Assembly (NCBI RefSeq): GCF_040529185.1
Contig: NZ_CP159510.1
Location: 1,488,001 to 1,552,000 of the forward strand
DNA: 64,000 nucleotides
Direction: 5' to 3'
Source of the DNA: Sporolactobacillus sp. Y61
Lineage (GTDB): Bacteria; Bacillota; Bacilli; Bacillales; Sporolactobacillaceae
In this document: piece after piece, positions 1 through 64,000 of the stretch
How the letters are laid out: every line of letters begins with the position of its first letter
How positions within the stretch are numbered: the stretch's first letter is position 1
Notes under the pieces: model-generated
The model's input: only the letters and a program-made list of their open reading frames with translations
Database searches by the model: none
What the model was told of the DNA's origin: nothing
Translations under genes and position numbers: made by a program

Positions 1-2
1 TT

Positions 3-845
3 TATGGCGGACCGGCGTACAAGCTGGGTTATCCGACAGCCGTTTTCACCAATCAGAACGATTTTGCAACGCTGCTTGCCATCTCAGTCTTTTTTTATCT
101 TGCCTGCGCGAGAAATGTGAAAAACAGAGGGATCAGAGGTTTAGCAGCCGGTGCAGCCGTTTTGTCCGTCTATTCTATCTGGCTGACGGATTCGCGTGCC
201 AGCCTGCTTGCCGTGACAGCAGGGATGGCGTTCTACGTCTTTTTACTCCTGCCGCAGAAGCTGAAGAAAATCGGCGTGACGGCAGGTTTCCTGCTGCTGG
301 CCGCAGGTCTGGGCTATGCCACGCTCCATGACGGACTGCCGGGTCACCTGGCGATGGAGGAACCGCAGGATCCGGTGAACGCTGCCCCCTCATCGAACAG
401 GGTGCGGATGAATCTGCTGCGGAGTACAGTCAGTTATCTGGCTGATTCCTGGGGCTTCGGGGTCGGTGCCGGCAATCTGCCCGTCTATCTGGAATATCAG
501 CCGCGGTACCCGACCGGTCAGATTTATGAAGTCCATAACTGGCTTGCAGAGATTGCCGGAAATTTCGGCATTTTCATAGCTGCCGGTTATCTGGCGGTGT
601 ACGCCGCGCTCTTTTTTGGACTGTACCGGAACAGCCGGGGACTTTCAGGCGCTGAACCGCGCATGCTGGCTGAAGGTGCCATGACGTCGATGATCGCCTT
701 TCTGATTTCGAGCATCAGTCCGAGTTCCGTCAGCAATCTGTATTTTCACTGGACCTTTCTCGGATTTATCGTCGCCCTTGTTTCTGTACTTCAAAAGAAG
801 CGATTTTCTGAAAAAAAGATCAGAGGACAGGAGGGTTGCCTGTGA
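3..845 (+). CDS. tuaE: O-antigen ligase/polymerase-like membrane protein, TuaE-like (5' partial)
   Basis: The reading frame is open from the first bases of the window, so the start lies upstream. The visible part has the Asn-rich 'TNQNDFA' motif of O-antigen ligase/Wzy-type polymerases near its beginning and several hydrophobic segments, the last near residues 180-225 of the visible part. Order with the next three genes (Wzz-like, GT2, GT4) matches tuaE-tuaF-tuaG-tuaH of the Bacillus subtilis teichuronic acid operon, where TuaE is the proposed polymerase of the anionic cell-wall polymer made under phosphate limitation. The stop overlaps the GTG start of the next gene, which implies translational coupling. 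An exopolysaccharide polymerase is the alternative if the upstream genes are not tua genes. Confidence 0.72.
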   Translation, partial: YGGPAYKLGYPTAVFTNQNDFATLLAISVFFYLACARNVKNRGIRGLAAGAAVLSVYSIWLTDSRASLLAVTAGMAFYVFLLLPQKLKKIGVTAGFLLLAAGLGYATLHDGLPGHLAMEEPQDPVNAAPSSNRVRMNLLRSTVSYLADSWGFGVGAGNLPVYLEYQPRYPTGQIYEVHNWLAEIAGNFGIFIAAGYLAVYAALFFGLYRNSRGLSGAEPRMLAEGAMTSMIAFLISSISPSSVSNLYFHWTFLGFIVALVSVLQKKRFSEKKIRGQEGCL

Positions 846-1516
846 TTTCTCATAGTGTTGCGCGACTGCGTCAATATCTGTGGCTCGCACTCAGTGTTCC
901 CATTCTCTTCGGATTGATCGGCTGGTTCGTACCGACAGGCGGGGCACCGGCAAGTTATAAAGCTGCCGTAACGCTTATCCTCGGCAGCCATCATAACCGG
1001 GTACTCAATGAACAGGAACCGGTCACGGTGCTTCTGACGAATGCGCCGTTTTATCAGGAACAGATGCCCGATCTGTGGGAGAAAGAACAGAATGGCCTGC
1101 TCAGCCGTCTGCATGTAGCGACGCTCAGTGCCGGCCGGATGCAGCTGACGTACACCGGGACTTCAGCAGCAGAAGCAGCGAATACGGCCAACCGGATTGC
1201 TGAAGCTTTTATCCGGCTTGATCAGAAGGAATATAACAAAAAAACGGCCGTGATTGATCAGAGTATCCAGGCCGTCAGCCGGACGGACAATGTGGCCGCA
1301 ACAGCTGTTGACCGTGAACGTTTCCTTTATAAGCTGAAAACCGATCGGCTCGCTCTTCGGCCGGCAGAATTACTGGAGCCGGCCGCAGCTGCCTCAGGAA
1401 GTATCGGCAGCCCCTTTACACCAAAGAAACGTGCGGTACTCGGCGTGATGATTGGTCTGACCTTAGTGATTCTCTGGGCGGTGTTCCCGGAATTTGTCCG
1501 GGAGAGAAAATCCTGA
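842..1516 (+). CDS. tuaF: Wzz-like polysaccharide chain-length/co-polymerase protein, TuaF-like
   Basis: About 224 residues with the two-helix layout of polysaccharide co-polymerases: one membrane segment at about residues 10-28, an extracellular middle part with predicted helices, and a second membrane segment just before the basic C-terminus. No tyrosine-kinase domain is present. The GTG at 842 is preferred over the TTG at 836 because GGAGGG lies six bases upstream of it and the gene then overlaps the preceding stop codon by four bases. Size (B. subtilis TuaF is about 226 residues) and position between TuaE-like and TuaG-like genes support a role in teichuronic acid export or chain-length control. 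Sequence similarity in this family is weak, so the name rests largely on context. Confidence 0.68.
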   Translation: MISHSVARLRQYLWLALSVPILFGLIGWFVPTGGAPASYKAAVTLILGSHHNRVLNEQEPVTVLLTNAPFYQEQMPDLWEKEQNGLLSRLHVATLSAGRMQLTYTGTSAAEAANTANRIAEAFIRLDQKEYNKKTAVIDQSIQAVSRTDNVAATAVDRERFLYKLKTDRLALRPAELLEPAAAASGSIGSPFTPKKRAVLGVMIGLTLVILWAVFPEFVRERKS

Positions 1517-1543
1517 TCGGAAGTTCAGTGAGGAGGTCCCGTT

Positions 1544-2308
1544 ATGGTACAGATTGATCCGGAGGTATCGGTGATCACCCCGGCCTGGAATGCGGAAAAG
1601 ACGATTGAAGAGGTAATCAGTTCCGTAAGAGCTCAGACCTTTGCGAACTGGGAAATGGTGATCGTCGATGATGGTTCTTCAGATGGTACACGGGAAAAAC
1701 TTGTGGCGGCGACGCTTGCCGATGAACGGATCCATCCCGTCTTTCTCAGTGAAAACAGCGGGGCTGCCGCTGCGCGCAACAAGGCTTTATATCTGGCACG
1801 CGGACGTTTTGTTGCGTTTCTGGACAGTGATGATCGCTGGAAGCCGGATAAACTGGCGAAACAGCTTGCTTTCATGAAAAAACATCAGTATGCCTTTACC
1901 TTCACGGGCTATGAATATATGGATGCATCAGGCCGGCCACTGAACAAAATCATTCATGCCCCGCAGCGCGTCACGTATCATGATCTGCTGAAAAATACCA
2001 TCGTCGGCTGCCTGACTGTGATGATTGACCGCAATCAGACCGGCAGATTTCAGATGCCTGATCTGCGTTCCCGTCAGGATCTGGCCACATGGCTGAAGCT
2101 GCTGAAGCAAGGGTTTACAGCCTATGGTCTGGATGAGAACCTGTCGGCGTATCGTGTGGGCAGCCGAAACGCCCTGTCAGGGAATAAATGGAAGGCGGCA
2201 AAAAAGACCTGGTTTGTGTTTCGCCGGGTGGAGGGTCTGCCGCTTCCTGAGGCCTGCTGGTATTTCTGCCATTATGCGGCAAACGCGGCTATCAAACGCT
2301 TTTCATAA
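1544..2308 (+). CDS. tuaG: Family 2 glycosyltransferase, TuaG-like
   Basis: A 254-residue GT-A fold enzyme. The N-terminus reads 'VSVITPAWNAEKTIEEVI', the nucleotide-sugar binding start of GT2 enzymes, followed by 'IVDDGSSDGT' and the metal-binding 'LDSDD' near residue 91. The length equals that of TuaG. The family adds an activated sugar to a lipid-linked acceptor at the inner face of the membrane; in the tua pathway this would be one of the glucuronic acid or N-acetylgalactosamine transfers. The gene starts 27 bases after the Wzz-like gene, with AGGAGG ahead of the ATG, and belongs to the same operon. The exact sugar specificity cannot be read from the sequence. Confidence 0.78.
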   Translation: MVQIDPEVSVITPAWNAEKTIEEVISSVRAQTFANWEMVIVDDGSSDGTREKLVAATLADERIHPVFLSENSGAAAARNKALYLARGRFVAFLDSDDRWKPDKLAKQLAFMKKHQYAFTFTGYEYMDASGRPLNKIIHAPQRVTYHDLLKNTIVGCLTVMIDRNQTGRFQMPDLRSRQDLATWLKLLKQGFTAYGLDENLSAYRVGSRNALSGNKWKAAKKTWFVFRRVEGLPLPEACWYFCHYAANAAIKRFS

Positions 2309-2315
2309 CAGGGGG

Positions 2316-3488
2316 ATGATCCGGCTGAAACATGTACATATTATTGTCGCAACAGGCGTATGGGCTCAGGACGGACTCCGGTACCGCCGCCATCGTCTCG
2401 CCGGCTTTTTACAGAAGCAGCAGGAAACAGAGAAGGTGATCTGGCTCTGTCCGACGCCGGACCGGACCTTATCCGGCTTCACGGAGCTGCCTGGTGGCAT
2501 TCTTCAGTTTGCTGTACCGGACCCTTTTCCTCAGAAGGCATTCCGTTTCGGGCGTTTTCTGTCGTTTTATTATAAAAAGAAGCTTTCAGCACTTCATGCG
2601 ATGCTTGAGCGTTTCAGAGGGCATGCACACGTCTTTCTGTGGTTTACGTGCCCGCTCTTCCCTGAAGTAATGAATCTGTATGCATGGGATAAGGTGATCT
2701 ATGACTGCAGTGATTTCTGGGCGGCGCCGATCAGCGGCAAGATGTCGCTGCCCTACCGGCTCAGGAGTATTCTGATTTCCCATGCTGAGAGAAAAATTAT
2801 CAGTCGGGCAGATCTCATTTTCTGCACCTCTGATTATCTGAGAAATCAGGTGACGCAGCGGGTGCAGCTGGATAAATGCACACGCGTACGGACATTTGAG
2901 AATGGCGTCGACTACAGCCTGTTCGCTCAATCTTCCGTCGCGGCGGACCATGTCCTTCCGGAGCATTTCACGGGGCCTGTACTCGGCTATATCGGCGGCA
3001 TCAAACCAAAACTGGATTTTCGTCTGATTCAGGACGCGGCGCGAAAAAGGCGGGACTGGCTCTTCCTTTTTGTCGGACCGGATGGAACAGGAGAAGACCC
3101 GGCATTCCGTGAGCTGCTTCAGGAAAAAAATGTCATCTGGACCGGAAGCGTGTCCCCTGCTGAAGTACCGAAATACATGAAGCTGGTTGATGTCGGGATC
3201 ATGCCCTATAAACTGTCTCCGTATAATGCGGCTGTTTTTCCATTGAAACTGTTTGAATTTCTCGCTGCCGGGAAACCGGCTGTCGGCATCAATCTGCCGT
3301 CAACCGCCGCTTATGCAGCAGACTCGGTGTATGCCGAGATCGACCGTTCCGATACCGATACCTTTATTCATGTATGTGAAGAAATGTTGCGGGGAAAAGA
3401 TGATCCTGACCTGAAGGCAAGAAGAACACGCCTCGCGAAGAGCAGGGACTGGGACGCGATTTTTCAGAAGATGGCCAATCAGCTCTGA
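2316..3488 (+). CDS. tuaH: Glycosyltransferase family 1/4-like, TuaH-like
   Basis: The frame is open further upstream, but the ATG at 2316 follows a G-rich site and sits just after the preceding gene, giving a 390-residue protein close to TuaH (about 397). The N-terminal half carries 'VIYDCSDFW' and the C-terminal half has the GT-B donor-site pattern: 'GYIGGIKPKLDFRLI', then 'VDVGIMPYKLSPYNAAVFPLK' split over the conserved glycine/glutamate region, then 'FEFLAAGKPAVG'. It is likely the last gene of the teichuronic acid operon, acting on the cytoplasmic side. No clear Rho-independent terminator is visible directly after it. Other GT-B enzymes of exopolysaccharide operons look similar, so the gene name depends on the cluster order. 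Confidence 0.72.
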   Translation: MIRLKHVHIIVATGVWAQDGLRYRRHRLAGFLQKQQETEKVIWLCPTPDRTLSGFTELPGGILQFAVPDPFPQKAFRFGRFLSFYYKKKLSALHAMLERFRGHAHVFLWFTCPLFPEVMNLYAWDKVIYDCSDFWAAPISGKMSLPYRLRSILISHAERKIISRADLIFCTSDYLRNQVTQRVQLDKCTRVRTFENGVDYSLFAQSSVAADHVLPEHFTGPVLGYIGGIKPKLDFRLIQDAARKRRDWLFLFVGPDGTGEDPAFRELLQEKNVIWTGSVSPAEVPKYMKLVDVGIMPYKLSPYNAAVFPLKLFEFLAAGKPAVGINLPSTAAYAADSVYAEIDRSDTDTFIHVCEEMLRGKDDPDLKARRTRLAKSRDWDAIFQKMANQL

Positions 3489-3627
3489 AGGCACGCCCGG
3501 AAGAGGCGCCCGGCAGTTCATTGCAATGAGTTGTGAAGTTAATTTCTTCCAAAACAGAGGGGAAGTCGCAGGGTCAAAACATATGAAAAATACAGTGGGA
3601 CGATGATCTCTATGAGTTTAATGTATC

Positions 3628-3746
3628 AGTCCGAATCCGTGAAAAGTTGGTCCAAATTCAAGAAAAGTTGATCCGAATCCCTGAAAAGTTGGTCCAAACC
3701 CGAAAAAAGTCGGACCAAATCACAGAAAAGTCGGTCCAAACTCGGG
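3628..3746. repeat. Tandem 21-bp degenerate repeat (about 5.5 units)
   Basis: Five consecutive units are each exactly 21 bp, with pattern GTCCAAA, then about six variable bases, then GAAAAGTTG or AAAAGTCG; a sixth is partial. The spacing equals two turns of B-form DNA, so the conserved blocks lie on one face of the helix. There is no start codon or ribosome binding site suggesting translation. It lies in the long gap between the tua and polyamine operons. Confidence 0.85.
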
Positions 3747-3871
3747 GATGATAAGGAAAACCTGAAGGCGTATGGTCAAAATCTGAGACGATTTACAACA
3801 ATATGAAAAATACAGAGGGGGGGTTCCCGGGATCCGCTCTTATCGGCTGGGGGGTCAGGTTAAGCGCATGA

Positions 3872-4080
3872 TCAGATGAATAGACGGAAAAATTCCGCTT
3901 ATTTGAGTCATTAAATTTAAAAACAGCTAAAATAGACGGAGAGATTCCACGTCTATTAACTCAGAAAACGGGAAATGGAGCTTTTTTCCTGGCCTAATCG
4001 GAAAAATTCCGCTTATATGCCCCCGAAAACCGTTCCGTTCTGCCCCTAATCGGAAAATCTCCACTTATCTTACTTTTTGC
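3872..4080. repeat. Dispersed palindromic repeat, CGGAAAAATTCCG type (copy set 1)
   Basis: Four units built around an imperfect palindrome of the type AGACGGAAAAATTCCGCTTAT occur at intervals of roughly 50-70 bp, separated by unrelated sequence. The same motif family appears again at 40724-40920. Each unit could form a short hairpin in RNA, but without a T-run it does not look like a normal terminator. The rest of the 3489-4464 gap (about 4081-4290) shows nothing I can assign. Confidence 0.8.
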
Positions 4081-4294
4081 TCTCAGGACAAAACATCTGA
4101 TGACAAGTAAGTAGGATGTAAGCCCTTGCAAGATGAAAGACGGCCTGCGGGGCTTTGAAAGGGAGCGCAAAACGCAGAAGAAGAGTCGCCCGGCCAGGAA
4201 GGCAGCCCTTTGACCATATGGAAAAGTTGCGCCGCTTAGATTGGCATGATGAAAAAAATCAACATCGCAAAAAGTGCGAGTGTATTTTTTTATA

Positions 4295-4322
4295 TTGACT
4301 TACCCTCTGTTCTGTATATAAT
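4295..4322 (+). promoter_or_regulatory. Sigma-A type promoter for the polyamine operon
   Basis: TTGACT at 4295-4300 and TATAAT at 4317-4322 are separated by 16 bp. The site is about 140 bp upstream of speD, leaving a long 5' leader that holds no other gene. No operator was recognised. Confidence 0.65.
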
Positions 4323-4464
4323 TAATATTGATTTTTGTCTCTTATTGGATAATCTCTTCATTTAACCCTCACGACGATGTTCCTGTCACTTGAATGGATC
4401 CCCGTTTTTTTCTGCCTGGTATCCTTTAATTACCTGAATATAGAGAAAGGCTGTGAGGACAGGG

Positions 4465-5268
4465 TTGGAAAATAAGCTGAAGCTGTATGGCTTTAACAAC
4501 CTCACAAAGGCACTGAGCTTCAACATTTATGATGTTTGCTATGCAAAGAGCGAGCGTGAGCAGAGAGACTACATTTCTTATATCGATGAGCAGTATAATT
4601 CGGAACGTCTGACGAAGATTCTCTGTAAAGTCACAGAGATGATCGGTGCCCATGTTCTTAATATCAGCAAGCAGGACTATGATCCGCAGGGCGCAAGTGT
4701 GACGGTGCTGATCGCGGAGCAGGAGTTCCCGGCGGACAAAATCGATCCCTCCTGTAATCTCGGCCGGATCGGTGACGCGCGGGATACGATCGTCGGACAT
4801 CTCGATAAAAGCCACGTGACGGTGCACACCTATCCGGAATTCCACCCGGGGAATGCGATTGCTACCTTTCGGGTGGATATTGACGTGGCAACCTGTGGTG
4901 AGATCACACCGCTTAATACGCTGAATTATCTGATCGGCAGCTTCGATTCCGATATCATTACGGCCGATTACCGGGTTCGCGGATTCACGCGCGATGTGGA
5001 CGGAAAGAAGCTGTTCATGGATCACCGGATGACTTCAATTCAGGATTATATTGATGAAACGACTTTGGAAAAATATGATGCTACGGATATCAATGTTTAT
5101 CAGGCGAATCTGTTTCATACTAAAATGCTGATTAAGGAACTGGATCTGCAGAATTATCTGTTTAACCGGGATGTACTGGAAATTCCTCCGAAAGAGCGGT
5201 TGAAAATCAGCAGCAGTTTACGCAGGGAAATGATCGAAATCTTCAGTGGTGCCAATATATTTGGCTGA
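4465..5268 (+). CDS. speD: S-adenosylmethionine decarboxylase proenzyme (E. coli type)
   Basis: A 267-residue protein of the long SpeD class. It removes CO2 from S-adenosylmethionine to give the aminopropyl donor for spermidine synthesis, using a pyruvoyl group formed by self-cleavage. The cleavage motif 'DKSHVTVHTYPEFHPG' is present, with the Lys115-Ser116 bond as the expected cut. The TTG at 4465 was chosen because GAGG is six bases upstream and the N-terminus 'MENKLKLYGFNNLTKALSF' then aligns with the E. coli enzyme; a GTG at 4453 is a weaker option. It is the first gene of the polyamine operon. The long E. coli-like form is not the short form of B. subtilis SpeH. Confidence 0.93.
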   Translation: MENKLKLYGFNNLTKALSFNIYDVCYAKSEREQRDYISYIDEQYNSERLTKILCKVTEMIGAHVLNISKQDYDPQGASVTVLIAEQEFPADKIDPSCNLGRIGDARDTIVGHLDKSHVTVHTYPEFHPGNAIATFRVDIDVATCGEITPLNTLNYLIGSFDSDIITADYRVRGFTRDVDGKKLFMDHRMTSIQDYIDETTLEKYDATDINVYQANLFHTKMLIKELDLQNYLFNRDVLEIPPKERLKISSSLRREMIEIFSGANIFG

Positions 5269-5283
5269 TTGTAAAAAATAGGA

Positions 5284-5311
5284 CAGCCTGCCGGTCACCC
5301 GGACAGGCTTT
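5284..5311 (+). terminator. Hairpin between speD and speA (attenuator or processing site)
   Basis: AGCCTG-CCGG pairs with CCGG-A-CAGGCT around a four-base loop, followed by TTTAAAA. The T-run is short, so partial termination or mRNA processing is more likely than full termination; speA starts 24 bp later. Confidence 0.45.
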
Positions 5312-5334
5312 AAAACGGAGAATGATGAAATAAA

Positions 5335-6783
5335 ATGAACCAGCTGTCACAAAAACGGGCGCCTGTACTTGAAGCGCTGAACCGTTTTAAGGCCATGCGG
5401 GTTGTTCCGTTCGATGTACCCGGGCACAAGAGAGGGCGGGGAAACAGGGAACTGGCTGATTTTCTCGGCGACCGCTGCCTGTCGGTTGATGTCAATTCCA
5501 TGAAGCCGCTCGACAACCTCTGCCATCCGGTTTTGGTCATCAGGGATGCGGAAGACCTCGCGGCTGAGGCATTCGGGGCGGAACACGCGTTTTTTATGGT
5601 GAACGGGACCACCTCAGCTGTCCAGAGTATGGTGATGAGTGTCTGCAAGCGCGGAGAAAAAATCATTATGCCGCGTAATGTGCACCGGAGCGCAATCAAT
5701 GCCCTGATTCTGAGCGGTGCGGTGCCTGTCTATGTCAATCCCGGTATGAACCGTGATCTGGGGATCTCTCTGGGCATGTCTCTTGACGATGTCAGGCAGG
5801 CTGTGATCGAAAATCCGGATGCGAAAGCGGTCCTTGTCAACAATCCGACCTATTATGGCATCTGTTCCAATCTGAAGGCGATCACGGATCTGGCGCATGA
5901 ATATGGCATGCGTGTTCTCGTTGATGAAGCACACGGCACGCACTTCTACTTTGGTGAACAGATGCCGGTGACCGCGATGGCCGCCGGTGCTGACATGGCT
6001 GCTGTCAGTATGCACAAGTCGGGCGGGTCGCTGACGCAGAGCTCGCTTTTGCTGACGAGTCATGGGATGAGTGAAGGGTATGTCCGCCAAATCATTAACC
6101 TGACGCAGACGACCAGCGGTTCCTATCTGCTGATCTCTTCGCTGGACATTTCCCGGCGTAATCTCGCTCTGAACGGCCGGCGGATTTTCAGCAGAGTCAG
6201 CACGATGGCGGAATATGCCCGGTCTGAGATCAACAGGATCGGCGGTTATTACGCCTTTTCAGGCGAGCTCATCAACGGGGATACCATTTATGATTTTGAC
6301 CGGACGAAGCTGTCGATACACACCCTGGAGCTTGGTCTGGCGGGGATTGAGGTCTACGATACGCTGCGTGATGAATACGATATCCAGATTGAATTCGGTG
6401 ATATTGGGAATATTCTGGCTTATCTGTCGATCGGTGACCGGATTCTGGATATCGAACGACTTGTCTCGGCATTGTCTGAAATCCGGAGGCAATATGCCGG
6501 AGATAAAACGGGCATGCTCAGCCAGGAATATATCCGGCCGCAGGTTGTGGCTGCGCCGCAGGAAGCGTTTTATGCGGAAAGTGAATCGGTTGCGCTCAAT
6601 GAAAGCAGCGGCAGGATCTGCGGTGAATTTGTCATGTGCTATCCGCCCGGCATCCCGATTCTTGCTCCCGGCGAACGGATCACAGCCGATATATTAACGT
6701 ATATCCGCTATGCGAAGGAAAGAGGCTGCTTTCTGACGGGTACCCGGGACAGCAGGGTCAATCGCCTGCAGGTGATCAAGTGA
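5335..6783 (+). CDS. speA: PLP-dependent arginine/lysine/ornithine decarboxylase (SpeA/YaaO type)
   Basis: A 482-residue fold-type I decarboxylase of the short Bacillus SpeA class (about 490 residues), without the N-terminal wing domain of enterobacterial inducible enzymes. Near the N-terminus is 'FDVPGHKRGRG', typical of this family. The cofactor lysine is expected at K228 in 'SMHKSGGSLTQSS', preceded by 'VDEAHGTHF' which binds the pyridine ring. By family and operon context it probably makes agmatine from arginine, feeding polyamine synthesis; lysine or ornithine cannot be excluded from sequence. No agmatinase gene is visible in the window. The stop codon TGA coincides with the border of a structured repeat at 6782-6952. 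Confidence 0.85.
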   Translation: MNQLSQKRAPVLEALNRFKAMRVVPFDVPGHKRGRGNRELADFLGDRCLSVDVNSMKPLDNLCHPVLVIRDAEDLAAEAFGAEHAFFMVNGTTSAVQSMVMSVCKRGEKIIMPRNVHRSAINALILSGAVPVYVNPGMNRDLGISLGMSLDDVRQAVIENPDAKAVLVNNPTYYGICSNLKAITDLAHEYGMRVLVDEAHGTHFYFGEQMPVTAMAAGADMAAVSMHKSGGSLTQSSLLLTSHGMSEGYVRQIINLTQTTSGSYLLISSLDISRRNLALNGRRIFSRVSTMAEYARSEINRIGGYYAFSGELINGDTIYDFDRTKLSIHTLELGLAGIEVYDTLRDEYDIQIEFGDIGNILAYLSIGDRILDIERLVSALSEIRRQYAGDKTGMLSQEYIRPQVVAAPQEAFYAESESVALNESSGRICGEFVMCYPPGIPILAPGERITADILTYIRYAKERGCFLTGTRDSRVNRLQVIK

Positions 6784-6952
6784 AACGTCAATCAGTGGGC
6801 GCGCAGGACGAGCCCGCGCAGGCGTTGCGACAGGACGCCCTCGTTTTTAACCTGCCCTGATTGCTCGTTGAACCCATCGGACGGCTGCGGACAGTGATCC
6901 CCCAGACATGTTCGTGTACCCTCATGGCCCTGAGGTGGTACTGCCCGTTCAT
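6782..6952 (-). ncRNA. Structured repeat, HEARO/omega-RNA-like element (copy A)
   Basis: Read on the minus strand it begins ATGAACGGGCAGT and ends in ...CAATCAG ... CTGATTG-like pairing and GTTTCA. GGGCAGT near the 5' end can pair with ACTG(T/C)CCG in the middle, and a second stem forms near the 3' end. The same architecture is seen at 27408-27600. The ATGA at the 5' border fits my memory of HEARO elements (HNH endonuclease-associated RNA, now known as IscB omega RNA). No IscB gene is present. The element fills the gap between speA and speE and overlaps the speA stop. Confidence 0.55.
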
Positions 6953-6975
6953 GCGGGATAAAGGAGGCGAAGGGT

Positions 6976-7826
6976 TTGGAATTATGGTTTACGGAGAAGC
7001 ATACGAAGCATGTGAAGTTTTCGATTCAGGTAGACAAACAGATCTATTCCGGCCGGAGTGAGTTTCAGCGAATCGACCTCTTTGATTCACCTGAATTCGG
7101 CCGGTTTCTGACCCTCGACGGCTATATGATGCTGACGGAGAAAGATGAATTTATCTATCACGAGATGATCATCCATGTCCCGATGGCTGTGCATCCTCAA
7201 GCAAAGCGTGTGCTCGTCATTGGAGGCGGAGACGGCGGTGCTGTCCGGGAACTGGTGCGTTATCCGGGCATTGAACAGATTGATCTCGTGGAAATTGACC
7301 GGCAGGTGGTCGAAGTCTGTAAAAAATTCTTGCCGCAAACCGCCGGCGGTCTGGACGACCCCGGGTGTCGATCCATTATGAGGACGGCCTGAAATTTGTT
7401 CGGACAAAAGATCAGGCATATGATTTAATTGTTGTAGATTCAACAGACCCGTTCGGCCCGGGTGAGGGGCTTTTTACCAAAGAGTTTTATGGCAATTGTT
7501 ATAAAGCCCTTCGCGCAGACGGGCTGATGGTCAATCAGCAGGAAAGCCCCTTTTATCCTGTAGATGCCGTGGCGATGCAACGGGCGCACAAGCGGATTGT
7601 TGCCTCGTTCCCGGTCAGCCGCGTCTATCAGGCGCATATTCCCACTTATCCGTCGGGACACTGGCTGTTCGGATTCGCATCGAAAAAGGATCATCCGACA
7701 AAGGATTTTGATCCGGAAGCGTGGCTAAAACTCGGCCTCAGGACGCGATACTACAATCCGGACATTCATATCGGTGCCTTTGCCCTGCCGAACTATGTGA
7801 AGGATCTCTTGGAAGAAGTTGAGTAA
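6976..7826 (+). pseudogene. speE: Spermidine synthase with a single-base frameshift
   Basis: Two overlapping frames together give one complete polyamine aminopropyltransferase of about 283 residues (B. subtilis SpeE is 276). The first frame, from TTG 6976 (AAGGAGG eight bases upstream), has 'WFTEKHTKHVKFS', the S-adenosyl-binding 'VIGGGDGG' and 'LVEIDRQVVE', and runs out at 7392. The second frame resumes with 'VSIHYEDGLKF' and contains 'VVDSTDPFGPG' and 'IPTYPSGHW'. Expected reading through 'LDDPRVSIHYEDG' needs one more C in the run at 7359-7362. The enzyme would transfer aminopropyl from decarboxylated S-adenosylmethionine to putrescine or agmatine. All catalytic blocks are intact, so a sequencing error is as likely as real inactivation. 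Confidence 0.88.
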
Positions 7827-7851
7827 GGACATTTAAGGAGGCGTTCATCAA

Positions 7852-9051
7852 ATGGGAAAAGCGTTAATTATCGGAGCAGGCGGTGTCGCTGGTGTTGTGG
7901 TACACAAATGCTGCCAGAATCCGGCTGTTTTTGAAGAAATCTGCATTGCAAGCCGTACCGTATCCAAATGCGAGGCTTTAAAAAAGAAACTGGACGGAGG
8001 GCGGACAAAGATTCAGACGGCACAGGTCGACGCGAATCACGTTCCGGAACTGGTGGCACTGATTAAGAAGTTTCAGCCTGATATCGTGATTAACGTGGCC
8101 CTTCCGTATCAGGATCTGACCATTATGGACGCCTGCCTTGAGACCGGAGTGGACTATGTCGACACAGCCAATTATGAACCGGAGGATACGGCGAAGTTTG
8201 AATATAAATGGCAGTGGGCGTACCGGGACAGATTTAAGGAGGCCGGGATTACGGCTCTTCTCGGAAGCGGGTTCGACCCGGGCGTCACCGGTGTTTTTTC
8301 GGCCTACGCGCAGAAGCACTATTTTGATGAGATCCATCAGATTGATATACTTGATGCCAATGCAGGCGACCATGGCTATCCGTTCGCAACCAATTTCAAC
8401 CCGGAGATCAATATCCGTGAAGTGACGGCAAAAGGCAGCTATTTTGAAAAAGGCCGGTTCATCGAAACGGAACCGATGTCGTTCAAAAAAGTCTATGATT
8501 TCCCGCAGATCGGACCGAAAGATATCTACCTGCTGCATCATGAAGAGATGGAGTCCCTCGCACTCCATATCAAAGGGATTAAGAAGATCAGATTCTGGAT
8601 GACTTTCTCGCAGAGTTATCTGAACCATCTTCAGGTCCTGCAGGATGTCGGCATGACCTCGATTGAACCCATCAACTTCGAAGGAAAACAGATTGTCCCT
8701 CTGCAGTTTTTGAAGGCGGTTCTTCCGGATCCGGCTTCCCTTGGCCCGCGGACCAAAGGGAAAACGAATATCGGCTGCATCTTCCAGGGGACAAAAGGGG
8801 GCAGACCGGTCAGGTATTATGTGTACAACGTCTGTGATCACGAGGCGTGCTATAAGGAAGTCGGCTCGCAGGCTATCTCCTATACAACCGGTGTGCCGGC
8901 GATGATCGGAGCCTCGATGATCCTGACCGGCAAGTGGAAAAAGCCGGGTGTTTACAACATTGAAGAATTTGATCCCGATCCGTTCATGGACGCACTGAAT
9001 CAGTTCGGACTGCCGTGGCAGGAGAGCTTTTCGCCGGAACTGATTGACTGA
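7852..9051 (+). CDS. Carboxynorspermidine/carboxyspermidine dehydrogenase (saccharopine dehydrogenase family)
   Basis: A 399-residue protein starting 'MGKALIIGAGGVAGVVVHKC', a Rossmann dinucleotide-binding motif, followed by 'CIASRTVSKCEALKKK', the signature of carboxynorspermidine synthases (Lys1-like). The enzyme condenses aspartate semialdehyde with a diamine (or agmatine) and reduces the product with NADPH to a carboxylated polyamine. An AAGGAGG site precedes the ATG and the stop is 11 bases before the decarboxylase partner. This pathway normally replaces SpeD/SpeE, so finding it beside both is unusual. The substrate (diaminopropane, putrescine or agmatine) cannot be read from the sequence. 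Confidence 0.88.
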   Translation: MGKALIIGAGGVAGVVVHKCCQNPAVFEEICIASRTVSKCEALKKKLDGGRTKIQTAQVDANHVPELVALIKKFQPDIVINVALPYQDLTIMDACLETGVDYVDTANYEPEDTAKFEYKWQWAYRDRFKEAGITALLGSGFDPGVTGVFSAYAQKHYFDEIHQIDILDANAGDHGYPFATNFNPEINIREVTAKGSYFEKGRFIETEPMSFKKVYDFPQIGPKDIYLLHHEEMESLALHIKGIKKIRFWMTFSQSYLNHLQVLQDVGMTSIEPINFEGKQIVPLQFLKAVLPDPASLGPRTKGKTNIGCIFQGTKGGRPVRYYVYNVCDHEACYKEVGSQAISYTTGVPAMIGASMILTGKWKKPGVYNIEEFDPDPFMDALNQFGLPWQESFSPELID

Positions 9052-9062
9052 GGGGGCAGCTG

Positions 9063-10199
9063 ATGGCTATTGATTTCAGGCAGACCCCTTCGCCTTGCTA
9101 TATCGTTGATGAAGGGCTGCTCATTAAAAATCTGGAAATCCTGAATACGGTTGAACGTCAGACTGGCTGTAAGATTCTGCTGGCACAGAAGGCGTTTTCG
9201 ATGTTTTCTCTTTATCCGCTGATGGGCAGATATCTGAGCGGCGTCGCCTCAAGTTCCCTGCATGAAGCGCGGCTCGGGCGTGAGGAAATGGATAAAGAGG
9301 TGCATGTTTACTCACCCGCTTACAGGGAAAGTGAATTTGATGAGATCCTGCACGTCGCCGATCATCTTGTTTTTAACTCCTTCAGCCAGTGGCGCCGGTT
9401 TCGCGACCGGGTGAAACAATCCGGGCAGCCTGTTTCCTGCGGGATCCGGGTGAATCCGGAATACTCGGAAGTCGCCGCCGGTTTGTATAATCCGTGTGCG
9501 CCATGTTCCCGGATGGGAGTCACACTGAAAAACTTTGAACCTGATGCGCTTGAGGGCCTTGAAGGCCTGCATTTTCACACCCTGTGTGAACAAAATTCAG
9601 ATGCTCTGGAGCATACACTTTCCGCTGTAGATGAAAAGTTCGGCAGGTACCTGAAGCAGATGAAGTGGATCAACTTTGGCGGCGGACACCACATCACGCG
9701 TCCGGATTATGATCTGAGCCGGCTGAGGCGCTGCATCCGCTTCATGCAGGATAAGTATGATCTTCAGGTTTATCTGGAACCGGGTGAGGCGGTTGCGCTG
9801 AATGCGGGGTATCTCGTTGGAACTGTGCTGGATGTGATGCATAACGGCATGGATCTGGCTATACTGGATCTGTCAGCCACCTGCCATATGCCGGATGTGC
9901 TGGAGATGCCGTATCGCCCGGTGTTGATTGGAGCGGGAAAGCCTGGCGAAAAGTCGTTTACGTACCGCCTGGGTGGTCCGACCTGCCTTGCAGGAGACGT
10001 CATCGGTGATTATTCATTTGATCACCGGCTCCGCCCGGGAGATCGCCTGGTGTTCTGTGATATGGTCATATATTCCATGGTCAAGAACAATACGTTCAAC
10101 GGCGTCGGTCTCCCGTCTATTGCTGTATTTAATGAAACAGACGGACTGCGTATCGTGAAATCTTTCAGTTATAAAGATTTCAAATCACGGCTGTCCTGA
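9063..10199 (+). CDS. nspC: Carboxynorspermidine decarboxylase
   Basis: A 378-residue alanine-racemase-fold PLP decarboxylase. 'TPSPCYIVDEGLL' opens the barrel, the cofactor lysine is expected at K43 in 'LLAQKAFSMF', 'WINFGGGHHI' and 'YLEPGEAVAL' are the phosphate and substrate regions, and 'GGPTCLAGDVIGDY' carries the C-terminal catalytic cysteine. It completes the route begun by the preceding dehydrogenase by removing the carboxyl group to yield (nor)spermidine or a related triamine. Length and motifs match Vibrio and Campylobacter NspC. It ends the operon and is followed by a strong terminator. Confidence 0.92.
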   Translation: MAIDFRQTPSPCYIVDEGLLIKNLEILNTVERQTGCKILLAQKAFSMFSLYPLMGRYLSGVASSSLHEARLGREEMDKEVHVYSPAYRESEFDEILHVADHLVFNSFSQWRRFRDRVKQSGQPVSCGIRVNPEYSEVAAGLYNPCAPCSRMGVTLKNFEPDALEGLEGLHFHTLCEQNSDALEHTLSAVDEKFGRYLKQMKWINFGGGHHITRPDYDLSRLRRCIRFMQDKYDLQVYLEPGEAVALNAGYLVGTVLDVMHNGMDLAILDLSATCHMPDVLEMPYRPVLIGAGKPGEKSFTYRLGGPTCLAGDVIGDYSFDHRLRPGDRLVFCDMVIYSMVKNNTFNGVGLPSIAVFNETDGLRIVKSFSYKDFKSRLS

Positions 10200-10200
10200 A

Positions 10201-10227
10201 AAAAGCCTGCCAATCGGCAGGCTTTTT
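10201..10227 (+). terminator. Rho-independent terminator of the polyamine operon
   Basis: AAAAGCCTGCC, a short loop, GGCAGGCTTTTT: a perfect stem with T-run two bases after the nspC stop. Confidence 0.93.
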
Positions 10228-10602
10228 CTTTAAAATATGAAAAATCTGACGATAATTGCAGGATTTTGAAAGAGGAAAAAAGAAAAGAGAATATAAGAAA
10301 TTTGAGCGGACACAGTGACTGCGCCTTTTCTTATCAGACGCTTACAATCTGTTCTATAATTTAAATAAAGTAAAGCAAAAACTAAAGGAGATGTGGAAAA
10401 TCGACGTGGTGGCGCACGCAGGGCTGTCCCAAATAAACGTATTTATTAAAAATGTTTTTTCACAGGACGACCCTCCTGCGCTACACGAATAAAGGACGAT
10501 CTCCATCCGGTAATCACTGCTGAAAACCCTTAAGCCACTGGCTCCTGACGAATACATGACTGACCGGAGAACTGCTTATACTGAAACATAAGGAGGGATT
10601 CC
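10228..10602. other. Non-coding gap of 375 bp
   Basis: Short frames exist on both strands but none combines a correctly spaced ribosome binding site with a start codon. A possible -10 (TATAAT at about 10355) has no matching -35. I see no other structure. Confidence 0.5.
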
Positions 10603-10863
10603 ATGAACAAATACGGATTTTATGCTGAATTCGATGGAAAGCAGTCGTTACCTGTTGAAATCAGCCGGCCTGAGGAAACCATGATTTCAGAGACCATGCT
10701 GTCATCAATCAAGGCTTTTGCGCGTAAAAAAGGGACGGAAGTGATCGGCGTGGATGAACTGAAAGACGGTGCCATGCGTGCTTATTTTCGCAAAAAAAAG
10801 TGGTTTCACAAAAATCCCGAAATCATTTATTATGTCAGTGAAATCACTGACCGTGATTCCTGA
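10603..10863 (+). CDS. Small cytoplasmic protein of unknown function
   Basis: An 86-residue protein with a strong site (AAGGAGG, seven bases before the ATG), no signal peptide and no membrane segment. It is rich in Lys and Glu, with a central 'FARKKGTEVIGVDELKDG' and the basic 'AYFRKKKWFHKNPEI'. I do not recognise the family. It stands alone between two terminator-like hairpins, so it is probably monocistronic. Confidence 0.75.
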   Translation: MNKYGFYAEFDGKQSLPVEISRPEETMISETMLSSIKAFARKKGTEVIGVDELKDGAMRAYFRKKKWFHKNPEIIYYVSEITDRDS

Positions 10864-10868
10864 AGTCT

Positions 10869-10912
10869 GAACGCGAAGCAGAACCTGACCGCCTGCCTGC
10901 GTTCATTTTTCT
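10869..10912 (+). terminator. Terminator after the small unknown gene
   Basis: GAACGC and GCAG pair with CTGC and GCGTTC across a loop, followed by ATTTTTCTTT. It lies between convergent genes and may act for the plus-strand gene only. Confidence 0.6.
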
Positions 10913-12067
10913 TTATAACTTCAACCTGCGCAGCAGATGGCCAGCCAGTTCTGTAAAAAAACGGGCAGCGGGCAGAACAGCCTGTTCGTCAACGATCAGG
11001 TCGGGATGATGCAGATCGGAATTTCCTGAAACGCCCATGAAAAAGAAGCTGCCGGGGATCTTTTTCTGGTATTCGGCAAAATCTTCACCAATGAGGGTCA
11101 GCGGGGGTTCAACCACGTTCAACCCGCAAGCCGCAGCCGTATCAGTGGCTATTCCGGATAAAAGCGGATCATTCACCACAGGCGGGCCGAGTCTTATATA
11201 CCGGACATGCGCTTCTGTACCCAGTGCGAGCGCCGTGTGTCTGGCAACCCGTTTCATCTTTTGTTCGATATTTTCCCGTACTTCTTCGCTGAACGTGCGT
11301 ACGGTTCCTTCGAGCTGCGCCCGGTCAGGCATCACGTTCCATGTATTTCCGGCCTCCAGCCGGGTGACACTGATCAGCGCCTGATTCAGAGGGGATGTAT
11401 TCCGGCTGATAATCGTCTGCAGGGCGCCGACCATCTGCGTAGCCGCAACAATAGTATCACTCCCCTTTTCAGGCGTGGCGCCATGCGTACCGATACCTGT
11501 GATATCGATGATAAACCGGTCGACAGCGGCCATCAGCGGACCGGAACGGATGCCGATGGTACCCGTCGGTAAAGACGGCATAATGTGCATGCCGCAAATG
11601 GACTGCACATCATCAAGCAGACCGGTTTTCAACACCTCAATGGCCCCATTGCCATTCTCCTCGGCCGGCTGAAAGATGATTTTAACGGTCCCCGAAAGTT
11701 CCTCCTCACGTTCCTTCAGTAAACGCGCAGCACCCAGCATCGTCGCCATATGCACATCATGCCCGCATGCATGCATTTTTCCCGGATGAACTGAGGCAAA
11801 AGGCAATCCGGTCTGTTCTGTTATCGGGAGTGCGTCAATATCTGAACGCAGGGCAATCGTCGGACCCGGTCTCTGCCCGCCGATGACGGCCAGAGCGCCG
11901 GTTTTCAAAGGAAATGCAGCCGTTCGAATGGAAAACTGATCCAGCCATTTGCTGATCCGGGCGGTCGTTTTGTATTCCTCAAAAGCGAGTTCAGGCTCAC
12001 GGTGCAGTTGTCTGCGGCAGCTGACCAGCCATTTTTCCACTTCGGCATCTGATCTTTTTGGAGCCAT
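10913..12067 (-). CDS. M20 family metallo-amidohydrolase (N-acyl amino acid or hippurate hydrolase type)
   Basis: A 384-residue peptidase M20D protein. Zinc-site motifs are seen in order: 'ALRSDIDALPITE', 'MHACGHDVHMA', 'FQPAEENGNGA' with the catalytic Glu pair, 'GMHIMP' and near the end 'TLIGEDFAEY'. These enzymes cleave N-acyl groups from amino acids or related amides in the cytoplasm. The start ATG at 12067 follows an AGAGGAAA-type site. It is flanked by a convergent small gene and a divergent phosphoesterase, so it is likely transcribed alone. Family members include hippurate hydrolase, IAA-amino acid hydrolase and N-acetyl-diaminopimelate deacetylase; nothing here distinguishes them. Confidence 0.9.
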   Translation of the reverse strand: MAPKRSDAEVEKWLVSCRRQLHREPELAFEEYKTTARISKWLDQFSIRTAAFPLKTGALAVIGGQRPGPTIALRSDIDALPITEQTGLPFASVHPGKMHACGHDVHMATMLGAARLLKEREEELSGTVKIIFQPAEENGNGAIEVLKTGLLDDVQSICGMHIMPSLPTGTIGIRSGPLMAAVDRFIIDITGIGTHGATPEKGSDTIVAATQMVGALQTIISRNTSPLNQALISVTRLEAGNTWNVMPDRAQLEGTVRTFSEEVRENIEQKMKRVARHTALALGTEAHVRYIRLGPPVVNDPLLSGIATDTAAACGLNVVEPPLTLIGEDFAEYQKKIPGSFFFMGVSGNSDLHHPDLIVDEQAVLPAARFFTELAGHLLRRLKL

Positions 12068-12224
12068 ATGTTTTTCCTCTCTTCCCTGATCCGAAAATTC
12101 TGAAGTTAAAGCAAGAATACATGATTTTCACGGTGCCGGCAACTGGTACCTTTTTCATTCAGAGTTCATATTTTACGAAAAAACGGGCATGATAACACAG
12201 CTGATGAAATGGGAGGATGCCGTT

Positions 12225-13280
12225 TTGAGAAAGCTGCGAATCAAATCGATCATGCCTGTTATCTGTCTGTGCCTCCTCGCCTCAGCGTCTGTTGCTTCGA
12301 AACCGGATGCCGGCGCTACCCTGGAAACGATCATGCAGCAGGGCACCGCTGACTCCGGTGCCCTGCTGCTCAGAAAGTCAGACTGGCTGATCAGTCAGCT
12401 GGAGCCGGTGCAGCGTAAAGTATCCCATCCTCTGTTTCAAGATGCCCCCCATGTCGATTTTACTTTCGGCGTTCTGCCCGACACGCAGTATTACAGTCAG
12501 TCCTTTCCGAAAACATTTAAAAAAATGAACCAGTGGTTTGTCGCTAACCGGGCATCGCTGAATCTAAAATATATTTTTCATCTCGGCGATATCGTCAATA
12601 ACTTCAACCGGAGTTATCAGTGGAAGAGAGCCGATCAGGCGATGAAGATTCTGGATGATGCAAAATTACCTTATGGCGTCGTGACAGGGAATCATGACGT
12701 TGGGGATCAGGCCGGACACTACAGCATGTACGGCCAATATTTCGGCGAAGAACGCTTTCGCTGGAACCCGTGGTATGGCGGCTCGTATAAAGATAATCGC
12801 GGACACTTCGATCTGATTGATGTAAAAGGTGAGAAGTTTATCATGCTCGGTATCGGCTGGGGCATCGGCGGGGAAGAAGTCGGCTGGATGAATCAGATAT
12901 TAAAAATCTATAAAGATCGGACCGCTATTCTTTATGTGCATGATTACCTGGGAAATAACGGGAAAAGAGCCGGACCCGGTTCGATGCTGTTTGAGCGCAT
13001 TGTACGTCCAAATGCCAATGTGAAAGTGGTTCTCAACGGGCACAGATTCGGAGCAGCCAGACGCGTGGATCAACTTGATGATGATTTTGATGGAAACCCG
13101 GATCGGAAAGTCCTGCAGATTCTCTCCGACTATCAGTCGATTAAGGGAGGTCAGGGTTATATCCGTCTGCTGGGGTTTGATCTGATCCATCACCGGATCT
13201 ATGTGCGGACGTATTCACCGGAAACCGGTCGCCACTATGTATTTAAAAAGAACGTCGATAACTTCAGCGTCGGATACTGA
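12225..13280 (+). CDS. Secreted calcineurin-like metallophosphoesterase
   Basis: Starting at TTG 12225 (GGGAGG eight bases upstream) the 351-residue protein begins with a signal peptide, basic 'MRKLRIKS' then a hydrophobic run ending in 'ASASVASK'. An ATG at 12189 would add twelve residues ahead of it and has no good site. Metal ligands of the fold follow: 'VLPDTQYYS', 'HLGDIVNNF', 'VTGNHDVGD', 'YVHDYLG' and 'LNGHRFGA', the last with H-R where H-x-H is usual. The enzyme would act outside the membrane on phosphate esters. The substrate is unknown; it has no operon partner. Confidence 0.85.
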   Translation: MRKLRIKSIMPVICLCLLASASVASKPDAGATLETIMQQGTADSGALLLRKSDWLISQLEPVQRKVSHPLFQDAPHVDFTFGVLPDTQYYSQSFPKTFKKMNQWFVANRASLNLKYIFHLGDIVNNFNRSYQWKRADQAMKILDDAKLPYGVVTGNHDVGDQAGHYSMYGQYFGEERFRWNPWYGGSYKDNRGHFDLIDVKGEKFIMLGIGWGIGGEEVGWMNQILKIYKDRTAILYVHDYLGNNGKRAGPGSMLFERIVRPNANVKVVLNGHRFGAARRVDQLDDDFDGNPDRKVLQILSDYQSIKGGQGYIRLLGFDLIHHRIYVRTYSPETGRHYVFKKNVDNFSVGY

Positions 13281-13335
13281 AGAAAGAAATGGTTAAACCA
13301 TAGTAGCAGCCCCCCTTTCGAAGCAGGCTCTGAAT

Positions 13336-14595
13336 TCAGGATTGATGAACCAGCTTTTTCTGATTTGAAAGTTGCTTCCGGGCCATCAGTGAAAGTAGTC
13401 CGACCAGAATCAGGCCGATTGCGCTGAGAGCGGCTGCGACAAAGTAGGCGGGAACAAACGATCCGGCCGTCTCGCTGAAGTAGGCTGCGATTCGAGGCCC
13501 AACGAAGGCACCGCCGGCATATCCGAGGAAAACGATCGCATAGTTGATCTCGAGATACTTTAGTCCAAACAGCTGACCGGTCAGCGGCGGGAAAAGGACC
13601 AGTACTCCGCCGAAGGAAAAGCCGAGCAGGATGATGCAGACGACGAAAACCACTAAGGTATCGGCGAATGCGATCAAAAGAAGCGCGCTGATGGTGATCA
13701 GAAGATCGAAAACCAGTGAACCGAATGCGCCCATCTTCTCGAACAGAACGCCAAAGCTCAGACGACCGATAAAGTTTGACAAGGTACTGACACTGACAAT
13801 GATCGCGCCAAGAGAGGCGGTCAGCCCGATCTGCTGCTGGGCGATGACCGATACGGAGCTGACCAGCATGGTTCCTGCCGTACTGGCGACAATCATAGTA
13901 ACGAGCAATAGATAAAACAGCGGCGAGGACACCATGACTTTCCAGTTGATATTGATTTTCTTCGGTTTTGTCTGTGATGATGATTTTGAAGGGCGAAAGC
14001 CGGGTGGCCGGTATCCCTCAGGGGCACTGTCCAGTTTCCAGGCGACGGCCCACGCCAGAATCAGGAAGGAAACGCCAAAGATGCGAAAGGCATTCAGCAC
14101 ACCGAAGAGCTCGATCACCTTCGCCGCGACCGGTGAAAACAGAAACGGGCCGATCGCTGCACTGGACAGGAGCAGACCGGATATCCTTCCTGATTGTTCG
14201 GGGAACCACTTCAGCGCGGTGACAAGAGACGGGTTATAGAGAATACCGGAACCGGCACCGGCGACAATGCCGAATGTGATATAGAACGCCGGAATAGATG
14301 AGGCAAAGGATGTAAGGAACCATCCGGCTGCAATGGTGAAACCGCCAACGTACATCATTTTCTTTGCCCCATGTTTATGCATATACATGCCGGCAAATAT
14401 GGCGGTGACGGCCTGTATCAGCGTATAAATGGAATAAGCAAGGTTAAAGCTGCCAAGAGACCATCCTCTCAGCTGAGTCAGCGGTTCAGAAAAAACACTG
14501 TACATCGCAATAGATGAAATAATCAGAATCAGAACCCATGCAGAAGAAAAAACCGACCATCGGTGATGAGCCAGTTTTGCGGGATCATCAGTCAT
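13336..14595 (-). CDS. MFS transporter, oxalate/formate antiporter (OFA) type
   Basis: A 419-residue protein with about twelve hydrophobic segments and the charged 'KHGAKKMM' loop between segments 2 and 3 that marks MFS carriers. The start at 14595 is chosen because AGGAGG lies eight bases upstream; the frame is open for 30 more codons without a site. 'FAGMYMHKHGAKK' and 'YNPSLVTALKWFPE' resemble the OFA (oxalate/formate) group, whose members mostly carry monocarboxylates such as lactate or formate. The substrate is not predictable. It converges with the phosphoesterase and is divergent from tRNA-Ala. Confidence 0.86.
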   Translation of the reverse strand: MTDDPAKLAHHRWSVFSSAWVLILIISSIAMYSVFSEPLTQLRGWSLGSFNLAYSIYTLIQAVTAIFAGMYMHKHGAKKMMYVGGFTIAAGWFLTSFASSIPAFYITFGIVAGAGSGILYNPSLVTALKWFPEQSGRISGLLLSSAAIGPFLFSPVAAKVIELFGVLNAFRIFGVSFLILAWAVAWKLDSAPEGYRPPGFRPSKSSSQTKPKKININWKVMVSSPLFYLLLVTMIVASTAGTMLVSSVSVIAQQQIGLTASLGAIIVSVSTLSNFIGRLSFGVLFEKMGAFGSLVFDLLITISALLLIAFADTLVVFVVCIILLGFSFGGVLVLFPPLTGQLFGLKYLEINYAIVFLGYAGGAFVGPRIAAYFSETAGSFVPAYFVAAALSAIGLILVGLLSLMARKQLSNQKKLVHQS

Positions 14596-14865
14596 TTGCA
14601 GGACCTCCTGTGATATGTAAACGCTATCATTACAGACCTTATTATATAACAGGTTTTGCACTATCCAGCGCGCAAAATGCGACAATCATGTGATATGTGC
14701 TGGCGGATCCACCGTTGCAGGAGTATCCGATAGCTGAAAGGTCGCACTCATGCGAAAAGCCTGATGGAAAACGAAAATAAGCGGTATCCCGCCATTGTGC
14801 CGGAACGGCGATACGTATGCTGGTATAAAGGATACGCGATGTCATGGAAGAGTCAGAAAAAAGGT

Positions 14866-14894
14866 TTGACAAAAGGCCCGGTTTTTGTTAATCT
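14866..14894 (+). promoter_or_regulatory. Promoter of tRNA-Ala
   Basis: TTGACA at 14866-14871 and TAATCT at 14889-14894 with 17-bp spacing, 24 bp ahead of the tRNA. The rest of the gap from 14596 holds nothing I can name. Confidence 0.75.
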
Positions 14895-14918
14895 TTTTCT
14901 TGTCTTGAGCAAGGTTTT

Positions 14919-14991
14919 GGGGCATTAGCTCAGCTGGGAGAGTGCTTCGCTGGCAGCGAAGAGGTCAGGAGTTCGAGCCTCCTATGCTCCA
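14919..14991 (+). tRNA. tRNA-Ala (anticodon GGC)
   Basis: 73 bases folding as a cloverleaf: acceptor GGGGCAT with ATGCTCC, D-arm around TAGCTCAGCTGGGAG, anticodon loop CTGGCAG between CTTCG and CGAAG, T-arm with GTTCGAG. Discriminator A; CCA is not encoded. Confidence 0.96.
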
Positions 14992-15078
14992 TAAAGCCCG
15001 TTGCAGTGGGATTTTTAAGCATACAACAGGGCAAAAATGCACAGCGTTCACTGACAGACCTGGTTTTGACCAGTTTTG

Positions 15079-15124
15079 AACCTCTGAGGGTGAGTTTTCA
15101 GAAACTTACTCCTGGAGGTTTTTT
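15079..15124 (+). terminator. Terminator downstream of tRNA-Ala
   Basis: A long stem: AACCTC with GGAGGTT and, inside it, TGAGTTT with AAACTTA, then TTTTTT. It could end the tRNA transcript. The remaining sequence to 15564 shows no gene or clear site. Confidence 0.75.
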
Positions 15125-15564
15125 CGTAACGCACGGGAGACATCCTGTCATTTATCGAAACGTAAAAACCGGTTGTGGCGAAAGACTGAGCCATACCGCT
15201 GCCTATACTTTCGAGCTGATCACTGAAATATGCTGTAGGCGCTTTAATTGCATCACCCCATACATTGATATTCTCTGACAAATTTGTGAACGATCAGCCC
15301 TGAAATTGGCTCAGAGCCCGGGTTCATAGGGATAATACAGGGCGTTTGTAATCGCTATTGTTCAGATGTTTCTGACTGTAAGCGATTGAATAATCCCGCA
15401 GAGTCCTTTAGACTTGATTATAGGGCAGCGACATGCGCCCTGTTATCGCATGTGAATGATTTCTCCAGGAACAGATGAATGTCTTCCTGATTGAACCTGT
15501 TCATGAATTTGTCGCTTCTGTTCGATAAGCGGTGAAGAAAAGGGTAATGCTAAAGGAAACAGAA

Positions 15565-18282
15565 ATGCAGTCGCTGCGTAGAAACGGTTTTCCGGAGGAT
15601 GGAGTTGAAGAGATAATGTGGTTTACCAAACCAGCGAAAGATGCCTTCAGAGAATTTGAGGTTGGGCCGGACCGCGGGCTCTCGGCTGAGGAAGCGAAGG
15701 CAAGACTGGAAAAGCACGGGGAAAATAAGCTGAAGGGCAAGAAAAAGAAAAGCGTCATTGCTTTGTTTTTTGCTCAGCTGAAGGATATGCTGATTTACGT
15801 CCTGCTTGGGGCGGCAGTGATCACGCTGCTCATCGGAGAGTACACCGATGCGGTTATCATCCTGCTTGTTGTGGTATTAAATGCCGTGATCGGCGTTTTT
15901 CAGGAATTTAAAGCCGAAAAGGCGATAGAAGCGCTTCAGAAAATGACAACGCCGCGCGCGCTTGTACGCCGTGACGGAGAAGTAAAGGAAATCGACTCCC
16001 GTACCCTTGTGCCGGGCGATATTGTTGTTCTGGATGCCGGGCGGTACGTACCTGCCGACCTCAGACTGACAGAAAGCGTCAATCTGCAGATTGAAGAGTC
16101 GGCACTGACCGGTGAGTCGGTGCCGACTGAGAAGAGGGCGTCCGACCTGCACGAGGACGCGAAAACACCGCTTGGCGACCAGTCGAATATGGCGTTTATG
16201 TCCACGCTGACGACTTATGGACGTGGTGAAGGGGTGGTTGTCGCAACCGGTATGAATACGGAGATCGGCAAGATCGCCAAAGTTCTTGATGAAGATCATG
16301 AAGAACTGACGCCACTTCAGAAAAGACTTGCCGGACTTGGGAAAATGCTCGGGTATCTTGCCATCGCGATCTGTGCCCTGATGTTTGTGATCGCCCTGAT
16401 TCAGAAGCGCGACCTTTTTGAGATGTTCCTGACTGCGATCAGTCTCGCCGTAGCCGCCATCCCGGAAGGACTTCCGGCCATCGTTGCGATTGTGCTTGCC
16501 CTGGGCGTAACCCGCATGTCGCGGATCCACGCGATTGTCAAACGGCTGCCAGCTGTTGAAACGCTTGGTTCGGTGAACATTATCTGTTCGGATAAAACCG
16601 GGACGCTGACGCAGAACAAAATGACGGTCGTGCATACGTACACGTATCGCCATTTTGAAGATGTGCCGAAGGAAGGTGCAAAGACCGCCGGGTCCCAAGA
16701 TCTGAAGGACATGATCAAATCCTTTGTCCTCTGCTCCGACGCGACTTATGAGGATGGGGAGAGCACGGGCGACCCCACGGAGGTAGCCCTTGTTGTGCTG
16801 GGCCAGAAATATCATCTGGCGAAAAAGGATCTGGAGGGATCCTTTGCACGTGTCGCTGAAAAACCTTTTGACTCCGACAGAAAATTGATGTCTACGCTGA
16901 ATAAAGAGGGTTCCGGGTATCGTGTCCATACAAAAGGGGCAATCGACAATATTCTGAAAATCGCCACTCGTGCCCTTGTGGATGGACAGGTTGTGCCATT
17001 AACGGACGAGATCAGGGCCAATTATCTGAAGGCCGCTGAAGAAATGTCCGACCAGGCACTGCGTGTTTTAGGTGCCGCGTATAAAGATACAGACCGGGTA
17101 CTGGAGCCGGATGAAATGGAAAATGATCTGATCGTTACCGGACTGGTCGGTATGATCGATCCGCCGCGACTTGAAGTTAAAGATTCCATCAGCAAGGCAA
17201 AACGCGCGGGCATCACACCGGTCATGATCACGGGTGACCACCAGCATACAGCGGCGGCGATCGCAACGCAGCTGGGGATTGCCACCTCACTCGATCAGAC
17301 GATTTCCGGAAGTGAAATTGACGCCATGCCGGCTCAGGAATTCAGAGACAATATTAATCGGTATCGCGTGTTCGCCCGGGTGTCCCCTGAGCATAAGGTA
17401 AAAATAGTCAATGCCTTTCAGTCACACGGTAACATTGTTTCGATGACCGGTGACGGGGTTAATGATGCGCCGTCATTGAAAAGCGCAGATATCGGCGTCG
17501 CCATGGGGATTACAGGCACCGATGTGTCCAAGGGCGCGAGCGATATGATTCTGACCGATGATAACTTTACGACGATCGTCGCAGCGATTGAGGAAGGCCG
17601 GAATATATATAACAACATTAAAAAATCGGTGATCTTCCTTTTGTCCTGTAATCTCGGGGAAATCATCTCGATCTTTGCTTCGGTGCTCTTCTTCTGGCCG
17701 GTGCCGCTTCTTCCGACTCAGATTCTCTGGATTAACCTGATTACCGATACCTTCCCGGCCATTGCCCTCGGTGTTGATCCCGGGGATAAACATATCATGA
17801 AAAATAAGCCGCGGAATCCCAAAGAAGGATTCTTTGCTCACGGGGCGGCTTTCCACGCGGTTCTGGGCGGAACACTGATCGGTGTCCTGACCTTACTTGC
17901 CTTTTATTTCGGCCTGAACGAATACGGCTTTAATATGGGTTCGGATAACATTCCCGGACATGTGCTGGACTATGCGGAAACAATGGCCTTCGTTGTTCTG
18001 GCGGTTTCGCAGCTCTTTTACTCACTTGCCATGCGGAATTCCAGAAAATCTATATTCCAGATCGGCCTGTTTTCCAATAAATATCTGATCGGTGCCATCC
18101 TGCTTGGTATGCTGCTGCAGTTTGTTGTCATTTCAATTCCTGTTCTCGCCGGCGCCTTCCATGTTCAGATGCTGTCGCTTAGAGACTGGCTGATCGTCAT
18201 CCTCTTTGCTCTTGTCCCGCTGGTTGTCAACGAATGCATCAAGATCGGTCTGAGAATGCGGAGCCATACTAACGAGGCGTAA
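15565..18282 (+). CDS. Calcium-transporting P-type ATPase (type IIA, SERCA-like)
   Basis: A P2A-type ATPase of about 905 residues. Visible blocks are the actuator 'LTGESVPTEK', the phosphorylated Asp at about residue 343 in 'ICSDKTGTLTQNKM', the hinge 'MITGDHQHTAAAIA' and 'MTGDGVNDAPSLK'. Ion-binding helices carry 'AAIPEGLPA' (M4), 'SCNLGEI' (M5) and 'NLITDTFPA' (M6), the calcium pattern of SERCA and Listeria LMCA1. It would pump Ca2+ out of the cell in exchange for protons. Start choice is uncertain: 15565 has AAGGA seven bases upstream, while 15616 ('MWFTKPAKDAF') fits the usual family N-terminus; 15532 and 15547 are also in frame. The gene ends in a strong terminator and stands alone. Confidence 0.93.
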   Translation: MQSLRRNGFPEDGVEEIMWFTKPAKDAFREFEVGPDRGLSAEEAKARLEKHGENKLKGKKKKSVIALFFAQLKDMLIYVLLGAAVITLLIGEYTDAVIILLVVVLNAVIGVFQEFKAEKAIEALQKMTTPRALVRRDGEVKEIDSRTLVPGDIVVLDAGRYVPADLRLTESVNLQIEESALTGESVPTEKRASDLHEDAKTPLGDQSNMAFMSTLTTYGRGEGVVVATGMNTEIGKIAKVLDEDHEELTPLQKRLAGLGKMLGYLAIAICALMFVIALIQKRDLFEMFLTAISLAVAAIPEGLPAIVAIVLALGVTRMSRIHAIVKRLPAVETLGSVNIICSDKTGTLTQNKMTVVHTYTYRHFEDVPKEGAKTAGSQDLKDMIKSFVLCSDATYEDGESTGDPTEVALVVLGQKYHLAKKDLEGSFARVAEKPFDSDRKLMSTLNKEGSGYRVHTKGAIDNILKIATRALVDGQVVPLTDEIRANYLKAAEEMSDQALRVLGAAYKDTDRVLEPDEMENDLIVTGLVGMIDPPRLEVKDSISKAKRAGITPVMITGDHQHTAAAIATQLGIATSLDQTISGSEIDAMPAQEFRDNINRYRVFARVSPEHKVKIVNAFQSHGNIVSMTGDGVNDAPSLKSADIGVAMGITGTDVSKGASDMILTDDNFTTIVAAIEEGRNIYNNIKKSVIFLLSCNLGEIISIFASVLFFWPVPLLPTQILWINLITDTFPAIALGVDPGDKHIMKNKPRNPKEGFFAHGAAFHAVLGGTLIGVLTLLAFYFGLNEYGFNMGSDNIPGHVLDYAETMAFVVLAVSQLFYSLAMRNSRKSIFQIGLFSNKYLIGAILLGMLLQFVVISIPVLAGAFHVQMLSLRDWLIVILFALVPLVVNECIKIGLRMRSHTNEA

Positions 18283-18298
18283 CTATTTTCCAAAAAAG

Positions 18299-18347
18299 GA
18301 AGAGGATCATGAAACACCGGACAGGTGGGTCATGATCCTCTTTTTTT
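18299..18347 (+). terminator. Terminator of the calcium ATPase gene
   Basis: AGAGGATCATG pairs perfectly with CATGATCCTCT, followed by a T-run. It also sits just beyond the stop of the convergent ridA gene. Confidence 0.93.
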
Positions 18348-18360
18348 GACCGAATCGTGA

Positions 18361-18744
18361 TTATTCGCGATAAGCCGTGCAGGAGATTTCCAGCTTCGCG
18401 CCCTTTGGCAGTGCAGCAACCTGGACAGCGGACCTGGCGGGCAGAACGCCGCCTTCAAAGTATTTTCCGTAAACGTCATTAACCGCATTGAAATCGTTGA
18501 TGTTGGTCAGAAAGACGGTAGCAGAGACAACATGTGAAAAATCCAGCCCGGCTTCTTTTAATATCGCGCCGATATTTTGAAAAATCCGGCCGGCCTGACG
18601 TTCAAGGCCTCCTTCAACGAGTTTCCCGCTTTCCGGATCCAGTGGAATCTGCCCGGAGACAAAGACGAAGTCACCGGCGGATACAGCCTGTGAGTAAGGA
18701 CCAACTGCCTGAGGTGCCTGATTTGTTGCAATACGTGTTTTCAT
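18361..18744 (-). CDS. ridA: RidA family 2-iminobutanoate/2-iminopropanoate deaminase
   Basis: A 127-residue YjgF/YER057c/UK114 protein that hydrolyses reactive enamines/imines released by PLP enzymes. The family motifs 'AVGPYSQAV', 'VFVSGQIPLDP', 'ATVFLTNINDF' and 'PARSAVQVAALPKGA' with the catalytic Arg are all present. The start at 18744 is taken because GGAGGG lies nine bases upstream; the ATG at 18753 abuts that site and is unlikely. It is monocistronic and convergent with the calcium ATPase. Confidence 0.95.
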   Translation of the reverse strand: MKTRIATNQAPQAVGPYSQAVSAGDFVFVSGQIPLDPESGKLVEGGLERQAGRIFQNIGAILKEAGLDFSHVVSATVFLTNINDFNAVNDVYGKYFEGGVLPARSAVQVAALPKGAKLEISCTAYRE

Positions 18745-18884
18745 AACGATCATCCCTCCCCGTGGGCAGGCGCCAGTTGACGCCGCCCCTCTTATCTATT
18801 GTACACGATTTTCATTTTTCAGAAAGAACAGACTCACCATTTTTTTCTCTCTTGTCTACTTATTAGACACAGGAGGTGATAAGC

Positions 18885-19103
18885 ATGGCAAACAGCGCAA
18901 TTACTCAGTCTGCCTTTGTCCTGACTTTTGATGGCGGGCTGGACGAAGAGGACAAACCGGTTGTCCTGACCAAGGTATTCCGGAATATTAAGCCGGCCGC
19001 GTCAGCCGACGCACTTCTGGCCATCGCCGGCAAGCTGGCTCCGCTGCAGCAGCATCCGTTCGTCTCTGTTGAGCGCGATGACACATCGGAAATCACGGCC
19101 TGA
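18885..19103 (+). CDS. DUF1659 family protein
   Basis: A 72-residue protein with an ideal AGGAGGTGAT site eight bases before the ATG. It matches the DUF1659 pattern: a short beta-rich protein with 'FVLTFDGGLDEEDKPVV' and 'NIKPAASADALLAIA'. Function is unknown. In many Bacillales it is followed, as here, by a DUF2922 protein and a YvrJ peptide, so the three probably act together. Confidence 0.85.
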   Translation: MANSAITQSAFVLTFDGGLDEEDKPVVLTKVFRNIKPAASADALLAIAGKLAPLQQHPFVSVERDDTSEITA

Positions 19104-19145
19104 TCCCGCTCATCAGGCTATCCTTAAAGAAAGGAGAGAGGCGAA

Positions 19146-19361
19146 ATGAAGAGACTGAATCTGGTGTTTTTGAATACGGCAGGCAAGAGCGTCACTCTGT
19201 CACTTAATGATCCTGTCGAACCCGCTGATCCGGTTGCCGTTCGAAGTGCCATGGATGAAATTATCGCTCAAAATGTCTTTGAATCAACCGGCGGAGAATT
19301 GACTCAGGTCAAATCCGCACGTATTTCGGAAAATAACACCACACCGATCGAGATGGCCTGA
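19146..19361 (+). CDS. DUF2922 family protein
   Basis: A 71-residue protein, site GAAAGGAGAG shortly before the ATG. 'MKRLNLVFLNTAGKSVTLSL' and the central 'AVRSAMDEIIAQNVF' match DUF2922. Function is unknown. It is 42 bases after the DUF1659 gene and followed by a terminator that separates the pair from yvrJ. Confidence 0.85.
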   Translation: MKRLNLVFLNTAGKSVTLSLNDPVEPADPVAVRSAMDEIIAQNVFESTGGELTQVKSARISENNTTPIEMA

Positions 19362-19376
19362 GTTCCATCAGGCAGA

Positions 19377-19416
19377 GCCGGAGGGAAAATCTGATCATTC
19401 CCTTCGGCTTTTTTTA
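19377..19416 (+). terminator. Terminator after the DUF2922 gene
   Basis: GCCGGAGGGAA pairs with TTCCCTTCGGC, then seven T. yvrJ begins 23 bp later, so read-through may set its level. Confidence 0.9.
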
Positions 19417-19438
19417 TAAAATGAAAGGAGGAACTCTC

Positions 19439-19618
19439 ATGGACGTATGGCTCCCGATGATCAGGGATGTGGGTTTCCCGGCAGTTGTCACTTTTTTCCT
19501 GTTACATCGAATCGAAGGGAAACTGGACGAACTGATTCAATCCGTCAAAGCACTTCCTCTGCTGCAGGCAGCCGCCCGGACAGAGGGGTCTGAATCTCAG
19601 CAGATCCATATGAAATAA
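19439..19618 (+). CDS. YvrJ family small membrane peptide
   Basis: A 59-residue peptide with one hydrophobic segment ('VGFPAVVTFFLLHRIEGKLDEL'), the hallmark of the YvrJ family. The ATG at 19439 follows AAAGGAGG by seven bases; the upstream ATG at 19421 overlaps that site and is rejected. Function unknown; it goes with DUF1659 and DUF2922 genes in related genomes. A terminator follows directly. Confidence 0.85.
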   Translation: MDVWLPMIRDVGFPAVVTFFLLHRIEGKLDELIQSVKALPLLQAAARTEGSESQQIHMK

Positions 19619-19625
19619 TGATCCA

Positions 19626-19652
19626 GGCACCCGGTTCACCGGGTGCTTTTTC
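19626..19652 (+). terminator. Terminator after yvrJ
   Basis: GGCACCCGG, loop TTCA, CCGGGTGC, TTTTTC. Confidence 0.92.
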
Positions 19653-19875
19653 TTTATACATTGCCTCCGGTGAACGGGTTGGTTGTTTTTCGCTGTACCC
19701 GCAGGATTTCGCTTCTTCCGCACAAGCCATAAAAGGCAAAGGCGACGGTTCCGGCAGCGCCGTCGATTTTCTAATCGGTGTTTTTTTCTTAAAAAATGGT
19801 TTTTTTGAAATAAATTTTTAACTGCCAGTGTAACCATGATACACTAAAAGTACAGTATCATGAGGAGTGACAGCA

Positions 19876-20043
19876 ATGAGGGAACTGCGGAATATGATGG
19901 CGGTTTCCGTTATCCTGTTTATCGGCGTGCTGCTGACAGCCTCCGGGTCTGCTCAAAATCATCCGGTTGTGAAGCATATTCCTGCTGATCACTATGAAAC
20001 CCGTGAAATTGTCATAAATCCGGTCGAGACCGGGAACACGTAA
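19876..20043 (+). CDS. Signal-peptide-bearing short frame, probable N-terminus of the L,D-transpeptidase
   Basis: A 55-codon frame with GAGGAG eight bases before the ATG. It begins with two basic residues and a strong hydrophobic segment ('MMAVSVILFIGVLLTASGSA'), a signal peptide or anchor, then about 30 hydrophilic residues. The next gene (20100) is a cell-wall enzyme that lacks an export signal, and its frame is open back to about 20009 in the -1 frame relative to this one. The simplest reading is one protein with one base lost between 20009 and 20043. A separate small secreted peptide is possible. Confidence 0.6.
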   Translation: MRELRNMMAVSVILFIGVLLTASGSAQNHPVVKHIPADHYETREIVINPVETGNT

Positions 20044-20099
20044 GAAACCGGGAGGAGACCATCAGAATTTATGCAGCCTCAAAGCGTCAAACCAAAACC

Positions 20100-20900
20100 A
20101 TGAGGGTTCAGACCGGAAGGCGTCAGCCGGCAAAGAAAGAACAGCAGCAACAAAAGCCATCGGAAAAATTCAGTAAAAAGGGGACAGTGAACAAAGTGGC
20201 GACAAAGTCGAAAAAAGAGAGCAAACCTGCCGCAACCGGAGATGCTCCATCCAAACCGGCGGCTCCACCCAAACCTCAGGCACAGCCCGCCCCGGCAGGC
20301 ACGCCGGCACCGAAGCCTGCTCAGCCGCCTGTTGCTGAAACCAGGCTTTCCGGCCGAACGGGCCAGATTCTGACCGTTGTGGCTTCCGGCAGCCGGGCGC
20401 ATATTGAATTTTGGGAGAAAAAAGGTCAGTCCTGGGTCCGGAGCCTGTCGACAGACGGACATGTCGGGACGAACGGGATCGGCCCGACACGTGAGGGTAT
20501 GAGCAGAACGCCGTATGGTGCTTATCCGCTTGGCTTTGCCTTCGGGACGGAAAATCCGGGGACGTCGCTGCCCTTCAGAAAGATCACCCCTCAGTCCTGG
20601 TGGGTAGAAGACAGCAAAGATCCGCAGTACAACACCTGGCAGGAGGGGGCTCATTTTCATGCGCCAAGCGAACATCTTGCCGACTATCCGTTGCAGTATC
20701 GTTACGCGGTGGTAATCAATTATAATACGGCACGAAAGCCCTTTGCGGGTTCAGGCTTCTTTGTTCATGTCGATAATGGCCGTCCGACAGCCGGATGTGT
20801 TTCACTCCCGGAAGGCGAAATGAAGAAGCTGCTGCAGATCCTCCATCCGGGTGCCTATATCATCAACGTGAACGGGGAAGAAGAGATCAGGCGTTTTTAG
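20100..20900 (+). CDS. L,D-transpeptidase-like cell-wall protein, N-terminus missing by frameshift
   Basis: The N-terminal 85 residues are a low-complexity Lys/Gln then Ala/Pro-rich linker ('PAPAGTPAPKPAQPP'), typical of a spacer across the wall. The rest resembles the YkuD fold: 'RTPYGAYPLGFAFG', 'FHAPSEHLADYP' and the probable catalytic 'HVDNGRPTAGCVSLPEGEM' with His and Cys. Such enzymes form 3-3 peptidoglycan cross-links or anchor proteins. No ribosome binding site precedes the ATG at 20100 and no signal peptide is present; both are supplied by the frame at 19876-20043 if one base is restored. Divergent YkuD proteins of this kind are often annotated only as exported proteins. Confidence 0.75.
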   Translation: MRVQTGRRQPAKKEQQQQKPSEKFSKKGTVNKVATKSKKESKPAATGDAPSKPAAPPKPQAQPAPAGTPAPKPAQPPVAETRLSGRTGQILTVVASGSRAHIEFWEKKGQSWVRSLSTDGHVGTNGIGPTREGMSRTPYGAYPLGFAFGTENPGTSLPFRKITPQSWWVEDSKDPQYNTWQEGAHFHAPSEHLADYPLQYRYAVVINYNTARKPFAGSGFFVHVDNGRPTAGCVSLPEGEMKKLLQILHPGAYIINVNGEEEIRRF

Positions 20901-20914
20901 TCAAAACGCTTTCA
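20901..20914 (+). promoter_or_regulatory. Candidate cre site upstream of the mtl promoter
   Basis: Read on the minus strand it is TGAAAGCGTTTTGA, close to the CcpA consensus TGWAANCGNTNWCA. It lies about 45 bp upstream of the -35 element. Confidence 0.5.
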
Positions 20915-20919
20915 AAGTT

Positions 20920-20940
20920 TTGTCATCCGTACTGTGACAA
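20920..20940 (+). promoter_or_regulatory. Inverted repeat, candidate MtlR operator
   Basis: TTGTCA and TGACAA are separated by nine bases, ending 18 bp upstream of the -35 box. An activator site at this spot fits the PRD-type regulator MtlR encoded in the operon. The assignment is inference. Confidence 0.55.
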
Positions 20941-20958
20941 AGTTAACTTTAGTTTCTC

Positions 20959-20988
20959 TTGTTATCCGGTTTTCCTGACCCCTATAAT
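20959..20988 (+). promoter_or_regulatory. Promoter of the mannitol operon
   Basis: TTGTTA at 20959-20964 and TATAAT at 20983-20988, spacing 18 bp. The weak -35 and long spacing suit an activator-dependent promoter. Confidence 0.7.
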
Positions 20989-21024
20989 AAAGGCAGAGAG
21001 AAAAGGGGTTCAGGCACTTACAAA

Positions 21025-21038
21025 TGTAAGCGCTTATA
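21025..21038 (+). promoter_or_regulatory. cre site downstream of the mtl transcription start
   Basis: TGTAAGCGCTTATA is a near-perfect catabolite-responsive element about 30 bp after the expected start, where CcpA would block elongation when glucose is present. Confidence 0.85.
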
Positions 21039-21091
21039 CCCTGCATCTTTTTGCATCATATATAGAGAGATTTATCAGGAGGTTGGAAAAT

Positions 21092-23005
21092 ATGTCCGAA
21101 GGTAAAGGCATCAAAGTTAAAATTCAGAAATTCGGAAACTTCCTCAGTTCGATGATTTTACCGAACATGGCCGCATTTATTGCGTGGGGGCTGACAACCG
21201 CATTGTTTATCCCGACAGGCTGGTGGCCGAATGAAGAACTGGCCAAACTGGTTGGCCCGATGGTCACGTATCTGCTTCCGATTCTGATCGGCTATACAGG
21301 CGGTAAAGTGATTTACGACCATCGAGGGGGAGTTGTCGGAGCTATCGCGACTGCAGGTATCATTATTGGTTCTGAAATTCCAATGTTCCTTGGTGCCATG
21401 ATCATGGGACCACTCGGAGGGTATCTGATCAAAAAATTTGATCATTTGATAGAAGGTAAAGTTAAAGCAGGGTTTGAGATGCTGGTTGATAATTTCTCTG
21501 CCGGTATTCTTGGCGGACTGCTGGCAGTCTTCGCTTTTCTTGGTATCGGCCCTGTAGTGGATAGTATCAGCAGCGGACTCGCATCCGGTGTGGAGTGGCT
21601 GATTTCAGCCGGACTGCTGCCGCTTGCCAGCCTGTTCATCGAACCCGGCAAGGTGCTTTTCCTGAATAATGCCATCAACCACGGGGTTCTGACACCCATC
21701 GGGGTCGAGCAGGTCAGACAGACCGGACAGTCCGTTCTGTTCCTTCTCGAAGCGAACCCGGGTCCCGGCATGGGCGTCCTGCTGGCTTACTGCTTCTTTG
21801 GTAAGGGTAATGCGAAAAAAACGGCACCTGGGGCAGCCATTATCCACTTCTTTGGCGGGATTCATGAGATCTATTTTCCTTACATTTTAATGAAACCGCT
21901 TCTTTTCTTCGCGACTATTCTTGGCGGAATCAGCGGAGTATTTACTCTGACGGCACTGCATGGTGGTCTGGTCGGTCCGTCATCTCCAGGCAGTATCATT
22001 GCCATGCTGATCGCAACGCCGCATTCTCTGGGCGCCTTTACAGCCAACATCCTTGATGTGGCGGTTTCCATGACGATCTCTTTCCTGATCGCAACGCTGA
22101 TTCTGAAGAGAGATAAGAAGGGTACGGGTGATCTTGATGAAGCCACACGGAAAATGGAAGGTATGAAAGGGAAAAAGAGCAGTGTATCCGGTATGCTGGC
22201 AGATGATCAGCCGCTTCATCCGGCAAAGGTTGAGAAAATCGTTTTCGCCTGTGATGCCGGAATGGGATCGAGCGCCATGGGGGCATCCCTTCTGCGGAAG
22301 AAAGTCAATGCCGCCGGTCTGAATATTACGGTCACGAATTCGGCTGTCAGCTCGATACCTGGGGATGCTCAGATTGTTGTGACACAGTCGGAGCTGACGC
22401 CACGGGCAAAAGATAAAGCACCTCAGGCTTATCACGTATCAGTCGATAATTTTCTGGAAAGCCCGACCTATGATCAGCTGATCGACAAGCTGAAAAAGGG
22501 CAGCAGTGATCAGGCAACACCGGCACAGAAAAAGGATGAAACTGGGGGCAATGTTTTCGCGGACGCTAACGTACTGAAGAAACAGAACATTTTCCTGAAC
22601 AAATCCTTCTCCAGTAAAGAAGAGGCGATCCGGTTTGCCGGGCAGGCACTTGTTGACGGCGGCTACGTGAAGCCAACATATGTCGACGGTATGATTGACC
22701 GTGAAAAGGATATGTCCACGTACATGGGCAATGAGATCGCGATTCCGCACGGGACAGAAGCAACGAAGAAGGAAGTCATTAACTCGGGTATTGTCATTGT
22801 TCAGGTTCCTGAAGGTGTTGCCTTTGGTGACAACACCGCCCGGATGATCTTCGGTATAGCAGGGAAAAATAACGGCCACCTTGCGATTCTTTCAAAGATT
22901 GCCGTGGCCTGCGCAGATATTGAAAATGTGAGGAAAATGGTAAAAGCGGGATCTGCAGATGCTCTTCTGTCGATTATTAATGATACGATAAAGGAAAGCA
23001 GCTGA
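21092..23005 (+). CDS. mtlA: Mannitol-specific PTS enzyme IICBA
   Basis: 637 residues, the same length as E. coli MtlA, with all three domains in one chain. The membrane IIC domain covers about residues 1-340 and includes 'LFLNNAINHGVLTPIG' and 'GGIHEIYFPY'. The IIB domain has its phosphorylated Cys387 in 'FACDAGMGSSAMGAS'. The IIA domain after a Lys/Gln linker has His553 in 'EIAIPHGTEATK'. It imports mannitol as mannitol-1-phosphate. The frame is open back to 20795, but the ATG at 21092 has AGGAGG nine bases upstream and gives the usual N-terminus. In B. subtilis the IIA part is a separate protein (MtlF), so the fusion is notable. First gene of mtlA-mtlR-mtlD. Confidence 0.97.
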   Translation: MSEGKGIKVKIQKFGNFLSSMILPNMAAFIAWGLTTALFIPTGWWPNEELAKLVGPMVTYLLPILIGYTGGKVIYDHRGGVVGAIATAGIIIGSEIPMFLGAMIMGPLGGYLIKKFDHLIEGKVKAGFEMLVDNFSAGILGGLLAVFAFLGIGPVVDSISSGLASGVEWLISAGLLPLASLFIEPGKVLFLNNAINHGVLTPIGVEQVRQTGQSVLFLLEANPGPGMGVLLAYCFFGKGNAKKTAPGAAIIHFFGGIHEIYFPYILMKPLLFFATILGGISGVFTLTALHGGLVGPSSPGSIIAMLIATPHSLGAFTANILDVAVSMTISFLIATLILKRDKKGTGDLDEATRKMEGMKGKKSSVSGMLADDQPLHPAKVEKIVFACDAGMGSSAMGASLLRKKVNAAGLNITVTNSAVSSIPGDAQIVVTQSELTPRAKDKAPQAYHVSVDNFLESPTYDQLIDKLKKGSSDQATPAQKKDETGGNVFADANVLKKQNIFLNKSFSSKEEAIRFAGQALVDGGYVKPTYVDGMIDREKDMSTYMGNEIAIPHGTEATKKEVINSGIVIVQVPEGVAFGDNTARMIFGIAGKNNGHLAILSKIAVACADIENVRKMVKAGSADALLSIINDTIKESS

Positions 23006-23081
23006 TCCCGACGTATCATCAAAGTTAAGTCACACATTTTTATCGATGATCGCCACTGCTGAGAAGGAATGGGTTGATTCG

Positions 23082-25172
23082 ATGTACATGACGAGCAGAG
23101 AAAAAACGATCATCGAACTGCTGATCAAAACAGGAGGAAGGCACACGCCGATGTCCATGGCGAACTATCTTCAGGTCAGTGTACGAACCATTGACCGGGA
23201 ACTGAAAAAGATAGAAAAAATGGTCAGTCGCTTTGGCCTGAAGCTGGAGCGGATGGGCAATGACAGCGTGGAAATTAAAGGACCGGATCAGGCCGTTTTC
23301 AAACTGGCTCAGGCCCTGTCGGAAGTTGAACCTCTGGATCTGTCTGTGAAAGAGCGGCGACTGCTTTTGCTGCTCCAGCTGATGCAGGCCCGTGAACCGG
23401 TCAAAACGAGCGCCCTGGCTCTGGATCTGAATATATCGGTCACGACACTGATGTCTTATCTGGATCAGCTGACCGACTGGCTCAAAGATTTTGATGTGGC
23501 CATTGTGCGCAAACGGGGCGTCGGCGTCACCCTGTCCGGATATGAACGATCGAAGAGGCGGGCACTGGGCAACTTCTTTCTGCTTTATTTTAATGAAGAA
23601 CTGATTAGATCCATTTTCAGTCTGGATCATTTCGATGCCGCATCAGACAGGCGAATCCTGCATTATTTCAAATCCCGTTATTTGCATGACATTGACCAGG
23701 TCATCCGGGATCATATGTCGTCTATGCCGGCTGAGCTGGCCGACAGTGATTATGTGGGATTCATGATTCAGGTTTGTATCACGGTGCAGAGGTTTCAGGA
23801 TGGCTTTTCGTTGACTGCTGAGGAGGATAAAGGCGGGGCGGCGTCCCATCTGTTTATCGACACCCTGTGCGATGTGCTGGCAACGCGTCTCGGCGTCACC
23901 TTGCCGGCTGCAGAGAGGAATTATCTTGACGATATACTGAAAGGTTCAAGGCTGCAGCATGCTGATTCCGTTTACTATGATCAGGCCATCACCGGCAGGG
24001 AAATAAAAGAACTGATTCAGCATGTATCCAAAGCGATGCAGGTTGATCTGACCGGAGATTTCTCCCTGTTCCAGGGACTGATGGCCCACCTCGAACCCTC
24101 ACTGTTCCGGATCAGAAAAAATATCCCGTCAGCAAATCCGCTGACCCGGCAAGTGAAACATCAGTTTCCCGGCCTGTTCAAGGTAACGGCCGATTGTCTG
24201 AAACGGGTATTCAGTAAAATTGATTTTCCGGATGATGAGGTGGCCTATGTCGTTCTCCATTTCGGCTCGGCACTCGAACAGAGAAAACAGACGGTACGCC
24301 TGCGTGCGCTGGTTGTCTGTCCGACCGGTATCGGGGCGTCAAAGATGCTTGCGATGAGACTGAGAAAAGAGATACAGGAACTCTCATCGGTGACGGTTTC
24401 GTCAATCAGCGATATGGAAAAGATGGATCTTAATCACTTTGATCTGATTCTTTCAACCGTGCTGCTGCCAAAGCAAAAAATCCCCTGTATTACGGTCAAT
24501 CCGCTGCTCAGCCGGGAGAATATTGATGACATCAGGGCACTAGCCTCGGAGCTGATCTCACGACGAAAAGCCGTACCCCGGGCATTTACAGGCCGTGCAT
24601 CGAAGGAGATCAGGCGCTACCGGGGGAAACCGGAGCGGTCACTCGGGCAATTTCTGAACGAAATGGATAAGGCGCGAACCGGAGTGAAAGACATTCTGGA
24701 CAGCTTTACTGTCGTGCCCGTAACGGACGCCGGTTCGATGGAGCAGGTGATCCGGATCATGTCGGATCAGGCGGCACGTCTGGCTCTGACCGATCATCCG
24801 GACAGCGTCTCCGGAAAACTTCTGAAACGGGAAAAAGCAGCCGGTCTCGCCATTCCGGATACCCGAATGGCGCTGTTCCACTGCCGTGACCGTTCAATCC
24901 GCCATATTGCCTTTCTGATCGGTCACACGGATCATCCTTTTAGATTAAGAGGAATGGATGACAGCCGGGTGGACGTAACTGAATTTCTGATTCTGCTGGC
25001 CCCGGAGCCGCTGGACGTGATCCTGCAGGAGGTCATCAGCATGATCAGTTCTTCACTTGTTGAGGATGAGGAAGGCATACTGGTCTTTTCCTCAGCGAAC
25101 GCGAAAATGATTCGCGCGAAACTGGAAGATATTTTTTATAGATTTTTGAAGAATAAATTTTCAAAGGGATGA
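23082..25172 (+). CDS. mtlR: Mannitol operon activator with PRD, EIIB- and EIIA-like domains
   Basis: A 696-residue PRD-type regulator, as long as B. subtilis MtlR (694). It has an N-terminal HTH ('MYMTSREKTIIELL...VSVRTIDREL'), a second winged-helix part, two PRDs with regulatory histidines, a EIIB-like domain ('LRALVVCPTGIGASKMLA', with Cys) and a C-terminal EIIA-like domain. Phosphorylation by HPr and the mannitol PTS sets its DNA binding. The ATG at 23082 matches the family start; an upstream ATG at 23046 would add twelve residues. It lies 76 bases after mtlA and three bases before mtlD. Target: probably the inverted repeat at 20920. Confidence 0.93.
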   Translation: MYMTSREKTIIELLIKTGGRHTPMSMANYLQVSVRTIDRELKKIEKMVSRFGLKLERMGNDSVEIKGPDQAVFKLAQALSEVEPLDLSVKERRLLLLLQLMQAREPVKTSALALDLNISVTTLMSYLDQLTDWLKDFDVAIVRKRGVGVTLSGYERSKRRALGNFFLLYFNEELIRSIFSLDHFDAASDRRILHYFKSRYLHDIDQVIRDHMSSMPAELADSDYVGFMIQVCITVQRFQDGFSLTAEEDKGGAASHLFIDTLCDVLATRLGVTLPAAERNYLDDILKGSRLQHADSVYYDQAITGREIKELIQHVSKAMQVDLTGDFSLFQGLMAHLEPSLFRIRKNIPSANPLTRQVKHQFPGLFKVTADCLKRVFSKIDFPDDEVAYVVLHFGSALEQRKQTVRLRALVVCPTGIGASKMLAMRLRKEIQELSSVTVSSISDMEKMDLNHFDLILSTVLLPKQKIPCITVNPLLSRENIDDIRALASELISRRKAVPRAFTGRASKEIRRYRGKPERSLGQFLNEMDKARTGVKDILDSFTVVPVTDAGSMEQVIRIMSDQAARLALTDHPDSVSGKLLKREKAAGLAIPDTRMALFHCRDRSIRHIAFLIGHTDHPFRLRGMDDSRVDVTEFLILLAPEPLDVILQEVISMISSSLVEDEEGILVFSSANAKMIRAKLEDIFYRFLKNKFSKG

Positions 25173-25175
25173 TCT

Positions 25176-26330
25176 ATGATGGAGAAAGTCGTACATTTTG
25201 GAGCAGGTAATATTGGCAGAGGATTTATCGGTGCCCTGTTTGCGGAATCAGGCTATCATGTCACATTTGTTGATATTGCCGGACAGATTATTGATGCACT
25301 CAACGAAAAGGGAACATACACGGTGCGTACGGCCTCCGAGCCTCAGCAGGCAGTGACGATTACAAATGTGTCCGGGATCAACAATAAAACCGATCCTGAA
25401 CAGGTTGTTTCGGCGATTCAGGACGCTGTCTATATTACAACAGCCATCGGTCCGAAGGTGCTGCCCTTCATCGCACCGCTGATTGCACGCGGCCTGAGAG
25501 AACGCCTGAAAGTGAATGACAAAAAAGTATATGTGATTGCCTGCGAGAATCAGATTAATGCGACGGATCTCTTGAAGAAAGAGGTTCTGAAAGCGCTGGA
25601 CGATGAGACAAAAGAAAAGCTGGAAGGCACCGTCTATTTTCTGAATTCAGCCGTTGACCGGATTGTTCCGCTGCAGCACAATGAGGAACTGCTGGACGTC
25701 CTTGTTGAAGACTATCATGAATGGATCGTCGCGACGGATCAGCAGCTTCCGAAAGTGAAGGGCATGCAGATCGTCCCGGATCTTGCTCCTTATATTGAAC
25801 GTAAACTGTTCACCGTCAATACCGGGCATGCAGTGACGGCTTATCTTGGCTATCTTGCAGGAAAGAAAAAGATTCATGAAACGCTCCGTGATCAGAAGAT
25901 TTATCAGGACGTTAAAGGAGCCATCGAAGAAACAGGTGCCTATCTGATCAAAACTTACGGCTTCAAGCCTGAAGTTCATGAACAGTATATTGAAAAAATC
26001 CTGCACCGTTTTGAAAATCCGAAACTGAATGATGATGTGACACGTGTCGGACGTTCGCCGATTCGCAAGCTTGGCCCGGAAGACCGGCTGGTTAAACCGG
26101 CAAAAGAGGCAGAAAAACTGGGTCTGTCGTACACGTATCTGGCAAAAGCGATGGCGGCAGCGCTTCAGTTTGATGCAGCGGGCGACAAGGAAGCTGTTGA
26201 ACTGCAGAATAAGCTGAAAGCCTCTTCAGTCACGGATGTTCTGAAAGAAATCAGCGGGCTTGAAAGTGATGATCCGATTACGCGTGAAGTGATTCACCAG
26301 TACGAACAGAGATCAGCAGTTAATAAGTAA
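25176..26330 (+). CDS. mtlD: Mannitol-1-phosphate 5-dehydrogenase
   Basis: 384 residues. 'VVHFGAGNIGRGFIGALFAESGY' (split here as the Rossmann motif GAGNIGRG) opens the NAD domain; 'NTGHAVTAYLGYLAG' and 'RVGRSPIRKLGPEDRLV' are the conserved substrate-binding blocks with the catalytic Lys region. It oxidises mannitol-1-phosphate to fructose-6-phosphate. The gene follows mtlR by three bases and ends with a terminator, closing the operon. Confidence 0.97.
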   Translation: MMEKVVHFGAGNIGRGFIGALFAESGYHVTFVDIAGQIIDALNEKGTYTVRTASEPQQAVTITNVSGINNKTDPEQVVSAIQDAVYITTAIGPKVLPFIAPLIARGLRERLKVNDKKVYVIACENQINATDLLKKEVLKALDDETKEKLEGTVYFLNSAVDRIVPLQHNEELLDVLVEDYHEWIVATDQQLPKVKGMQIVPDLAPYIERKLFTVNTGHAVTAYLGYLAGKKKIHETLRDQKIYQDVKGAIEETGAYLIKTYGFKPEVHEQYIEKILHRFENPKLNDDVTRVGRSPIRKLGPEDRLVKPAKEAEKLGLSYTYLAKAMAAALQFDAAGDKEAVELQNKLKASSVTDVLKEISGLESDDPITREVIHQYEQRSAVNK

Positions 26331-26383
26331 TCCATGATTTCTTTCTTGAGAAGCGCAGTGTCTCAGTCAAAAAAATGCTTCAT

Positions 26384-26414
26384 AAGGACAGGTCGGTGGC
26401 GGCCTGTCCTTTTC
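26384..26414 (+). terminator. Terminator of the mannitol operon
   Basis: AAGGACAGG pairs with CCTGTCCTT around a ten-base loop, followed by TTTC. The gap from here to 26765 shows no convincing gene. Confidence 0.8.
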
Positions 26415-26765
26415 GGTTATTCAGAGATTTTTTTCTGTTCTGCGGGCCGGTATCATCTGCCCCCTTGTTGCATTCGGTCCTGTTATTGAGCATCTGAATA
26501 AAGCAGCAGGATGAAGCTGTAGCCGGCAGGAATGCGATTGCTGCCGAAAACAGGGCGATCAGGATGGACTCAGGCGGCAGGGAAAAAGAACTCAGCCTGC
26601 CAGGTGAATGATAACCAATATTTACCTTAATGAAATGGTCAGACAGAAGTCCCACAACACTTTCAAGAGGGGGGTTAATGTTTTCGTTTTGGGATAAAAT
26701 TATAGAAAAGAACATTAGGAGATGTTAAAAAGAAAAGTAGTGAATATAAAGGAGATGAGCACAAG

Positions 26766-26954
26766 TTGGCAACACGAAATGAAATGTTGGATCAGGATTT
26801 CGTCATTGACGAAGCGGCTTTAGAACGTATGAAGCAAGTTAATGTCCTCCCTGAAGATTTAAAATCTCCTTTCGTCATCTATGAATCTGCAACTCCGGAA
26901 CAAAGGAAAACGATTGAAGAGAAAATGCGACGTGTATGGGGGCAAAAGCAGTAA
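26766..26954 (+). CDS. Small protein of unknown function, antitoxin-like size
   Basis: A 62-residue acidic protein with start TTG at 26766, AAGGAGATG about eleven bases upstream; an ATG at 26784 is possible. The sequence is helical and charged ('EALERMKQVNVLPEDLKSP...TIEEKMRRVWGQKQ' in parts), without membrane segment. G+C is clearly lower than in neighbours. The stop overlaps an ATG of a short following frame (TAATG). Size, acidity and position ahead of a decayed frame suggest an antitoxin-like first gene of a pair, but I do not recognise the family. Confidence 0.55.
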   Translation: MATRNEMLDQDFVIDEAALERMKQVNVLPEDLKSPFVIYESATPEQRKTIEEKMRRVWGQKQ

Positions 26955-27139
26955 TGTTTTCTATGGATTTGAATCAATTTACAGGCTTCGCAGGGAAAGA
27001 GGGTGTGAAAAATGCACTCTCTAATTTTTATTAATCTGTATGAAGACTTTGGGTTTCGCTATGTTCAAGACCATCCAGTGACAAAAAATCGTCTTGCTCT
27101 TTATGATTTTAGATCTTTATCGGCCAACAATCGGTAGTA
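26955..27139 (+). pseudogene. Degenerate AT-rich coding remnant
   Basis: Two short frames look like halves of one protein: 'MFSMDLNQFTGFAGKEGVKN' from an ATG that overlaps the previous stop, and 'YEDFGFRYVQDHPVTKNRLA' to 'LYDFRSLSANNR' ending at 27139. Base composition is lower in G+C than the surroundings. I do not recognise the parent gene. A 16-bp perfect palindrome (TCTCACAGCTGTGAGA) follows at 27148-27163. Confidence 0.4.
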
Positions 27140-27172
27140 ATAGTATCTCTCACAGCTGTGAGACAGCGCCAG

Positions 27173-27210
27173 TAAAAAAGCCCGAAACCTTGATTGATCA
27201 AAGGTTTCGG
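27173..27210 (-). terminator. Terminator of tRNA-Gln (minus strand)
   Basis: On the minus strand CCGAAACCTT, loop, AAGGTTTCGGG, then TTTTTT, 13 bases past the tRNA 3' end. Confidence 0.88.
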
Positions 27211-27222
27211 ACTCTTGTTTGA

Positions 27223-27294
27223 TTACCCCATCTGGATTCGAACCAGAACATCGCGGCCCCAGAAACCGCTGCCTTACCGTTTGGCCATGGGGTA
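27223..27294 (-). tRNA. tRNA-Gln (anticodon CTG)
   Basis: 72 bases on the minus strand: acceptor TACCCCA with TGGGGTA, D-arm GCCAAACGGTAAGGC, anticodon loop TTCTGGG closed by GCGGT/GCCGC, T-arm with GGTTCGAATCC. The U1-A72 start fits tRNA-Gln. CCA is not encoded. Confidence 0.92.
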
Positions 27295-27407
27295 TTAAAT
27301 CAGAACAAGAATTATTATATCCACTATTGACGAATAATGCAAGTCCATTTCCGGGAAAAATTGAAAGTCTATATTTTTACAATTTTCCTGACAACATTTG
27401 ATCCCTC

Positions 27408-27600
27408 ATGAACGGGCAGTACCCCATCAGGGTCACGAGGGTAAATGAATGGGCCAGGGCGCGGGATCACTGCCCGCAGAAGCCCAATGGATTCAACGAG
27501 CAATCAGCGGAGATGAAACAGGCTAAAAATGCGACATCCAGTCACAACGCATGCACGAGCACGTCCTGTTCGCCCGAAACCCCCACTGATTGAAGTTTCA
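27408..27600 (+). ncRNA. Structured repeat, HEARO/omega-RNA-like element (copy B, longest)
   Basis: Begins ATGAACGGGCAGTACCCC and ends CCCACTGATTGAAGTTTCA. Conserved pairings are ACGGGCAGT (27411-27419) with ACTGCCCGC (27469-27477), and CAATCAG with CTGATTG enclosing a variable 3' loop of about 70 bases. Blocks ACGAGGGTAAATGAA and CAATGGATTCAACGAG recur in the other copies. The ATGA border and stem layout resemble HEARO RNAs; there is no linked IscB. Short frames inside are not genes. Confidence 0.6.
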
Positions 27601-27712
27601 TTTGATTCCTCCGCCAGGCATCAGATTTCCTGGAATGATAAAATATGGATAGTGGACCCGAGCCAGGATCACTCGTGCAGGGTTCATGATAACGATAGAG
27701 GAATGAGGGTTT

Positions 27713-30202
27713 ATGAACAAACAGCCAGAGAATATTGAGATATATCATGCACGGACTCATAATCTGAAGGATGTGTCGCTCCATATCCCGCTTCATCGTC
27801 AGGTTGCGATTACCGGCGTTTCCGGTTCCGGCAAATCGTCGCTCGCCATGGGCGTTCTGTACTCAGAAGGAAGCAGACGCTATCTGGAAGGCTTGTCCGC
27901 TTTTGCCAGAAGGAAAATTCATCAGGCGGAGCGTGCAGATGTCGAGCGGATTGATTTTTTGCCTCCGGCGCTGGCACTCAGACAGCGACCGCCGGTTCCG
28001 GGACGGAGAAGTACCGTCGGCACGATGACTGAACTTTACAATCTCGTGCGCCTGATTTATTCACGTCTCGGAACGCACCGGTGTCCGCGGGGCCATCAGG
28101 TGCCTCCTTCGATGAAGGCCATTTTTGATGAAACCTGCGTCTGTCCGGTGTGCGGAGCCCACTTTAATCTGCCGTCTGCCGAGTCTTTTTCATTCAATTC
28201 AGCGGAAGGCGCCTGTCCGGACTGTGGAGGACTGGGCGAACGGGCTGAAGTCGACCCGACGCTTGTGGTTCCCGATCCGGAACTCACGCTTGAGCAGGGC
28301 GCAGTTGCTTCCTGGCGGGCAGCCGGACGCGGCTATACGGTCCGGCTGGCTGCGCTCCTTGGTGTTCGACTGGATGTCCCCTGGAAGAAACTTACGGATC
28401 ACGAGCGCGATATTGTGCTGAATGGACCTGAAACGCGCCGACCGCTGATTTTTCACAACCGGAAGACGGGCGAAGAATATCCGATTACCTTTACATACGA
28501 TAATGCGGTTGAAGCGGTCCGGAAGTCACTGGCCGGCGACCGAAACCAGACCCGCTATGCCCGGATGAGAAAATTTCTCAGTGTCCGTCCCTGTGAGACG
28601 TGCGGCGGCCTGCGCCTTCGCCGGGAAGCGCTGCAGACGACTGTTGCCGGTAAGTCCATTGCCGAGGTTACCGGGATGTCGCTGTCCCGGCTGGATCAAC
28701 TGGCAGCCGCTCTGCCTGAAGCGCTGCCGGTCTCTGTTCGTGAGGTGGCCGGGAAACTGTCCGCCGGACTCCGGGACGGTCTGAAGCCGCTTCTGGATCT
28801 GGGTGTCGGTTATCTGACACTGGATCGTCAGGGAAACACGCTGTCCACCGGGGAACGTCAGCGGCTTGAGCTGTCCATGATGGCAGGCGGGCGTTCGACC
28901 GGCGTCCTTTATATCCTCGATGAGCCGTCGGTCGGACTGCATCCGGCAAACGTCGACGGTCTGAAGCAGCTGATGCGGAAAATGGTAGCGAACGGGAACA
29001 GTCTGATCGTTGTTGACCACAACCTGGATATCATCCGAAACGGTGATTATATGATTGAAATGGGACCTGGAGCCGGCGACCGGGGCGGAACCGTTGTTGC
29101 CCGGGGAACGCCGCACGAGATCGCAGGCGAAGGCAGGACACTGACCGGCCGTTATCTTTCCGGCAGCAGAAAGGTCATTGTCCGGCAGCCTCAGCCGGTA
29201 TCTGCGAAAGATGAATGGCTGCGGATCGCAGTACGGAGCAGGCATAATCTGCATCACCTCACCGCCGGATTCCCGCTCAGACGGATGACGGCGGTCACGG
29301 GGGTCTCCGGGGCCGGCAAGACCGCGCTTGTTTTTGACTGTCTGGTGCCGGCACTGAAAAAAGCACTGGGCAGGAAGAATCCGCCTGATTTTATTGAATC
29401 GCTCAAAGGTTTTGAACACATTCGGCGTGTTGTCAGAGTCGACGCGACCCCGATCGGTCGAAATGCCCGTTCCACACCGGCAACCTATACCGGATTATTT
29501 GACGGGATCAGGCGGCTCTTTGCCGGGACAGATGCAGCGCGAAAAAGACACTGGTCGTCGAGCATGTTTTCGTTCAATGTCAAAGGCGGCCGCTGCGAAG
29601 CCTGTGAAGGCCGGGGGGAAATGCTGCTCGATATGCAGTATCTGCCGGAACAGCGTGTCCGCTGTCCGCATTGCAACGGCACGCGTTACCGGCCGGAAAC
29701 GCTTGAAGTCAAATATAAAGGCAAATCGATTGCCGATGTCCTTCGTATGAGTGTGGACGAAGCGCTCAGATTTTTCACCGACCAGCCGGATCTGGCTGAT
29801 CAGCTTGAGACGCTCCATGATGTGGGTCTGGGGTACCTGCTTCTCGGCGAGGCGACGCCCGGACTGTCCGGCGGTGAAGCGCAGCGGATCAAACTGGCCG
29901 GAGAATTGAAACGCCGCCATACGGATACGCTGTATGTCCTTGATGAGCCGTCGACCGGACTTCATGTCCATGATATTGAAGTTCTGCTCGGCGTGCTGGA
30001 TAAACTGATGCAACTCGGGGCGACAATCATTTTGATTGATCATGATCCGGACGTGATCGCAAACTGTGATTATGTTCTTGATCTCGGACCGGGTGGCGGA
30101 TCAAAGGGCGGACGCATCATCGCTGAAGGCACGCCGGCGCAGGTCGCAGCGTCTCCCGCCAGTCTGACCGGAAAATATCTTCCCGGACATGGAAGACTCT
30201 GA
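27713..30202 (+). CDS. UvrA-like ABC ATPase (UvrA2/drug-resistance type)
   Basis: 829 residues, shorter than true UvrA (about 940), with the UvrA layout: two ATPase halves with Walker A 'GVSGSGKSSLAMG' and 'GVSGAGKTALVFD', zinc modules ('CVCPVCGAHF' and 'CEACEGRGEM...CPHCNGTRY'), signatures 'LSTGERQRLELS' and 'LSGGEAQRIKLA', and two Walker B 'LYILDEPSVGLH' and 'LYVLDEPSTGLH'. The first signature is altered from SGGE to STGE. The UvrB-binding insertion is reduced, as in UvrA2 proteins linked to tolerance of DNA-intercalating drugs and damage. No uvrB is nearby. It stands alone, 110 bp after the structured repeat. Confidence 0.9.
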   Translation: MNKQPENIEIYHARTHNLKDVSLHIPLHRQVAITGVSGSGKSSLAMGVLYSEGSRRYLEGLSAFARRKIHQAERADVERIDFLPPALALRQRPPVPGRRSTVGTMTELYNLVRLIYSRLGTHRCPRGHQVPPSMKAIFDETCVCPVCGAHFNLPSAESFSFNSAEGACPDCGGLGERAEVDPTLVVPDPELTLEQGAVASWRAAGRGYTVRLAALLGVRLDVPWKKLTDHERDIVLNGPETRRPLIFHNRKTGEEYPITFTYDNAVEAVRKSLAGDRNQTRYARMRKFLSVRPCETCGGLRLRREALQTTVAGKSIAEVTGMSLSRLDQLAAALPEALPVSVREVAGKLSAGLRDGLKPLLDLGVGYLTLDRQGNTLSTGERQRLELSMMAGGRSTGVLYILDEPSVGLHPANVDGLKQLMRKMVANGNSLIVVDHNLDIIRNGDYMIEMGPGAGDRGGTVVARGTPHEIAGEGRTLTGRYLSGSRKVIVRQPQPVSAKDEWLRIAVRSRHNLHHLTAGFPLRRMTAVTGVSGAGKTALVFDCLVPALKKALGRKNPPDFIESLKGFEHIRRVVRVDATPIGRNARSTPATYTGLFDGIRRLFAGTDAARKRHWSSSMFSFNVKGGRCEACEGRGEMLLDMQYLPEQRVRCPHCNGTRYRPETLEVKYKGKSIADVLRMSVDEALRFFTDQPDLADQLETLHDVGLGYLLLGEATPGLSGGEAQRIKLAGELKRRHTDTLYVLDEPSTGLHVHDIEVLLGVLDKLMQLGATIILIDHDPDVIANCDYVLDLGPGGGSKGGRIIAEGTPAQVAASPASLTGKYLPGHGRL

Positions 30203-30322
30203 TCACCGTCTGATGGCAGGATAGACGCGCGATGACGTGTATTGAACACCCTTTATCATTCGTGTCATAATAGAGCTATGATTACAGTCGGTTAAAAAAA
30301 GTATAGAACGGGAGAGGTCACT

Positions 30323-31699
30323 ATGCATCTGGTATTATTGTCCGGAGGTTCGGGGAAAAGGCTCTGGCCGTTATCAAATGATGCACGTTCCAAACAGTTT
30401 CTGCGTGTGCTGGAAGATGATCACAGGCAGTTACAGTCAATGGTGCAGCGCGTTTTCGGGCAGCTGAAAAAAATTGGGCTCGGCGATTCGACGGTTGTCG
30501 CAACCGGCAAGGGACAGGTTGAGATGCTCGAAGATCAGCTGGGCGGCGATGTTCCTCTGATCGTCGAGCCGGAACGCCGCGATACGTTTCCGGCGATTGC
30601 ACTGGCGGCGACCTACCTGTATTCCCGATCAGGGGTTGATCCCCATGAAGTGGTTGCCGTTCTTCCGGTGGATCCGTTTGTTGATACGTCGTTTTTTAAA
30701 CGGATTATGGATCTTGCCCCGCTTCTTGACAGAACGCAGGCAGATCTGGCGCTGATGGGCGTCAGACCCACTTACCCGTCAGAAAAATATGGTTATATTG
30801 TTCCTGAAAAAGGCGAAAATGCGCACTATATCCGTGTCGATCATTTCACAGAAAAACCGAAAAAGGGGCTGGCGGAGCAGCTGATCCGTGAATCGGCGCT
30901 GTGGAACTGCGGTGTGTTCGCTTTCAGACTGAATTTTGTAATTCAGAAACTGGAATCACTCGGGCTGCCGCTGGATTATAAAGAACTGTCCCGGCAATTC
31001 ACGAAGCTTCCGAAAATCAGTTTTGATTACGCGGTCGTTGAAAAAGCAAAGCATATTGTCGCTCTGCCTTATGATGGATTCTGGAAAGATCTCGGCACAT
31101 GGAATACCCTGACCGAGGAAATGGACACGCAGAGAATTGGGAAAGGGATCATCAGCAAGGATTCTGAAAACACCCATCTGATCAATGAACTGGATCTTCC
31201 TGTAACGGTACTCGGCATCTCCAACGCTGTTGTCGCTGTCAGTCCGGACGGCATTCTGGTTTCCGATAAAGAACAGAGCCCGAGAATCAAGGAAGTCATG
31301 AAGGGCTTTGATCAGCGGCCGATGTACGAAGAGCGGCACTGGGGATCTTACCGGGTGCTTGATTACACAAGCTATTCAAAGAACCATGAAGAAGTTCTGA
31401 CGAAAAAAATCAAGATCAAAGCGGGACTTAATATCAGTTATCACTGCCATCATATGCGTCAGGAAGTCTGGACGATTCTTAAAGGTCGGGGCCGCTATGC
31501 TGAGAACGGTGTGATCCGGTCACTGAAACCAGGCGATGTGGTCATTGTTCAGGCGGAGACGATGCATGCGATTGTTGCAGATGAACCGATGGAACTGATT
31601 GAAGTGCAGATAGGCAGCCAGCTGATTGAAGAAGACATTGACCGTAAATATCTGAACTGGAAAGAAATTGAAGAAAACTGTGCCTCCATCAGGGGCTGA
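30323..31699 (+). CDS. manC: Mannose-1-phosphate guanylyltransferase (with C-terminal cupin)
   Basis: 458 residues. 'LLSGGSGKRLWPLSNDARSK' is the nucleotidyltransferase start, 'VEPERRDTFPAIALAA' and 'FTEKPKKGLAEQ' are typical of GDP-mannose pyrophosphorylases, and residues after about 340 form a mannose-6-phosphate isomerase type II cupin ('GLNISYHCHHMRQEVWTIL'). It makes GDP-mannose from mannose-1-phosphate and GTP for surface polysaccharides. A GGGAGAGG site precedes the ATG. No mannose-using gene cluster adjoins it here. The next gene starts 25 bases downstream and may be co-transcribed. Confidence 0.9.
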   Translation: MHLVLLSGGSGKRLWPLSNDARSKQFLRVLEDDHRQLQSMVQRVFGQLKKIGLGDSTVVATGKGQVEMLEDQLGGDVPLIVEPERRDTFPAIALAATYLYSRSGVDPHEVVAVLPVDPFVDTSFFKRIMDLAPLLDRTQADLALMGVRPTYPSEKYGYIVPEKGENAHYIRVDHFTEKPKKGLAEQLIRESALWNCGVFAFRLNFVIQKLESLGLPLDYKELSRQFTKLPKISFDYAVVEKAKHIVALPYDGFWKDLGTWNTLTEEMDTQRIGKGIISKDSENTHLINELDLPVTVLGISNAVVAVSPDGILVSDKEQSPRIKEVMKGFDQRPMYEERHWGSYRVLDYTSYSKNHEEVLTKKIKIKAGLNISYHCHHMRQEVWTILKGRGRYAENGVIRSLKPGDVVIVQAETMHAIVADEPMELIEVQIGSQLIEEDIDRKYLNWKEIEENCASIRG

Positions 31700-31724
31700 A
31701 GAAATCAGGAAGAGGGATGGATGT

Positions 31725-33137
31725 ATGACGGAAAAAGTAAAGGTCAGGCCGAATAAGGAAGATTTTCTGAAAGACCTGTCGGCGCTCATTGCCATTAAAA
31801 GTACGAAGGAGAGTTCAGAAGCGAAAGACGGAGCCCCGTTTGGTCCCGGACCGCTTGCGGCATTAAATCACATGCTTGAACTCGGTAAACGCGACGGCTT
31901 CCGGACAAAAAACCTGCTGGGCTACGCGGGGTATATTGAATACGGACCGGAAGATGCTGAGGACTATATTGCCGTCCTTGGACATGTCGATGTCGTGCCG
32001 GCGACAGGTAACTGGTCACATGACCCTTTTACCCTGTATCAGGAGGGCGACACGCTCTATGCCCGCGGCGCAATCGATGACAAAGGGCCCACATTAGCGG
32101 CGTACCATGCCCTCAAATCCCTGAAAGCGTCCGGCCTGCCGATCAGGCACCGGATCCGGCTGGTTATCGGTACGGATGAGGAGAGTGGCTGTGAATGCCT
32201 GATTAAGTACAACGAGCTTGAACCGATGTCGCTGTTCGGTTTCGCGCCGGATGCCGAGTTTCCGTTGATCTTCGCTGAAAAAGGGCGGATCTTTGCCCGC
32301 ATCGATGTACCGGGGGAAGAGGAGGCAGGCGCTGTCCAACTGGCGGAGTTTACCTCCGGAGAGCGGGTGAACATGGTCCCGGATCATGCGTATGCGGTGC
32401 TTTCAGGAGCTGAAGTAGAAAAATGGGCGAATGAGGCGAAGCAAAAATTAAACGATCAGGGGACCCCTTTTTCAGCAGAAAAAACAGCTGGAGGGGTCAA
32501 ACTGACGGTTAAAGGGAAGTCCGCCCATGGGTCACAGCCGGCGGACGGCATTAATGCGTCCTTTCTCCTTGCATCAGCCCTTAGAGAGATTCCATTTGCC
32601 TCATCGGAAAAAGCCTTCATCTCACTCCTGGCTGATACGCTGAATCGTGATTTTTCCGGTGAACGGCTCCATGTCGCTTTCAGTGATGACATTTCAGGAG
32701 ACCTGACGGTAAACGCGGGACTCTCCCGCTACAAAGGCGGTCAGGGGGGGTCAGTTTCTCTTGATCTTCGTTGCCCGATTAAAGCTGATTTGGAGCAGAC
32801 GGCAGAAACGCTGACACAGACAGTAGAAGGCTTCGGTTTCAAAATCGGCAGGCTTGAGAAGAGCAAGCCGCTCTATATGGATCCGAAGCTGCCGGGTGTA
32901 CAGATTCTGAAGCGGGTGTATGAAGAACACATGGGCCAGAAAGATGTGACGCTCCTGACCTCCGGCGGCGGGACCTACGCCCAGTATCTCGACGCAGGTG
33001 TAGCCTTTGGCGCCTGCATGCCGGGTTATCCGTATACCGGCCATCAGGTGGACGAGCATGTCAGACTGCATGATCTCCTGAAGGCATCGGAAATTTATGC
33101 AGATGCCATGTATGAACTCGGAAATTTGGAGAAATAA
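31725..33137 (+). CDS. pepV: PepV-type dipeptidase (M20 family)
   Basis: 470 residues, the length of Lactobacillus PepV. Metal ligands are in 'VLGHVDVVPATGNW', 'YARGAIDDKGPTLAA' and 'GTDEESGCECL'; 'GKSAHGSQPADGINA' is in the lid domain and 'GGGTYAQYLDAGVAFG' near the end. It splits dipeptides, including beta-Ala and D-Ala types, in the cytoplasm. The start 31725 is selected for AGAGGG eight bases upstream; the frame is open back to 31668, which overlaps manC. Confidence 0.93.
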   Translation: MTEKVKVRPNKEDFLKDLSALIAIKSTKESSEAKDGAPFGPGPLAALNHMLELGKRDGFRTKNLLGYAGYIEYGPEDAEDYIAVLGHVDVVPATGNWSHDPFTLYQEGDTLYARGAIDDKGPTLAAYHALKSLKASGLPIRHRIRLVIGTDEESGCECLIKYNELEPMSLFGFAPDAEFPLIFAEKGRIFARIDVPGEEEAGAVQLAEFTSGERVNMVPDHAYAVLSGAEVEKWANEAKQKLNDQGTPFSAEKTAGGVKLTVKGKSAHGSQPADGINASFLLASALREIPFASSEKAFISLLADTLNRDFSGERLHVAFSDDISGDLTVNAGLSRYKGGQGGSVSLDLRCPIKADLEQTAETLTQTVEGFGFKIGRLEKSKPLYMDPKLPGVQILKRVYEEHMGQKDVTLLTSGGGTYAQYLDAGVAFGACMPGYPYTGHQVDEHVRLHDLLKASEIYADAMYELGNLEK

Positions 33138-33152
33138 GCACTTCGAATAAAG

Positions 33153-33270
33153 TGAAACTTCAATCAGTGGGGGACTCTTTATCCTCCACTGATTGTTAGT
33201 TGAACTAATCGGGCAGCTGCGGGCAGTTGTCCCCACCTGCCCATGTTCATTTACCCTCATACTCCTGAAG
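33153..33270 (-). ncRNA. Structured repeat, HEARO/omega-RNA-like element (copy C, 5'-truncated)
   Basis: Minus-strand copy that keeps the middle and 3' part: ATGAGGGTAAATGAACATGGGCAGG, split in the others as GAGGGTAAATGAA, then ACTGCCCGCAGC, the hairpin CAATCAGTGG/CCACTGATTG and TGAAGTTTCA. The 5' ATGAACGGGCAGT block is missing, so the main stem cannot form. It looks like a decayed copy. Confidence 0.55.
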
Positions 33271-33367
33271 AGGAAAAACAGCAGAAAAAAAGGATAAAGT
33301 GTTTGACGGTTCGCAAAAAGTCGAATATATTGTTTTTAAAAGCTTTTTGTGAACGGGAGAGATGAGT

Positions 33368-34108
33368 ATGGGAGACAGGCCGGTAATCGGAGTGACGGCG
33401 AGCTTTGTCAAGAAGACCGATTTTTCTCTCGGACCTTATACACATCGTGATTATGTGACGGCCCTCTTAAACGCAGATGCTCTGCCGGTGATTTTGCCGA
33501 TTGCCCCGGAAGAGACGGCAGACGCTTATCTCAGCCTGTGTGACGGTATTATTTTCAGCGGCGGCGGGGATGTCGATCCGAGGTTTTTCGGCGAGTCGCC
33601 ATCCCTTTATCTGGATACATTCATCACGGAAAGAGACCGGATCGAATTCGCGCTGATGAAAAAAGCAGTTGCTGCGGGCAAGCCCATTCTGGGTATCTGC
33701 CGTGGCATGCAGGTGCTTAATGTGATGTATGGCGGTACGCTGGTGCAGGATCTGCCGACCGAATGGAAAAATCCATTGCAGCATGACCAGAAAGTGCCGC
33801 GGAAGAAGGCCAGCCACAGCGTGCGTCTGCTTTCGGGCAGCCGTCTTTCGGCACTTTTTGACGATAAAGAGTCGCTTTATGTGAACAGTCTTCACCATCA
33901 GGCGATTAAAAAACTGGCTGCGGGTTTTCGTTCGGCCGCTGTCGCACCGGACGGCGTAATTGAGGCCATTGAACACGAGACAAATGACCGGATTCTCGGT
34001 GTCCAGTGGCATCCTGAATCAATGGCTTCAGGCGGTGACCCGATGATGTGCCGTCTGTTCCGTCATTTTGTCAGTCAATGTGACCGGATTAAAGAAAAAA
34101 TGGTGTAA
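33368..34108 (+). CDS. Class I glutamine amidotransferase, gamma-glutamyl-GABA hydrolase (PuuD-like) family
   Basis: 246 residues of the peptidase C26 family. The nucleophile is expected at C111 in 'ILGICRGMQVLNV', with 'YVNSLHHQAI' and the His-Glu pair in 'GVQWHPESM'; 'DGIIFSGGGDVDPRFF' forms the oxyanion region. Family members remove gamma-linked glutamate, for example from gamma-glutamyl-GABA in putrescine breakdown or from other gamma-glutamyl amines. No other putrescine-degradation gene is adjacent, so the substrate is open. The ATG at 33368 has GGGAG eight bases upstream and is preferred to 33362. Confidence 0.9.
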   Translation: MGDRPVIGVTASFVKKTDFSLGPYTHRDYVTALLNADALPVILPIAPEETADAYLSLCDGIIFSGGGDVDPRFFGESPSLYLDTFITERDRIEFALMKKAVAAGKPILGICRGMQVLNVMYGGTLVQDLPTEWKNPLQHDQKVPRKKASHSVRLLSGSRLSALFDDKESLYVNSLHHQAIKKLAAGFRSAAVAPDGVIEAIEHETNDRILGVQWHPESMASGGDPMMCRLFRHFVSQCDRIKEKMV

Positions 34109-34111
34109 GGG

Positions 34112-34146
34112 ACAAACCGGAGCAGCTGAAGGCTGCTCCGGTTTGT
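34112..34146 (+). terminator. Strong hairpin after the amidotransferase gene
   Basis: ACAAACCGGAGCAGC pairs perfectly with GCTGCTCCGGTTTGT. There is no T-run, so it may be a transcript-end stabiliser rather than a classic terminator. Confidence 0.6.
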
Positions 34147-34280
34147 GCTGATATCAGATCCTCACCCGGGAAAACGGCACAAAAAAGACGTAAATTCCGG
34201 TTACTTTTCATGTGCGAGGCTGATAGGTTAAGGATGCTGAACATAACTTTTAAAAAAAATTTCCGGGGGATTGTTTTTTC

Positions 34281-34963
34281 ATGACAAAAGGGATTATCTG
34301 GCTGATTGCGAGCGTGCTGATAAATGCTTTTGGGAATGCACTGACCGTTAAGGCGGCTCTGGGATCTGCCCGTGGACGGCGGCAGGTCTGAATCTGGCCC
34401 ATGTTTCCGGGATAACAGTCGGAAACGCGCTGATTATCATGGGACTGGTCGTTCTGGTTGCTGATGATTTTCTGAGACGGCACTGGAACGGGATTAAAGA
34501 TGTTTTTAATTTTCTGTATCTGCTTTCATTCGGTTATGTGGTGGACCTCTGGCTTTTTGTCATACAGCGCGTGAGTATTGACGGGATCTTGTTCAGGGTC
34601 GTCGTCTGTGTATTCGGAGTCGTCTGTATCGGCGCAGCGCTTTCCATCTATTTTCGTGTCAATCTTTGCCTCCACCCTTTTGATGATCTGATGAAAATCC
34701 TCCGTGAAAAGTATTTGCATGGGAATGTCGTGCGCGCTCAGCGGATTTCACTTGGCATTCCGCTTTCCATCGCACTCATGATCGGTCTGTCGCAGCATCA
34801 GCTGATCGGGATCAGTCTCGGAACAGCGGTCAGCTTTTTATGTATGGGCTATTTTATCATATTCTTCGATAAAAGGCTGCACCTGTATCTGAATCGAAAA
34901 TGGACGTTCGGCCTGCATCTGCCGCATCGGAGGATGAGTAAAGCCGGCCATTTAAAATCCTGA
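34281..34963 (+). pseudogene. YczE/YitT-like integral membrane protein with frameshift
   Basis: The first frame reads 'MTKGIIWLIASVLINAFGNA' and reaches 'KAALGSA' before a premature stop. Adding one C to the run at 34369-34371 joins it to 'PWTAAGLNLAHVSGITVGNA' and the long downstream frame, giving about 227 residues with five or more membrane segments, as in the YczE family ('LGSAPWD' is a family motif). Function of the family is not established. All membrane segments remain intact, so a sequencing error is possible. It stands alone. Confidence 0.8.
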
Positions 34964-35185
34964 ACAGATTCATTTCAGTAAAGCAATTTTTATGCGTTGG
35001 TATTCCCAATTCAGTATGCAATCGTGCAGATGGACAGCTGTCAGGCAAATCTGATGCAGTTTTAATAAGCATTGAAAAATGGTGATGCCTCTGCCTTTTC
35101 CATTTCTAATAAAGTTCATTTTATCGTCATTTAGCCCATAGACAAAGCATGAATGTTGTTAACTGACTCAGGCAGCCCGGTTTAC

Positions 35186-36190
35186 TTAATCCTTTTGGAC
35201 AAATTTTTCATGATGTGTGCTCACCGTTGCCTGAGAGGGCGCCTCCGGATCCAAATCGTGCTTAATAGCATTAACTGCCGCAGCACCTTCAACGAAACCG
35301 ACAGCAATCAGGTAGAACTTGTTCGGATAAGAGGCAGCGTTGCCGATCGCAAAGATACCCTTAACGGAAGACTCCATCCGCTGATCGACCACTATCCCGT
35401 TATTTTCTATTGACAACCCCCAGTTTTCAATCCCGCCGAGCCCAAACCGGAACCCGTGATTAACAATGAGGGCATCCGCAGGAATCACTTTAGTCTGGCT
35501 CGTTTTCGTTTCCCGTATCGTCACGGATTGCAATTTATCCGAACCTGACAAGTCGATCAGTTCAGAATTAAGCTTCACATTAACTGAATGCTTTCTCAAT
35601 CGACGTACTTGGTGCTCCAATGCATGAGTAAACGAATCACCTCTGTACACGACTGTAACCTGCCTGCAAACCTGCGAAAGTTCAGCCGCCCAGTCTAGCG
35701 CGGCATCACCGCCACCGGAAATGACTACACGCTTGCCGGAAAATTGCCGGATCTGATGAACGGCATAGAACAGGCTGGTGTTTTCAAAGCGTTCCGCACC
35801 ATCAAGCTGCAATTTATTCACTTCAAATGTTCCACAGCCAACGGCTAAAATGATCTTACGTGTAACATGCACATCACCATTTGTGCTGGTCAACTGAAAA
35901 AGACCATCTTCCTGGACTTTAAGTCGATCAATCACCTGATTTTTTACAATTTTCGGCTGGAATGTTTTCGCCTGCTGTGTCAGTTGTTCAATCAGTTCTT
36001 CACCTCTGATTTTTACAATTCCGCCAACATCATAGATGCATTTTTCCGGATAGAAATGCGTGACAACGCCACCTAAATCAGGTTTTGCCTCAATCAGTTT
36101 TGTTTTCAGGGAACGCATGCCGCTGTAAAAAGCGGTGTAAAGTCCTGCTGGTCCTCCGCCAATAATCGTCACATCGTATAAATCGTTCAT
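35186..36190 (-). CDS. Ferredoxin/flavodoxin-NADP reductase-type flavoprotein (YumC/IruO-like)
   Basis: 334 residues of the thioredoxin-reductase-like FNR family. FAD motif 'DVTIIGGGPAGLYTAFYSG', NADPH motif 'VVISGGGDAALDWAAEL' and C-terminal 'GIFAIGNAASYPNKFYLIAVG' are present; the redox-active CxxC of thioredoxin reductase is absent, which separates it from TrxB. It is 87 bases downstream of the siderophore-binding lipoprotein gene and on the same strand, so it probably supplies electrons for releasing iron from imported siderophore or for a heme-degrading enzyme, as IruO does in Staphylococcus aureus. A general ferredoxin reductase role is the alternative. Confidence 0.85.
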   Translation of the reverse strand: MNDLYDVTIIGGGPAGLYTAFYSGMRSLKTKLIEAKPDLGGVVTHFYPEKCIYDVGGIVKIRGEELIEQLTQQAKTFQPKIVKNQVIDRLKVQEDGLFQLTSTNGDVHVTRKIILAVGCGTFEVNKLQLDGAERFENTSLFYAVHQIRQFSGKRVVISGGGDAALDWAAELSQVCRQVTVVYRGDSFTHALEHQVRRLRKHSVNVKLNSELIDLSGSDKLQSVTIRETKTSQTKVIPADALIVNHGFRFGLGGIENWGLSIENNGIVVDQRMESSVKGIFAIGNAASYPNKFYLIAVGFVEGAAAVNAIKHDLDPEAPSQATVSTHHEKFVQKD

Positions 36191-36277
36191 TGCTGTGCTC
36201 CTTTACTGTGAAGCTCATTTTCTTCAAAAATTTTTATGCATCAATGATTAACTCGTGCTTTCTCATATTGATGAAGA

Positions 36278-37294
36278 TCAGTGATACAGATCCGGATACA
36301 TATCTTTTGCCAGCTGTTCAAGCCCGTCCAGTGTATTGTAGCTGTAACTGAACAAATAATTATAATCCATGGTGTATACCTGCCTGTTTTTAATTGCTTT
36401 CATACTGGACAGTTTCGGATTGTTATAGAGCGCCTTTCTGATTTCATCCCTGTTATGATGCCATTCGAGAACGATCAGGACATCCGGATCCGACTGAACC
36501 AGAGTCTCAACACTGATATCCCCCCGCTTATGGGCAAATATATTATTTAGTTTAACCATCTGAAATGCTTTATTGAAAAAGGTTTCTCCATACGCAGGGT
36601 AAACATAGATATTGTTCAGATCCGACATATGCAGATACGCAAAAGATTGTGTCCTGGGGATTTTTGATAATTTGGAGGTAATCTTTTTCTGACGCTCTTT
36701 CAATTGATCGGAAAAAGCCTGTGCCCGATCCTGCACGTTGAATATTTTCCCGAGATTCCTGATGTCTGTGTAAATGGAATCAAATGAACCACCAGGAATA
36801 GAGGATTCAAGAACATAGGTTCCAATGCCCATATTATTCAGTGAGTCGATGGTACCGACACCCCAGTCTGCATTTTCAAACAATCCTCCGCGACTGACGA
36901 TGATATCCGGATTCGTTCCGATTGCTGCTTCTTTTCCCACATAAAAATGACTCAGTTTCTTCAGTGATTCATAATCAGAAGAGACAGATTTATCAGGAGT
37001 CCCGAAGTCTCCTCCGACACCAACAATTCGGTTTTTCAGCCCGAGATGAAGGAGCAACTCAGCGACGGTCCGTGTCGTTGCCATAATCCTTTTCGGTTCT
37101 TTTTGAAAGACCTGATCCTTCCCGTGCCATTCTGCGCTGCCTTCTGCTTTTGTATAGTTATGAACAGTGACCGGATAATGGGATGGATTGCTGCCTGCTT
37201 TCCCGTCTGATTCTTCTGTTGCTGAACTCCCACAGCCGGCAATAAGCAGAACCATGGCCAGAGAACCGGCGACCAATACTTTCAACTTATTCAT
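36278..37294 (-). CDS. Iron-siderophore/heme ABC transporter substrate-binding lipoprotein
   Basis: 338 residues with a lipoprotein signal peptide: 'VLLIAGCGSS' with the lipidated Cys at 21. It has the FecB/BtuF fold pattern, 'KRIMATTRTVAELLLHLGL' early and 'DVLIVLEWHHNRDE' in the C-lobe, joined by a long helix. It would catch a ferric siderophore, heme or cobalamin outside the membrane. The gene is in line with the ATPase and permease genes upstream in the transcript, 48 bp after the ATPase stop. The perfect Fur box before the permease favours iron. Confidence 0.9.
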   Translation of the reverse strand: MNKLKVLVAGSLAMVLLIAGCGSSATEESDGKAGSNPSHYPVTVHNYTKAEGSAEWHGKDQVFQKEPKRIMATTRTVAELLLHLGLKNRIVGVGGDFGTPDKSVSSDYESLKKLSHFYVGKEAAIGTNPDIIVSRGGLFENADWGVGTIDSLNNMGIGTYVLESSIPGGSFDSIYTDIRNLGKIFNVQDRAQAFSDQLKERQKKITSKLSKIPRTQSFAYLHMSDLNNIYVYPAYGETFFNKAFQMVKLNNIFAHKRGDISVETLVQSDPDVLIVLEWHHNRDEIRKALYNNPKLSSMKAIKNRQVYTMDYNYLFSYSYNTLDGLEQLAKDMYPDLYH

Positions 37295-37341
37295 TTTCTA
37301 TTCTCCCCTTTTGTGAAACAGTAAGTATTGCTTTTGAGTGA

Positions 37342-38103
37342 TCAGAACCCGTAAGCGAAACTGAGGCGATGGGTCACAGGATTTTCATAGGTTTGACATT
37401 TTATGTGGTACAGGGCTTCAATCGTTCCAGGTGTAAGTACCTCTTCCGGTTTTCCATGCGCATAAATTTCCCCGTCTTTAATTGCATACAAATAATCACA
37501 GTACATCACAGCCAGTTCAAGATCATGCAGAGCTGCAAGAACGCTGATACCCAGATGTTTCACGCAGTTCAGAATTTCATACTGGTAACGAATATCCAAG
37601 TGGTTTGTGGGTTCATCAAGGATCATGAGTTGCGGCTGCTGGGCTATGGTGCGTGCAAGAATCACGCGCTGCTTTTCACCGCCGGACAGTGACAGATAGC
37701 TGCGCTTGCGGTAATCGAGCAACTGAGTACGTCGCAGGGCCTCTTCGAAAATCTCATAGTCCTGTGCTTTGTCTGATTCAAGCAGTTTTTTATGCGGCGT
37801 CCTTCCCAGAAGGACCATCTGCTCAACTGTCAGGTCAAAGCTCATTTCATTAAACTGACCGACAACCCCCAGATGTTGCGACACCTTTTTTTCGGAACTC
37901 TTCAAAACATCCAGTTTATCCAGAAATATGGTTCCGCTTTGTGGCTGTATACTTTTATAGATACTTTTCAGCAGTGTTGACTTTCCACATCCGTTAGGAC
38001 CAATCAAGCCGACAAATTGCCTGTTTTTCACAAAGACAGAAACTTTATTGATAATTTCTTTTTTGCCTCTTCTCACCTTCAGGTCTTCTGCAGCGAGTTT
38101 CAT
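37342..38103 (-). CDS. FecE-type ABC transporter ATP-binding protein
   Basis: 253 residues. Walker A 'GLIGPNGCGKSTLLKS', Q-loop near 'GVVGQFNEMSF', signature 'LSLSGGEKQRVILAR', Walker B 'QLMILDEPTNHLD' and H-loop 'LAALHDLELA' are all intact. It powers iron-chelate import with the preceding FecCD permease (four bases apart) and the following lipoprotein. The ATG at 38103 follows an AGGATGAGG-type site. Confidence 0.94.
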   Translation of the reverse strand: MKLAAEDLKVRRGKKEIINKVSVFVKNRQFVGLIGPNGCGKSTLLKSIYKSIQPQSGTIFLDKLDVLKSSEKKVSQHLGVVGQFNEMSFDLTVEQMVLLGRTPHKKLLESDKAQDYEIFEEALRRTQLLDYRKRSYLSLSGGEKQRVILARTIAQQPQLMILDEPTNHLDIRYQYEILNCVKHLGISVLAALHDLELAVMYCDYLYAIKDGEIYAHGKPEEVLTPGTIEALYHIKCQTYENPVTHRLSFAYGF

Positions 38104-38107
38104 AACC

Positions 38108-39187
38108 TCATCCTCCGAAATTGTAGCCTTTTTTCACGATAATATAGATGAAGAGCGGGGCGCCGATTAAAGAAGTAAGAATACCGATCGGCAGGTCAAC
38201 ATTCGGGATCAGCGTTCGTGACAGAATATCTGCCCAGATGAGGAACAGACCGCCGACAAGTATGCTAGCCGGGACCAACCGCTTATGATTTGAGCCGAAG
38301 ATACCCCGGCAAATGTGCGGTACAATCAGTCCCACAAAACCGATTGTGCCGGTATAGGCAACCATTGTCCCTGTAATCAGCGCTGCAATAATCATATAAA
38401 TCTTGCGAAAGGCGCTCAGATTGATCCCAAGGGTAACAGCGGATTCATCACCGAGCAGCATGGTATTTAACACACGGTGCTGGAACAGAAAAATAAAACA
38501 GCCGCTCAGCACAACAACAGAGAGAATCGGAATTTTATCCCAGCTCGACTGAGCAAGGCTCCCCATTGTCCAGAATGTTACGTTCTTGATTCCCTCAGCA
38601 TTGTTGGAAAAGTAAATCACCAGACTGGCAAATGAACTGCAGAATGCACCAACCACGACACCGGAGAGAACGAGCTTCACTGAAGTTGCCCTGCCGCCAA
38701 TGCTCGAAAGCAAAAGCACTGCAGCTGATGTGACTGCTGCACCGACAAAAGCACCGAATGCTGTGCCAAAATTTGAAAAAAAAGCGCTTGCACCAAAACC
38801 GAAAAGGATGGCAACCGTTGCACCAAGTGAGGCACCTGAAGAAATTCCGATAATATAGGGATCTGCAAGCGGGTTCTGTACGACGGCCTGCATAACTGTC
38901 CCGCACAGGGAAAGTCCCATGCCGATCAGTAAAGCGAAAATAACCCGGGGCATTCGAATCTGATAGATGATATTGAGATAAGAATCCTCAGTCAGGCCGT
39001 CTATTGAACCAAGCCGGCCGTGGGTCAGAACATGCAGTAAAACATTCATTGACTGGTTGAACGGAATATGTACCTGTCCTGTTGATACCGAAAATACTGT
39101 CGATACAGCGATCAGAAAGAGAAGGAAAAGTAAGATCGGAAAGAAGAAACAACCAATGATATCATGCCCGGCTCCGCGTTTAATCAA
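38108..39187 (-). CDS. FecCD family iron-chelate ABC transporter permease
   Basis: 359 residues with about ten membrane helices. Family motifs 'QNPLADPYIIGISSGASLGA' and 'GTIGFVGLIVPHICRGIFG' are present, the latter contacting the ATPase. It is the first gene of the permease-ATPase-lipoprotein-reductase operon and is preceded at 39215-39233 by a perfect Fur box. Only one permease gene is visible, so it probably works as a homodimer. Confidence 0.94.
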   Translation of the reverse strand: MIKRGAGHDIIGCFFFPILLFLLFLIAVSTVFSVSTGQVHIPFNQSMNVLLHVLTHGRLGSIDGLTEDSYLNIIYQIRMPRVIFALLIGMGLSLCGTVMQAVVQNPLADPYIIGISSGASLGATVAILFGFGASAFFSNFGTAFGAFVGAAVTSAAVLLLSSIGGRATSVKLVLSGVVVGAFCSSFASLVIYFSNNAEGIKNVTFWTMGSLAQSSWDKIPILSVVVLSGCFIFLFQHRVLNTMLLGDESAVTLGINLSAFRKIYMIIAALITGTMVAYTGTIGFVGLIVPHICRGIFGSNHKRLVPASILVGGLFLIWADILSRTLIPNVDLPIGILTSLIGAPLFIYIIVKKGYNFGG

Positions 39188-39214
39188 ATGATCACCTCGC
39201 CATCCTGTTTAACT

Positions 39215-39233
39215 GATAATGATTATCATTATC
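39215..39233 (-). promoter_or_regulatory. Fur box
   Basis: GATAATGATTATCATTATC, a perfect 19-bp palindrome apart from the central base, matching the Fur consensus and 28 bp upstream of the permease start. It indicates repression of the uptake operon when iron is plentiful. Confidence 0.93.
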
Positions 39234-39292
39234 TAGTAAAATATTAAGCCTAATGATAAAAAAATTCAAGGGACACCAGAAATAAATTATTC

Positions 39293-39321
39293 TTGACATT
39301 TTGCATGTCAGTCGCAATAAT
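39293..39321 (+). promoter_or_regulatory. Promoter of the T-box leader
   Basis: TTGACA at 39293-39298 and AATAAT at 39316-39321, spacing 17 bp, directed towards the T-box and S-adenosylmethionine hydrolase gene. Confidence 0.7.
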
Positions 39322-39339
39322 AAGTGTTAATGAAAAACT

Positions 39340-39714
39340 TCGCGGCACCAGATTTTCACGGCCTGGATTGAACTCCGGCTGCACCGGGGTATGATCTCTG
39401 GAGTTTTATCATTTTAAAAATGTGTGAAAAAGCGATGATGAGAAGAAGTAGAAAACGCTGCTTTTCCGCAGAGAGCCTCCGTCCGGTGAGAGGGGGCAAA
39501 AGTAGCCTTTCGAACATGGCCTCAGAGCTGCGTGTCTGAATAACGGAATGACCGAAGTAAGACACGACGGGTAAGGATACCCGTTACAACAACCGGAGTA
39601 TAAGAACTGCACGGCAGTCCCGTACTTACTGAGGCCGGTAATGTGAGTTACCGGTGAATAAAGGTGGTTACACGAATTAAAACCTCGTCCTTATGATTAA
39701 GGACGGGGTTTTAA
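39340..39714 (+). ncRNA. T-box riboswitch, specifier probably AUG (Met)
   Basis: The 375-base leader has T-box landmarks in order: 'AGAAGAAGTAG' with the AGTA loop (about 39441), the stem I apical motif around 'AGAGAGCCTCCG...GGTGAGAGG', a specifier loop 'CGAACATGGCCTCAGAG' with candidate codon ATG at 39516-39518, an antiterminator T-box near GGTGGTTACACG (39663-39674) and a terminator AACCTCGTCCTT/AAGGACGGGGTTTT (39681-39714). TGGT in the T-box can pair with ACCA of a tRNA with discriminator A, as tRNA-Met has. The T-box core differs from the usual GGTGGTACCACG at two positions. Confidence 0.82.
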
Positions 39715-39735
39715 ATTTTCCGGCAAATAATAAAG

Positions 39736-39750
39736 TGAGGCTTCAATCAG
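39736..39750 (-). repeat. 3'-terminal fragment of the HEARO-like repeat (copy D)
   Basis: TGAGGCTTCAATCAG equals the terminal block of copies A and C (TGAAACTTCAATCAG) with two changes, preceded by the same TAAAG as in copy C. Only this end is left. Confidence 0.45.
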
Positions 39751-39826
39751 TAGGGCCTTACGGGATTAAAATTAGCTGAGAAAGAGACGGGACGCCGCGA
39801 AAAAAACAGAAGGAAAGGTGAAGAAC

Positions 39827-40666
39827 ATGACTCGAGCATTGGTATTTCAGACAGATTTCGGTTTAGGAGACGGGGCGGTATGTGCGATGTATGGCGTTGC
39901 GACCCAGGTTGATCCATCACTCAGAATCGTCGACCTGACTCATGAGATCCCACAATATAATATCTGGGAAGCTTCTTACAGGCTGCGCCAGACGATTGAT
40001 TACTGGCCGGAGGAGACTGTATTTGTTTCTGTAGTAGACCCGGGCGTAGGTTCCAAAAGGCGCAGTGTAATCGCAAAAACACGGCGGAACCAGTATATCA
40101 TTACACCTGATAACGGAACGCTGACGCATATTAATAAGGTTGCAGGCATTAAAAGCGTCCGGGTTTTTGATGAAAAGAAGAACAAGCTGGCAAGCGCAGG
40201 TGAATCGTACACGTTCTACGGCCGTGACATCTACGCCTATACCGGCGCCCGTCTCGCTTCAGGGAAAATTGATTATGATCACTTCGGCGAAGAGGTTCCC
40301 GTCGACTCCATTGTCGAGCTGCCCGTGACCCCATCCTGGTGCGAAGGAAATCAGGTCAACGGCATAATTGATGTCCTGGATGTGCGGTTCGGCAATCTCT
40401 GGACAAATATCGGCAATACCCTGTTCCACACACTTGACGTGCAGCACGGCGACCGTCTGGAAGTCAATATCACGAATGACAGCCGGAATGTCTATGAAAA
40501 CAAAATGGTTTTTGCCCGTTCGTTTGCTTCTGTAGCGATCGGTGAGCCGGTGATCTATGTGAACTCGCTGGAGAATATGGGGGTGGCGATCAACCAGGGC
40601 TCATTTGCCAAAGCCTACAGTATCGGAACCGGGACAAACTGGAGAATCTCATTACGGAAAATCTGA
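39827..40666 (+). CDS. S-adenosylmethionine hydrolase (SAM hydroxide adenosyltransferase, DUF62)
   Basis: 279 residues of the DUF62 family, which splits S-adenosylmethionine into adenosine and methionine. Family features are 'VFQTDFGLGDGAVCAMYG' at the N-terminus, 'VVDPGVGSKRRSV', 'ITPDNGTLT' and, in the C-terminal domain, 'GEPVIYVNSLENMGVAINQG'. Start ATG 39827 has GGAAAGG eight bases upstream; a GTG at 39818 is less well placed. It lies 112 bases after a T-box terminator, so expression should rise when the cognate tRNA (probably tRNA-Met) is uncharged; the enzyme would then return methionine from S-adenosylmethionine. Confidence 0.9.
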   Translation: MTRALVFQTDFGLGDGAVCAMYGVATQVDPSLRIVDLTHEIPQYNIWEASYRLRQTIDYWPEETVFVSVVDPGVGSKRRSVIAKTRRNQYIITPDNGTLTHINKVAGIKSVRVFDEKKNKLASAGESYTFYGRDIYAYTGARLASGKIDYDHFGEEVPVDSIVELPVTPSWCEGNQVNGIIDVLDVRFGNLWTNIGNTLFHTLDVQHGDRLEVNITNDSRNVYENKMVFARSFASVAIGEPVIYVNSLENMGVAINQGSFAKAYSIGTGTNWRISLRKI

Positions 40667-40723
40667 CTGCCCTTTAGAGGAGGTGACAGACGACCCTTTA
40701 ACAGGATCGTTATTTTTTTTGCT

Positions 40724-40920
40724 TAATAAGCGGAGGTTTTCCGCTTAAATGCAGAATAGAACGGGTTTCAGAGTATCATAAGCGGAGAATTTCCGATTAG
40801 GCAATGAAAAGCCCCTCATTTTCACGGTTTCCGAGTAAATAGGCGGAGTCCCTCCGTCTATTGAAGCTCGCTTTTATCCTTTTTACTCAGTTAAGCGGAA
40901 TTTTTCCGCCTAATTTATAG
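40724..40920. repeat. Dispersed palindromic repeat, AAGCGGAN5TTCCGCTTA type (copy set 2)
   Basis: Four units such as TAAGCGGAGGTTTTCCGCTTA, AAGCGGAGAATTTCCGATTA, TAGGCGGAGTCCCTCCGTCTA and TTAAGCGGAATTTTTCCGCC occur 52-61 bp apart. They belong to the same family as 3872-4080. Spacers differ in sequence. None has a T-run. Confidence 0.82.
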
Positions 40921-41047
40921 AACTCGCCGGGCAGCGATACCGGGCCGACGTCCGCGATCGGCCGGGCAAAAACACAAAGCGGGAAGTGGGCAACTGCGTC
41001 TGGAAAATCCTTCATGCACCGGCCCGGGAGCTGCTTGCCTGGACCGG

Positions 41048-41233
41048 ATCGAGACGATCAGTAACGGTATGGAGCTGCGCGGTTTCGGCAAAAAGAAGAA
41101 ACGGACATGGTACAGTGCCCGTCCTTTTGCTGCAAGAGATTTCCTCGCCATGGGTTTTTCAGCAGCACTGCTGATCGTCTCGCTGGCTTTGACGCTGATC
41201 CGTGGCAGCAGATATTATAATCCCTTCATATAA
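41048..41233 (+). pseudogene. EcfT (energy-coupling factor T component) C-terminal remnant
   Basis: The frame encodes 'ISNGMELRGFGKKKKRTWYS', then 'DFLAMGFSAALLIVSLALTL' and 'RGSRYYNPFI' before a stop: the A-R-G coupling helix and last membrane helix of an ECF-transporter T protein (CbiQ/YkoC family). The five upstream helices are absent and the sequence before it is repeat and unassigned DNA. No ECF ATPase or S component is adjacent. It is a decayed vitamin or metal transporter gene. Confidence 0.72.
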
Positions 41234-41267
41234 AAAAGGCATCCCCTGAACAGGGATGCCTTTTTAA
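41233..41267. terminator. Bidirectional terminator
   Basis: AAAAAAGGCATCCC, loop, GGGATGCCTTTTT between the EcfT remnant and the convergent aldo/keto reductase. Confidence 0.92.
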
Positions 41268-41308
41268 GTGAATCCGTACAATGTCTTTCTGCCGGCGGAA
41301 AGACCTGA

Positions 41309-42217
41309 TTAGACAATAGCCAGAGGAACTTTCGACGATGGACGCGGGAAGGCGCGGTCAAGTGCGTGCTGTTCCTCTTCAGTGAGAACGACTCCGGCCG
41401 CCCTGGCGTTTTCAATGACATGTGCCGCCTGACTGGCTTTCGGGATCGCGATGATCCCATCCGATTCTGTATGACGGATGCACCAGGCGAGTAAAAGCTG
41501 AAGTGGTGAGATGTGGTGGGCCTCAGCAATTCGCCGGACCTGTGTGTCTGAAGTCAGCTGGCGTTTAAGGGAGCCGGCTTCGGCGAGCGGACAATAGGCC
41601 ATTATCGGCATATGATGGCGACGCTGCCACGGGAGAAGATCCACCTCAATCCCGCGTGAGCCGAGGTGATAGAGGACCTGATTTGTGGTGCAGTGCGCGC
41701 CTTCCGGCTGGCTTACCAGGTTCTCCATATCAGCTGTATCAAAATTGGAGACGCCCCAGCGCAGAATTTTTCCACTTTTCTTCAGGGCTTCCATCCCCTC
41801 AATCGTTTCTTCAATCGGAACGCTGCTCTTCCAGTGCAGCAGGTAGAGATCCAGATGATCCGTGCCAAGCTGCTTCAGACTTCTCTCACAGGCAGCAGCC
41901 AGATCTTTCCGGCTGCCATGACTTGGCATGGCTTTGCTGACGAGAAAAACGCGGTCACGGATCCCCCTGATCGCTTCGCCAACCAGATTTTCAGATTTTC
42001 CATAACCGTATAATTCCGCAGTATCAATCAGGACCATGCCGAGATCAACCCCGGTTCTGAGCGCTTCAATTTCCTGCTTTCTTTTGGACGGATCGTCGCC
42101 CATATGCCATGTACCCTGTCCCACCGCAGGGACCTTTGTCCCGTCAGGTAAAGTCACGCTGCGGGCGGCCAGTTGGGTACGGATTTTTTCTGCTTCCTGA
42201 TCATTGATCCCTTTCAT
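41309..42217 (-). CDS. Aldo/keto reductase
   Basis: 302 residues from ATG 42217; AGGAG lies eleven bases upstream. The catalytic set is visible: 'LIDTAELYGYGKSE' (Asp, Tyr), 'VFLVSKAMPSHGSRK' (Lys) and 'LDLYLLHWKSS' (His). 'GVSNFDTADMENL' and 'IPKASQAAHVIENA' bind the cofactor. The enzyme reduces aldehydes or ketones with NADPH. It is monocistronic. The frame extends 34 codons further upstream without a site. Confidence 0.92.
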   Translation of the reverse strand: MKGINDQEAEKIRTQLAARSVTLPDGTKVPAVGQGTWHMGDDPSKRKQEIEALRTGVDLGMVLIDTAELYGYGKSENLVGEAIRGIRDRVFLVSKAMPSHGSRKDLAAACERSLKQLGTDHLDLYLLHWKSSVPIEETIEGMEALKKSGKILRWGVSNFDTADMENLVSQPEGAHCTTNQVLYHLGSRGIEVDLLPWQRRHHMPIMAYCPLAEAGSLKRQLTSDTQVRRIAEAHHISPLQLLLAWCIRHTESDGIIAIPKASQAAHVIENARAAGVVLTEEEQHALDRAFPRPSSKVPLAIV

Positions 42218-42378
42218 GACGGTTACATCTCCTGAAAATTTATTTGCAGACATTCGCCGGACGCGCCAATTGAAATTTGACAGAATCCGGTGGTTTCGAA
42301 ATTCAGACGAAACATGCATAATATAATAGAAGTATAACTTTCTCAGATTCTAAAGAGAGGACGGGAGTCATTATTTTT

Positions 42379-44724
42379 ATGCCGCAATACATGCTGAGAA
42401 AAATAGGCAAAAATGATTATACAAAAGTTTTTCTTCTCTGCCTCCTGACTTCAGGAATGATGTTTCTTCCGACACTTCTGATGAATAAAGGTCTGTTCTC
42501 CCTTGTCGGAGATTTTAATTATCAGCAGATCCCGTTTAATATCCTCAGCAACCGGGCAATTAAATCGGGGGATATATTCTGGAACTGGTATACGGATCTT
42601 GGCAGTAATTTTATCGGTTCCTACAGTTTCTACACACTGGGCAGTCCGTTTTTCTGGCTGAGCCTTCTGTTTCCGCCGTTTGCTTTTCCTTATGTGGTTG
42701 CTCCGCTTTTGATGCTGAAATACTGCACGGCCGGTCTGACGGCTTACGCTTATATCCGCCGCTATGTCAAAGACGGTCGTTATGCAATCATTGGTGCGCT
42801 GCTCTATGCGTTCTCCGGATTTTCAACTGTGAATCTGATGTTCAATCATTTTCATGATGTCATTGCCCTTTTCCCGCTTTTGTTATTCGGTCTTGACCGG
42901 CTGGTTCTGAATAAAAAGTGCGGATGGTTTGCTGCAGCGGTTGCGCTGAATGCGACTCTGAATTTTTTCTTTTTCACCGGAGAAGTGGTCTTTCTGCTGC
43001 TCTACTTTATCGTACGCTTTCTGGCGGAAGATTTTAAGCGATATGTCCGGCGCCTGCCGGCTGTCCTGCTTGAAGGCGTGATCGGCGTGGGTATGGCCGG
43101 TGTCCTGCTGCTCCCGGCCGTGCTGTTTACCTTGCAGAATCCGCGCCTGGATGCATTTCTTTATGGTCCGACGGCACTGATTTTTGATGGGAGACGGTAC
43201 CTGGAGCTGCTCAAAGCCTTCTTTATGCCTGCAGATATCATGCCGCACCAGTCCGCCATTTATCCGTCTGATTTTACGTCAAGCGGCGCCTGGCTGCCGC
43301 TTTTCGGCCCGGTCGCCGTCTTTGCCCTGCTTATCGGGTCCAAAAAGAGCTGGATGAGCCGGCTGTTCAAAGTCCTTGTCGTGATGGCCTGTGTGCCGCT
43401 TCTGAACAGTCTGTTCTATGCGTTCAATGCATCCTACTACGCGCGCTGGCTCTATATGCCCGTTCTGATCATGGCACTGATGACCGCTGTTGTTCTTGAA
43501 AAAAGGGAAGCGTATCCTTGCAGCAGAGCACTTCTTGTAACCAGCGTGGTAACCGGTCTGCTCGCTGGTTTTCTGCTCTTCTATCCATGGAGTGAAAGCC
43601 AGAAGAGCGCTGTTCTGCAGATGGATCTCTTTCTGTTCTACCTGTGCAGCACGGCGGCCGGTCTGACGACAGCCTATTATCTGCTCATCCGCTTCCGGAA
43701 TGCCAGGCGCTGGATGCTGTTCACCACGATCGGTGTCGTTCTGTTCTCAGGCGGACTGGGCTTTTTCAATATCGCTTCGATTCATTCGATCTATCCCTGG
43801 CAGTCTCCCCAGGCCATTGAGGATACCGTAGTCAAAACGGGTCAGGAAGTGAAGCGGGTCCTTCCTGACCGGGAGGACTACCGGATCAGTATCAGTGATA
43901 ACGGATGGAATCTGCCGATGGTATCGCAGACGCCGACGGTCAATTCGTTCACCAGTATGGTTAACGGGTCCATTTTTCAGTTCTATGAATCGATCGGTTC
44001 ACCGCGCGATGTGAAAACGATCATCCCTGAAGACTATTACGGACTGAAGCCGCTGCTTTCGGTCGGCTATGCTGTTCAGACGCAGCCCCGGGCAAAACAG
44101 AAGCCTTATGCTTCTTTTTTTAACGGCACGAATACCATCTATATTTATAAAAATCCCGATGCGTTGCCCGTCGGTTTTACCTACGATTACTATCTGACGG
44201 AAAGCCGGTTCGACCATATCGCCGATCAGTATAAACATCTTGTCTTACTGAAGGCAGCAGTTCTGCCTGACGGCGAGGTGAACAGGGTCAGGAACAGGAT
44301 GCTGCCGCTGCCTGAGTCCCAGATCTTCACTTTTGAGAAAAACGATTACAGGAAGGATCTCGAGGCGCGTCAGAAAGAGGCGTCCAGATCGTTTCATCAT
44401 GATGCGCGCGGCTTCACATCGGAGATCGATGTGGATGCGAATAAGTTCGCCTTCTTCAGTGTCCCTTATGATAAGGGCTGGTCGGCGACCGTGAACGGAC
44501 GCGCCGTTCAGATTATCAACAGCGACGGCTTTATGATGGTCCCGGTGTATGAAGGAAAAAATATCATTCGTTTTAATTATCATACACCGGGACTCACTGC
44601 AGGGATCTTCCTGTCGCTGGTCTCCGGTTCAGGGTTTATCGTCTGGATTTTCCGAAGAAGATTATTCAAAAGGAAAATGATCAGGAAGCGCAGGCTGCCT
44701 CAACAGTCGCTTTTCCGGACGTGA
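42379..44724 (+). CDS. yfhO: YfhO family membrane protein (lipoteichoic acid glycosylation type)
   Basis: 781 residues with about 12-14 membrane helices in the first 500 residues, then a soluble extracellular part and a last helix at about 745-765. The N-terminal 'FLPTLLMNKGLFSLVGDFNY' with an Asp in the first loop and 'NWYTDLGSNFIGSYSFYTLG' are typical of YfhO proteins with GT-C glycosyltransferase fold. In B. subtilis YfhO is reported to place sugars on lipoteichoic acid outside the membrane, with CsbB and GtcA. Neither partner is near here. It is monocistronic, start ATG 42379. Confidence 0.85.
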   Translation: MPQYMLRKIGKNDYTKVFLLCLLTSGMMFLPTLLMNKGLFSLVGDFNYQQIPFNILSNRAIKSGDIFWNWYTDLGSNFIGSYSFYTLGSPFFWLSLLFPPFAFPYVVAPLLMLKYCTAGLTAYAYIRRYVKDGRYAIIGALLYAFSGFSTVNLMFNHFHDVIALFPLLLFGLDRLVLNKKCGWFAAAVALNATLNFFFFTGEVVFLLLYFIVRFLAEDFKRYVRRLPAVLLEGVIGVGMAGVLLLPAVLFTLQNPRLDAFLYGPTALIFDGRRYLELLKAFFMPADIMPHQSAIYPSDFTSSGAWLPLFGPVAVFALLIGSKKSWMSRLFKVLVVMACVPLLNSLFYAFNASYYARWLYMPVLIMALMTAVVLEKREAYPCSRALLVTSVVTGLLAGFLLFYPWSESQKSAVLQMDLFLFYLCSTAAGLTTAYYLLIRFRNARRWMLFTTIGVVLFSGGLGFFNIASIHSIYPWQSPQAIEDTVVKTGQEVKRVLPDREDYRISISDNGWNLPMVSQTPTVNSFTSMVNGSIFQFYESIGSPRDVKTIIPEDYYGLKPLLSVGYAVQTQPRAKQKPYASFFNGTNTIYIYKNPDALPVGFTYDYYLTESRFDHIADQYKHLVLLKAAVLPDGEVNRVRNRMLPLPESQIFTFEKNDYRKDLEARQKEASRSFHHDARGFTSEIDVDANKFAFFSVPYDKGWSATVNGRAVQIINSDGFMMVPVYEGKNIIRFNYHTPGLTAGIFLSLVSGSGFIVWIFRRRLFKRKMIRKRRLPQQSLFRT

Positions 44725-44906
44725 AAGGATGACTGGAATCCGCCCGCAGTATGGCGGCTGAACCGGATCACCTTCTTTTTTTGAAGAAATGCTTTAGCGA
44801 TTAAACGCGTTCTATCGACAAATTAGCTAATTGCTGTTAGAATAGCAGGCACAGGTCTGATTTTTAGTATATAGAGAGAAATGCAAACAGAAGGGTGTGT
44901 TGATCC

Positions 44907-45971
44907 TTGGAAGGTCAGCCGGTTAAAGGGAAAATGTCGGTAAAAACTTTTGTCAATAACATTCTGGTCGGACACGCGATCGGAATCGTTGCCGGACTGG
45001 TTCCATCAGCTCTCCTCGGAGAAATCTGCAAGGCACTGCAGAACCAGCTTCCGGTGTTCGGTACGATTTATCAGCTGGTGACAGCCTATATGATTGCCGT
45101 ACCGCTCCTGATTGGTGCGGCCTGCGCCTTTAAATTCGGGATGAAGCCGATCCCGATGGTCTGCGCTGCTGCGGCAGCCTTCATTGGATCAGGCGCACTG
45201 GAATTTACGCCGAATGGGGTTCTGGTTCACGGCATGGGCGACCTGGTCAATACGCTGGTCACAATCAGTCTGACCTGCGGGCTGATTCTGCTCATCGACG
45301 GAAGACTGGGCTCGTTCGAACCGCTGCTTATGCCGCCGATTGTCAGCGTCATCGGCGGAGGGATGGGCGTGATTGCCTATCCTTTTGTTCATGCGATTAC
45401 AGTCGGTATCGGCCGGGTGGTTGACAGCTTTTTCGTCCTGCAGCCAATCCCGATGGCCATTCTGGTCGCCGCCAGTTTCTCAGTGATTATGATTTCACCG
45501 GTTTCGACGGTCGCAATCGCTACAGCAATCAGTATGAGTGACCTTGCTTCAGGTGCCGGCAACCTCGGCTGTGTGGCGGCAGCGGTCGGGATGTTTGTCG
45601 GCGGTCTGCGTATCAATCCGATGGGTCTGTCTCTCTCAATTGTCCTTGGTACACCGAAAATCATGATCGGCGCGCTGGTCCGCAATCCAAGGATCGCCAT
45701 ACCAATCATGCTGAATGCGGCGGTGCTGGGTATTTTCGGCGTCCTGTTCGACATCAAGGGCACGCCGATCAGTGCCGGATTTGGATTTTCCGGCCTTGTC
45801 GGACCGATTAATGCGATCCAGTTTATGGAGGGGGGTGCGACAGCGGTCAATTTTCTGATCCTGGTTCTGGTTTACCTGGTCATTGCTTTTGCCGGCGGTT
45901 TCTTTTTTGAATGGTTCTGTCGCCGCGTGCTTCACCTCTATAAAGCGGAGGATTACGGCGCAGATGCGTAA
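44907..45971 (+). CDS. PTS EIIC_2-family membrane protein (lone IIC)
   Basis: 354 residues with about eight to ten hydrophobic helices, rich in Gly and Ala; 'GMKPIPMVCAAAAAFIGSGA' and 'INPMGLSLSIVLGTPKIMIG' match the PTS_EIIC_2 family of Firmicutes. No IIA or IIB gene is next to it. Members are predicted carriers of unknown substrate. The TTG start at 44907 has AAGGG about eleven bases upstream; ATG 44934 is only three bases after a Shine-Dalgarno-like AAAGGG and is less likely. Confidence 0.75.
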   Translation: MEGQPVKGKMSVKTFVNNILVGHAIGIVAGLVPSALLGEICKALQNQLPVFGTIYQLVTAYMIAVPLLIGAACAFKFGMKPIPMVCAAAAAFIGSGALEFTPNGVLVHGMGDLVNTLVTISLTCGLILLIDGRLGSFEPLLMPPIVSVIGGGMGVIAYPFVHAITVGIGRVVDSFFVLQPIPMAILVAASFSVIMISPVSTVAIATAISMSDLASGAGNLGCVAAAVGMFVGGLRINPMGLSLSIVLGTPKIMIGALVRNPRIAIPIMLNAAVLGIFGVLFDIKGTPISAGFGFSGLVGPINAIQFMEGGATAVNFLILVLVYLVIAFAGGFFFEWFCRRVLHLYKAEDYGADA

Positions 45972-46263
45972 ATAGAACGAAATACAGGTCATGGCAGGAA
46001 CCGGAGGAGTGACGCTCTGGTTCTTATTTTTTGTCTATTTATCGAACAAGTATTCAGCAGTGGACATTTTTTTAACTTAACACATTGTTAATTATTGAAT
46101 GATTTTTATATTTCTGTATAATTGTGGATATAAGAGATTCCTCATAGATCTGTCGACTCATAAGCAATCCTCAGTTATTGCTTCCAGAACCCCCTTCCCG
46201 TTCGCATTTCAGGACAATCAGTAAACACATGGCAAACTAAAAAAGCATAAAGGAGCTGTAAAG

Positions 46264-46848
46264 ATGATGGAAACACTGAATCAGTATATCATTAGGAGAG
46301 AAACAATGGCCCTGTTGCCACTTGATGCTGAGGATGGCAGTCTGCACACCATCGTTGTGGAAGAGGGCAGGATGCTTGAAGTTTTACTTTCACCTCTTAA
46401 AATTGTCCAGAATTCATGCAACTATTTCGGATCCACCTATAAAGGAAGAAAGAAAGGGGCAGCCTGTCTGGGCTTCAGGAGTATGCCGCCCATCTGCATC
46501 TGCAATGAACTGGGCATCTATTTCTATCCCTTAATGTCTGAGTCCCAGCGCGGCTGCATCTGGATCGGGCATTCCCATGTGAACAACTGGGAAGACGGCG
46601 GGCAAAAAGATGTTCTCGTACATATGACCCATGATCAGAGCCTGCGACTGCCGGTACCCGTCAGTGTGTTCCGAAATAAAACGATGCGAACCACACAATT
46701 CCGGCACCAGATCAGACTGCGTATCTCACCCTATCAGATGATGGAAACCGGTGCATTAATCAGAGAAGACGGGCCGCAGCTTCATATACAGTTCAATGAA
46801 AGAGGAACCTTTTCGCTGAAGACAGATCAGGAGATGCGAATGAGATGA
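46264..46848 (+). CDS. comK: Competence transcription factor ComK
   Basis: 194 residues, about the size of B. subtilis ComK (192). The conserved core 'CNYFGSTYKGRKKGA' (B. subtilis 'CRFFGSSYAGRKAGT'), then 'PPICICNELGIYFYPLMSES' and 'GCIWIGHSHVNNWE' matches the DNA-binding domain. ComK activates the DNA-uptake and recombination genes. The ATG at 46264 follows AAAGGAG; the 290-bp AT-rich region upstream probably holds its promoter, but I could not fix K-boxes. It is followed by a decayed EAL gene and an insertion sequence. Confidence 0.9.
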   Translation: MMETLNQYIIRRETMALLPLDAEDGSLHTIVVEEGRMLEVLLSPLKIVQNSCNYFGSTYKGRKKGAACLGFRSMPPICICNELGIYFYPLMSESQRGCIWIGHSHVNNWEDGGQKDVLVHMTHDQSLRLPVPVSVFRNKTMRTTQFRHQIRLRISPYQMMETGALIREDGPQLHIQFNERGTFSLKTDQEMRMR

Positions 46849-46982
46849 GCACCTGCCTGTCTTATCGCGTCCTGAAGATTCTGAGCGGTATGCCCGGTCG
46901 CTGTTTCCTGTTGACCATTCTTCTGGACCGCTGATGCTGAATAAACAGGAGCCATAATTTTATTGATTTGTTGCGAACGCAC

Positions 46983-47004
46983 ACTCGTGACTTCAGTCAT
47001 GAGT
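46983..47004 (+). repeat. Left-end hairpin of the IS element
   Basis: ACTCGTGAC, loop TTCAG, (G)TCATGAGT: imperfect palindrome recognised by TnpA in this family. Confidence 0.75.
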
Positions 47005-47107
47005 AAGTGATCATATGTTATTATCGTACATTTAAAAAATACTACAATATCAGTATATTAAGTTCCATAATCTATTAACATATGTTATATTATTAACGGT
47101 GATAAAA

Positions 47108-47509
47108 ATGTCAGAAGTTAAACATGGACGGGGATACGTTTATTCCATCCAATATCATATTGTTTGGTGTGTAAAATATCGGCATCAAGTTTTAGTTAAT
47201 CATATTGAAAATGGACTCAAAGAGATATTGTATAACATAGCAGATGAGAATGATTTCACTATATCTGAATTGGAAGTGAACAAAGATCATGTCCACTTGT
47301 TAGTCGATTGCACGCCTCAGCAATCAATACCTAATATGATTAAATCATTAAAAGGGACTTCTGCTCGTATGATGTTCAAGAGATTTCCTGAATTGAAAAA
47401 TAAATTATGGGGAGGTAATTTATGGAATCCATCATATTTTGTTGCAACAGTAAGTGAAAATACCGAAGAACAAGTAAGAGAATATATTAGAAACCAAAAG
47501 AAGAAGTGA
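47108..47509 (+). CDS. tnpA: IS200/IS605 Y1 transposase TnpA
   Basis: 133 residues. The HUH metal site is H61-V-H63 in 'NKDHVHLLVDC' and the catalytic tyrosine is Y126 in 'REYIRNQ'. It moves the element as single-stranded DNA by cutting at the end hairpins. ATG 47108 is used with GGTGAT upstream; a GTG at 47099 is in frame. tnpB follows after nine bases. Confidence 0.95.
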   Translation: MSEVKHGRGYVYSIQYHIVWCVKYRHQVLVNHIENGLKEILYNIADENDFTISELEVNKDHVHLLVDCTPQQSIPNMIKSLKGTSARMMFKRFPELKNKLWGGNLWNPSYFVATVSENTEEQVREYIRNQKKK

Positions 47510-47518
47510 GGTGATCGC

Positions 47519-48670
47519 ATGTTACGTCAAAAAGCATACAAAGTCAGAATTTACCCAACGGAAAAGCAAGCGGTTCAAATAGATAAGACGATTGGATGCT
47601 CACGATTTGTGTATAATCATTTTTTGGATTTATGGAAGAGGGCTTATAAAGAAACAGGAAAAGGATTAACTTATAATAAATGCTCAAGTCAACTATCAGC
47701 CTTTAAAAAGCAATTTATATGGCTTAAAGAGGTGGATAAATTTGCTCTTCAAAATTCATTAAGGAATTTATCTGATGCTTATCATCGTTTCTTTAAAAAA
47801 CAGTCCCGGTATCCTAGATTTAAGAGCAAAAGGAATCCTCATCAATCATATAAGACCAACTTTACGAATAACAATATTGCAATCGTTGACGATAAATATA
47901 TTAAATTACCTAAACTAGGCAAAATTAAATATGCCAGGACAAGAGAAATCGAAGGAAGAATTATTTCAGCAACAGTCAGGAAGAATCCAAGTGGTAAGTA
48001 TTTTATAGCGATTAATACGGAATGTGAAATTAATGAATTATCTAAAACAAATTCTGAGATTGGCATTGATCTGGGATTAGCTGATTTCGCCATCCTGTCT
48101 GATGGAACTAAGATACCCAATATGCATTTTTCAAAACAGTTAGAACAAAAATTAAAAAGAGAAAAACGTAAGTTATCTCATCGTCAATTAATTGCTAAAA
48201 AGAGGGTTTGGAAGGATCCTAATAAAACATGGGATCAATGTATGAATTATCGAAAGCAAAAAATTAAAGTGGCTAAATTGTATGAACGAATTAATCATTG
48301 TAAAAATGATTATTTACATAAGTTATCAAAGCAAATTGTCGAAAGCCAAGATATTATTTGTGTTGAAAACTTAAATGTAAAAGGATTAATGAAGAATCAT
48401 AAATTAGCTGAATCAATCGCTGATGTATCGTGGTATGAGTTCACACGACAGTTGCAGTATAAATGTGAATGGTATGGGAAGAAACTAGTCAAGATTAATC
48501 GCTTCTTCCCTTCCAGTCAAATTTGTTCTAAATGTGGATGTCGATCAGGTAAAAAGACACTGGATATTCGTGAATGGAATTGTGACAACTGCGGAACTCA
48601 TCACGATAGAGATATTAATGCGGCTAAGAACATTCTTAATGAAGGAATAAGACAGTTACAGACTGTATAA
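47519..48670 (+). CDS. tnpB: RNA-guided nuclease TnpB
   Basis: 383 residues with the full RuvC site: D184 in 'GIDLGLADFA', E283 in 'CVENLNVKG' and D363/D365 in 'HHDRDINAAKNI'. The zinc ribbon 'CSKCG' ... 'CDNCG' lies just before the last Asp. TnpB cuts DNA matching a guide carried by omega RNA from the element's right end, which helps keep the element after excision. Start ATG 47519 follows GAGGTGAT. No stop or frameshift is seen, so it should be active. Confidence 0.95.
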   Translation: MLRQKAYKVRIYPTEKQAVQIDKTIGCSRFVYNHFLDLWKRAYKETGKGLTYNKCSSQLSAFKKQFIWLKEVDKFALQNSLRNLSDAYHRFFKKQSRYPRFKSKRNPHQSYKTNFTNNNIAIVDDKYIKLPKLGKIKYARTREIEGRIISATVRKNPSGKYFIAINTECEINELSKTNSEIGIDLGLADFAILSDGTKIPNMHFSKQLEQKLKREKRKLSHRQLIAKKRVWKDPNKTWDQCMNYRKQKIKVAKLYERINHCKNDYLHKLSKQIVESQDIICVENLNVKGLMKNHKLAESIADVSWYEFTRQLQYKCEWYGKKLVKINRFFPSSQICSKCGCRSGKKTLDIREWNCDNCGTHHDRDINAAKNILNEGIRQLQTV

Positions 48671-48818
48671 ACAAAAACAACCGTTGGGACGACGGAGTTA
48701 GCCTATTAAAATAAATCTGCCTCTACTTATCGCTTTATCCAGATAAGCAAACAGATTGTTCATAGGAAATTCTAATTGAGAAGTTAGAAGCACACGACTT
48801 TAGTCGTGTGAGGTTCAC
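48560..48818 (+). ncRNA. Predicted omega RNA of TnpB
   Basis: By analogy with ISDra2 the omega RNA covers the 3' end of tnpB and the right end up to TTCAC; the guide would be the roughly 16 bases after 48818 (AAAATCCATACAGATC). The right-end hairpin CACACGAC/GTCGTGTG (48791-48810) lies in it. The 5' limit is a guess. Confidence 0.5.
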
Positions 48819-49209
48819 AAAATCCATACAGATCTGAAGAGCAATCAGTTTGTCAGCACGATCATTTCCATGCTGCATCAGATGAATCTGCCGGTCCTTG
48901 CAGAAGGGGTAGAAACAGGCGAGCAGAATGCTTTTCTCGATCTGAATCACTGCGATATCATCCAGGGCTACTTGTACGGTCGGCCGATGCGGATGAAAGA
49001 GGTGGATACCCTGCTGAGGAAAGGATCGCCTGAAACCGGCCATGGGCAGTAATCCGCCCGGGTATGCATGTCTGACATCTGATTACGGGAAGAATAATGA
49101 TGTTTCACGACTTCGCCATATTGGCGACGTTTGCAAAGTCATCCCGCAGTCAGGTGTTTTGATATACTTGGACTGTAATATAACAGAACAAGAAAAGGAG
49201 CATTATTGT

Positions 49210-49881
49210 ATGACAAAACAATTCCTTTTTCTCTCTGATTTTGACGGCACGCTTTCGGAAAAAGATTTCTTCCATGTCATCATCGACACGTACTTTCAGA
49301 AAGACAGCGAGAAGCTGTATGCAGACTGGGATCATAAAGTGATGACGGATCTCGAATATCTGAGCCGGATTTTCCAGTCGATCGGGCGGGATGAGGCCGG
49401 TATTGATGAAGATATTCTGCGTATTCCGTTCGATCCGAATGCAAAAAAAGTGATTGATCACGTTCAGCGGCTTGGCGGTGATTTCGTTGTCATCAGTGCA
49501 GGCACAGATTATTATATCCGGAGAATATTTCAGCATTATGGCATTTCGCATGTCCGCATTTTCTCCAATCCCGGGGTTTATGCCAACCGCGGGATCCGGT
49601 TGAATGTGGATCCGGCCGGGAAATATTACTCTCCGCTTTATGGAGTTGACAAGGAAAAGATTGCAAGGGATCTGATGCAGGATTATCAAACCGTCTTTTA
49701 TGCCGGAGACAGCCGTCCGGATCTCGAGGCCGCATTGCTCGCAGATACGATCTTTGCCAAAGGGAAGCTGCAGCCGCTTCTGGATGAAAAAAAGAAACCG
49801 TATGTCGCTATCCGTAATTTTGCGGATGTGGAAGATTATCTGAACCGTCATAAGGAGGTGTTTACTGATGGCAGCCGATAA
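49210..49881 (+). CDS. HAD-IB phosphatase, MtnX-like
   Basis: 223 residues. HAD motif I 'FLSDFDGTLSEKDF' (nucleophile and acid Asp), motif II 'VVISAGTDYYIRR', the late Lys and motif IV 'FYAGDSRPDLEAA' are present; size and the helical cap fit the MtnX/phosphoserine phosphatase-like group. ATG 49210 follows AAGGAG. The stop overlaps the start of the next gene (a glycerol-1-phosphate dehydrogenase) by 14 bases. No other methionine-salvage gene is near, so a role with glycerol-1-phosphate or another phosphate ester is more likely than methionine salvage. Confidence 0.82.
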   Translation: MTKQFLFLSDFDGTLSEKDFFHVIIDTYFQKDSEKLYADWDHKVMTDLEYLSRIFQSIGRDEAGIDEDILRIPFDPNAKKVIDHVQRLGGDFVVISAGTDYYIRRIFQHYGISHVRIFSNPGVYANRGIRLNVDPAGKYYSPLYGVDKEKIARDLMQDYQTVFYAGDSRPDLEAALLADTIFAKGKLQPLLDEKKKPYVAIRNFADVEDYLNRHKEVFTDGSR

Positions 49882-50932
49882 CCATCAGATTGTTGTTCCT
49901 ACTTTGCTGGATGTCAGAAAAGGGAATCTAGGACAGGTTGGACGTCTTCTGACGCGCCATGGACTGATGAAGGTCGTGATTTTTTTTGGAGAGGGTCTGA
50001 CCGATCTGCTTGGAGGGCAGGTGCTGAATTCGCTGAAAGATTACAGTGTGGACTGTCTGAGCACAGAGGAAGTATCCGATATTGATATCGATGCGGTGGT
50101 CGACCGGGCATTCCAGCTTCCGGCACAGACGGAGGCCGTTCTTGGCATCGGCGGTGGAAAAGCACTGGATGCGGCAAAATATACGGCACTTCTGCGCAAA
50201 TGGCCGTTTATCAGTGTCCCCACTTCATCGTCAAATGACGGATTTTCCAGCTCCAACACGTCACTGACGATCCATGGCCGGCGAATTTCCGTGCACGCCA
50301 AAATGCCTTATGGGATCATTATCGATATTGATGTGATTAAAAAGGCACCGGAACGATTTATTTATTCAGGCGTCGGAGATCTGGTTTCAAAAATTACGGC
50401 GGCAGAAGACTGGATATTTGAAGAGAAAAACGGACGGATGAGGGTTGATGACTGTGCACTGATGCTTTCGAAAAAGGCAGTCAACAGCTTCGTCCGGACG
50501 GACTTCGGGACGATTCACGATGATCTGTTTCTTAAGGAACTCGTCGATTCACTGACGATGGCCGGAATTTCTATGGAAATTGCCGGCAGCAGCGCGCCGA
50601 CAAGCGGAAGCGAACATCTGATTTCACATGCGCTTGACCGTTACGCCAAACAACCGCAGCTGCACGGTCTGCAGGTCGGTGTGGCGACTTACCTGATGAG
50701 CCGTGTGCAGAATCATCGCTATGAGCGGGTAAAGAATGTTCTGACACGGACCGGTTTTTTTGATTATGCTAAAACAACAGGGATGCGGCTATCTGATTTC
50801 GATATGGCGATTGACAAGGCGCCTGAGATCAAACCGATGCGCTGCACGTATCTGCACGTTGCGGAATATCGTCAGCTTGCCCATCGCATTTTGCATGAGG
50901 ATCCGATCCTGCAGGATGTGCTGAGCAGATAA
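49868..50932 (+). CDS. egsA: sn-Glycerol-1-phosphate dehydrogenase (AraM/EgsA family)
   Basis: 354 residues of the iron-containing alcohol dehydrogenase superfamily. 'VLGIGGGKALDAAKYTA' binds NAD, 'ISVPTSSSNDGFSSS' is typical of AraM/EgsA, and metal ligands are in 'SSAPTSGSEHLISHALD' and 'QLHGLQVGVATYLM'. The enzyme reduces dihydroxyacetone phosphate to sn-glycerol-1-phosphate, used in Bacillus by PcrB for an archaeal-type ether lipid. AAGGAGG lies six to seven bases before the ATG. It overlaps the HAD gene, so the two are coupled. Confidence 0.9.
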   Translation: MAADNHQIVVPTLLDVRKGNLGQVGRLLTRHGLMKVVIFFGEGLTDLLGGQVLNSLKDYSVDCLSTEEVSDIDIDAVVDRAFQLPAQTEAVLGIGGGKALDAAKYTALLRKWPFISVPTSSSNDGFSSSNTSLTIHGRRISVHAKMPYGIIIDIDVIKKAPERFIYSGVGDLVSKITAAEDWIFEEKNGRMRVDDCALMLSKKAVNSFVRTDFGTIHDDLFLKELVDSLTMAGISMEIAGSSAPTSGSEHLISHALDRYAKQPQLHGLQVGVATYLMSRVQNHRYERVKNVLTRTGFFDYAKTTGMRLSDFDMAIDKAPEIKPMRCTYLHVAEYRQLAHRILHEDPILQDVLSR

Positions 50933-51396
50933 GAAAATCAGGGCGGGGCGGCTTTACCTGTCTGATGGTGATTGGTAATTTATGGATTCCGTTCCTGAAG
51001 GTTACGCTGCTCAGGAGTGAAGCCGACACCGTGATTCCAGTGGCGACGGCGTTAGACAGACGCTGCCTTTAACAGGGTGGCCTGGATTATTGGCTGTTTT
51101 ACGGACTTATACTTGTAACGATCGGAGCTGTTCGGCTCCTTTTTCGTGTCAGGAGAAAGTTTCGGTTACCCATACCGAAAAAGGAAATGCAAAAGATCTG
51201 CTCGATCTTCAAAGAGCAGGTATGAGCTTTCCGGGTGACAGTTGCCAGATGATTTATAGCACAGTATAATCGAATCTATGGCTCTGAAGCAGGCACCATA
51301 ACGCCGGGGGTTATGCATGAACGGTTTATATTGAGCTTTCAGACTGCTTAATCATTTGCACCGTGGACAGATTCGTAAGCATTCGGTAATTTTTAG
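50933..51396. other. Gap with possible membrane-protein gene remnant
   Basis: A plus-strand frame ending at about 51226 reads 'DYWLFYGLILVTIGAVRLLF' and 'KKEMQKICSIFKEQV', a hydrophobic stretch followed by a basic tail, without a good start. An upstream short frame ('MVIGNLWIPFLKVTLLRSEA') is in another frame. This may be a decayed gene; I cannot name it. The rest shows nothing. Confidence 0.3.
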
Positions 51397-51447
51397 AGCC
51401 TGCTGCTGAAGTATGTTTCAGACCTGCTTCAAGCGGCAGGCTTTTTT
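51397..51447 (+). terminator. Terminator directly upstream of the MFS gene
   Basis: AGCCTGC ... GCTGAAG pairs with CTTCAAGC ... GCAGGCT, then TTTTTT. The MFS start codon is only 27 bases away, so it may be an attenuator of that gene. Confidence 0.75.
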
Positions 51448-51474
51448 GTGTGAACAGGGACAGGAGAGATCGAT

Positions 51475-52764
51475 TTGAAATGGAGCGACTGGGATATTAA
51501 TCTCAAAGTTCGTTTAATTGGTGAAGGAACTTTTAATCTTCTATTCTGGATGTTCTTTCCTTTCATGGCTATTTATTTTTCTAAACATTTCGGGCAGGAG
51601 ACGGCCGGGTTGCTGTTGATTCTGTCACAGTTTATCGGGACGGTGATCGGTCTGTTCGGCGGGTACTGTGCTGATCATTTTGGCAGAAAAAAGATGATGG
51701 TTTTTTCCGGAGCCGGCCAGGCGGCGTGCTTTATTTTCTTTGCGCTGGCTAACTCTCCCTGGCTGGAGTCACCGTTTCTGACCTTTATCAGCTTTTCACT
51801 GCTCGGTCTGTTCGGACAGCTGTACTGGCCGGCGAGCAGTGCGATGATCGCGGATGTCGTTCCTGAGAAGTATCGGCCGGGTGTCTTTGCTATATTTTAT
51901 ACGTCAATCAATGTCTCGGTGGTGATTGGTCCGCTGCTCGGAGGCTTCTTTTTTTTCAAACACCGATTTGCCCTGCTTGTTGCCTGCACCATCGTCAGTT
52001 TTATCCTGCTTCAGGCCCTGAGAGTGTGGATTCACGAGACAGTCCCGCAGTCGGCTGCTGCATGTAAAAAAGAAAACGGATCATCTGGATGGATTCCCTT
52101 TCTAAAAAATCAGTTTCGGGATTATGGTGTGATTCTCAGAGATCGTATTTTCCTGCTCTATATTCTGGCCGGTGTGCTGGTGGCACAGACTTTCATGCAA
52201 CTTGATATGCTGATCGCCGTCTATACTTCTGACAAGGTGCCGGATCAGACACTTTTGTCCTTTGGCGGGTGGTCTTTCACCGCCTCAGGTCACCAGCTGT
52301 TCAGCCTGATGGTTTCGATGAACGGACTCTGTGTAGCCCTTTTCACCGTGCTGGTTACGAAATGGATGGCGCGATACCGGGAAGGCGGAGTATTCATGAT
52401 TTCTTCCCTGTGCTATGGTGTGGCGATGATTTTAATGGGATCGACAGTAAATGCGTGGCTGCTGCTTTTTGGTATTGTGCTGTTCTCATGGGCGGAACTG
52501 ATGACAGTCGGCGTTCAGGACAGTTTTGTTGCAAAACTGTCACCGCCTGAATTGCGCGGACAGTATTTTGCCACATCCGGGTTGCGTTTCTCGCTTGGCC
52601 GGACGATTGCCCCGATTGCTATTCCGATGACCGTCTGGTTTGGTTATCCAGCAACCTTTATCATTCTGGCTGCGGTGGCGTTTCTTGGCATGATGCTCTA
52701 TGGGGTTCTCTTTGCGATGTTTTACCGGAGACAGAGAGTATCCTTAGCATCGAAAAATGTGTAA
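51475..52764 (+). CDS. MFS transporter (drug-efflux-like)
   Basis: 429 residues with twelve membrane segments. The loop 2-3 motif 'GYCADHFGRKKMMVFSGA' and 'SMNGLCVALFTVLVTKWMAR' place it in the multidrug-type MFS group (MdtH/YdgK-like). It probably exports small molecules with protons in exchange. TTG 51475 has AGGAGAG eight bases upstream. A terminator-like hairpin ends 27 bases before the start and another follows the stop. Confidence 0.88.
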   Translation: MKWSDWDINLKVRLIGEGTFNLLFWMFFPFMAIYFSKHFGQETAGLLLILSQFIGTVIGLFGGYCADHFGRKKMMVFSGAGQAACFIFFALANSPWLESPFLTFISFSLLGLFGQLYWPASSAMIADVVPEKYRPGVFAIFYTSINVSVVIGPLLGGFFFFKHRFALLVACTIVSFILLQALRVWIHETVPQSAAACKKENGSSGWIPFLKNQFRDYGVILRDRIFLLYILAGVLVAQTFMQLDMLIAVYTSDKVPDQTLLSFGGWSFTASGHQLFSLMVSMNGLCVALFTVLVTKWMARYREGGVFMISSLCYGVAMILMGSTVNAWLLLFGIVLFSWAELMTVGVQDSFVAKLSPPELRGQYFATSGLRFSLGRTIAPIAIPMTVWFGYPATFIILAAVAFLGMMLYGVLFAMFYRRQRVSLASKNV

Positions 52765-52773
52765 TGAATGATT

Positions 52774-52815
52774 AAGGGAGCTTCTCCTGATACCAGGAGA
52801 AGCTCCCTTTATTTA
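52774..52815 (+). terminator. Terminator of the MFS gene
   Basis: AAGGGAGCTTCTCCTG, loop ATAC, CAGGAGAAGCTCCCTT, TTATTT. Confidence 0.93.
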
Positions 52816-52884
52816 TTATGAAAAGTGGATTTCAAGGTGAAAGACCCACGGCGGTGGGCAGTCAGAATGCTGCTTATCTAACGG

Positions 52885-53600
52885 GGGGCGAGGAATTCAG
52901 TCAGTTACCCGGATAATTCAGCGGGGCTCCCGGATATTCCAGCCGGTTTACCCCTTATTTCAGCCGGGGGCGAGGAATTCAGCCAGATGCCCCTGTTTAT
53001 CAGCCGGTTGCCCGGATAATTCAGCGGGGTTCCCGGATAATTCAGCCGGATGACGCCATAATTCAGCCGGGGAATGGAATTCAGCCGGTCCCCCGGATAA
53101 TTCAGCGGGGTTCCTGGATAATTCAGCCGGTTCCCCAAATAATTCAGCGGGGATCCGGGATATATCAGCCGGTGTGCGCTTTATTTCAGCCGGGAAAATG
53201 GAATTCAGCCAGTTACACTGGTTTATCAGCCGATCCCCCGGATAATTCAGCGGGACTCCCAGATAATTCAGCCGGTGTGCGCCTTATTTCAGCCAGGGAA
53301 TGGAATTCAGCCAGTTGGCACTGTATATCAGCCGATTCCCCGAATAATTCAGCGGGACTCCCGGATATTTCAGCCGGTATGCGCCTTATTTCAGCCGGGG
53401 AATAGAATTCAGCCGGATTACACCATAATTCAGCCGATTCCCCGGATAATTCAGCGGGGTTCCCGGAGAATTCAGCCGGATGATGCCATAATTCAGCCGG
53501 GAAAATGGAATTCAGCCGGATGACGCCATAATTCAGCTGATTCCCCAAATAAATCAGCGGGGCTCCCCGATATTTCAGCCGGAAATGGGAATTCACCCAC
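52885..53600. repeat. Long array of about 33 degenerate ~21-bp repeats (ATAATTCAGCCGG)
   Basis: The core (A)TAATTCAGCCGG, alternating with AATTCAGCGGGG and TTATTTCAGCCGG, recurs almost continuously. Most neighbouring cores are 21 bp apart, a few 18-23. A higher-order unit of about 100-110 bp (five cores: TTATTTCAGCCGGG, GGAATTCAGCC, TATCAGCCG, ATAATTCAGCGGG, ATAATTCAGCCGG) is repeated several times. Frames open across it on both strands because 21 is a multiple of three, but none has a ribosome binding site. No spacer pattern of a CRISPR is present. Confidence 0.92.
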
Positions 53601-53637
53601 TCTGCCGGCGAACTGGACCCGTACTGCGCGGGTCAGC

Positions 53638-54468
53638 CTACCGCTTGTTCCGATAAAGATACATTGTGATCGGTGCAAAAATCAGAACAAGGATTGCAGA
53701 AGACAGCAGCACCCAGATGATGTCTGCGGAAGCTGCGCGTCCCTGCATCAGCCCGCGCGCGGCGGTGGTCAGAAGCGAGACGGGGTTGACGTCGACAAAA
53801 GCACGGAGCCAGTCGGGCATCGTCGAGGGATCGACAAAAATATTGCTGGCGAAGGTCACCGGAAACAGCAGGGTCATACTGATCCCCATGACGGAGTTTG
53901 GTGTCCTCAGGATCAGCCCCAGTACAGTGAACACCCATGAAAGGCTGAACGAGAAAATCAAAACTAGTACAATGGCAAGAATAACGCCGATCAGTCCGCC
54001 TTCCGGGCGAAAGCCGAGAATCAAACCAAGAAGCATGACAATCACCGAGGCAATCGTATAACGGAACGTGTCGGCCAGCAACATGCCGACGAGCGGGGAC
54101 GGGCCCCAGACCGGCAGCGAACGAAAGCGGTCGAAAATCCCTTTGGAGATGTCCGTGTTCAGTGCGACCCCGGTATAGACTGTCGTAAAAACGACGGTCT
54201 GGACGAGAATACCCGGGAGCAGAAATTTCAGATATTCACTCGTTGACCCGGCGAGCGCCCCGCCAAACAGATACGTGAACATCAGCGTAAACATCACGGG
54301 GAAAAAGGTGACGTCCAGCAGCTGCTCGGGAACATATTTGATTTTCAGCAGAGCGCGCCACGTGAATGTCAGCGATGCGGACAGGGCGCCGGCACGCGGC
54401 GGGCGCGTCTGTCCGGAAAAGGCCTCTTGAAGCCGGGATAATTTTTCCTGTGAGTCATTTGTTGTCAT
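53638..54468 (-). CDS. ABC-2 type transporter permease (DrrB-like)
   Basis: 276 residues with six membrane helices and the family segment '[17 protein letters not shown]' near the end. It forms the membrane part of a daunorubicin-resistance type exporter with the ATPase encoded just upstream in the transcript; the two genes overlap by four bases. The substrate may be a drug, an antibiotic or a lipid. The gene ends 37 bp from the repeat array. Confidence 0.9.
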
Positions 54469-55451
54469 GCCTGTACCTCCGCTGTCTCTTTTTCATCCTC
54501 CGCCGGCAGACCGGTCAATGTCAGGAATACTTCGTCCAGACTGGGCTGCCCGAGCGAGAAACTGTTGATACGGATCCCCGCCTGACTCAGAGCAGTGAGT
54601 GCCTCCGGTGCGCGTTCCGGATGGTTCATTCGCGCGGACAGGGCGGCAGGGTCGGAGGCAAGCTGAACCGGTACGTCCAAATGCTCCGTTAACAGACGCT
54701 GCGCCTCCGGTCTTTCATCTGCACTGCTCAGCCGGACATGAAGCACACCGGAACCGATCGACGCTTTCAGCTCACTGCTTGTTCCCTCTGCAATGATCTG
54801 TCCCTGATCGATGACGGCGATCCGGTCTGCCAGCTGATCGGCTTCCTCCAGATACTGTGTCGTCAGGAGCACGGTCGTTCCGGTTGAAACAAGGGCGCGG
54901 ACGATATCCCAGATCTGATTGCGGCTGCGCGGGTCAAGGCCCGTCGTCGGCTCATCCAGAAACAGGAGATCCGGCCGGACGACGATACTTGCGGCAATAT
55001 CGATCCGTCGTCTCATCCCGCCTGAATATTTTTTGACCTGCCGTTTCGCCGCTTCCTCAAGTCCAAAGGCGCCGAGCAGTTCATCGGCCCTGATTCCGGC
55101 TTTTTTCCGGGAATAACCCATCAGACGGGCAATCAGAATCAGGTTTTCTTTTCCGGAAAGGTCTTCGTCGACCGAGGCAAACTGTCCGGTCAGACTGACC
55201 CGGCGGCGCACGGAATCCGGTTCAGTCACAAGATCATGGCCGAGAATTTTTGCTGATCCTCCATCCGGCTTCAGCAGGGTCGATAGCATACGGATTGTCG
55301 TCGTTTTACCTGCACCGTTCGGACCAAGAAAACCGTAGACAATCCCGCGCGGAATGGCCAGGTCCACCCCGTCAACAGCCCGGTGTTTACCAAATATTTT
55401 CACTAGTCCCGAGGCCCTGACAGCCAGTTCTTCTTCAGTGTAGTGATCCAA
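54465..55451 (-). CDS. DrrA-like ABC transporter ATP-binding protein
   Basis: 328 residues. Walker A '[17 protein letters not shown]', signature '[16 protein letters not shown]', Walker B '[13 protein letters not shown]' and H-loop '[14 protein letters not shown]' are intact, followed by the C-terminal domain usual in DrrA proteins, ending '[14 protein letters not shown]'. It drives the DrrB-like permease with which it overlaps. The start at 55451 follows GAGGAAAATG-type sequence. The 250-bp AT-rich region upstream is shared with the divergent ROK kinase gene. Confidence 0.92.
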
Positions 55452-55646
55452 ATCATTTTCCTCCGATGATTTATAGATTTGCTTTTTGTCTATTATGTGT
55501 CAATTATACGAAATCTTTTATATATTCACAAACGAGAAGAAACAGAATTCGTAATAAAACAGAAAAATCAAATAAATAAGGGAATATTTATCTATTATTT
55601 ATAAAAAAATGTCACATAATTACAAACAAAGTAGAGTCAAATATGT

Positions 55647-55676
55647 TATAATAAATATGTTGAAAAAGCGCTTACA
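55647..55676 (+). promoter_or_regulatory. -10 element and cre site of the ROK kinase gene
   Basis: TATAAT at 55647-55652 is followed by a cre-like AAAAAGCGCTTACA at 55663-55676, two mismatches from TGWAANCGNTNWCA. CcpA bound here would block transcription. The -35 is not clear. A direct repeat GAGCTTACATTAAT/GCGCTTACATTAAT lies just downstream. Confidence 0.6.
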
Positions 55677-55724
55677 TTAATAACGGTGAGCTTACATTAA
55701 TATTAGTGATTGGATGCGATAGAC

Positions 55725-56624
55725 ATGTATTTAGGCGGTATTGAAGCAGGCGGCACGAAATTTGTCTGTGCCGTCGGAGATGATCAGGGCACCGTTTTTG
55801 CCAAAGAAAAAATCGAGACAAGGGATCCGGAATATACCATGAGCCGGGTGATCAGTTTTTTTAAAAATTTCAAGATCGAATCACTCGGCATCTGCTCATT
55901 TGGACCGGTTGACCTGCACAGGGACAGTGCAACCTATGGATATATTACGTCGACGCCCAAGGCGGGGTGGGCCAATTATCCGTTTGTCCGGACAATGGAA
56001 GAGGCACTGCATGTTCCCGCCGGATTTACGACAGATGTGAACGGAGCGGCACTGGGTGAATTGGCATGCGGCGCCGCGAAAGGACTTGACGGCTGCCTGT
56101 ACATCACCGTGGGTACAGGCATCGGTGCCGGGCTGATTACGGAAAACCGGCTGCTCAATGGGGTGACGCACCCGGAGATGGGCCATATTCTCCCGCGGCG
56201 TTACCGGGGCGATGACTTTGAAGGGATCTGCCCGTATCACAGGGATTGCCTGGAAGGGCTTGCTTCCGGCCCGGCACTCAAGGCGCACTGGGGGCGTCCG
56301 GCTGCCGAACTGCCGGCCAATCACGAAGCCTGGACGATCGAAGCAGATTATCTGGCACAGGCACTGATGCAATACGTGCTGATTGTGTCACCGAAACGGA
56401 TCGTCATGGGCGGGGGTGTGATGAAGCAGAAGCAGCTCTTTCCAATGATTCGGAGGAGGCTGCAGGAACTGCTTGCCGGTTACATTGTCGCTTCTGAAGT
56501 AAAAGAAAATATTAATGATTATGTGGTTCCGCCTGCGCTCGGTGATAATGCCGGAATAACCGGTGCGCTGATTCTTGCCAGGCAGACCCTTGATGAAAAA
56601 AAGCAGGATAAAAAATACGCGTAA
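55725..56624 (+). CDS. scrK: ROK family fructokinase
   Basis: 299 residues. 'YLGGIEAGGTKFVCAVG' is the ATP phosphate loop, 'LGICSFGPVDLHRDSATYG' the substrate region, 'TDVNGAALGE' the catalytic Asp, and the zinc-binding 'GHILPRR' and 'GICPYHRDCLEGLASGPAL' belong to bacterial fructokinases (ScrK/GmuE type). It phosphorylates fructose (or mannose) to the 6-phosphate. ATG 55725 is used; a TTG at 55710 is in frame and neither has a strong site. The gene is probably under CcpA control and ends in a strong hairpin. Confidence 0.9.
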   Translation: MYLGGIEAGGTKFVCAVGDDQGTVFAKEKIETRDPEYTMSRVISFFKNFKIESLGICSFGPVDLHRDSATYGYITSTPKAGWANYPFVRTMEEALHVPAGFTTDVNGAALGELACGAAKGLDGCLYITVGTGIGAGLITENRLLNGVTHPEMGHILPRRYRGDDFEGICPYHRDCLEGLASGPALKAHWGRPAAELPANHEAWTIEADYLAQALMQYVLIVSPKRIVMGGGVMKQKQLFPMIRRRLQELLAGYIVASEVKENINDYVVPPALGDNAGITGALILARQTLDEKKQDKKYA

Positions 56625-56637
56625 TCTGAAGTATGAT

Positions 56638-56676
56638 GCACAGGGTGCGCTTCCATTTTGGGAGCGCACCCTGTGC
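56638..56676. terminator. Bidirectional terminator hairpin
   Basis: CACAGGGTGCGCTTCC pairs with GG(G)AGCGCACCCTGTG between convergent genes; short T-run on the plus strand. Confidence 0.8.
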
Positions 56677-56693
56677 TATTTACACATGACAAC

Positions 56694-58111
56694 TCAGTGG
56701 ACCCCGGACCACTCAGCGGTAAATTCGGGTTCATCGTAGGCGAAATAACGGTTCAGATACGTCATTTTGTCATCCTGAAAAAGCTGACCGGCAATATCTT
56801 TAACAATTGCCGGCAGGCTGTATTTCATCCCTGAGAGAGCGGAAGCCGACAGACCGCAGCTGATCATGCCTGAATAATTATAGGCATAAAGACCGTGGAG
56901 CTGCTTTTTTCCGGCTTCATCGCGGCTCTGATAGCCAAACCCCGGACTCAGGCAGGGATGAGCATCAAGAATCGGATTGGCGATTTCCTCCGGTGCGCGG
57001 TAGCGGTCGCCCCATCTGGCAATATGTTTTTCAACCAGACGGAGTTCCGGCCTGAGCGCCGGATCCGTGCGCAGGCCGGTGCTGATGATGAGAAAATCAA
57101 AGGTGAACGTCTGATCAGGCGTGGTCACAACGGCGAGTCCGCCCTTTTCCGTCACGCTGAGCCAGGGCGAGTGAAGGTGCAGGTGGAATCCCGGTGGGAA
57201 GAAGCCCGTCTGAACATATCATTGGTCGGCGGCTGATTCAGTTTGAAAAAGTGAGCCATCACGGCATACTTTTCTGCATCGGTCAGTCTCTGAAAATGTT
57301 CGATCAGGCCGGATGGTTCCATTTGCCGGATCAGGTTAACCCGGGGCAGTTTTTTACGTCTGACAAAAATGTGGACCTCCGCGGCGCCTTCTTTTAATGC
57401 AAAATCGGCGTTGTCAAACGCAGAAGCTCCGCCACCGAGGACCGCTATTTTTTTCCCTTTCAGCCGGTCAAAAGAAATGTTTTCTGATGTATGCGCGTAG
57501 AGCCGGTGCGGCAGATTTTCCGTGACGACCGGCGGCGTATACCAGGTCCCGCCCCCCTGTATGCCGGTGGCGAGGACGACCTTCCGGGCCAGAAGGTGGT
57601 CTGTCGAAGCACCGGCGCCTGAAACATGCAGACGGAACAGACCCTCTGAAAGCGGTTCGACCAGATCGAGATGCACCTGATTCTTAACCGGGAGGCTGAG
57701 TACGTTCCGGTACCAGCGCAGATAACGCATCCAGTCCTCGCGGGGAATTTTGTCCAGCGCGTCCCAACTCTCCGCGCCATACTGGGCCACCCACCAGGCA
57801 CGGAAAGTCAGGGACGGGACGCCAAAATTGACTGGAGTCAGTTCTTTCGGCGTACGCAGGGTCGCCATCCGCGCATAGGTCACCCATGGGCCTTCACGGC
57901 CTTCTGCGTTTTCATCAAGCACCAGAATATTGAAGATCCGCTCGCGCATCAGTCCGAAGGCAATACCGAGCCCGCACTGCCCGCCGCCGATAATGACCGT
58001 ATCGTAGACATGTCCCTCCGGATGGCGAAGCGGGCGAACCCAACTTTTACGATTAAAATCAAGAAATGAAAGATCCTGTTTCACGCGTTCATTCAAAGTT
58101 GCGAGGGTCAT
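56694..58111 (-). pseudogene. FAD-dependent monooxygenase-like oxidoreductase with frameshift
   Basis: Two minus-strand frames form one protein of about 472 residues. The N-terminal frame has the FAD motif 'DTVIIGGGQCGLGIAFGLM' and the NADP motif 'KIAVLGGGASAFDNADFAL' and stops at 57152 after 'NQPPTNDMF'. The second frame continues 'HLHSPWLSVTEKGGLAV' and holds 'DFLIISTGLRTDPAL' and the C-terminus. One extra base (G on the plus strand near 57212, turning TTCAG into TTCCAG) gives an unbroken 'MFQTGFFPPGFHLHLHSPW'. It resembles flavin-containing/N-hydroxylating monooxygenases. Divergent from the amidase of the purine cluster. Substrate unknown. Confidence 0.82.
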
Positions 58112-58344
58112 TGTCCTGCCTCCCTTTTAGCCGGTCTGTTTCATTATATGACATCGTCTGTTATTTATATTAACGTCATTCTGCCATGACTTCAATTGTA
58201 AAATATCTAAATTTTCTTTAGGACATTGGGCAGATTCAACAGATATGGATTGTATCGCCCGGAATGTTCTATCGCAATGTCTGATTTTTGCAGTATAATA
58301 GATAAAAATGAAATTTCTGAAACAGGAAACGGGAGGCGGTCCGG

Positions 58345-59523
58345 ATGAAAAAGGATTACGGCGCGTTTATTGAGGATCAAATGAATCTGGCACCGACCGG
58401 GAACGGAGATCTTCGCGGCCGGTCATTTGCTGTAAAAGATATATTTGCAATAAAGGATCACGTCTCAAGTGCCGGAAATCCGGACTGGCTGAAGACGCAC
58501 CAGGCAGCCGAAGCCGATGCCCCGGCCGTTGCCGTACTGAGGAAAAACGGAGCCCTGCTGCGCGGCGTCACGGTGACCGATGAGCTGATGTACAGTCTGA
58601 AGGGGGACAATATTCACTTTCCACCGACCATTAATCCGGCTGTCCCCGATGCGTTCACGGGCGGATCGTCGAGCGGATCGGCGGCTGCCGTCGCCGGAGG
58701 ACAGGTTGACTTTGCCATCGGTACCGATACCGGCGGGTCCGTCCGTATTCCATCTGCTTACTGCGGCCTGTTCGGGATTCGTCCAACCCACGGCGCGATA
58801 TCGCTCGAAGGTGTGATTCCGCTTGCCCCTTCTTTCGACACGGTCGGATGGATGGCGCGCTGCGCGAAGGGGCTTGAAAATATCGGATCCTGCCTGCTTC
58901 CGGGACAGCCGCTTCGTTCTTACACCCGGTTTTATGTGCTTCAGGAAGCCTGGGATCTGATCCGTGATCCGTCCGTCAGGGAAACGCTGATGGATTTTAT
59001 CAGGAAAACCTGCCCCGCTATAACGTCCCAACCGGTTCCATTGCCTGTTTCATCGCTGCCTGAGATTGCGGAAACCTTCCGGATCATCCAGGGGACAGAG
59101 GCGTGGCAGATGCATGGCGCATGGATTGAAAGGACGCACCCAGCCTTCGGGCGCGATATCGCTGGACGTTTTGAAGCGGCGTCACGGATGACAGATCATG
59201 CGCAATCTGAAAAAGCCGCCACAGTCAAGGCACAGTTCAGTCAGGCGATGGCGCGGATGACACAGGCAAACGGACTGATTTTGATTCCGACGACTTATGG
59301 ACCTGCCCCGAAACGGGTGGCTTCATTTGAAGAAAGTGAACGTGTGCGGTCGCGGACGATGCAGCTGACCTGCATTGCCGGTGTTTCCGGCCTGCCTCAG
59401 CTGACGGTGCCCGTCCCGCATCTGGACGGACCGATTGGTTTGTCCTTTATTTCGGGACGGGGGACGGACCGGCAGCTGCTCAGATGGGCAGCTGCACACT
59501 TTGCCGGCACGGAAGGCGGATAA
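58345..59523 (+). CDS. Amidase signature family enzyme
   Basis: 392 residues, shorter than typical amidases (about 450-500). The Ser-cisSer-Lys triad is complete: K31 in 'SFAVKDIF', the Gly/Ser-rich 'GGSSSGSAAAVAGG' and 'GTDTGGSVRIPSAYCG'. It hydrolyses an amide; placed directly ahead of pucR and the purine genes, allantoate-, ureidoglycolate- or other ureide-derived amides are possible substrates, but plant-derived amides fit too. AC-GGGAGG-CGG precedes the ATG. pucR begins 23 bases downstream, so the genes share an operon. Confidence 0.87.
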   Translation: MKKDYGAFIEDQMNLAPTGNGDLRGRSFAVKDIFAIKDHVSSAGNPDWLKTHQAAEADAPAVAVLRKNGALLRGVTVTDELMYSLKGDNIHFPPTINPAVPDAFTGGSSSGSAAAVAGGQVDFAIGTDTGGSVRIPSAYCGLFGIRPTHGAISLEGVIPLAPSFDTVGWMARCAKGLENIGSCLLPGQPLRSYTRFYVLQEAWDLIRDPSVRETLMDFIRKTCPAITSQPVPLPVSSLPEIAETFRIIQGTEAWQMHGAWIERTHPAFGRDIAGRFEAASRMTDHAQSEKAATVKAQFSQAMARMTQANGLILIPTTYGPAPKRVASFEESERVRSRTMQLTCIAGVSGLPQLTVPVPHLDGPIGLSFISGRGTDRQLLRWAAAHFAGTEGG

Positions 59524-59546
59524 ACAATAACTACGGGAGTGCTTTA

Positions 59547-61169
59547 ATGATGAAAGTCTCCGATTTATTTCACTATCCGGCGTTCAGTGATTTCCGACTT
59601 CTGGCCGGAAAGGACGGAACAGGCCGGGAAATACGGAATGTCAACATGATGGATGCCCCGGATATCATCGACTATCTGAAGCCGGATGACTGGCTGATTA
59701 CGACCGGCTATCATCTGCAGGATAATCCGGAGTTCTTCTGCCGTCTGGTGGCCCGGATGGCGGAGAAGAGCTGTGCAGCACTCGGGATTAAGACCCGCCG
59801 CTTCATCCACGGCGTACCGGCTGAAGTGATTCGGCTCGCCGATCGGTTGTCTTTTCCGCTGATTGACCTGCCCAACAGCCTTGCGCTTGTGGATATTGCC
59901 AATCAGACCCTGTCCACGATTCTTGATGCCCGGACGAAGGAACTGCAGTTCGCGATTGACACCCATCAGCAGTTTACCAAACATATTATGCGCGGAGAGG
60001 GTATCGACCGCCTGCTCAAAAGGCTGGCCGAACTGATCGGTGCCCCGGTGATTCTTCTGGATTCCTGGTCCAAAGTGATTACTTCCTCAGGCGCGGCGTC
60101 TGAGCCTGATTTTCTTTCCCGGCTCGGAAAAATGGGTCAGGTATTTTTTCAGATGAAGTCGCGTGTCACGTCGTTTTCCTTTATTGCGACACGGGAAACC
60201 TGTTCTCTATTTACACTCTATACATATAAGCGGAAAAGGTTTTTTCTTTTGATCCGCAGATGGGTACCCTCCACTGAACGGCTGATTACGCTGACGATCG
60301 AACAGGCGTCGAATGTGATTGCCTTCGAGCTGATGAAAGACGAGGCTCTGAAACAGACCGACCGAAAAGTTCGTGACGCCTTTTTTGCCAATCTGGTCAG
60401 CCGGTCATTTGCGACGGCTGAAGAAGCAGAGGGTCGGGCGAAGGAATTCGGGCTGCACCAGGGGCGGCCCTGCGTCTGTGCCGCGGCAGAACTGGATATG
60501 GATCAGACGCCGATCAGTTTCACACATTTTCAGATGGAGACAGGTGAAGAGTTTGAATACCTTGAAGGGGAAGTCGGCCATCTGCCGTTTCCGGGCCATT
60601 TATTCGTCAGGGATCATACCTGCATCCTGATTATTGAACTCATGATGAACGGGGAGCATGCCATGCGTTTTCTGAAACCGGCCCTCGCCCATATGCAGGA
60701 GCAGGTGGCGCGCTTCTTCCCGCATACGCTCTCTTTTGGCCTGAGTAATATTTTTGATGAAGTGGCCGGTATCCCGGAAGCCTTTCAGGAAGCCGTCGAT
60801 GCCCTTCATGCCGGTATGCAGATGGGGCGAAGCGCGTTTATCCAGAACTATCAGTCCCGGGGCATCGCCGACCTGTTGCGGAGGCTTCCTGAAGAAGATC
60901 TCGCCAAACTCTATGAGGAGACGCTTCAGAGTCTCGCTTTTCCGAAGCGGGAGGAGGATCGGGATCTGCTCCATACACTGTATGTCTATCTGGAGTCAAA
61001 CTGTCAGATTTCGGAAACAGCGAAGAAGCTCTTTGTTCATCGTAATACGGTCATATACCGAATGGACAAATGTGAACATCTGCTTGGAAAAGATTTGAAG
61101 GATCCGGATACTGTCTTTCAGCTGCGTTTTGCGCTGAGGCTGAAACCACTTCTTGGATCAAGACGGTGA
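59547..61169 (+). CDS. pucR: PucR family transcriptional regulator
   Basis: 540 residues, like B. subtilis PucR (531). An N-terminal purine catabolism domain starts 'MMKVSDLFHYPAFSDFRLLA' and includes 'DWLITTGYHLQDN'; the C-terminal HTH is 'ETAKKLFVHRNTVIYRMDKC' (PucR_HTH). The regulator responds to purine breakdown intermediates such as allantoin. ATG 59547 has GGGAG seven bases upstream; the open frame further up overlaps the amidase. Followed by OHCU decarboxylase after 24 bases. Confidence 0.92.
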   Translation: MMKVSDLFHYPAFSDFRLLAGKDGTGREIRNVNMMDAPDIIDYLKPDDWLITTGYHLQDNPEFFCRLVARMAEKSCAALGIKTRRFIHGVPAEVIRLADRLSFPLIDLPNSLALVDIANQTLSTILDARTKELQFAIDTHQQFTKHIMRGEGIDRLLKRLAELIGAPVILLDSWSKVITSSGAASEPDFLSRLGKMGQVFFQMKSRVTSFSFIATRETCSLFTLYTYKRKRFFLLIRRWVPSTERLITLTIEQASNVIAFELMKDEALKQTDRKVRDAFFANLVSRSFATAEEAEGRAKEFGLHQGRPCVCAAAELDMDQTPISFTHFQMETGEEFEYLEGEVGHLPFPGHLFVRDHTCILIIELMMNGEHAMRFLKPALAHMQEQVARFFPHTLSFGLSNIFDEVAGIPEAFQEAVDALHAGMQMGRSAFIQNYQSRGIADLLRRLPEEDLAKLYEETLQSLAFPKREEDRDLLHTLYVYLESNCQISETAKKLFVHRNTVIYRMDKCEHLLGKDLKDPDTVFQLRFALRLKPLLGSRR

Positions 61170-61193
61170 AAAATACAGGACGGAGGCAGCACG

Positions 61194-61721
61194 ATGGACA
61201 TTACGACATGCAATCAGATGGATGAAGAGGCGTTTGTCCGGATGCTGGGCGGCATCTTTGAAAAATCACCATGGGTGGCGCGGGCGGTTTCAGGGAAAAG
61301 GCCTTTTCGCTCAGCAGATGACCTGTTCTCGGCCCTGGCGGCGGCCGTCCGCGGGGCTTCACCGGCCGGACGCCGGGCACTGATCAACCATCATCCGCGG
61401 CTCGGCGGATCCGGAAAGATGACGGCGCAGTCCGTGAATGAGCAGAAAAGGGCCGGCCTCAGTCAGCTGGAGAAAAAAGAAGCGGCGGATATGGCGGCAT
61501 TAAACGCGGCTTATGAACAGCGTTTCGGTTTTCCATTTATTCTGGCTTTGCGCGGGAAAAAGAAGCAGGAGATTCTGATCGACATGCGACAGCGTCTGAC
61601 GCACACTCGGGCCGTCGAGTTCACGACTGCTATTGAAGAAATCATCAAAATCGCCCGTTTCCGTTTTGATGACCTGTTCGATCCGGAGCGGGATCATTCC
61701 GGAAACAGGAATGGAGCGTGA
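61194..61721 (+). CDS. OHCU decarboxylase (2-oxo-4-hydroxy-4-carboxy-5-ureidoimidazoline decarboxylase)
   Basis: 175 residues, all helical. The catalytic His and partners are in 'LINHHPRLGG', with 'KAGLSQLE'-type block 'KRAGLSQLEKKEA', 'LNAAYEQRFGFPFILALRGK' and 'RFRFDDL'. It performs the last step of urate conversion to S-allantoin. In B. subtilis this domain is fused to uricase in PucL; here it stands alone. GGAGG is seven bases ahead of the ATG, and the HIU hydrolase gene follows six bases after the stop. Confidence 0.94.
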   Translation: MDITTCNQMDEEAFVRMLGGIFEKSPWVARAVSGKRPFRSADDLFSALAAAVRGASPAGRRALINHHPRLGGSGKMTAQSVNEQKRAGLSQLEKKEAADMAALNAAYEQRFGFPFILALRGKKKQEILIDMRQRLTHTRAVEFTTAIEEIIKIARFRFDDLFDPERDHSGNRNGA

Positions 61722-61727
61722 CAGGCA

Positions 61728-62063
61728 ATGGGAGCATTAACGACACATATTCTCGACCTGACCCGGGGGAAACCGGCAGCGCACGTCCGGATTGACTGTT
61801 ATGTCTGTGACGGGGCGTCTCTTCGCTTCCTTGGCAGCAGCATGACAAACAAGGACGGACGGCCGGACGAGCCGCTGATCCGATCATTGAAAAAGGGGCG
61901 GTATGAGCTGCATGTGCATATTGGCTCATATTTTGGCATCGAGCCGGATCGGACGTTTCTCGATGTACTGACTATCCGATTTACCGTCTCCGATCCGGAC
62001 CAGAATTTTCATGTCCCGCTGCTTGTTTCCCCATACGGGTACCAGGTGTATCGCGGCAGCTGA
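61728..62063 (+). CDS. pucM: 5-Hydroxyisourate hydrolase (transthyretin-like)
   Basis: 111 residues, the usual size. 'LTTHILDLTRGKPAAHVRI' at the start, 'TNKDGRPDEPLI', 'IRFTVSDPDQNFHVPLLVSP' and the C-terminal tetrapeptide 'YRGS' hold the His, Arg, His, Tyr-Arg-Gly-Ser active site. It hydrolyses 5-hydroxyisourate made by urate oxidation to OHCU, the substrate of the preceding gene's product. Last gene of the amidase-pucR-OHCU decarboxylase-HIU hydrolase operon. Confidence 0.96.
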   Translation: MGALTTHILDLTRGKPAAHVRIDCYVCDGASLRFLGSSMTNKDGRPDEPLIRSLKKGRYELHVHIGSYFGIEPDRTFLDVLTIRFTVSDPDQNFHVPLLVSPYGYQVYRGS

Positions 62064-62069
62064 GCACAG

Positions 62070-62104
62070 AAAAAGAGCACGACAGGGATTGTCGCGCTCT
62101 TTTT
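62070..62104 (+). terminator. Terminator of the purine operon
   Basis: AAAAAGAGC-CGACA pairs with TGTCG-GCTCTTTTT. Confidence 0.9.
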
Positions 62105-62181
62105 CATGAAAGATGGCTGAAGCCCATCAGGCGGGCTGCTCATCGTCAATATGCGCCGTGCTCTTTCTTTATTAAAGATGA

Positions 62182-63534
62182 TCAGGATTTTGCCGCACTG
62201 GTTTCCGCGAGCACCTGGCCGGAGAGGTTGGTGGATGTCTTCTGTTCAGTGTGGCGGCCGGCATTGAAAATGATATTTAAGATCAGTGCAGTGAGACTGC
62301 CGGAGACAATGCCGTTGTTGGTCAGGATCTGAATCAGGCCGGGGAATTTGGCAAACAGATCCGGCTGAACGGTGACGCCGAGTCCGACACCAACGGAACA
62401 GGCGACAATCATCAGATTTTCCTGACGTGAAAAATCAACCTTGCCAAGCATCCGCACACCGGAAGCAACCACCATGCCGAACATGGCAAGGGTTGCGCCG
62501 CCAATCACTGCATTGGGAATCAGCACGGTCAGCGCACCGATTTTCGGAATCAGTCCAAGCGCAATCAGGCAAATCCCACAGACGATGGCCACGCTCCGGG
62601 TCTTTACACGTGTCATCTGAACGAGCCCGACATTCTGGGAAAAAGTGGTGTAAGGGAAGGCGTTAAAAAATCCACCAAGGAGAATGGCCAGTCCCTCCGC
62701 ACGATAGCCCTTCTGCATATCCTTTTCATTGATCGGCTGATCGCAGATCTCACTGAGTGCCAGATAGACGCCTGTGGTTTCAATCATACTGACGATACCG
62801 ACGATGGACATGGCAAGAATCGCATCAATGTGAAACGTCGGCAGGCCGAAGCTGAACGGTGAGATCAGGCTGAACCAGCCGGCCCCGGAAACGGTAGAAA
62901 AATCAACCATGCCCATGAAGGCGGCGACGATGGTTCCGGCAATAATACTGATCAGGATCGACAGGGTCCGCAGAAAGCCTTTGAAAAAGCGGTTCATGAA
63001 AATGATCAGGGCAAGTACGCCGAATCCCAGTCCGAGATTCTGAGCACTGCCGAATCCTTCAGCGCCGACTCCGCCGCCAAGGTTGTTGACGGCAACGGGA
63101 ATCAGTGTAATGCCGATAATCATCACGACCGTACCGACGACAACAGGTGGAAAGAGGTGGACGATTTTTCCGAAAAAGGTGGACATCAGAAGGACAACCA
63201 GTCCGGCAACGAGGATCGCTCCGCATATACCGGCCATCCCGTACGATTTTCCAATGATAATCATCGGGGAAACGGCGGTGAAGGTGCACCCCATCACAAT
63301 CGGCAGACCGATACCGAAATAACGGTTTTTCCATGCCTGAAGCAAAGTAGCGATACCGCAGGCCGCCAGGTCAATCGAGACGAGCAGAGCAAGTTCCGCT
63401 CCTTCCAGGCCCACTGAAGCCCCGACAATCAGCGGAACAATGACGGCACCGCCGTACATGGCCAGCATATGCTGGATACCCAGTGAAATGATTCTTCCCG
63501 GTTTATCTGTTGTTCCCAAATTTTTCACTCCCAT
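62182..63534 (-). CDS. NCS2 family purine permease (urate/xanthine type)
   Basis: 450 residues with about fourteen helices. The NCS2 motifs 'LGIQHMLAMYGGAVIVPLIV' with the QH pair, 'SMIETTGVYLALSEI' and 'FPYTTFSQNVGLVQMT' (the substrate-contacting Gln/Asn-Gly region) are present and typical of PucJ/PucK, PbuX-type carriers. It brings in urate or xanthine with protons and serves the neighbouring HIU/OHCU pathway. Convergent with that operon. ATG 63534 has a weak upstream site. Confidence 0.92.
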   Translation of the reverse strand: MGVKNLGTTDKPGRIISLGIQHMLAMYGGAVIVPLIVGASVGLEGAELALLVSIDLAACGIATLLQAWKNRYFGIGLPIVMGCTFTAVSPMIIIGKSYGMAGICGAILVAGLVVLLMSTFFGKIVHLFPPVVVGTVVMIIGITLIPVAVNNLGGGVGAEGFGSAQNLGLGFGVLALIIFMNRFFKGFLRTLSILISIIAGTIVAAFMGMVDFSTVSGAGWFSLISPFSFGLPTFHIDAILAMSIVGIVSMIETTGVYLALSEICDQPINEKDMQKGYRAEGLAILLGGFFNAFPYTTFSQNVGLVQMTRVKTRSVAIVCGICLIALGLIPKIGALTVLIPNAVIGGATLAMFGMVVASGVRMLGKVDFSRQENLMIVACSVGVGLGVTVQPDLFAKFPGLIQILTNNGIVSGSLTALILNIIFNAGRHTEQKTSTNLSGQVLAETSAAKS

Positions 63535-63573
63535 TCTTAAACTCTTTGCAATCGCAGGATGTCGTTAAAAAAA

Positions 63574-63852
<279 letters not shown>

Positions 63853-63866
63853 TCAGATGATCACGG

Positions 63867-63949
63867 GATCAGCTTGTAAACGATTTGCCGGGTCTTCTAA
63901 GCTCTCTACTATTATGTCCATGATCAGCTCGTATACTGTTTGCCGAGTC
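63867..63949. repeat. Direct duplication of a 28-bp gene end
   Basis: GATCAGCTTGTAAACGATTT (63867 on) and GATCAGCTCGTATACTGTTT (63922 on) continue as GCCGGGTC and GCCGAGTC; 28 bp with few differences, 55 bp apart. The second contains the stop codon of the following minus-strand gene. Confidence 0.65.
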
Positions 63950-64000
63950 CCATCTCTTTCAGCAGTTTACGGTAGGCGATAGACGTTTTGTCGGCCATAA
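63924..64000 (-). CDS. Unidentified gene, C-terminal end only
   Basis: The minus-strand frame enters from beyond the window and ends 'KTSIAYRKLLKEMGLGKQY' plus two residues before TGA. A Met lies at the window edge, but a 24-residue peptide is unlikely to be complete. The fragment is too short to identify. Confidence 0.45.
   Translation of the reverse strand, partial: MADKTSIAYRKLLKEMGLGKQYTS

Follow-up and report, generated by a model that had tools for sequence, protein, structure and literature searches.

Introduction

The window analyzed here, a stretch of 64,000 nucleotides from the genome of Sporolactobacillus sp. Y61, contains a structured repeat at four places, which raises the question of whether these copies are guide-RNA-like genes or traces of a mobile element. 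The initial annotation likened them to HEARO/IscB omega RNAs and described them as non-autonomous, with some copies decaying. Our analysis supports a non-autonomous mobile element with decaying copies; in place of guide RNAs we see a mobile repeat whose empty sites in relatives are precise. The repeat, which is dispersed through many Bacillales, is probably a non-autonomous IS200/IS605-type element that depends on a Y1 (HUH) transposase supplied in trans.

Copies in the window and their borders

All four sites hold the repeat. The R1 covariance model, which was made from 32 copies with none of the window's four among them, gave 105.4 bits for 33145-33298 (minus strand), 102.3 bits for 27398-27608 (plus strand) and 100.4 bits for 6773-6962 (minus strand), each with E 3.7e-20 or better, and just 11.4 bits (E 0.96) for the fourth copy at 39728-39769 (minus strand). 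Within the R1 matches, and with exact ends set by eye, one long copy with an inner module occupies 6775..6957 on the minus strand (CCCGCATGAACGGGCAGT...GACGTTTCACTTGAT) with its left target TTTAT at 6958-6962, and another long copy occupies 27403..27606 on the plus strand (CCCTCATGAACGGGCAGT...GAAGTTTCATTTGAT) with its left target TTGAT at 27398-27402. The latter lies about 100 bases from a tRNA-Gln gene (27223-27294, minus strand). A short copy, also found by R1, has no inner module and occupies 33147..33293 on the minus strand, with TTTAT as its right end and as its left target (33294-33298). It had been described as missing its 5' part; some 20-25 nt at the left are indeed replaced by T-rich sequence, but the left TTTAT is kept. 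The fourth site, at 39730..39764 on the minus strand (CCCGTAAGG...GAAGCCTCACTTTAT, left pentamer TTAAT at 39765-39769), was defined by eye and by the end motif. It had been taken for a 3' end alone at 39736-39750, but by eye it is a minimal remnant with both ends and a deleted middle: CCCG is kept at the left and TTTAT at the right, and the right-end motif is present with 2 mismatches at genome positions 1527730-1527750.

The element is bordered by a 5-base target, usually TTTAT, followed by CCCGC..., and it ends in ...TTTCAC plus TTTAT or TTGAT. The repeat first described is real, and its true ends lie a few bases further out than drawn. The ATGA border in particular does not hold, since the element starts upstream of it at the CCCGC after the target, and many relatives have CATTAACGG, not CATGAACGG. 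TTTAT was exact at the left flank of 30 of the 48 left ends in genome G000, compared with 0.2% of the window positions. Short forms are mostly 148-158 nt long.

Conserved stems and the RNA gene reading

The two stems noted at first, GGGCAGT/ACTGCCC and CAATCAG/CTGATTG, are both real and covary over 40 sequences. By sequence reading of the plus-strand copy, P1 has its 5' arm GGGCAGT at 27414..27420 and its 3' arm ACTGCCC at 27469-27475, P3 has its 5' arm CAATCAG at 27501..27507 and its 3' arm CTGATTG at 27586-27592, and a third stem, CCCCACC/GGTGGGG, lies inside the first. Among the 40 sequences, P1 (helix 1) was 98.6% paired with double changes in 4 of 7 pairs, and P3 (helix 3) was 95.5% paired with double changes in 7 of 13 pairs. 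Both-sided changes occurred in 16 of all 29 pairs, all three stems covaried, and double-change cells numbered 80, a count reached by none of 500 shuffles (21.9 +/- 4.2). The element ends TTTATCCCGC and TTTCACTTTAT are no inverted repeats; instead, the subterminal hairpins P2 and P3 are conserved by covariation.

Such strong covariation of three stems is what speaks for the copies being primarily RNA genes, either orphan HEARO/omega-like guide RNAs or some other small RNA, whose fold is kept and whose spread is a by-product. The strand test, with G-U pairs in 29 cells versus A-C mismatches in 17 on the element's strand, fits folding of that strand as well, although the difference is weak. However, hairpins of single-stranded DNA account for the covariation equally well, copies are found truncated, internally deleted or internally inverted and also in tandem, and in those G535 and G578 copies that were inspected a Bacillaceae-1 module occupies, by eye, the place of the P1 3' arm. 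Moreover, when six copies and their flanks were compared by cmscan with the full set of 4227 Rfam families, under permissive filters and with no positive control, there was no match to HEARO (RF02033) up to E = 10, and the whole window gave none at the gathering score. The HEARO/omega RNA identity was therefore rejected for the tested copies and the window. A search of the genome for the IscB domain RRXRR gave no match, which shows little because the 14 control genomes were silent as well. Altogether we regard the RNA gene reading as improbable; an RNA function of the element is possible and is not required by our explanation.

Copy number and distribution

The four copies reported at first are part of a much larger set. 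The right-end pattern, with up to 3 mismatches allowed and decayed copies counted, matched 73 times in the 3.22-Mb genome versus once for the backwards control, and BLAST gave 47 matches there; G164 holds 89 right ends. Of 299 genomes of the order, 106 had an R1 match, a count that takes in the window's genome and same-species genomes, and the family was present in 57 of the 116 genera sampled. In the window's own genus the exact right-end pattern was absent from all 13 genomes of other species, five of which were also in the 299-genome search and had no R1 match there. Plasmids and phages searched with a window copy gave no match; with a consensus-like relative as query, four plasmid records matched (one Pseudalkalibacillus, two Peribacillus asahii and one Klebsiella grimontii) and phages again gave none. 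Terminator-like left flanks were found for 15 of 43 copies in G000 versus 19% of random TTTAT sites, and for 20 of 68 in other genomes versus 12%. Since this preference is modest and the control was not confined to intergenic DNA, we claim no preference for intrinsic terminators. The R1 model and the border definition could serve the annotation of the family across the 57 genera.

Empty sites and target choice

Comparing the flanks with those of relatives, as had been suggested at the outset, revealed precise empty sites, one intergenic and two at points within one gene, and the element stood directly after the target, which was unduplicated. One G061 copy lies between CTCTTCAT and TCGAATG, where G164 and G571 read CTCTTCATTCGAATG without interruption; the empty site has the left TTCAT but lacks the right TTTAT. 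The two in-gene insertions interrupt one reading frame at different points, one in G061 and the other in G164, each genome providing the empty site for the other, and there the flanking sequences read on in frame (VIY-KDG; VDL-FEKG). As the element inserts 3' of the target and has its own TTTAT at the right, one element is gained in these relatives and the target is not duplicated.

Many copies are flanked by TTTAT at either end, and one window copy is flanked by TTGAT in the same way, as would be seen if a DDE-type MITE had duplicated a TTTAT-like target of 5 bp. Nevertheless, this origin is very unlikely. The element ends are not inverted repeats, the right copy at the TTCAT empty site is TTTAT and not TTCAT, this being the only site that tells insertion without duplication from a mutated target duplication, and left flanks other than TTTAT rarely recur at the right (in G000, in 1 of the 11 copies where both differ). 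The TTCAT site and the rarely repeated left pentamers thus disfavour such a MITE. Mutated short target duplications retain some room, because pentamers in G000 vary about equally on the two sides (8 left only, 6 right only); the fixed right TTTAT in genomes other than G000 is partly an effect of how these genomes were retrieved.

Neighbouring copies in tandem arrays, seen in two named species, are joined by a single common TTTAT. Two strains of the window's species, in which 20 of 52 copies could be placed, had no wholly empty site and differed solely in tandem numbers at the compared sites. Since the compared sites are common to both strains and many copies are truncated, the copies in this species look old, and activity has presumably been lost there.

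Candidate mobilisers

We favour an IS200/IS605-type element mobilised in trans by a Y1 (HUH) transposase, because elements of this type insert in the same way. The element, of about 150 nt or up to about 315 nt with nested modules, has hairpins near both ends in the manner of an IS200/IS605-type substrate: the left hairpin, P2, lies some 20 nt in from the left border, and the right hairpin, P3, stops about 9 nt short of the terminal TTTAT. A Y1 transposase acting in trans would recognize these hairpins in single-stranded form, excise the strand and insert it directly 3' of a pentanucleotide, usually TTTAT, the element bringing its own TTTAT at the right end; both the transposase type and the single-stranded intermediate are inferred. 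Insertion after the TTTAT of a resident copy would then produce tandem arrays.

A possible mobiliser is the TnpA encoded at 47108..47509 (plus strand; PF01797, 154.5 bits), the sole stop-free one of two Y1 places found in the genome. It belongs, together with the TnpB gene at 47519..48670 (plus strand), to a separate, complete-looking IS200/IS605 element, the hairpins of which (46984-47003 and 48791-48810, by eye) are unlike the ends of the repeat. Among 33 Y1-gene loci, which are part of a longer list, R1 matched three and framed no transposase, and no autonomous element with the repeat's ends was found. In G006 the element's left end is similar to those of two IS200/IS605 elements that this genome also holds, a similarity reached by 0 and 1 of 2000 shuffles; this likeness was not significant in G476 (1449 of 2000), G556 (302 of 2000) and G061 (1057 of 2000).

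Several element-rich genomes hold Y1 genes of about 190 aa, which by length and sequence we take to be RAYTs (REP-associated Y1 transposases), so that the element might instead be a substrate of a RAYT and not of an IS200-type TnpA. Of 30 genomes with one RAYT-like subclade (A4 profile, E <= 1e-78), 25 also hold the element, while 81 of the 299 genomes have R1 without this subclade and 188 have neither; however, four genomes of this kind had supplied the profile, five cut-offs were tried of which this is one, and phylogeny was not corrected for. RAYTs in general showed no association (R1 in 60 of 169, odds ratio 1.0), and G164, G500, G550, G632, G476 and G000 had no A4 match at E <= 1e-25. At one locus (L262 in G444) a 34-bit R1 match lies about 400 bases upstream of a RAYT-like frame, but 40 further RAYT loci, 32 of them from element-bearing genomes, gave partial weak matches in two and no full flanking copy. 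A RAYT mobiliser is therefore disfavoured despite the co-occurrence of the subclade, and we consider it unlikely. A decayed RAYT in the window's genome was rejected as well, as the broken Y1 gene at C1:1664530 is IS200-like.

The nested Bacillaceae-1 module

RF01690, the Bacillaceae-1 RNA (Weinberg 2010, PMC2864571), was the single Rfam family that matched all six copies in the cmscan (E <= 10). In the window, Bacillaceae-1-like modules are nested at the tip of P3 at 6800..6866 (minus strand, 33 bits, just below the gathering score of 35) and at 27508..27572 (plus strand, 28.7 bits, also below it), and in relatives the inner module scores up to 84.1 bits. Many long copies have an inner module that matches this family, which is a nested passenger and distinct from the element itself. 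Such modules are nested at several points and once in reverse, and 25 of the best 30 RF01690 loci retrieved had no overlap with an R1 match.

Because of this nesting at several points, once reversed, the Bacillaceae-1 'sRNA' may itself be a mobile module that enters loops and linkers of other mobile repeats and is carried through about half of the sampled Bacillales genomes, a tentative proposal that we hold to be slightly short of an even chance. Its hosts would be other repeat families as well as the TTTAT element, where it sits at several distinct points and in either orientation. If so, the TTTAT element would be a modular host that tolerates and spreads passengers, and RNA-like mobile repeats would be nested at two levels, driven by Y1 transposases. 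What Rfam curates as an 'sRNA gene' may on this reading be better called a nested, repetitive module, and the annotation of small RNAs in Bacillales would be affected.

Comparison with known systems

HEARO RNAs are structured repeats tied to IS200/IS605-like mobility, often without their protein; the present element differs from HEARO/IscB omega RNA in its borders, in having no model match and in that the IscB domain was not found (with a silent control). In its general features it resembles bcr1 of the Bacillus cereus group, which is said to be about 155 bp long with TTTAT on both sides and reportedly occurs in dozens of copies with mobile features and a predicted stable fold. The two appear alike in TTTAT borders and in size, whereas the family described here spans 57 of the 116 genera sampled in the order and many of its copies have nested Bacillaceae-1 modules. 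Non-autonomous elements derived from IS200/IS605, such as those of the PATE type, have hairpins near their ends and unlike left and right ends, and insert 3' of a short AT-rich target with no duplication. Our element likewise has hairpins near the ends, an unduplicated AT-rich target and unlike ends, but it also has an internal covarying stem, P1, with the left hairpin inside it, and a parent IS with matching ends was not found among the 33 Y1 loci, which are part of all.

Copies and borders of the element

The initial annotation had described a dispersed repeat at four places in the window, and we found related sequence at all four: 6775-6957 (-), 27403-27606 (+), 33147-33293 (-) and 39730-39764 (-). 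The 27408-27600 copy had 47 BLAST matches in the whole genome of Sporolactobacillus sp. Y61 (G000; one contig, 3,224,419 bases, in which the window spans C1:1488001-1552000). Allowing up to 3 mismatches, a search for 21 bases of the right end found 73 matches there versus 1 when the pattern was reversed. When the copies were lined up, their ends lay further out than first proposed: the element follows a target TTTAT (sometimes TTGAT), begins with CCCGCATGAACGGGCAGT... and ends with ...CTGATTGAAGTTTCAC-TTTAT. The fourth place, previously read as a bare 3' end, is a minimal copy that keeps both ends, as judged visually and from the end motif, because R1, our covariance model of the element (built from 32 copies, none of them from the window), gives it only 11.4 bits (E 0.96). 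This remnant (39730-39764) sits between a T-box leader (39426-39695, + strand, 110 bits) and the ORF 39818-40666. The right end of copy 6775-6957 lies antisense at 6775-6783 and provides the final two codons plus the stop codon of ORF 5335-6783 (+, 482 aa), so that the insertion set the C-terminus of this protein.

Conserved fold

The repeat had been likened to HEARO/IscB omega RNAs. This identity was not borne out, since a scan of six copies and their flanks against all 4227 Rfam families did not return HEARO, even with permissive filters and E up to 10. The RRXRR domain of IscB was not found in G000, a search in which the control genomes were silent too. The sole family matched by all six copies was Bacillaceae-1 RNA (RF01690), which exceeded the gathering score in one of them (36.9 vs 35).

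The two compensating stems of the initial annotation were found unaided by RNAalifold in an alignment of 32 short-form copies (without the RF01690-like insert) from several families: P1 (GGGCAGT/ACTGCCC) and P3 (CAATCAG.../...CTGATTG), with compensatory changes in 7 of 17 pairs and a small covariation term (-0.11). P2 (CCCCACC/GGTGGGG), inside P1, was added by hand before R1 was built. In an alignment of 40 R1 matches, which is biased towards the structure because it was fitted to it, 94.4% of cells were paired and 16 of 29 pairs had double changes; the double-change cells numbered 80 versus 21.9 +/- 4.2 in shuffles (0/500 as high, by a statistic that ignores kinship), and 2-13 when partners were slid out of register. 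The fold of the element is conserved, and it is compatible alike with RNA or single-stranded DNA; the excess of G-U cells (29) over A-C cells (17) is weak. At L101 and L138 (one copy per strain), a part of the sequence between the P1 arms seems by eye to be inverted.

Insertion sites and mobility

Comparison of the flanks with relatives lacking the element at the same place revealed precise empty sites; eight copies were tried, and three gave good matches across the junction. The copy at C1:236207-236366 of G061 (genus g12) breaks a stretch that runs unbroken in the relatives G164 and G571: the empty site is CTCTTCATTCGAATG, and in G061 the sequence runs from CTCTTCAT through CCCGC...TTTCACTTTAT to TCGAATG. 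TTCAT on the left is part of the site, TTTAT on the right is part of the element, and the target was therefore not duplicated. One reading frame carries independent insertions at two points, in G061 and G164, each genome showing the empty site of the other, and the flanks join in frame (VIY-KDG, VDL-FEKG). The third match, a 52-base remnant of G164 against G061, is less clean.

Exact TTTAT preceded 30 of 48 left ends in G000 versus 0.2% of window positions. Among 43 G000 copies with both ends, TTTAT stood on both sides in 18 and differed on the left only in 8, on the right only in 6 and on both sides in 11 (one of these 11 having equal pentamers); a few of the 43 pairings are probably chance. 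Units of tandem arrays are joined by a single TTTAT, and several arrays pair a short form with a long form, the latter carrying the RF01690-like insert.

Between G000 and G018, a genome listed under the same species, 20 of 52 copies (both ends and flanks) could be placed in about 1.0 Mb of G018 DNA, and none of the 20 had a wholly empty site. One-tandem-unit differences occurred at three places: L036 is a tandem pair in G000 and single in G018, while L105 and L035 are single in G000 and double in G018. The L050 array runs to a G018 contig end. In the reverse comparison, the searched G018 stretches contained 34 right-end-like sites, of which 27 matched the G000 DNA compared; the remaining 7 show nothing of the element on visual inspection and seem to be chance hits. 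The element is probably frozen in this species.

Distribution

Of the 26 genomes examined from the family, 6 (G000 among them) had the exact right-end pattern, which was absent from all 13 genomes of other species in the genus; at class level it occurred in 13 of 398 genomes, with 25 places in G061 and 89 in G164. At order level, R1 matched (E <= 0.001) 106 of 299 genomes and 57 of 116 genera. Among named genomes, the tandem-junction pattern was listed only for Psychrobacillus lasiicapitis and Sporolactobacillus sp. THM19-2, in a listing that may omit records near the window's own. A Klebsiella grimontii plasmid record (L201, CP079755.1 219061-224124) contains an incomplete copy that covers 43% of the query; this host is far outside Bacillales, so the copy reflects transfer or assembly contamination.

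Nested Bacillaceae-1 module

The long forms of G000 have an RF01690 match inside the P3 tip, and a scan of this whole genome gives 10 matches (best E 1e-8). Matches in relatives are clear (35.5 to 84.1 bits). By eye, the position of the module varies: it sits in the P3 tip in G000, in the CCCGAT loop in G006, at either of these points in P. lasiicapitis and at other points in G476 and G556, and in G535 and G578 it stands in for the 3' arm of P1. At L156 of G164 the module is on the strand opposite to its host element. In the order sample, 147 of 299 genomes have RF01690; where about 16 candidates were scored, many of these genomes gave 15 to 17 matches. Among 30 fetched loci, R1 overlapped in 5 and lay alongside in 2 more; many of the 25 without overlap are inside other repeats by eye. 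The module behaves as a nested, multi-copy insert of the element and of other repeats at L276, L289, L292, L293, L296, L129:2346-2410, L156:1406-1472 and L113-L119. Rfam describes RF01690 as an sRNA gene; the pattern seen here agrees better with a possible mobile passenger, but no clean empty site was seen for the module, and in several copies it takes the place of host sequence instead of merely splitting it. A further type of repeat, TTTAACTTTATTCAG...CTGAATAAAGTTAAAGCCTCCGGCGGATGCC, stands beside Bacillaceae-1 modules at L278, L279, L285 and L290 (by eye) and may be a sister family.

Candidate mobiliser and known relatives

IS200/IS605 elements transpose as single strands by a Y1 (HUH) transposase; marks of this process are precise insertion behind a pentanucleotide that is not duplicated, two unlike ends with hairpins a little inside them, and arrays of copies joined head to tail. 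Insertion of the present element after a pentanucleotide without duplication, its unlike hairpin ends and its head-to-tail arrays suggest that it would be moved in this way by a Y1 transposase acting in trans. A complete-looking IS200/IS605 element lies in the window at 46984-48810 (TnpA 47108-47509, TnpB 47519-48670); its TnpA is the sole intact Y1 transposase found in G000 and therefore a candidate helper, and its hairpin ends are unlike those of the repeat. The second Y1 place in G000 is broken and IS200-like. In G006, the left end of the repeat resembles those of two of that genome's own IS200/IS605 elements (among 2000 dinucleotide shuffles, 0 and 1 scored as high); such resemblance failed the same test in G476, G556 and G061.

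None of 33 Y1 loci had a Y1 gene framed by the repeat's ends, and three contained an R1 match, one about 400 bases from a frame like that of a RAYT (REP-associated Y1 transposase). In the 299-genome order sample, a RAYT-like subclade co-occurs with the repeat in 25 of 30 genomes, and RAYTs overall have no association with it (odds ratio 1.0); partial weak R1 matches occurred at only 2 of 40 RAYT loci, 32 of which came from genomes bearing the repeat. We infer that an IS200-type Y1 enzyme acting in trans is a likelier mobiliser than a RAYT.

In size and in its TTTAT borders the element would match the bcr1 repeat known from the B. cereus group. We class it as a non-autonomous IS200/IS605-like repeat, probably of the bcr1 kind.
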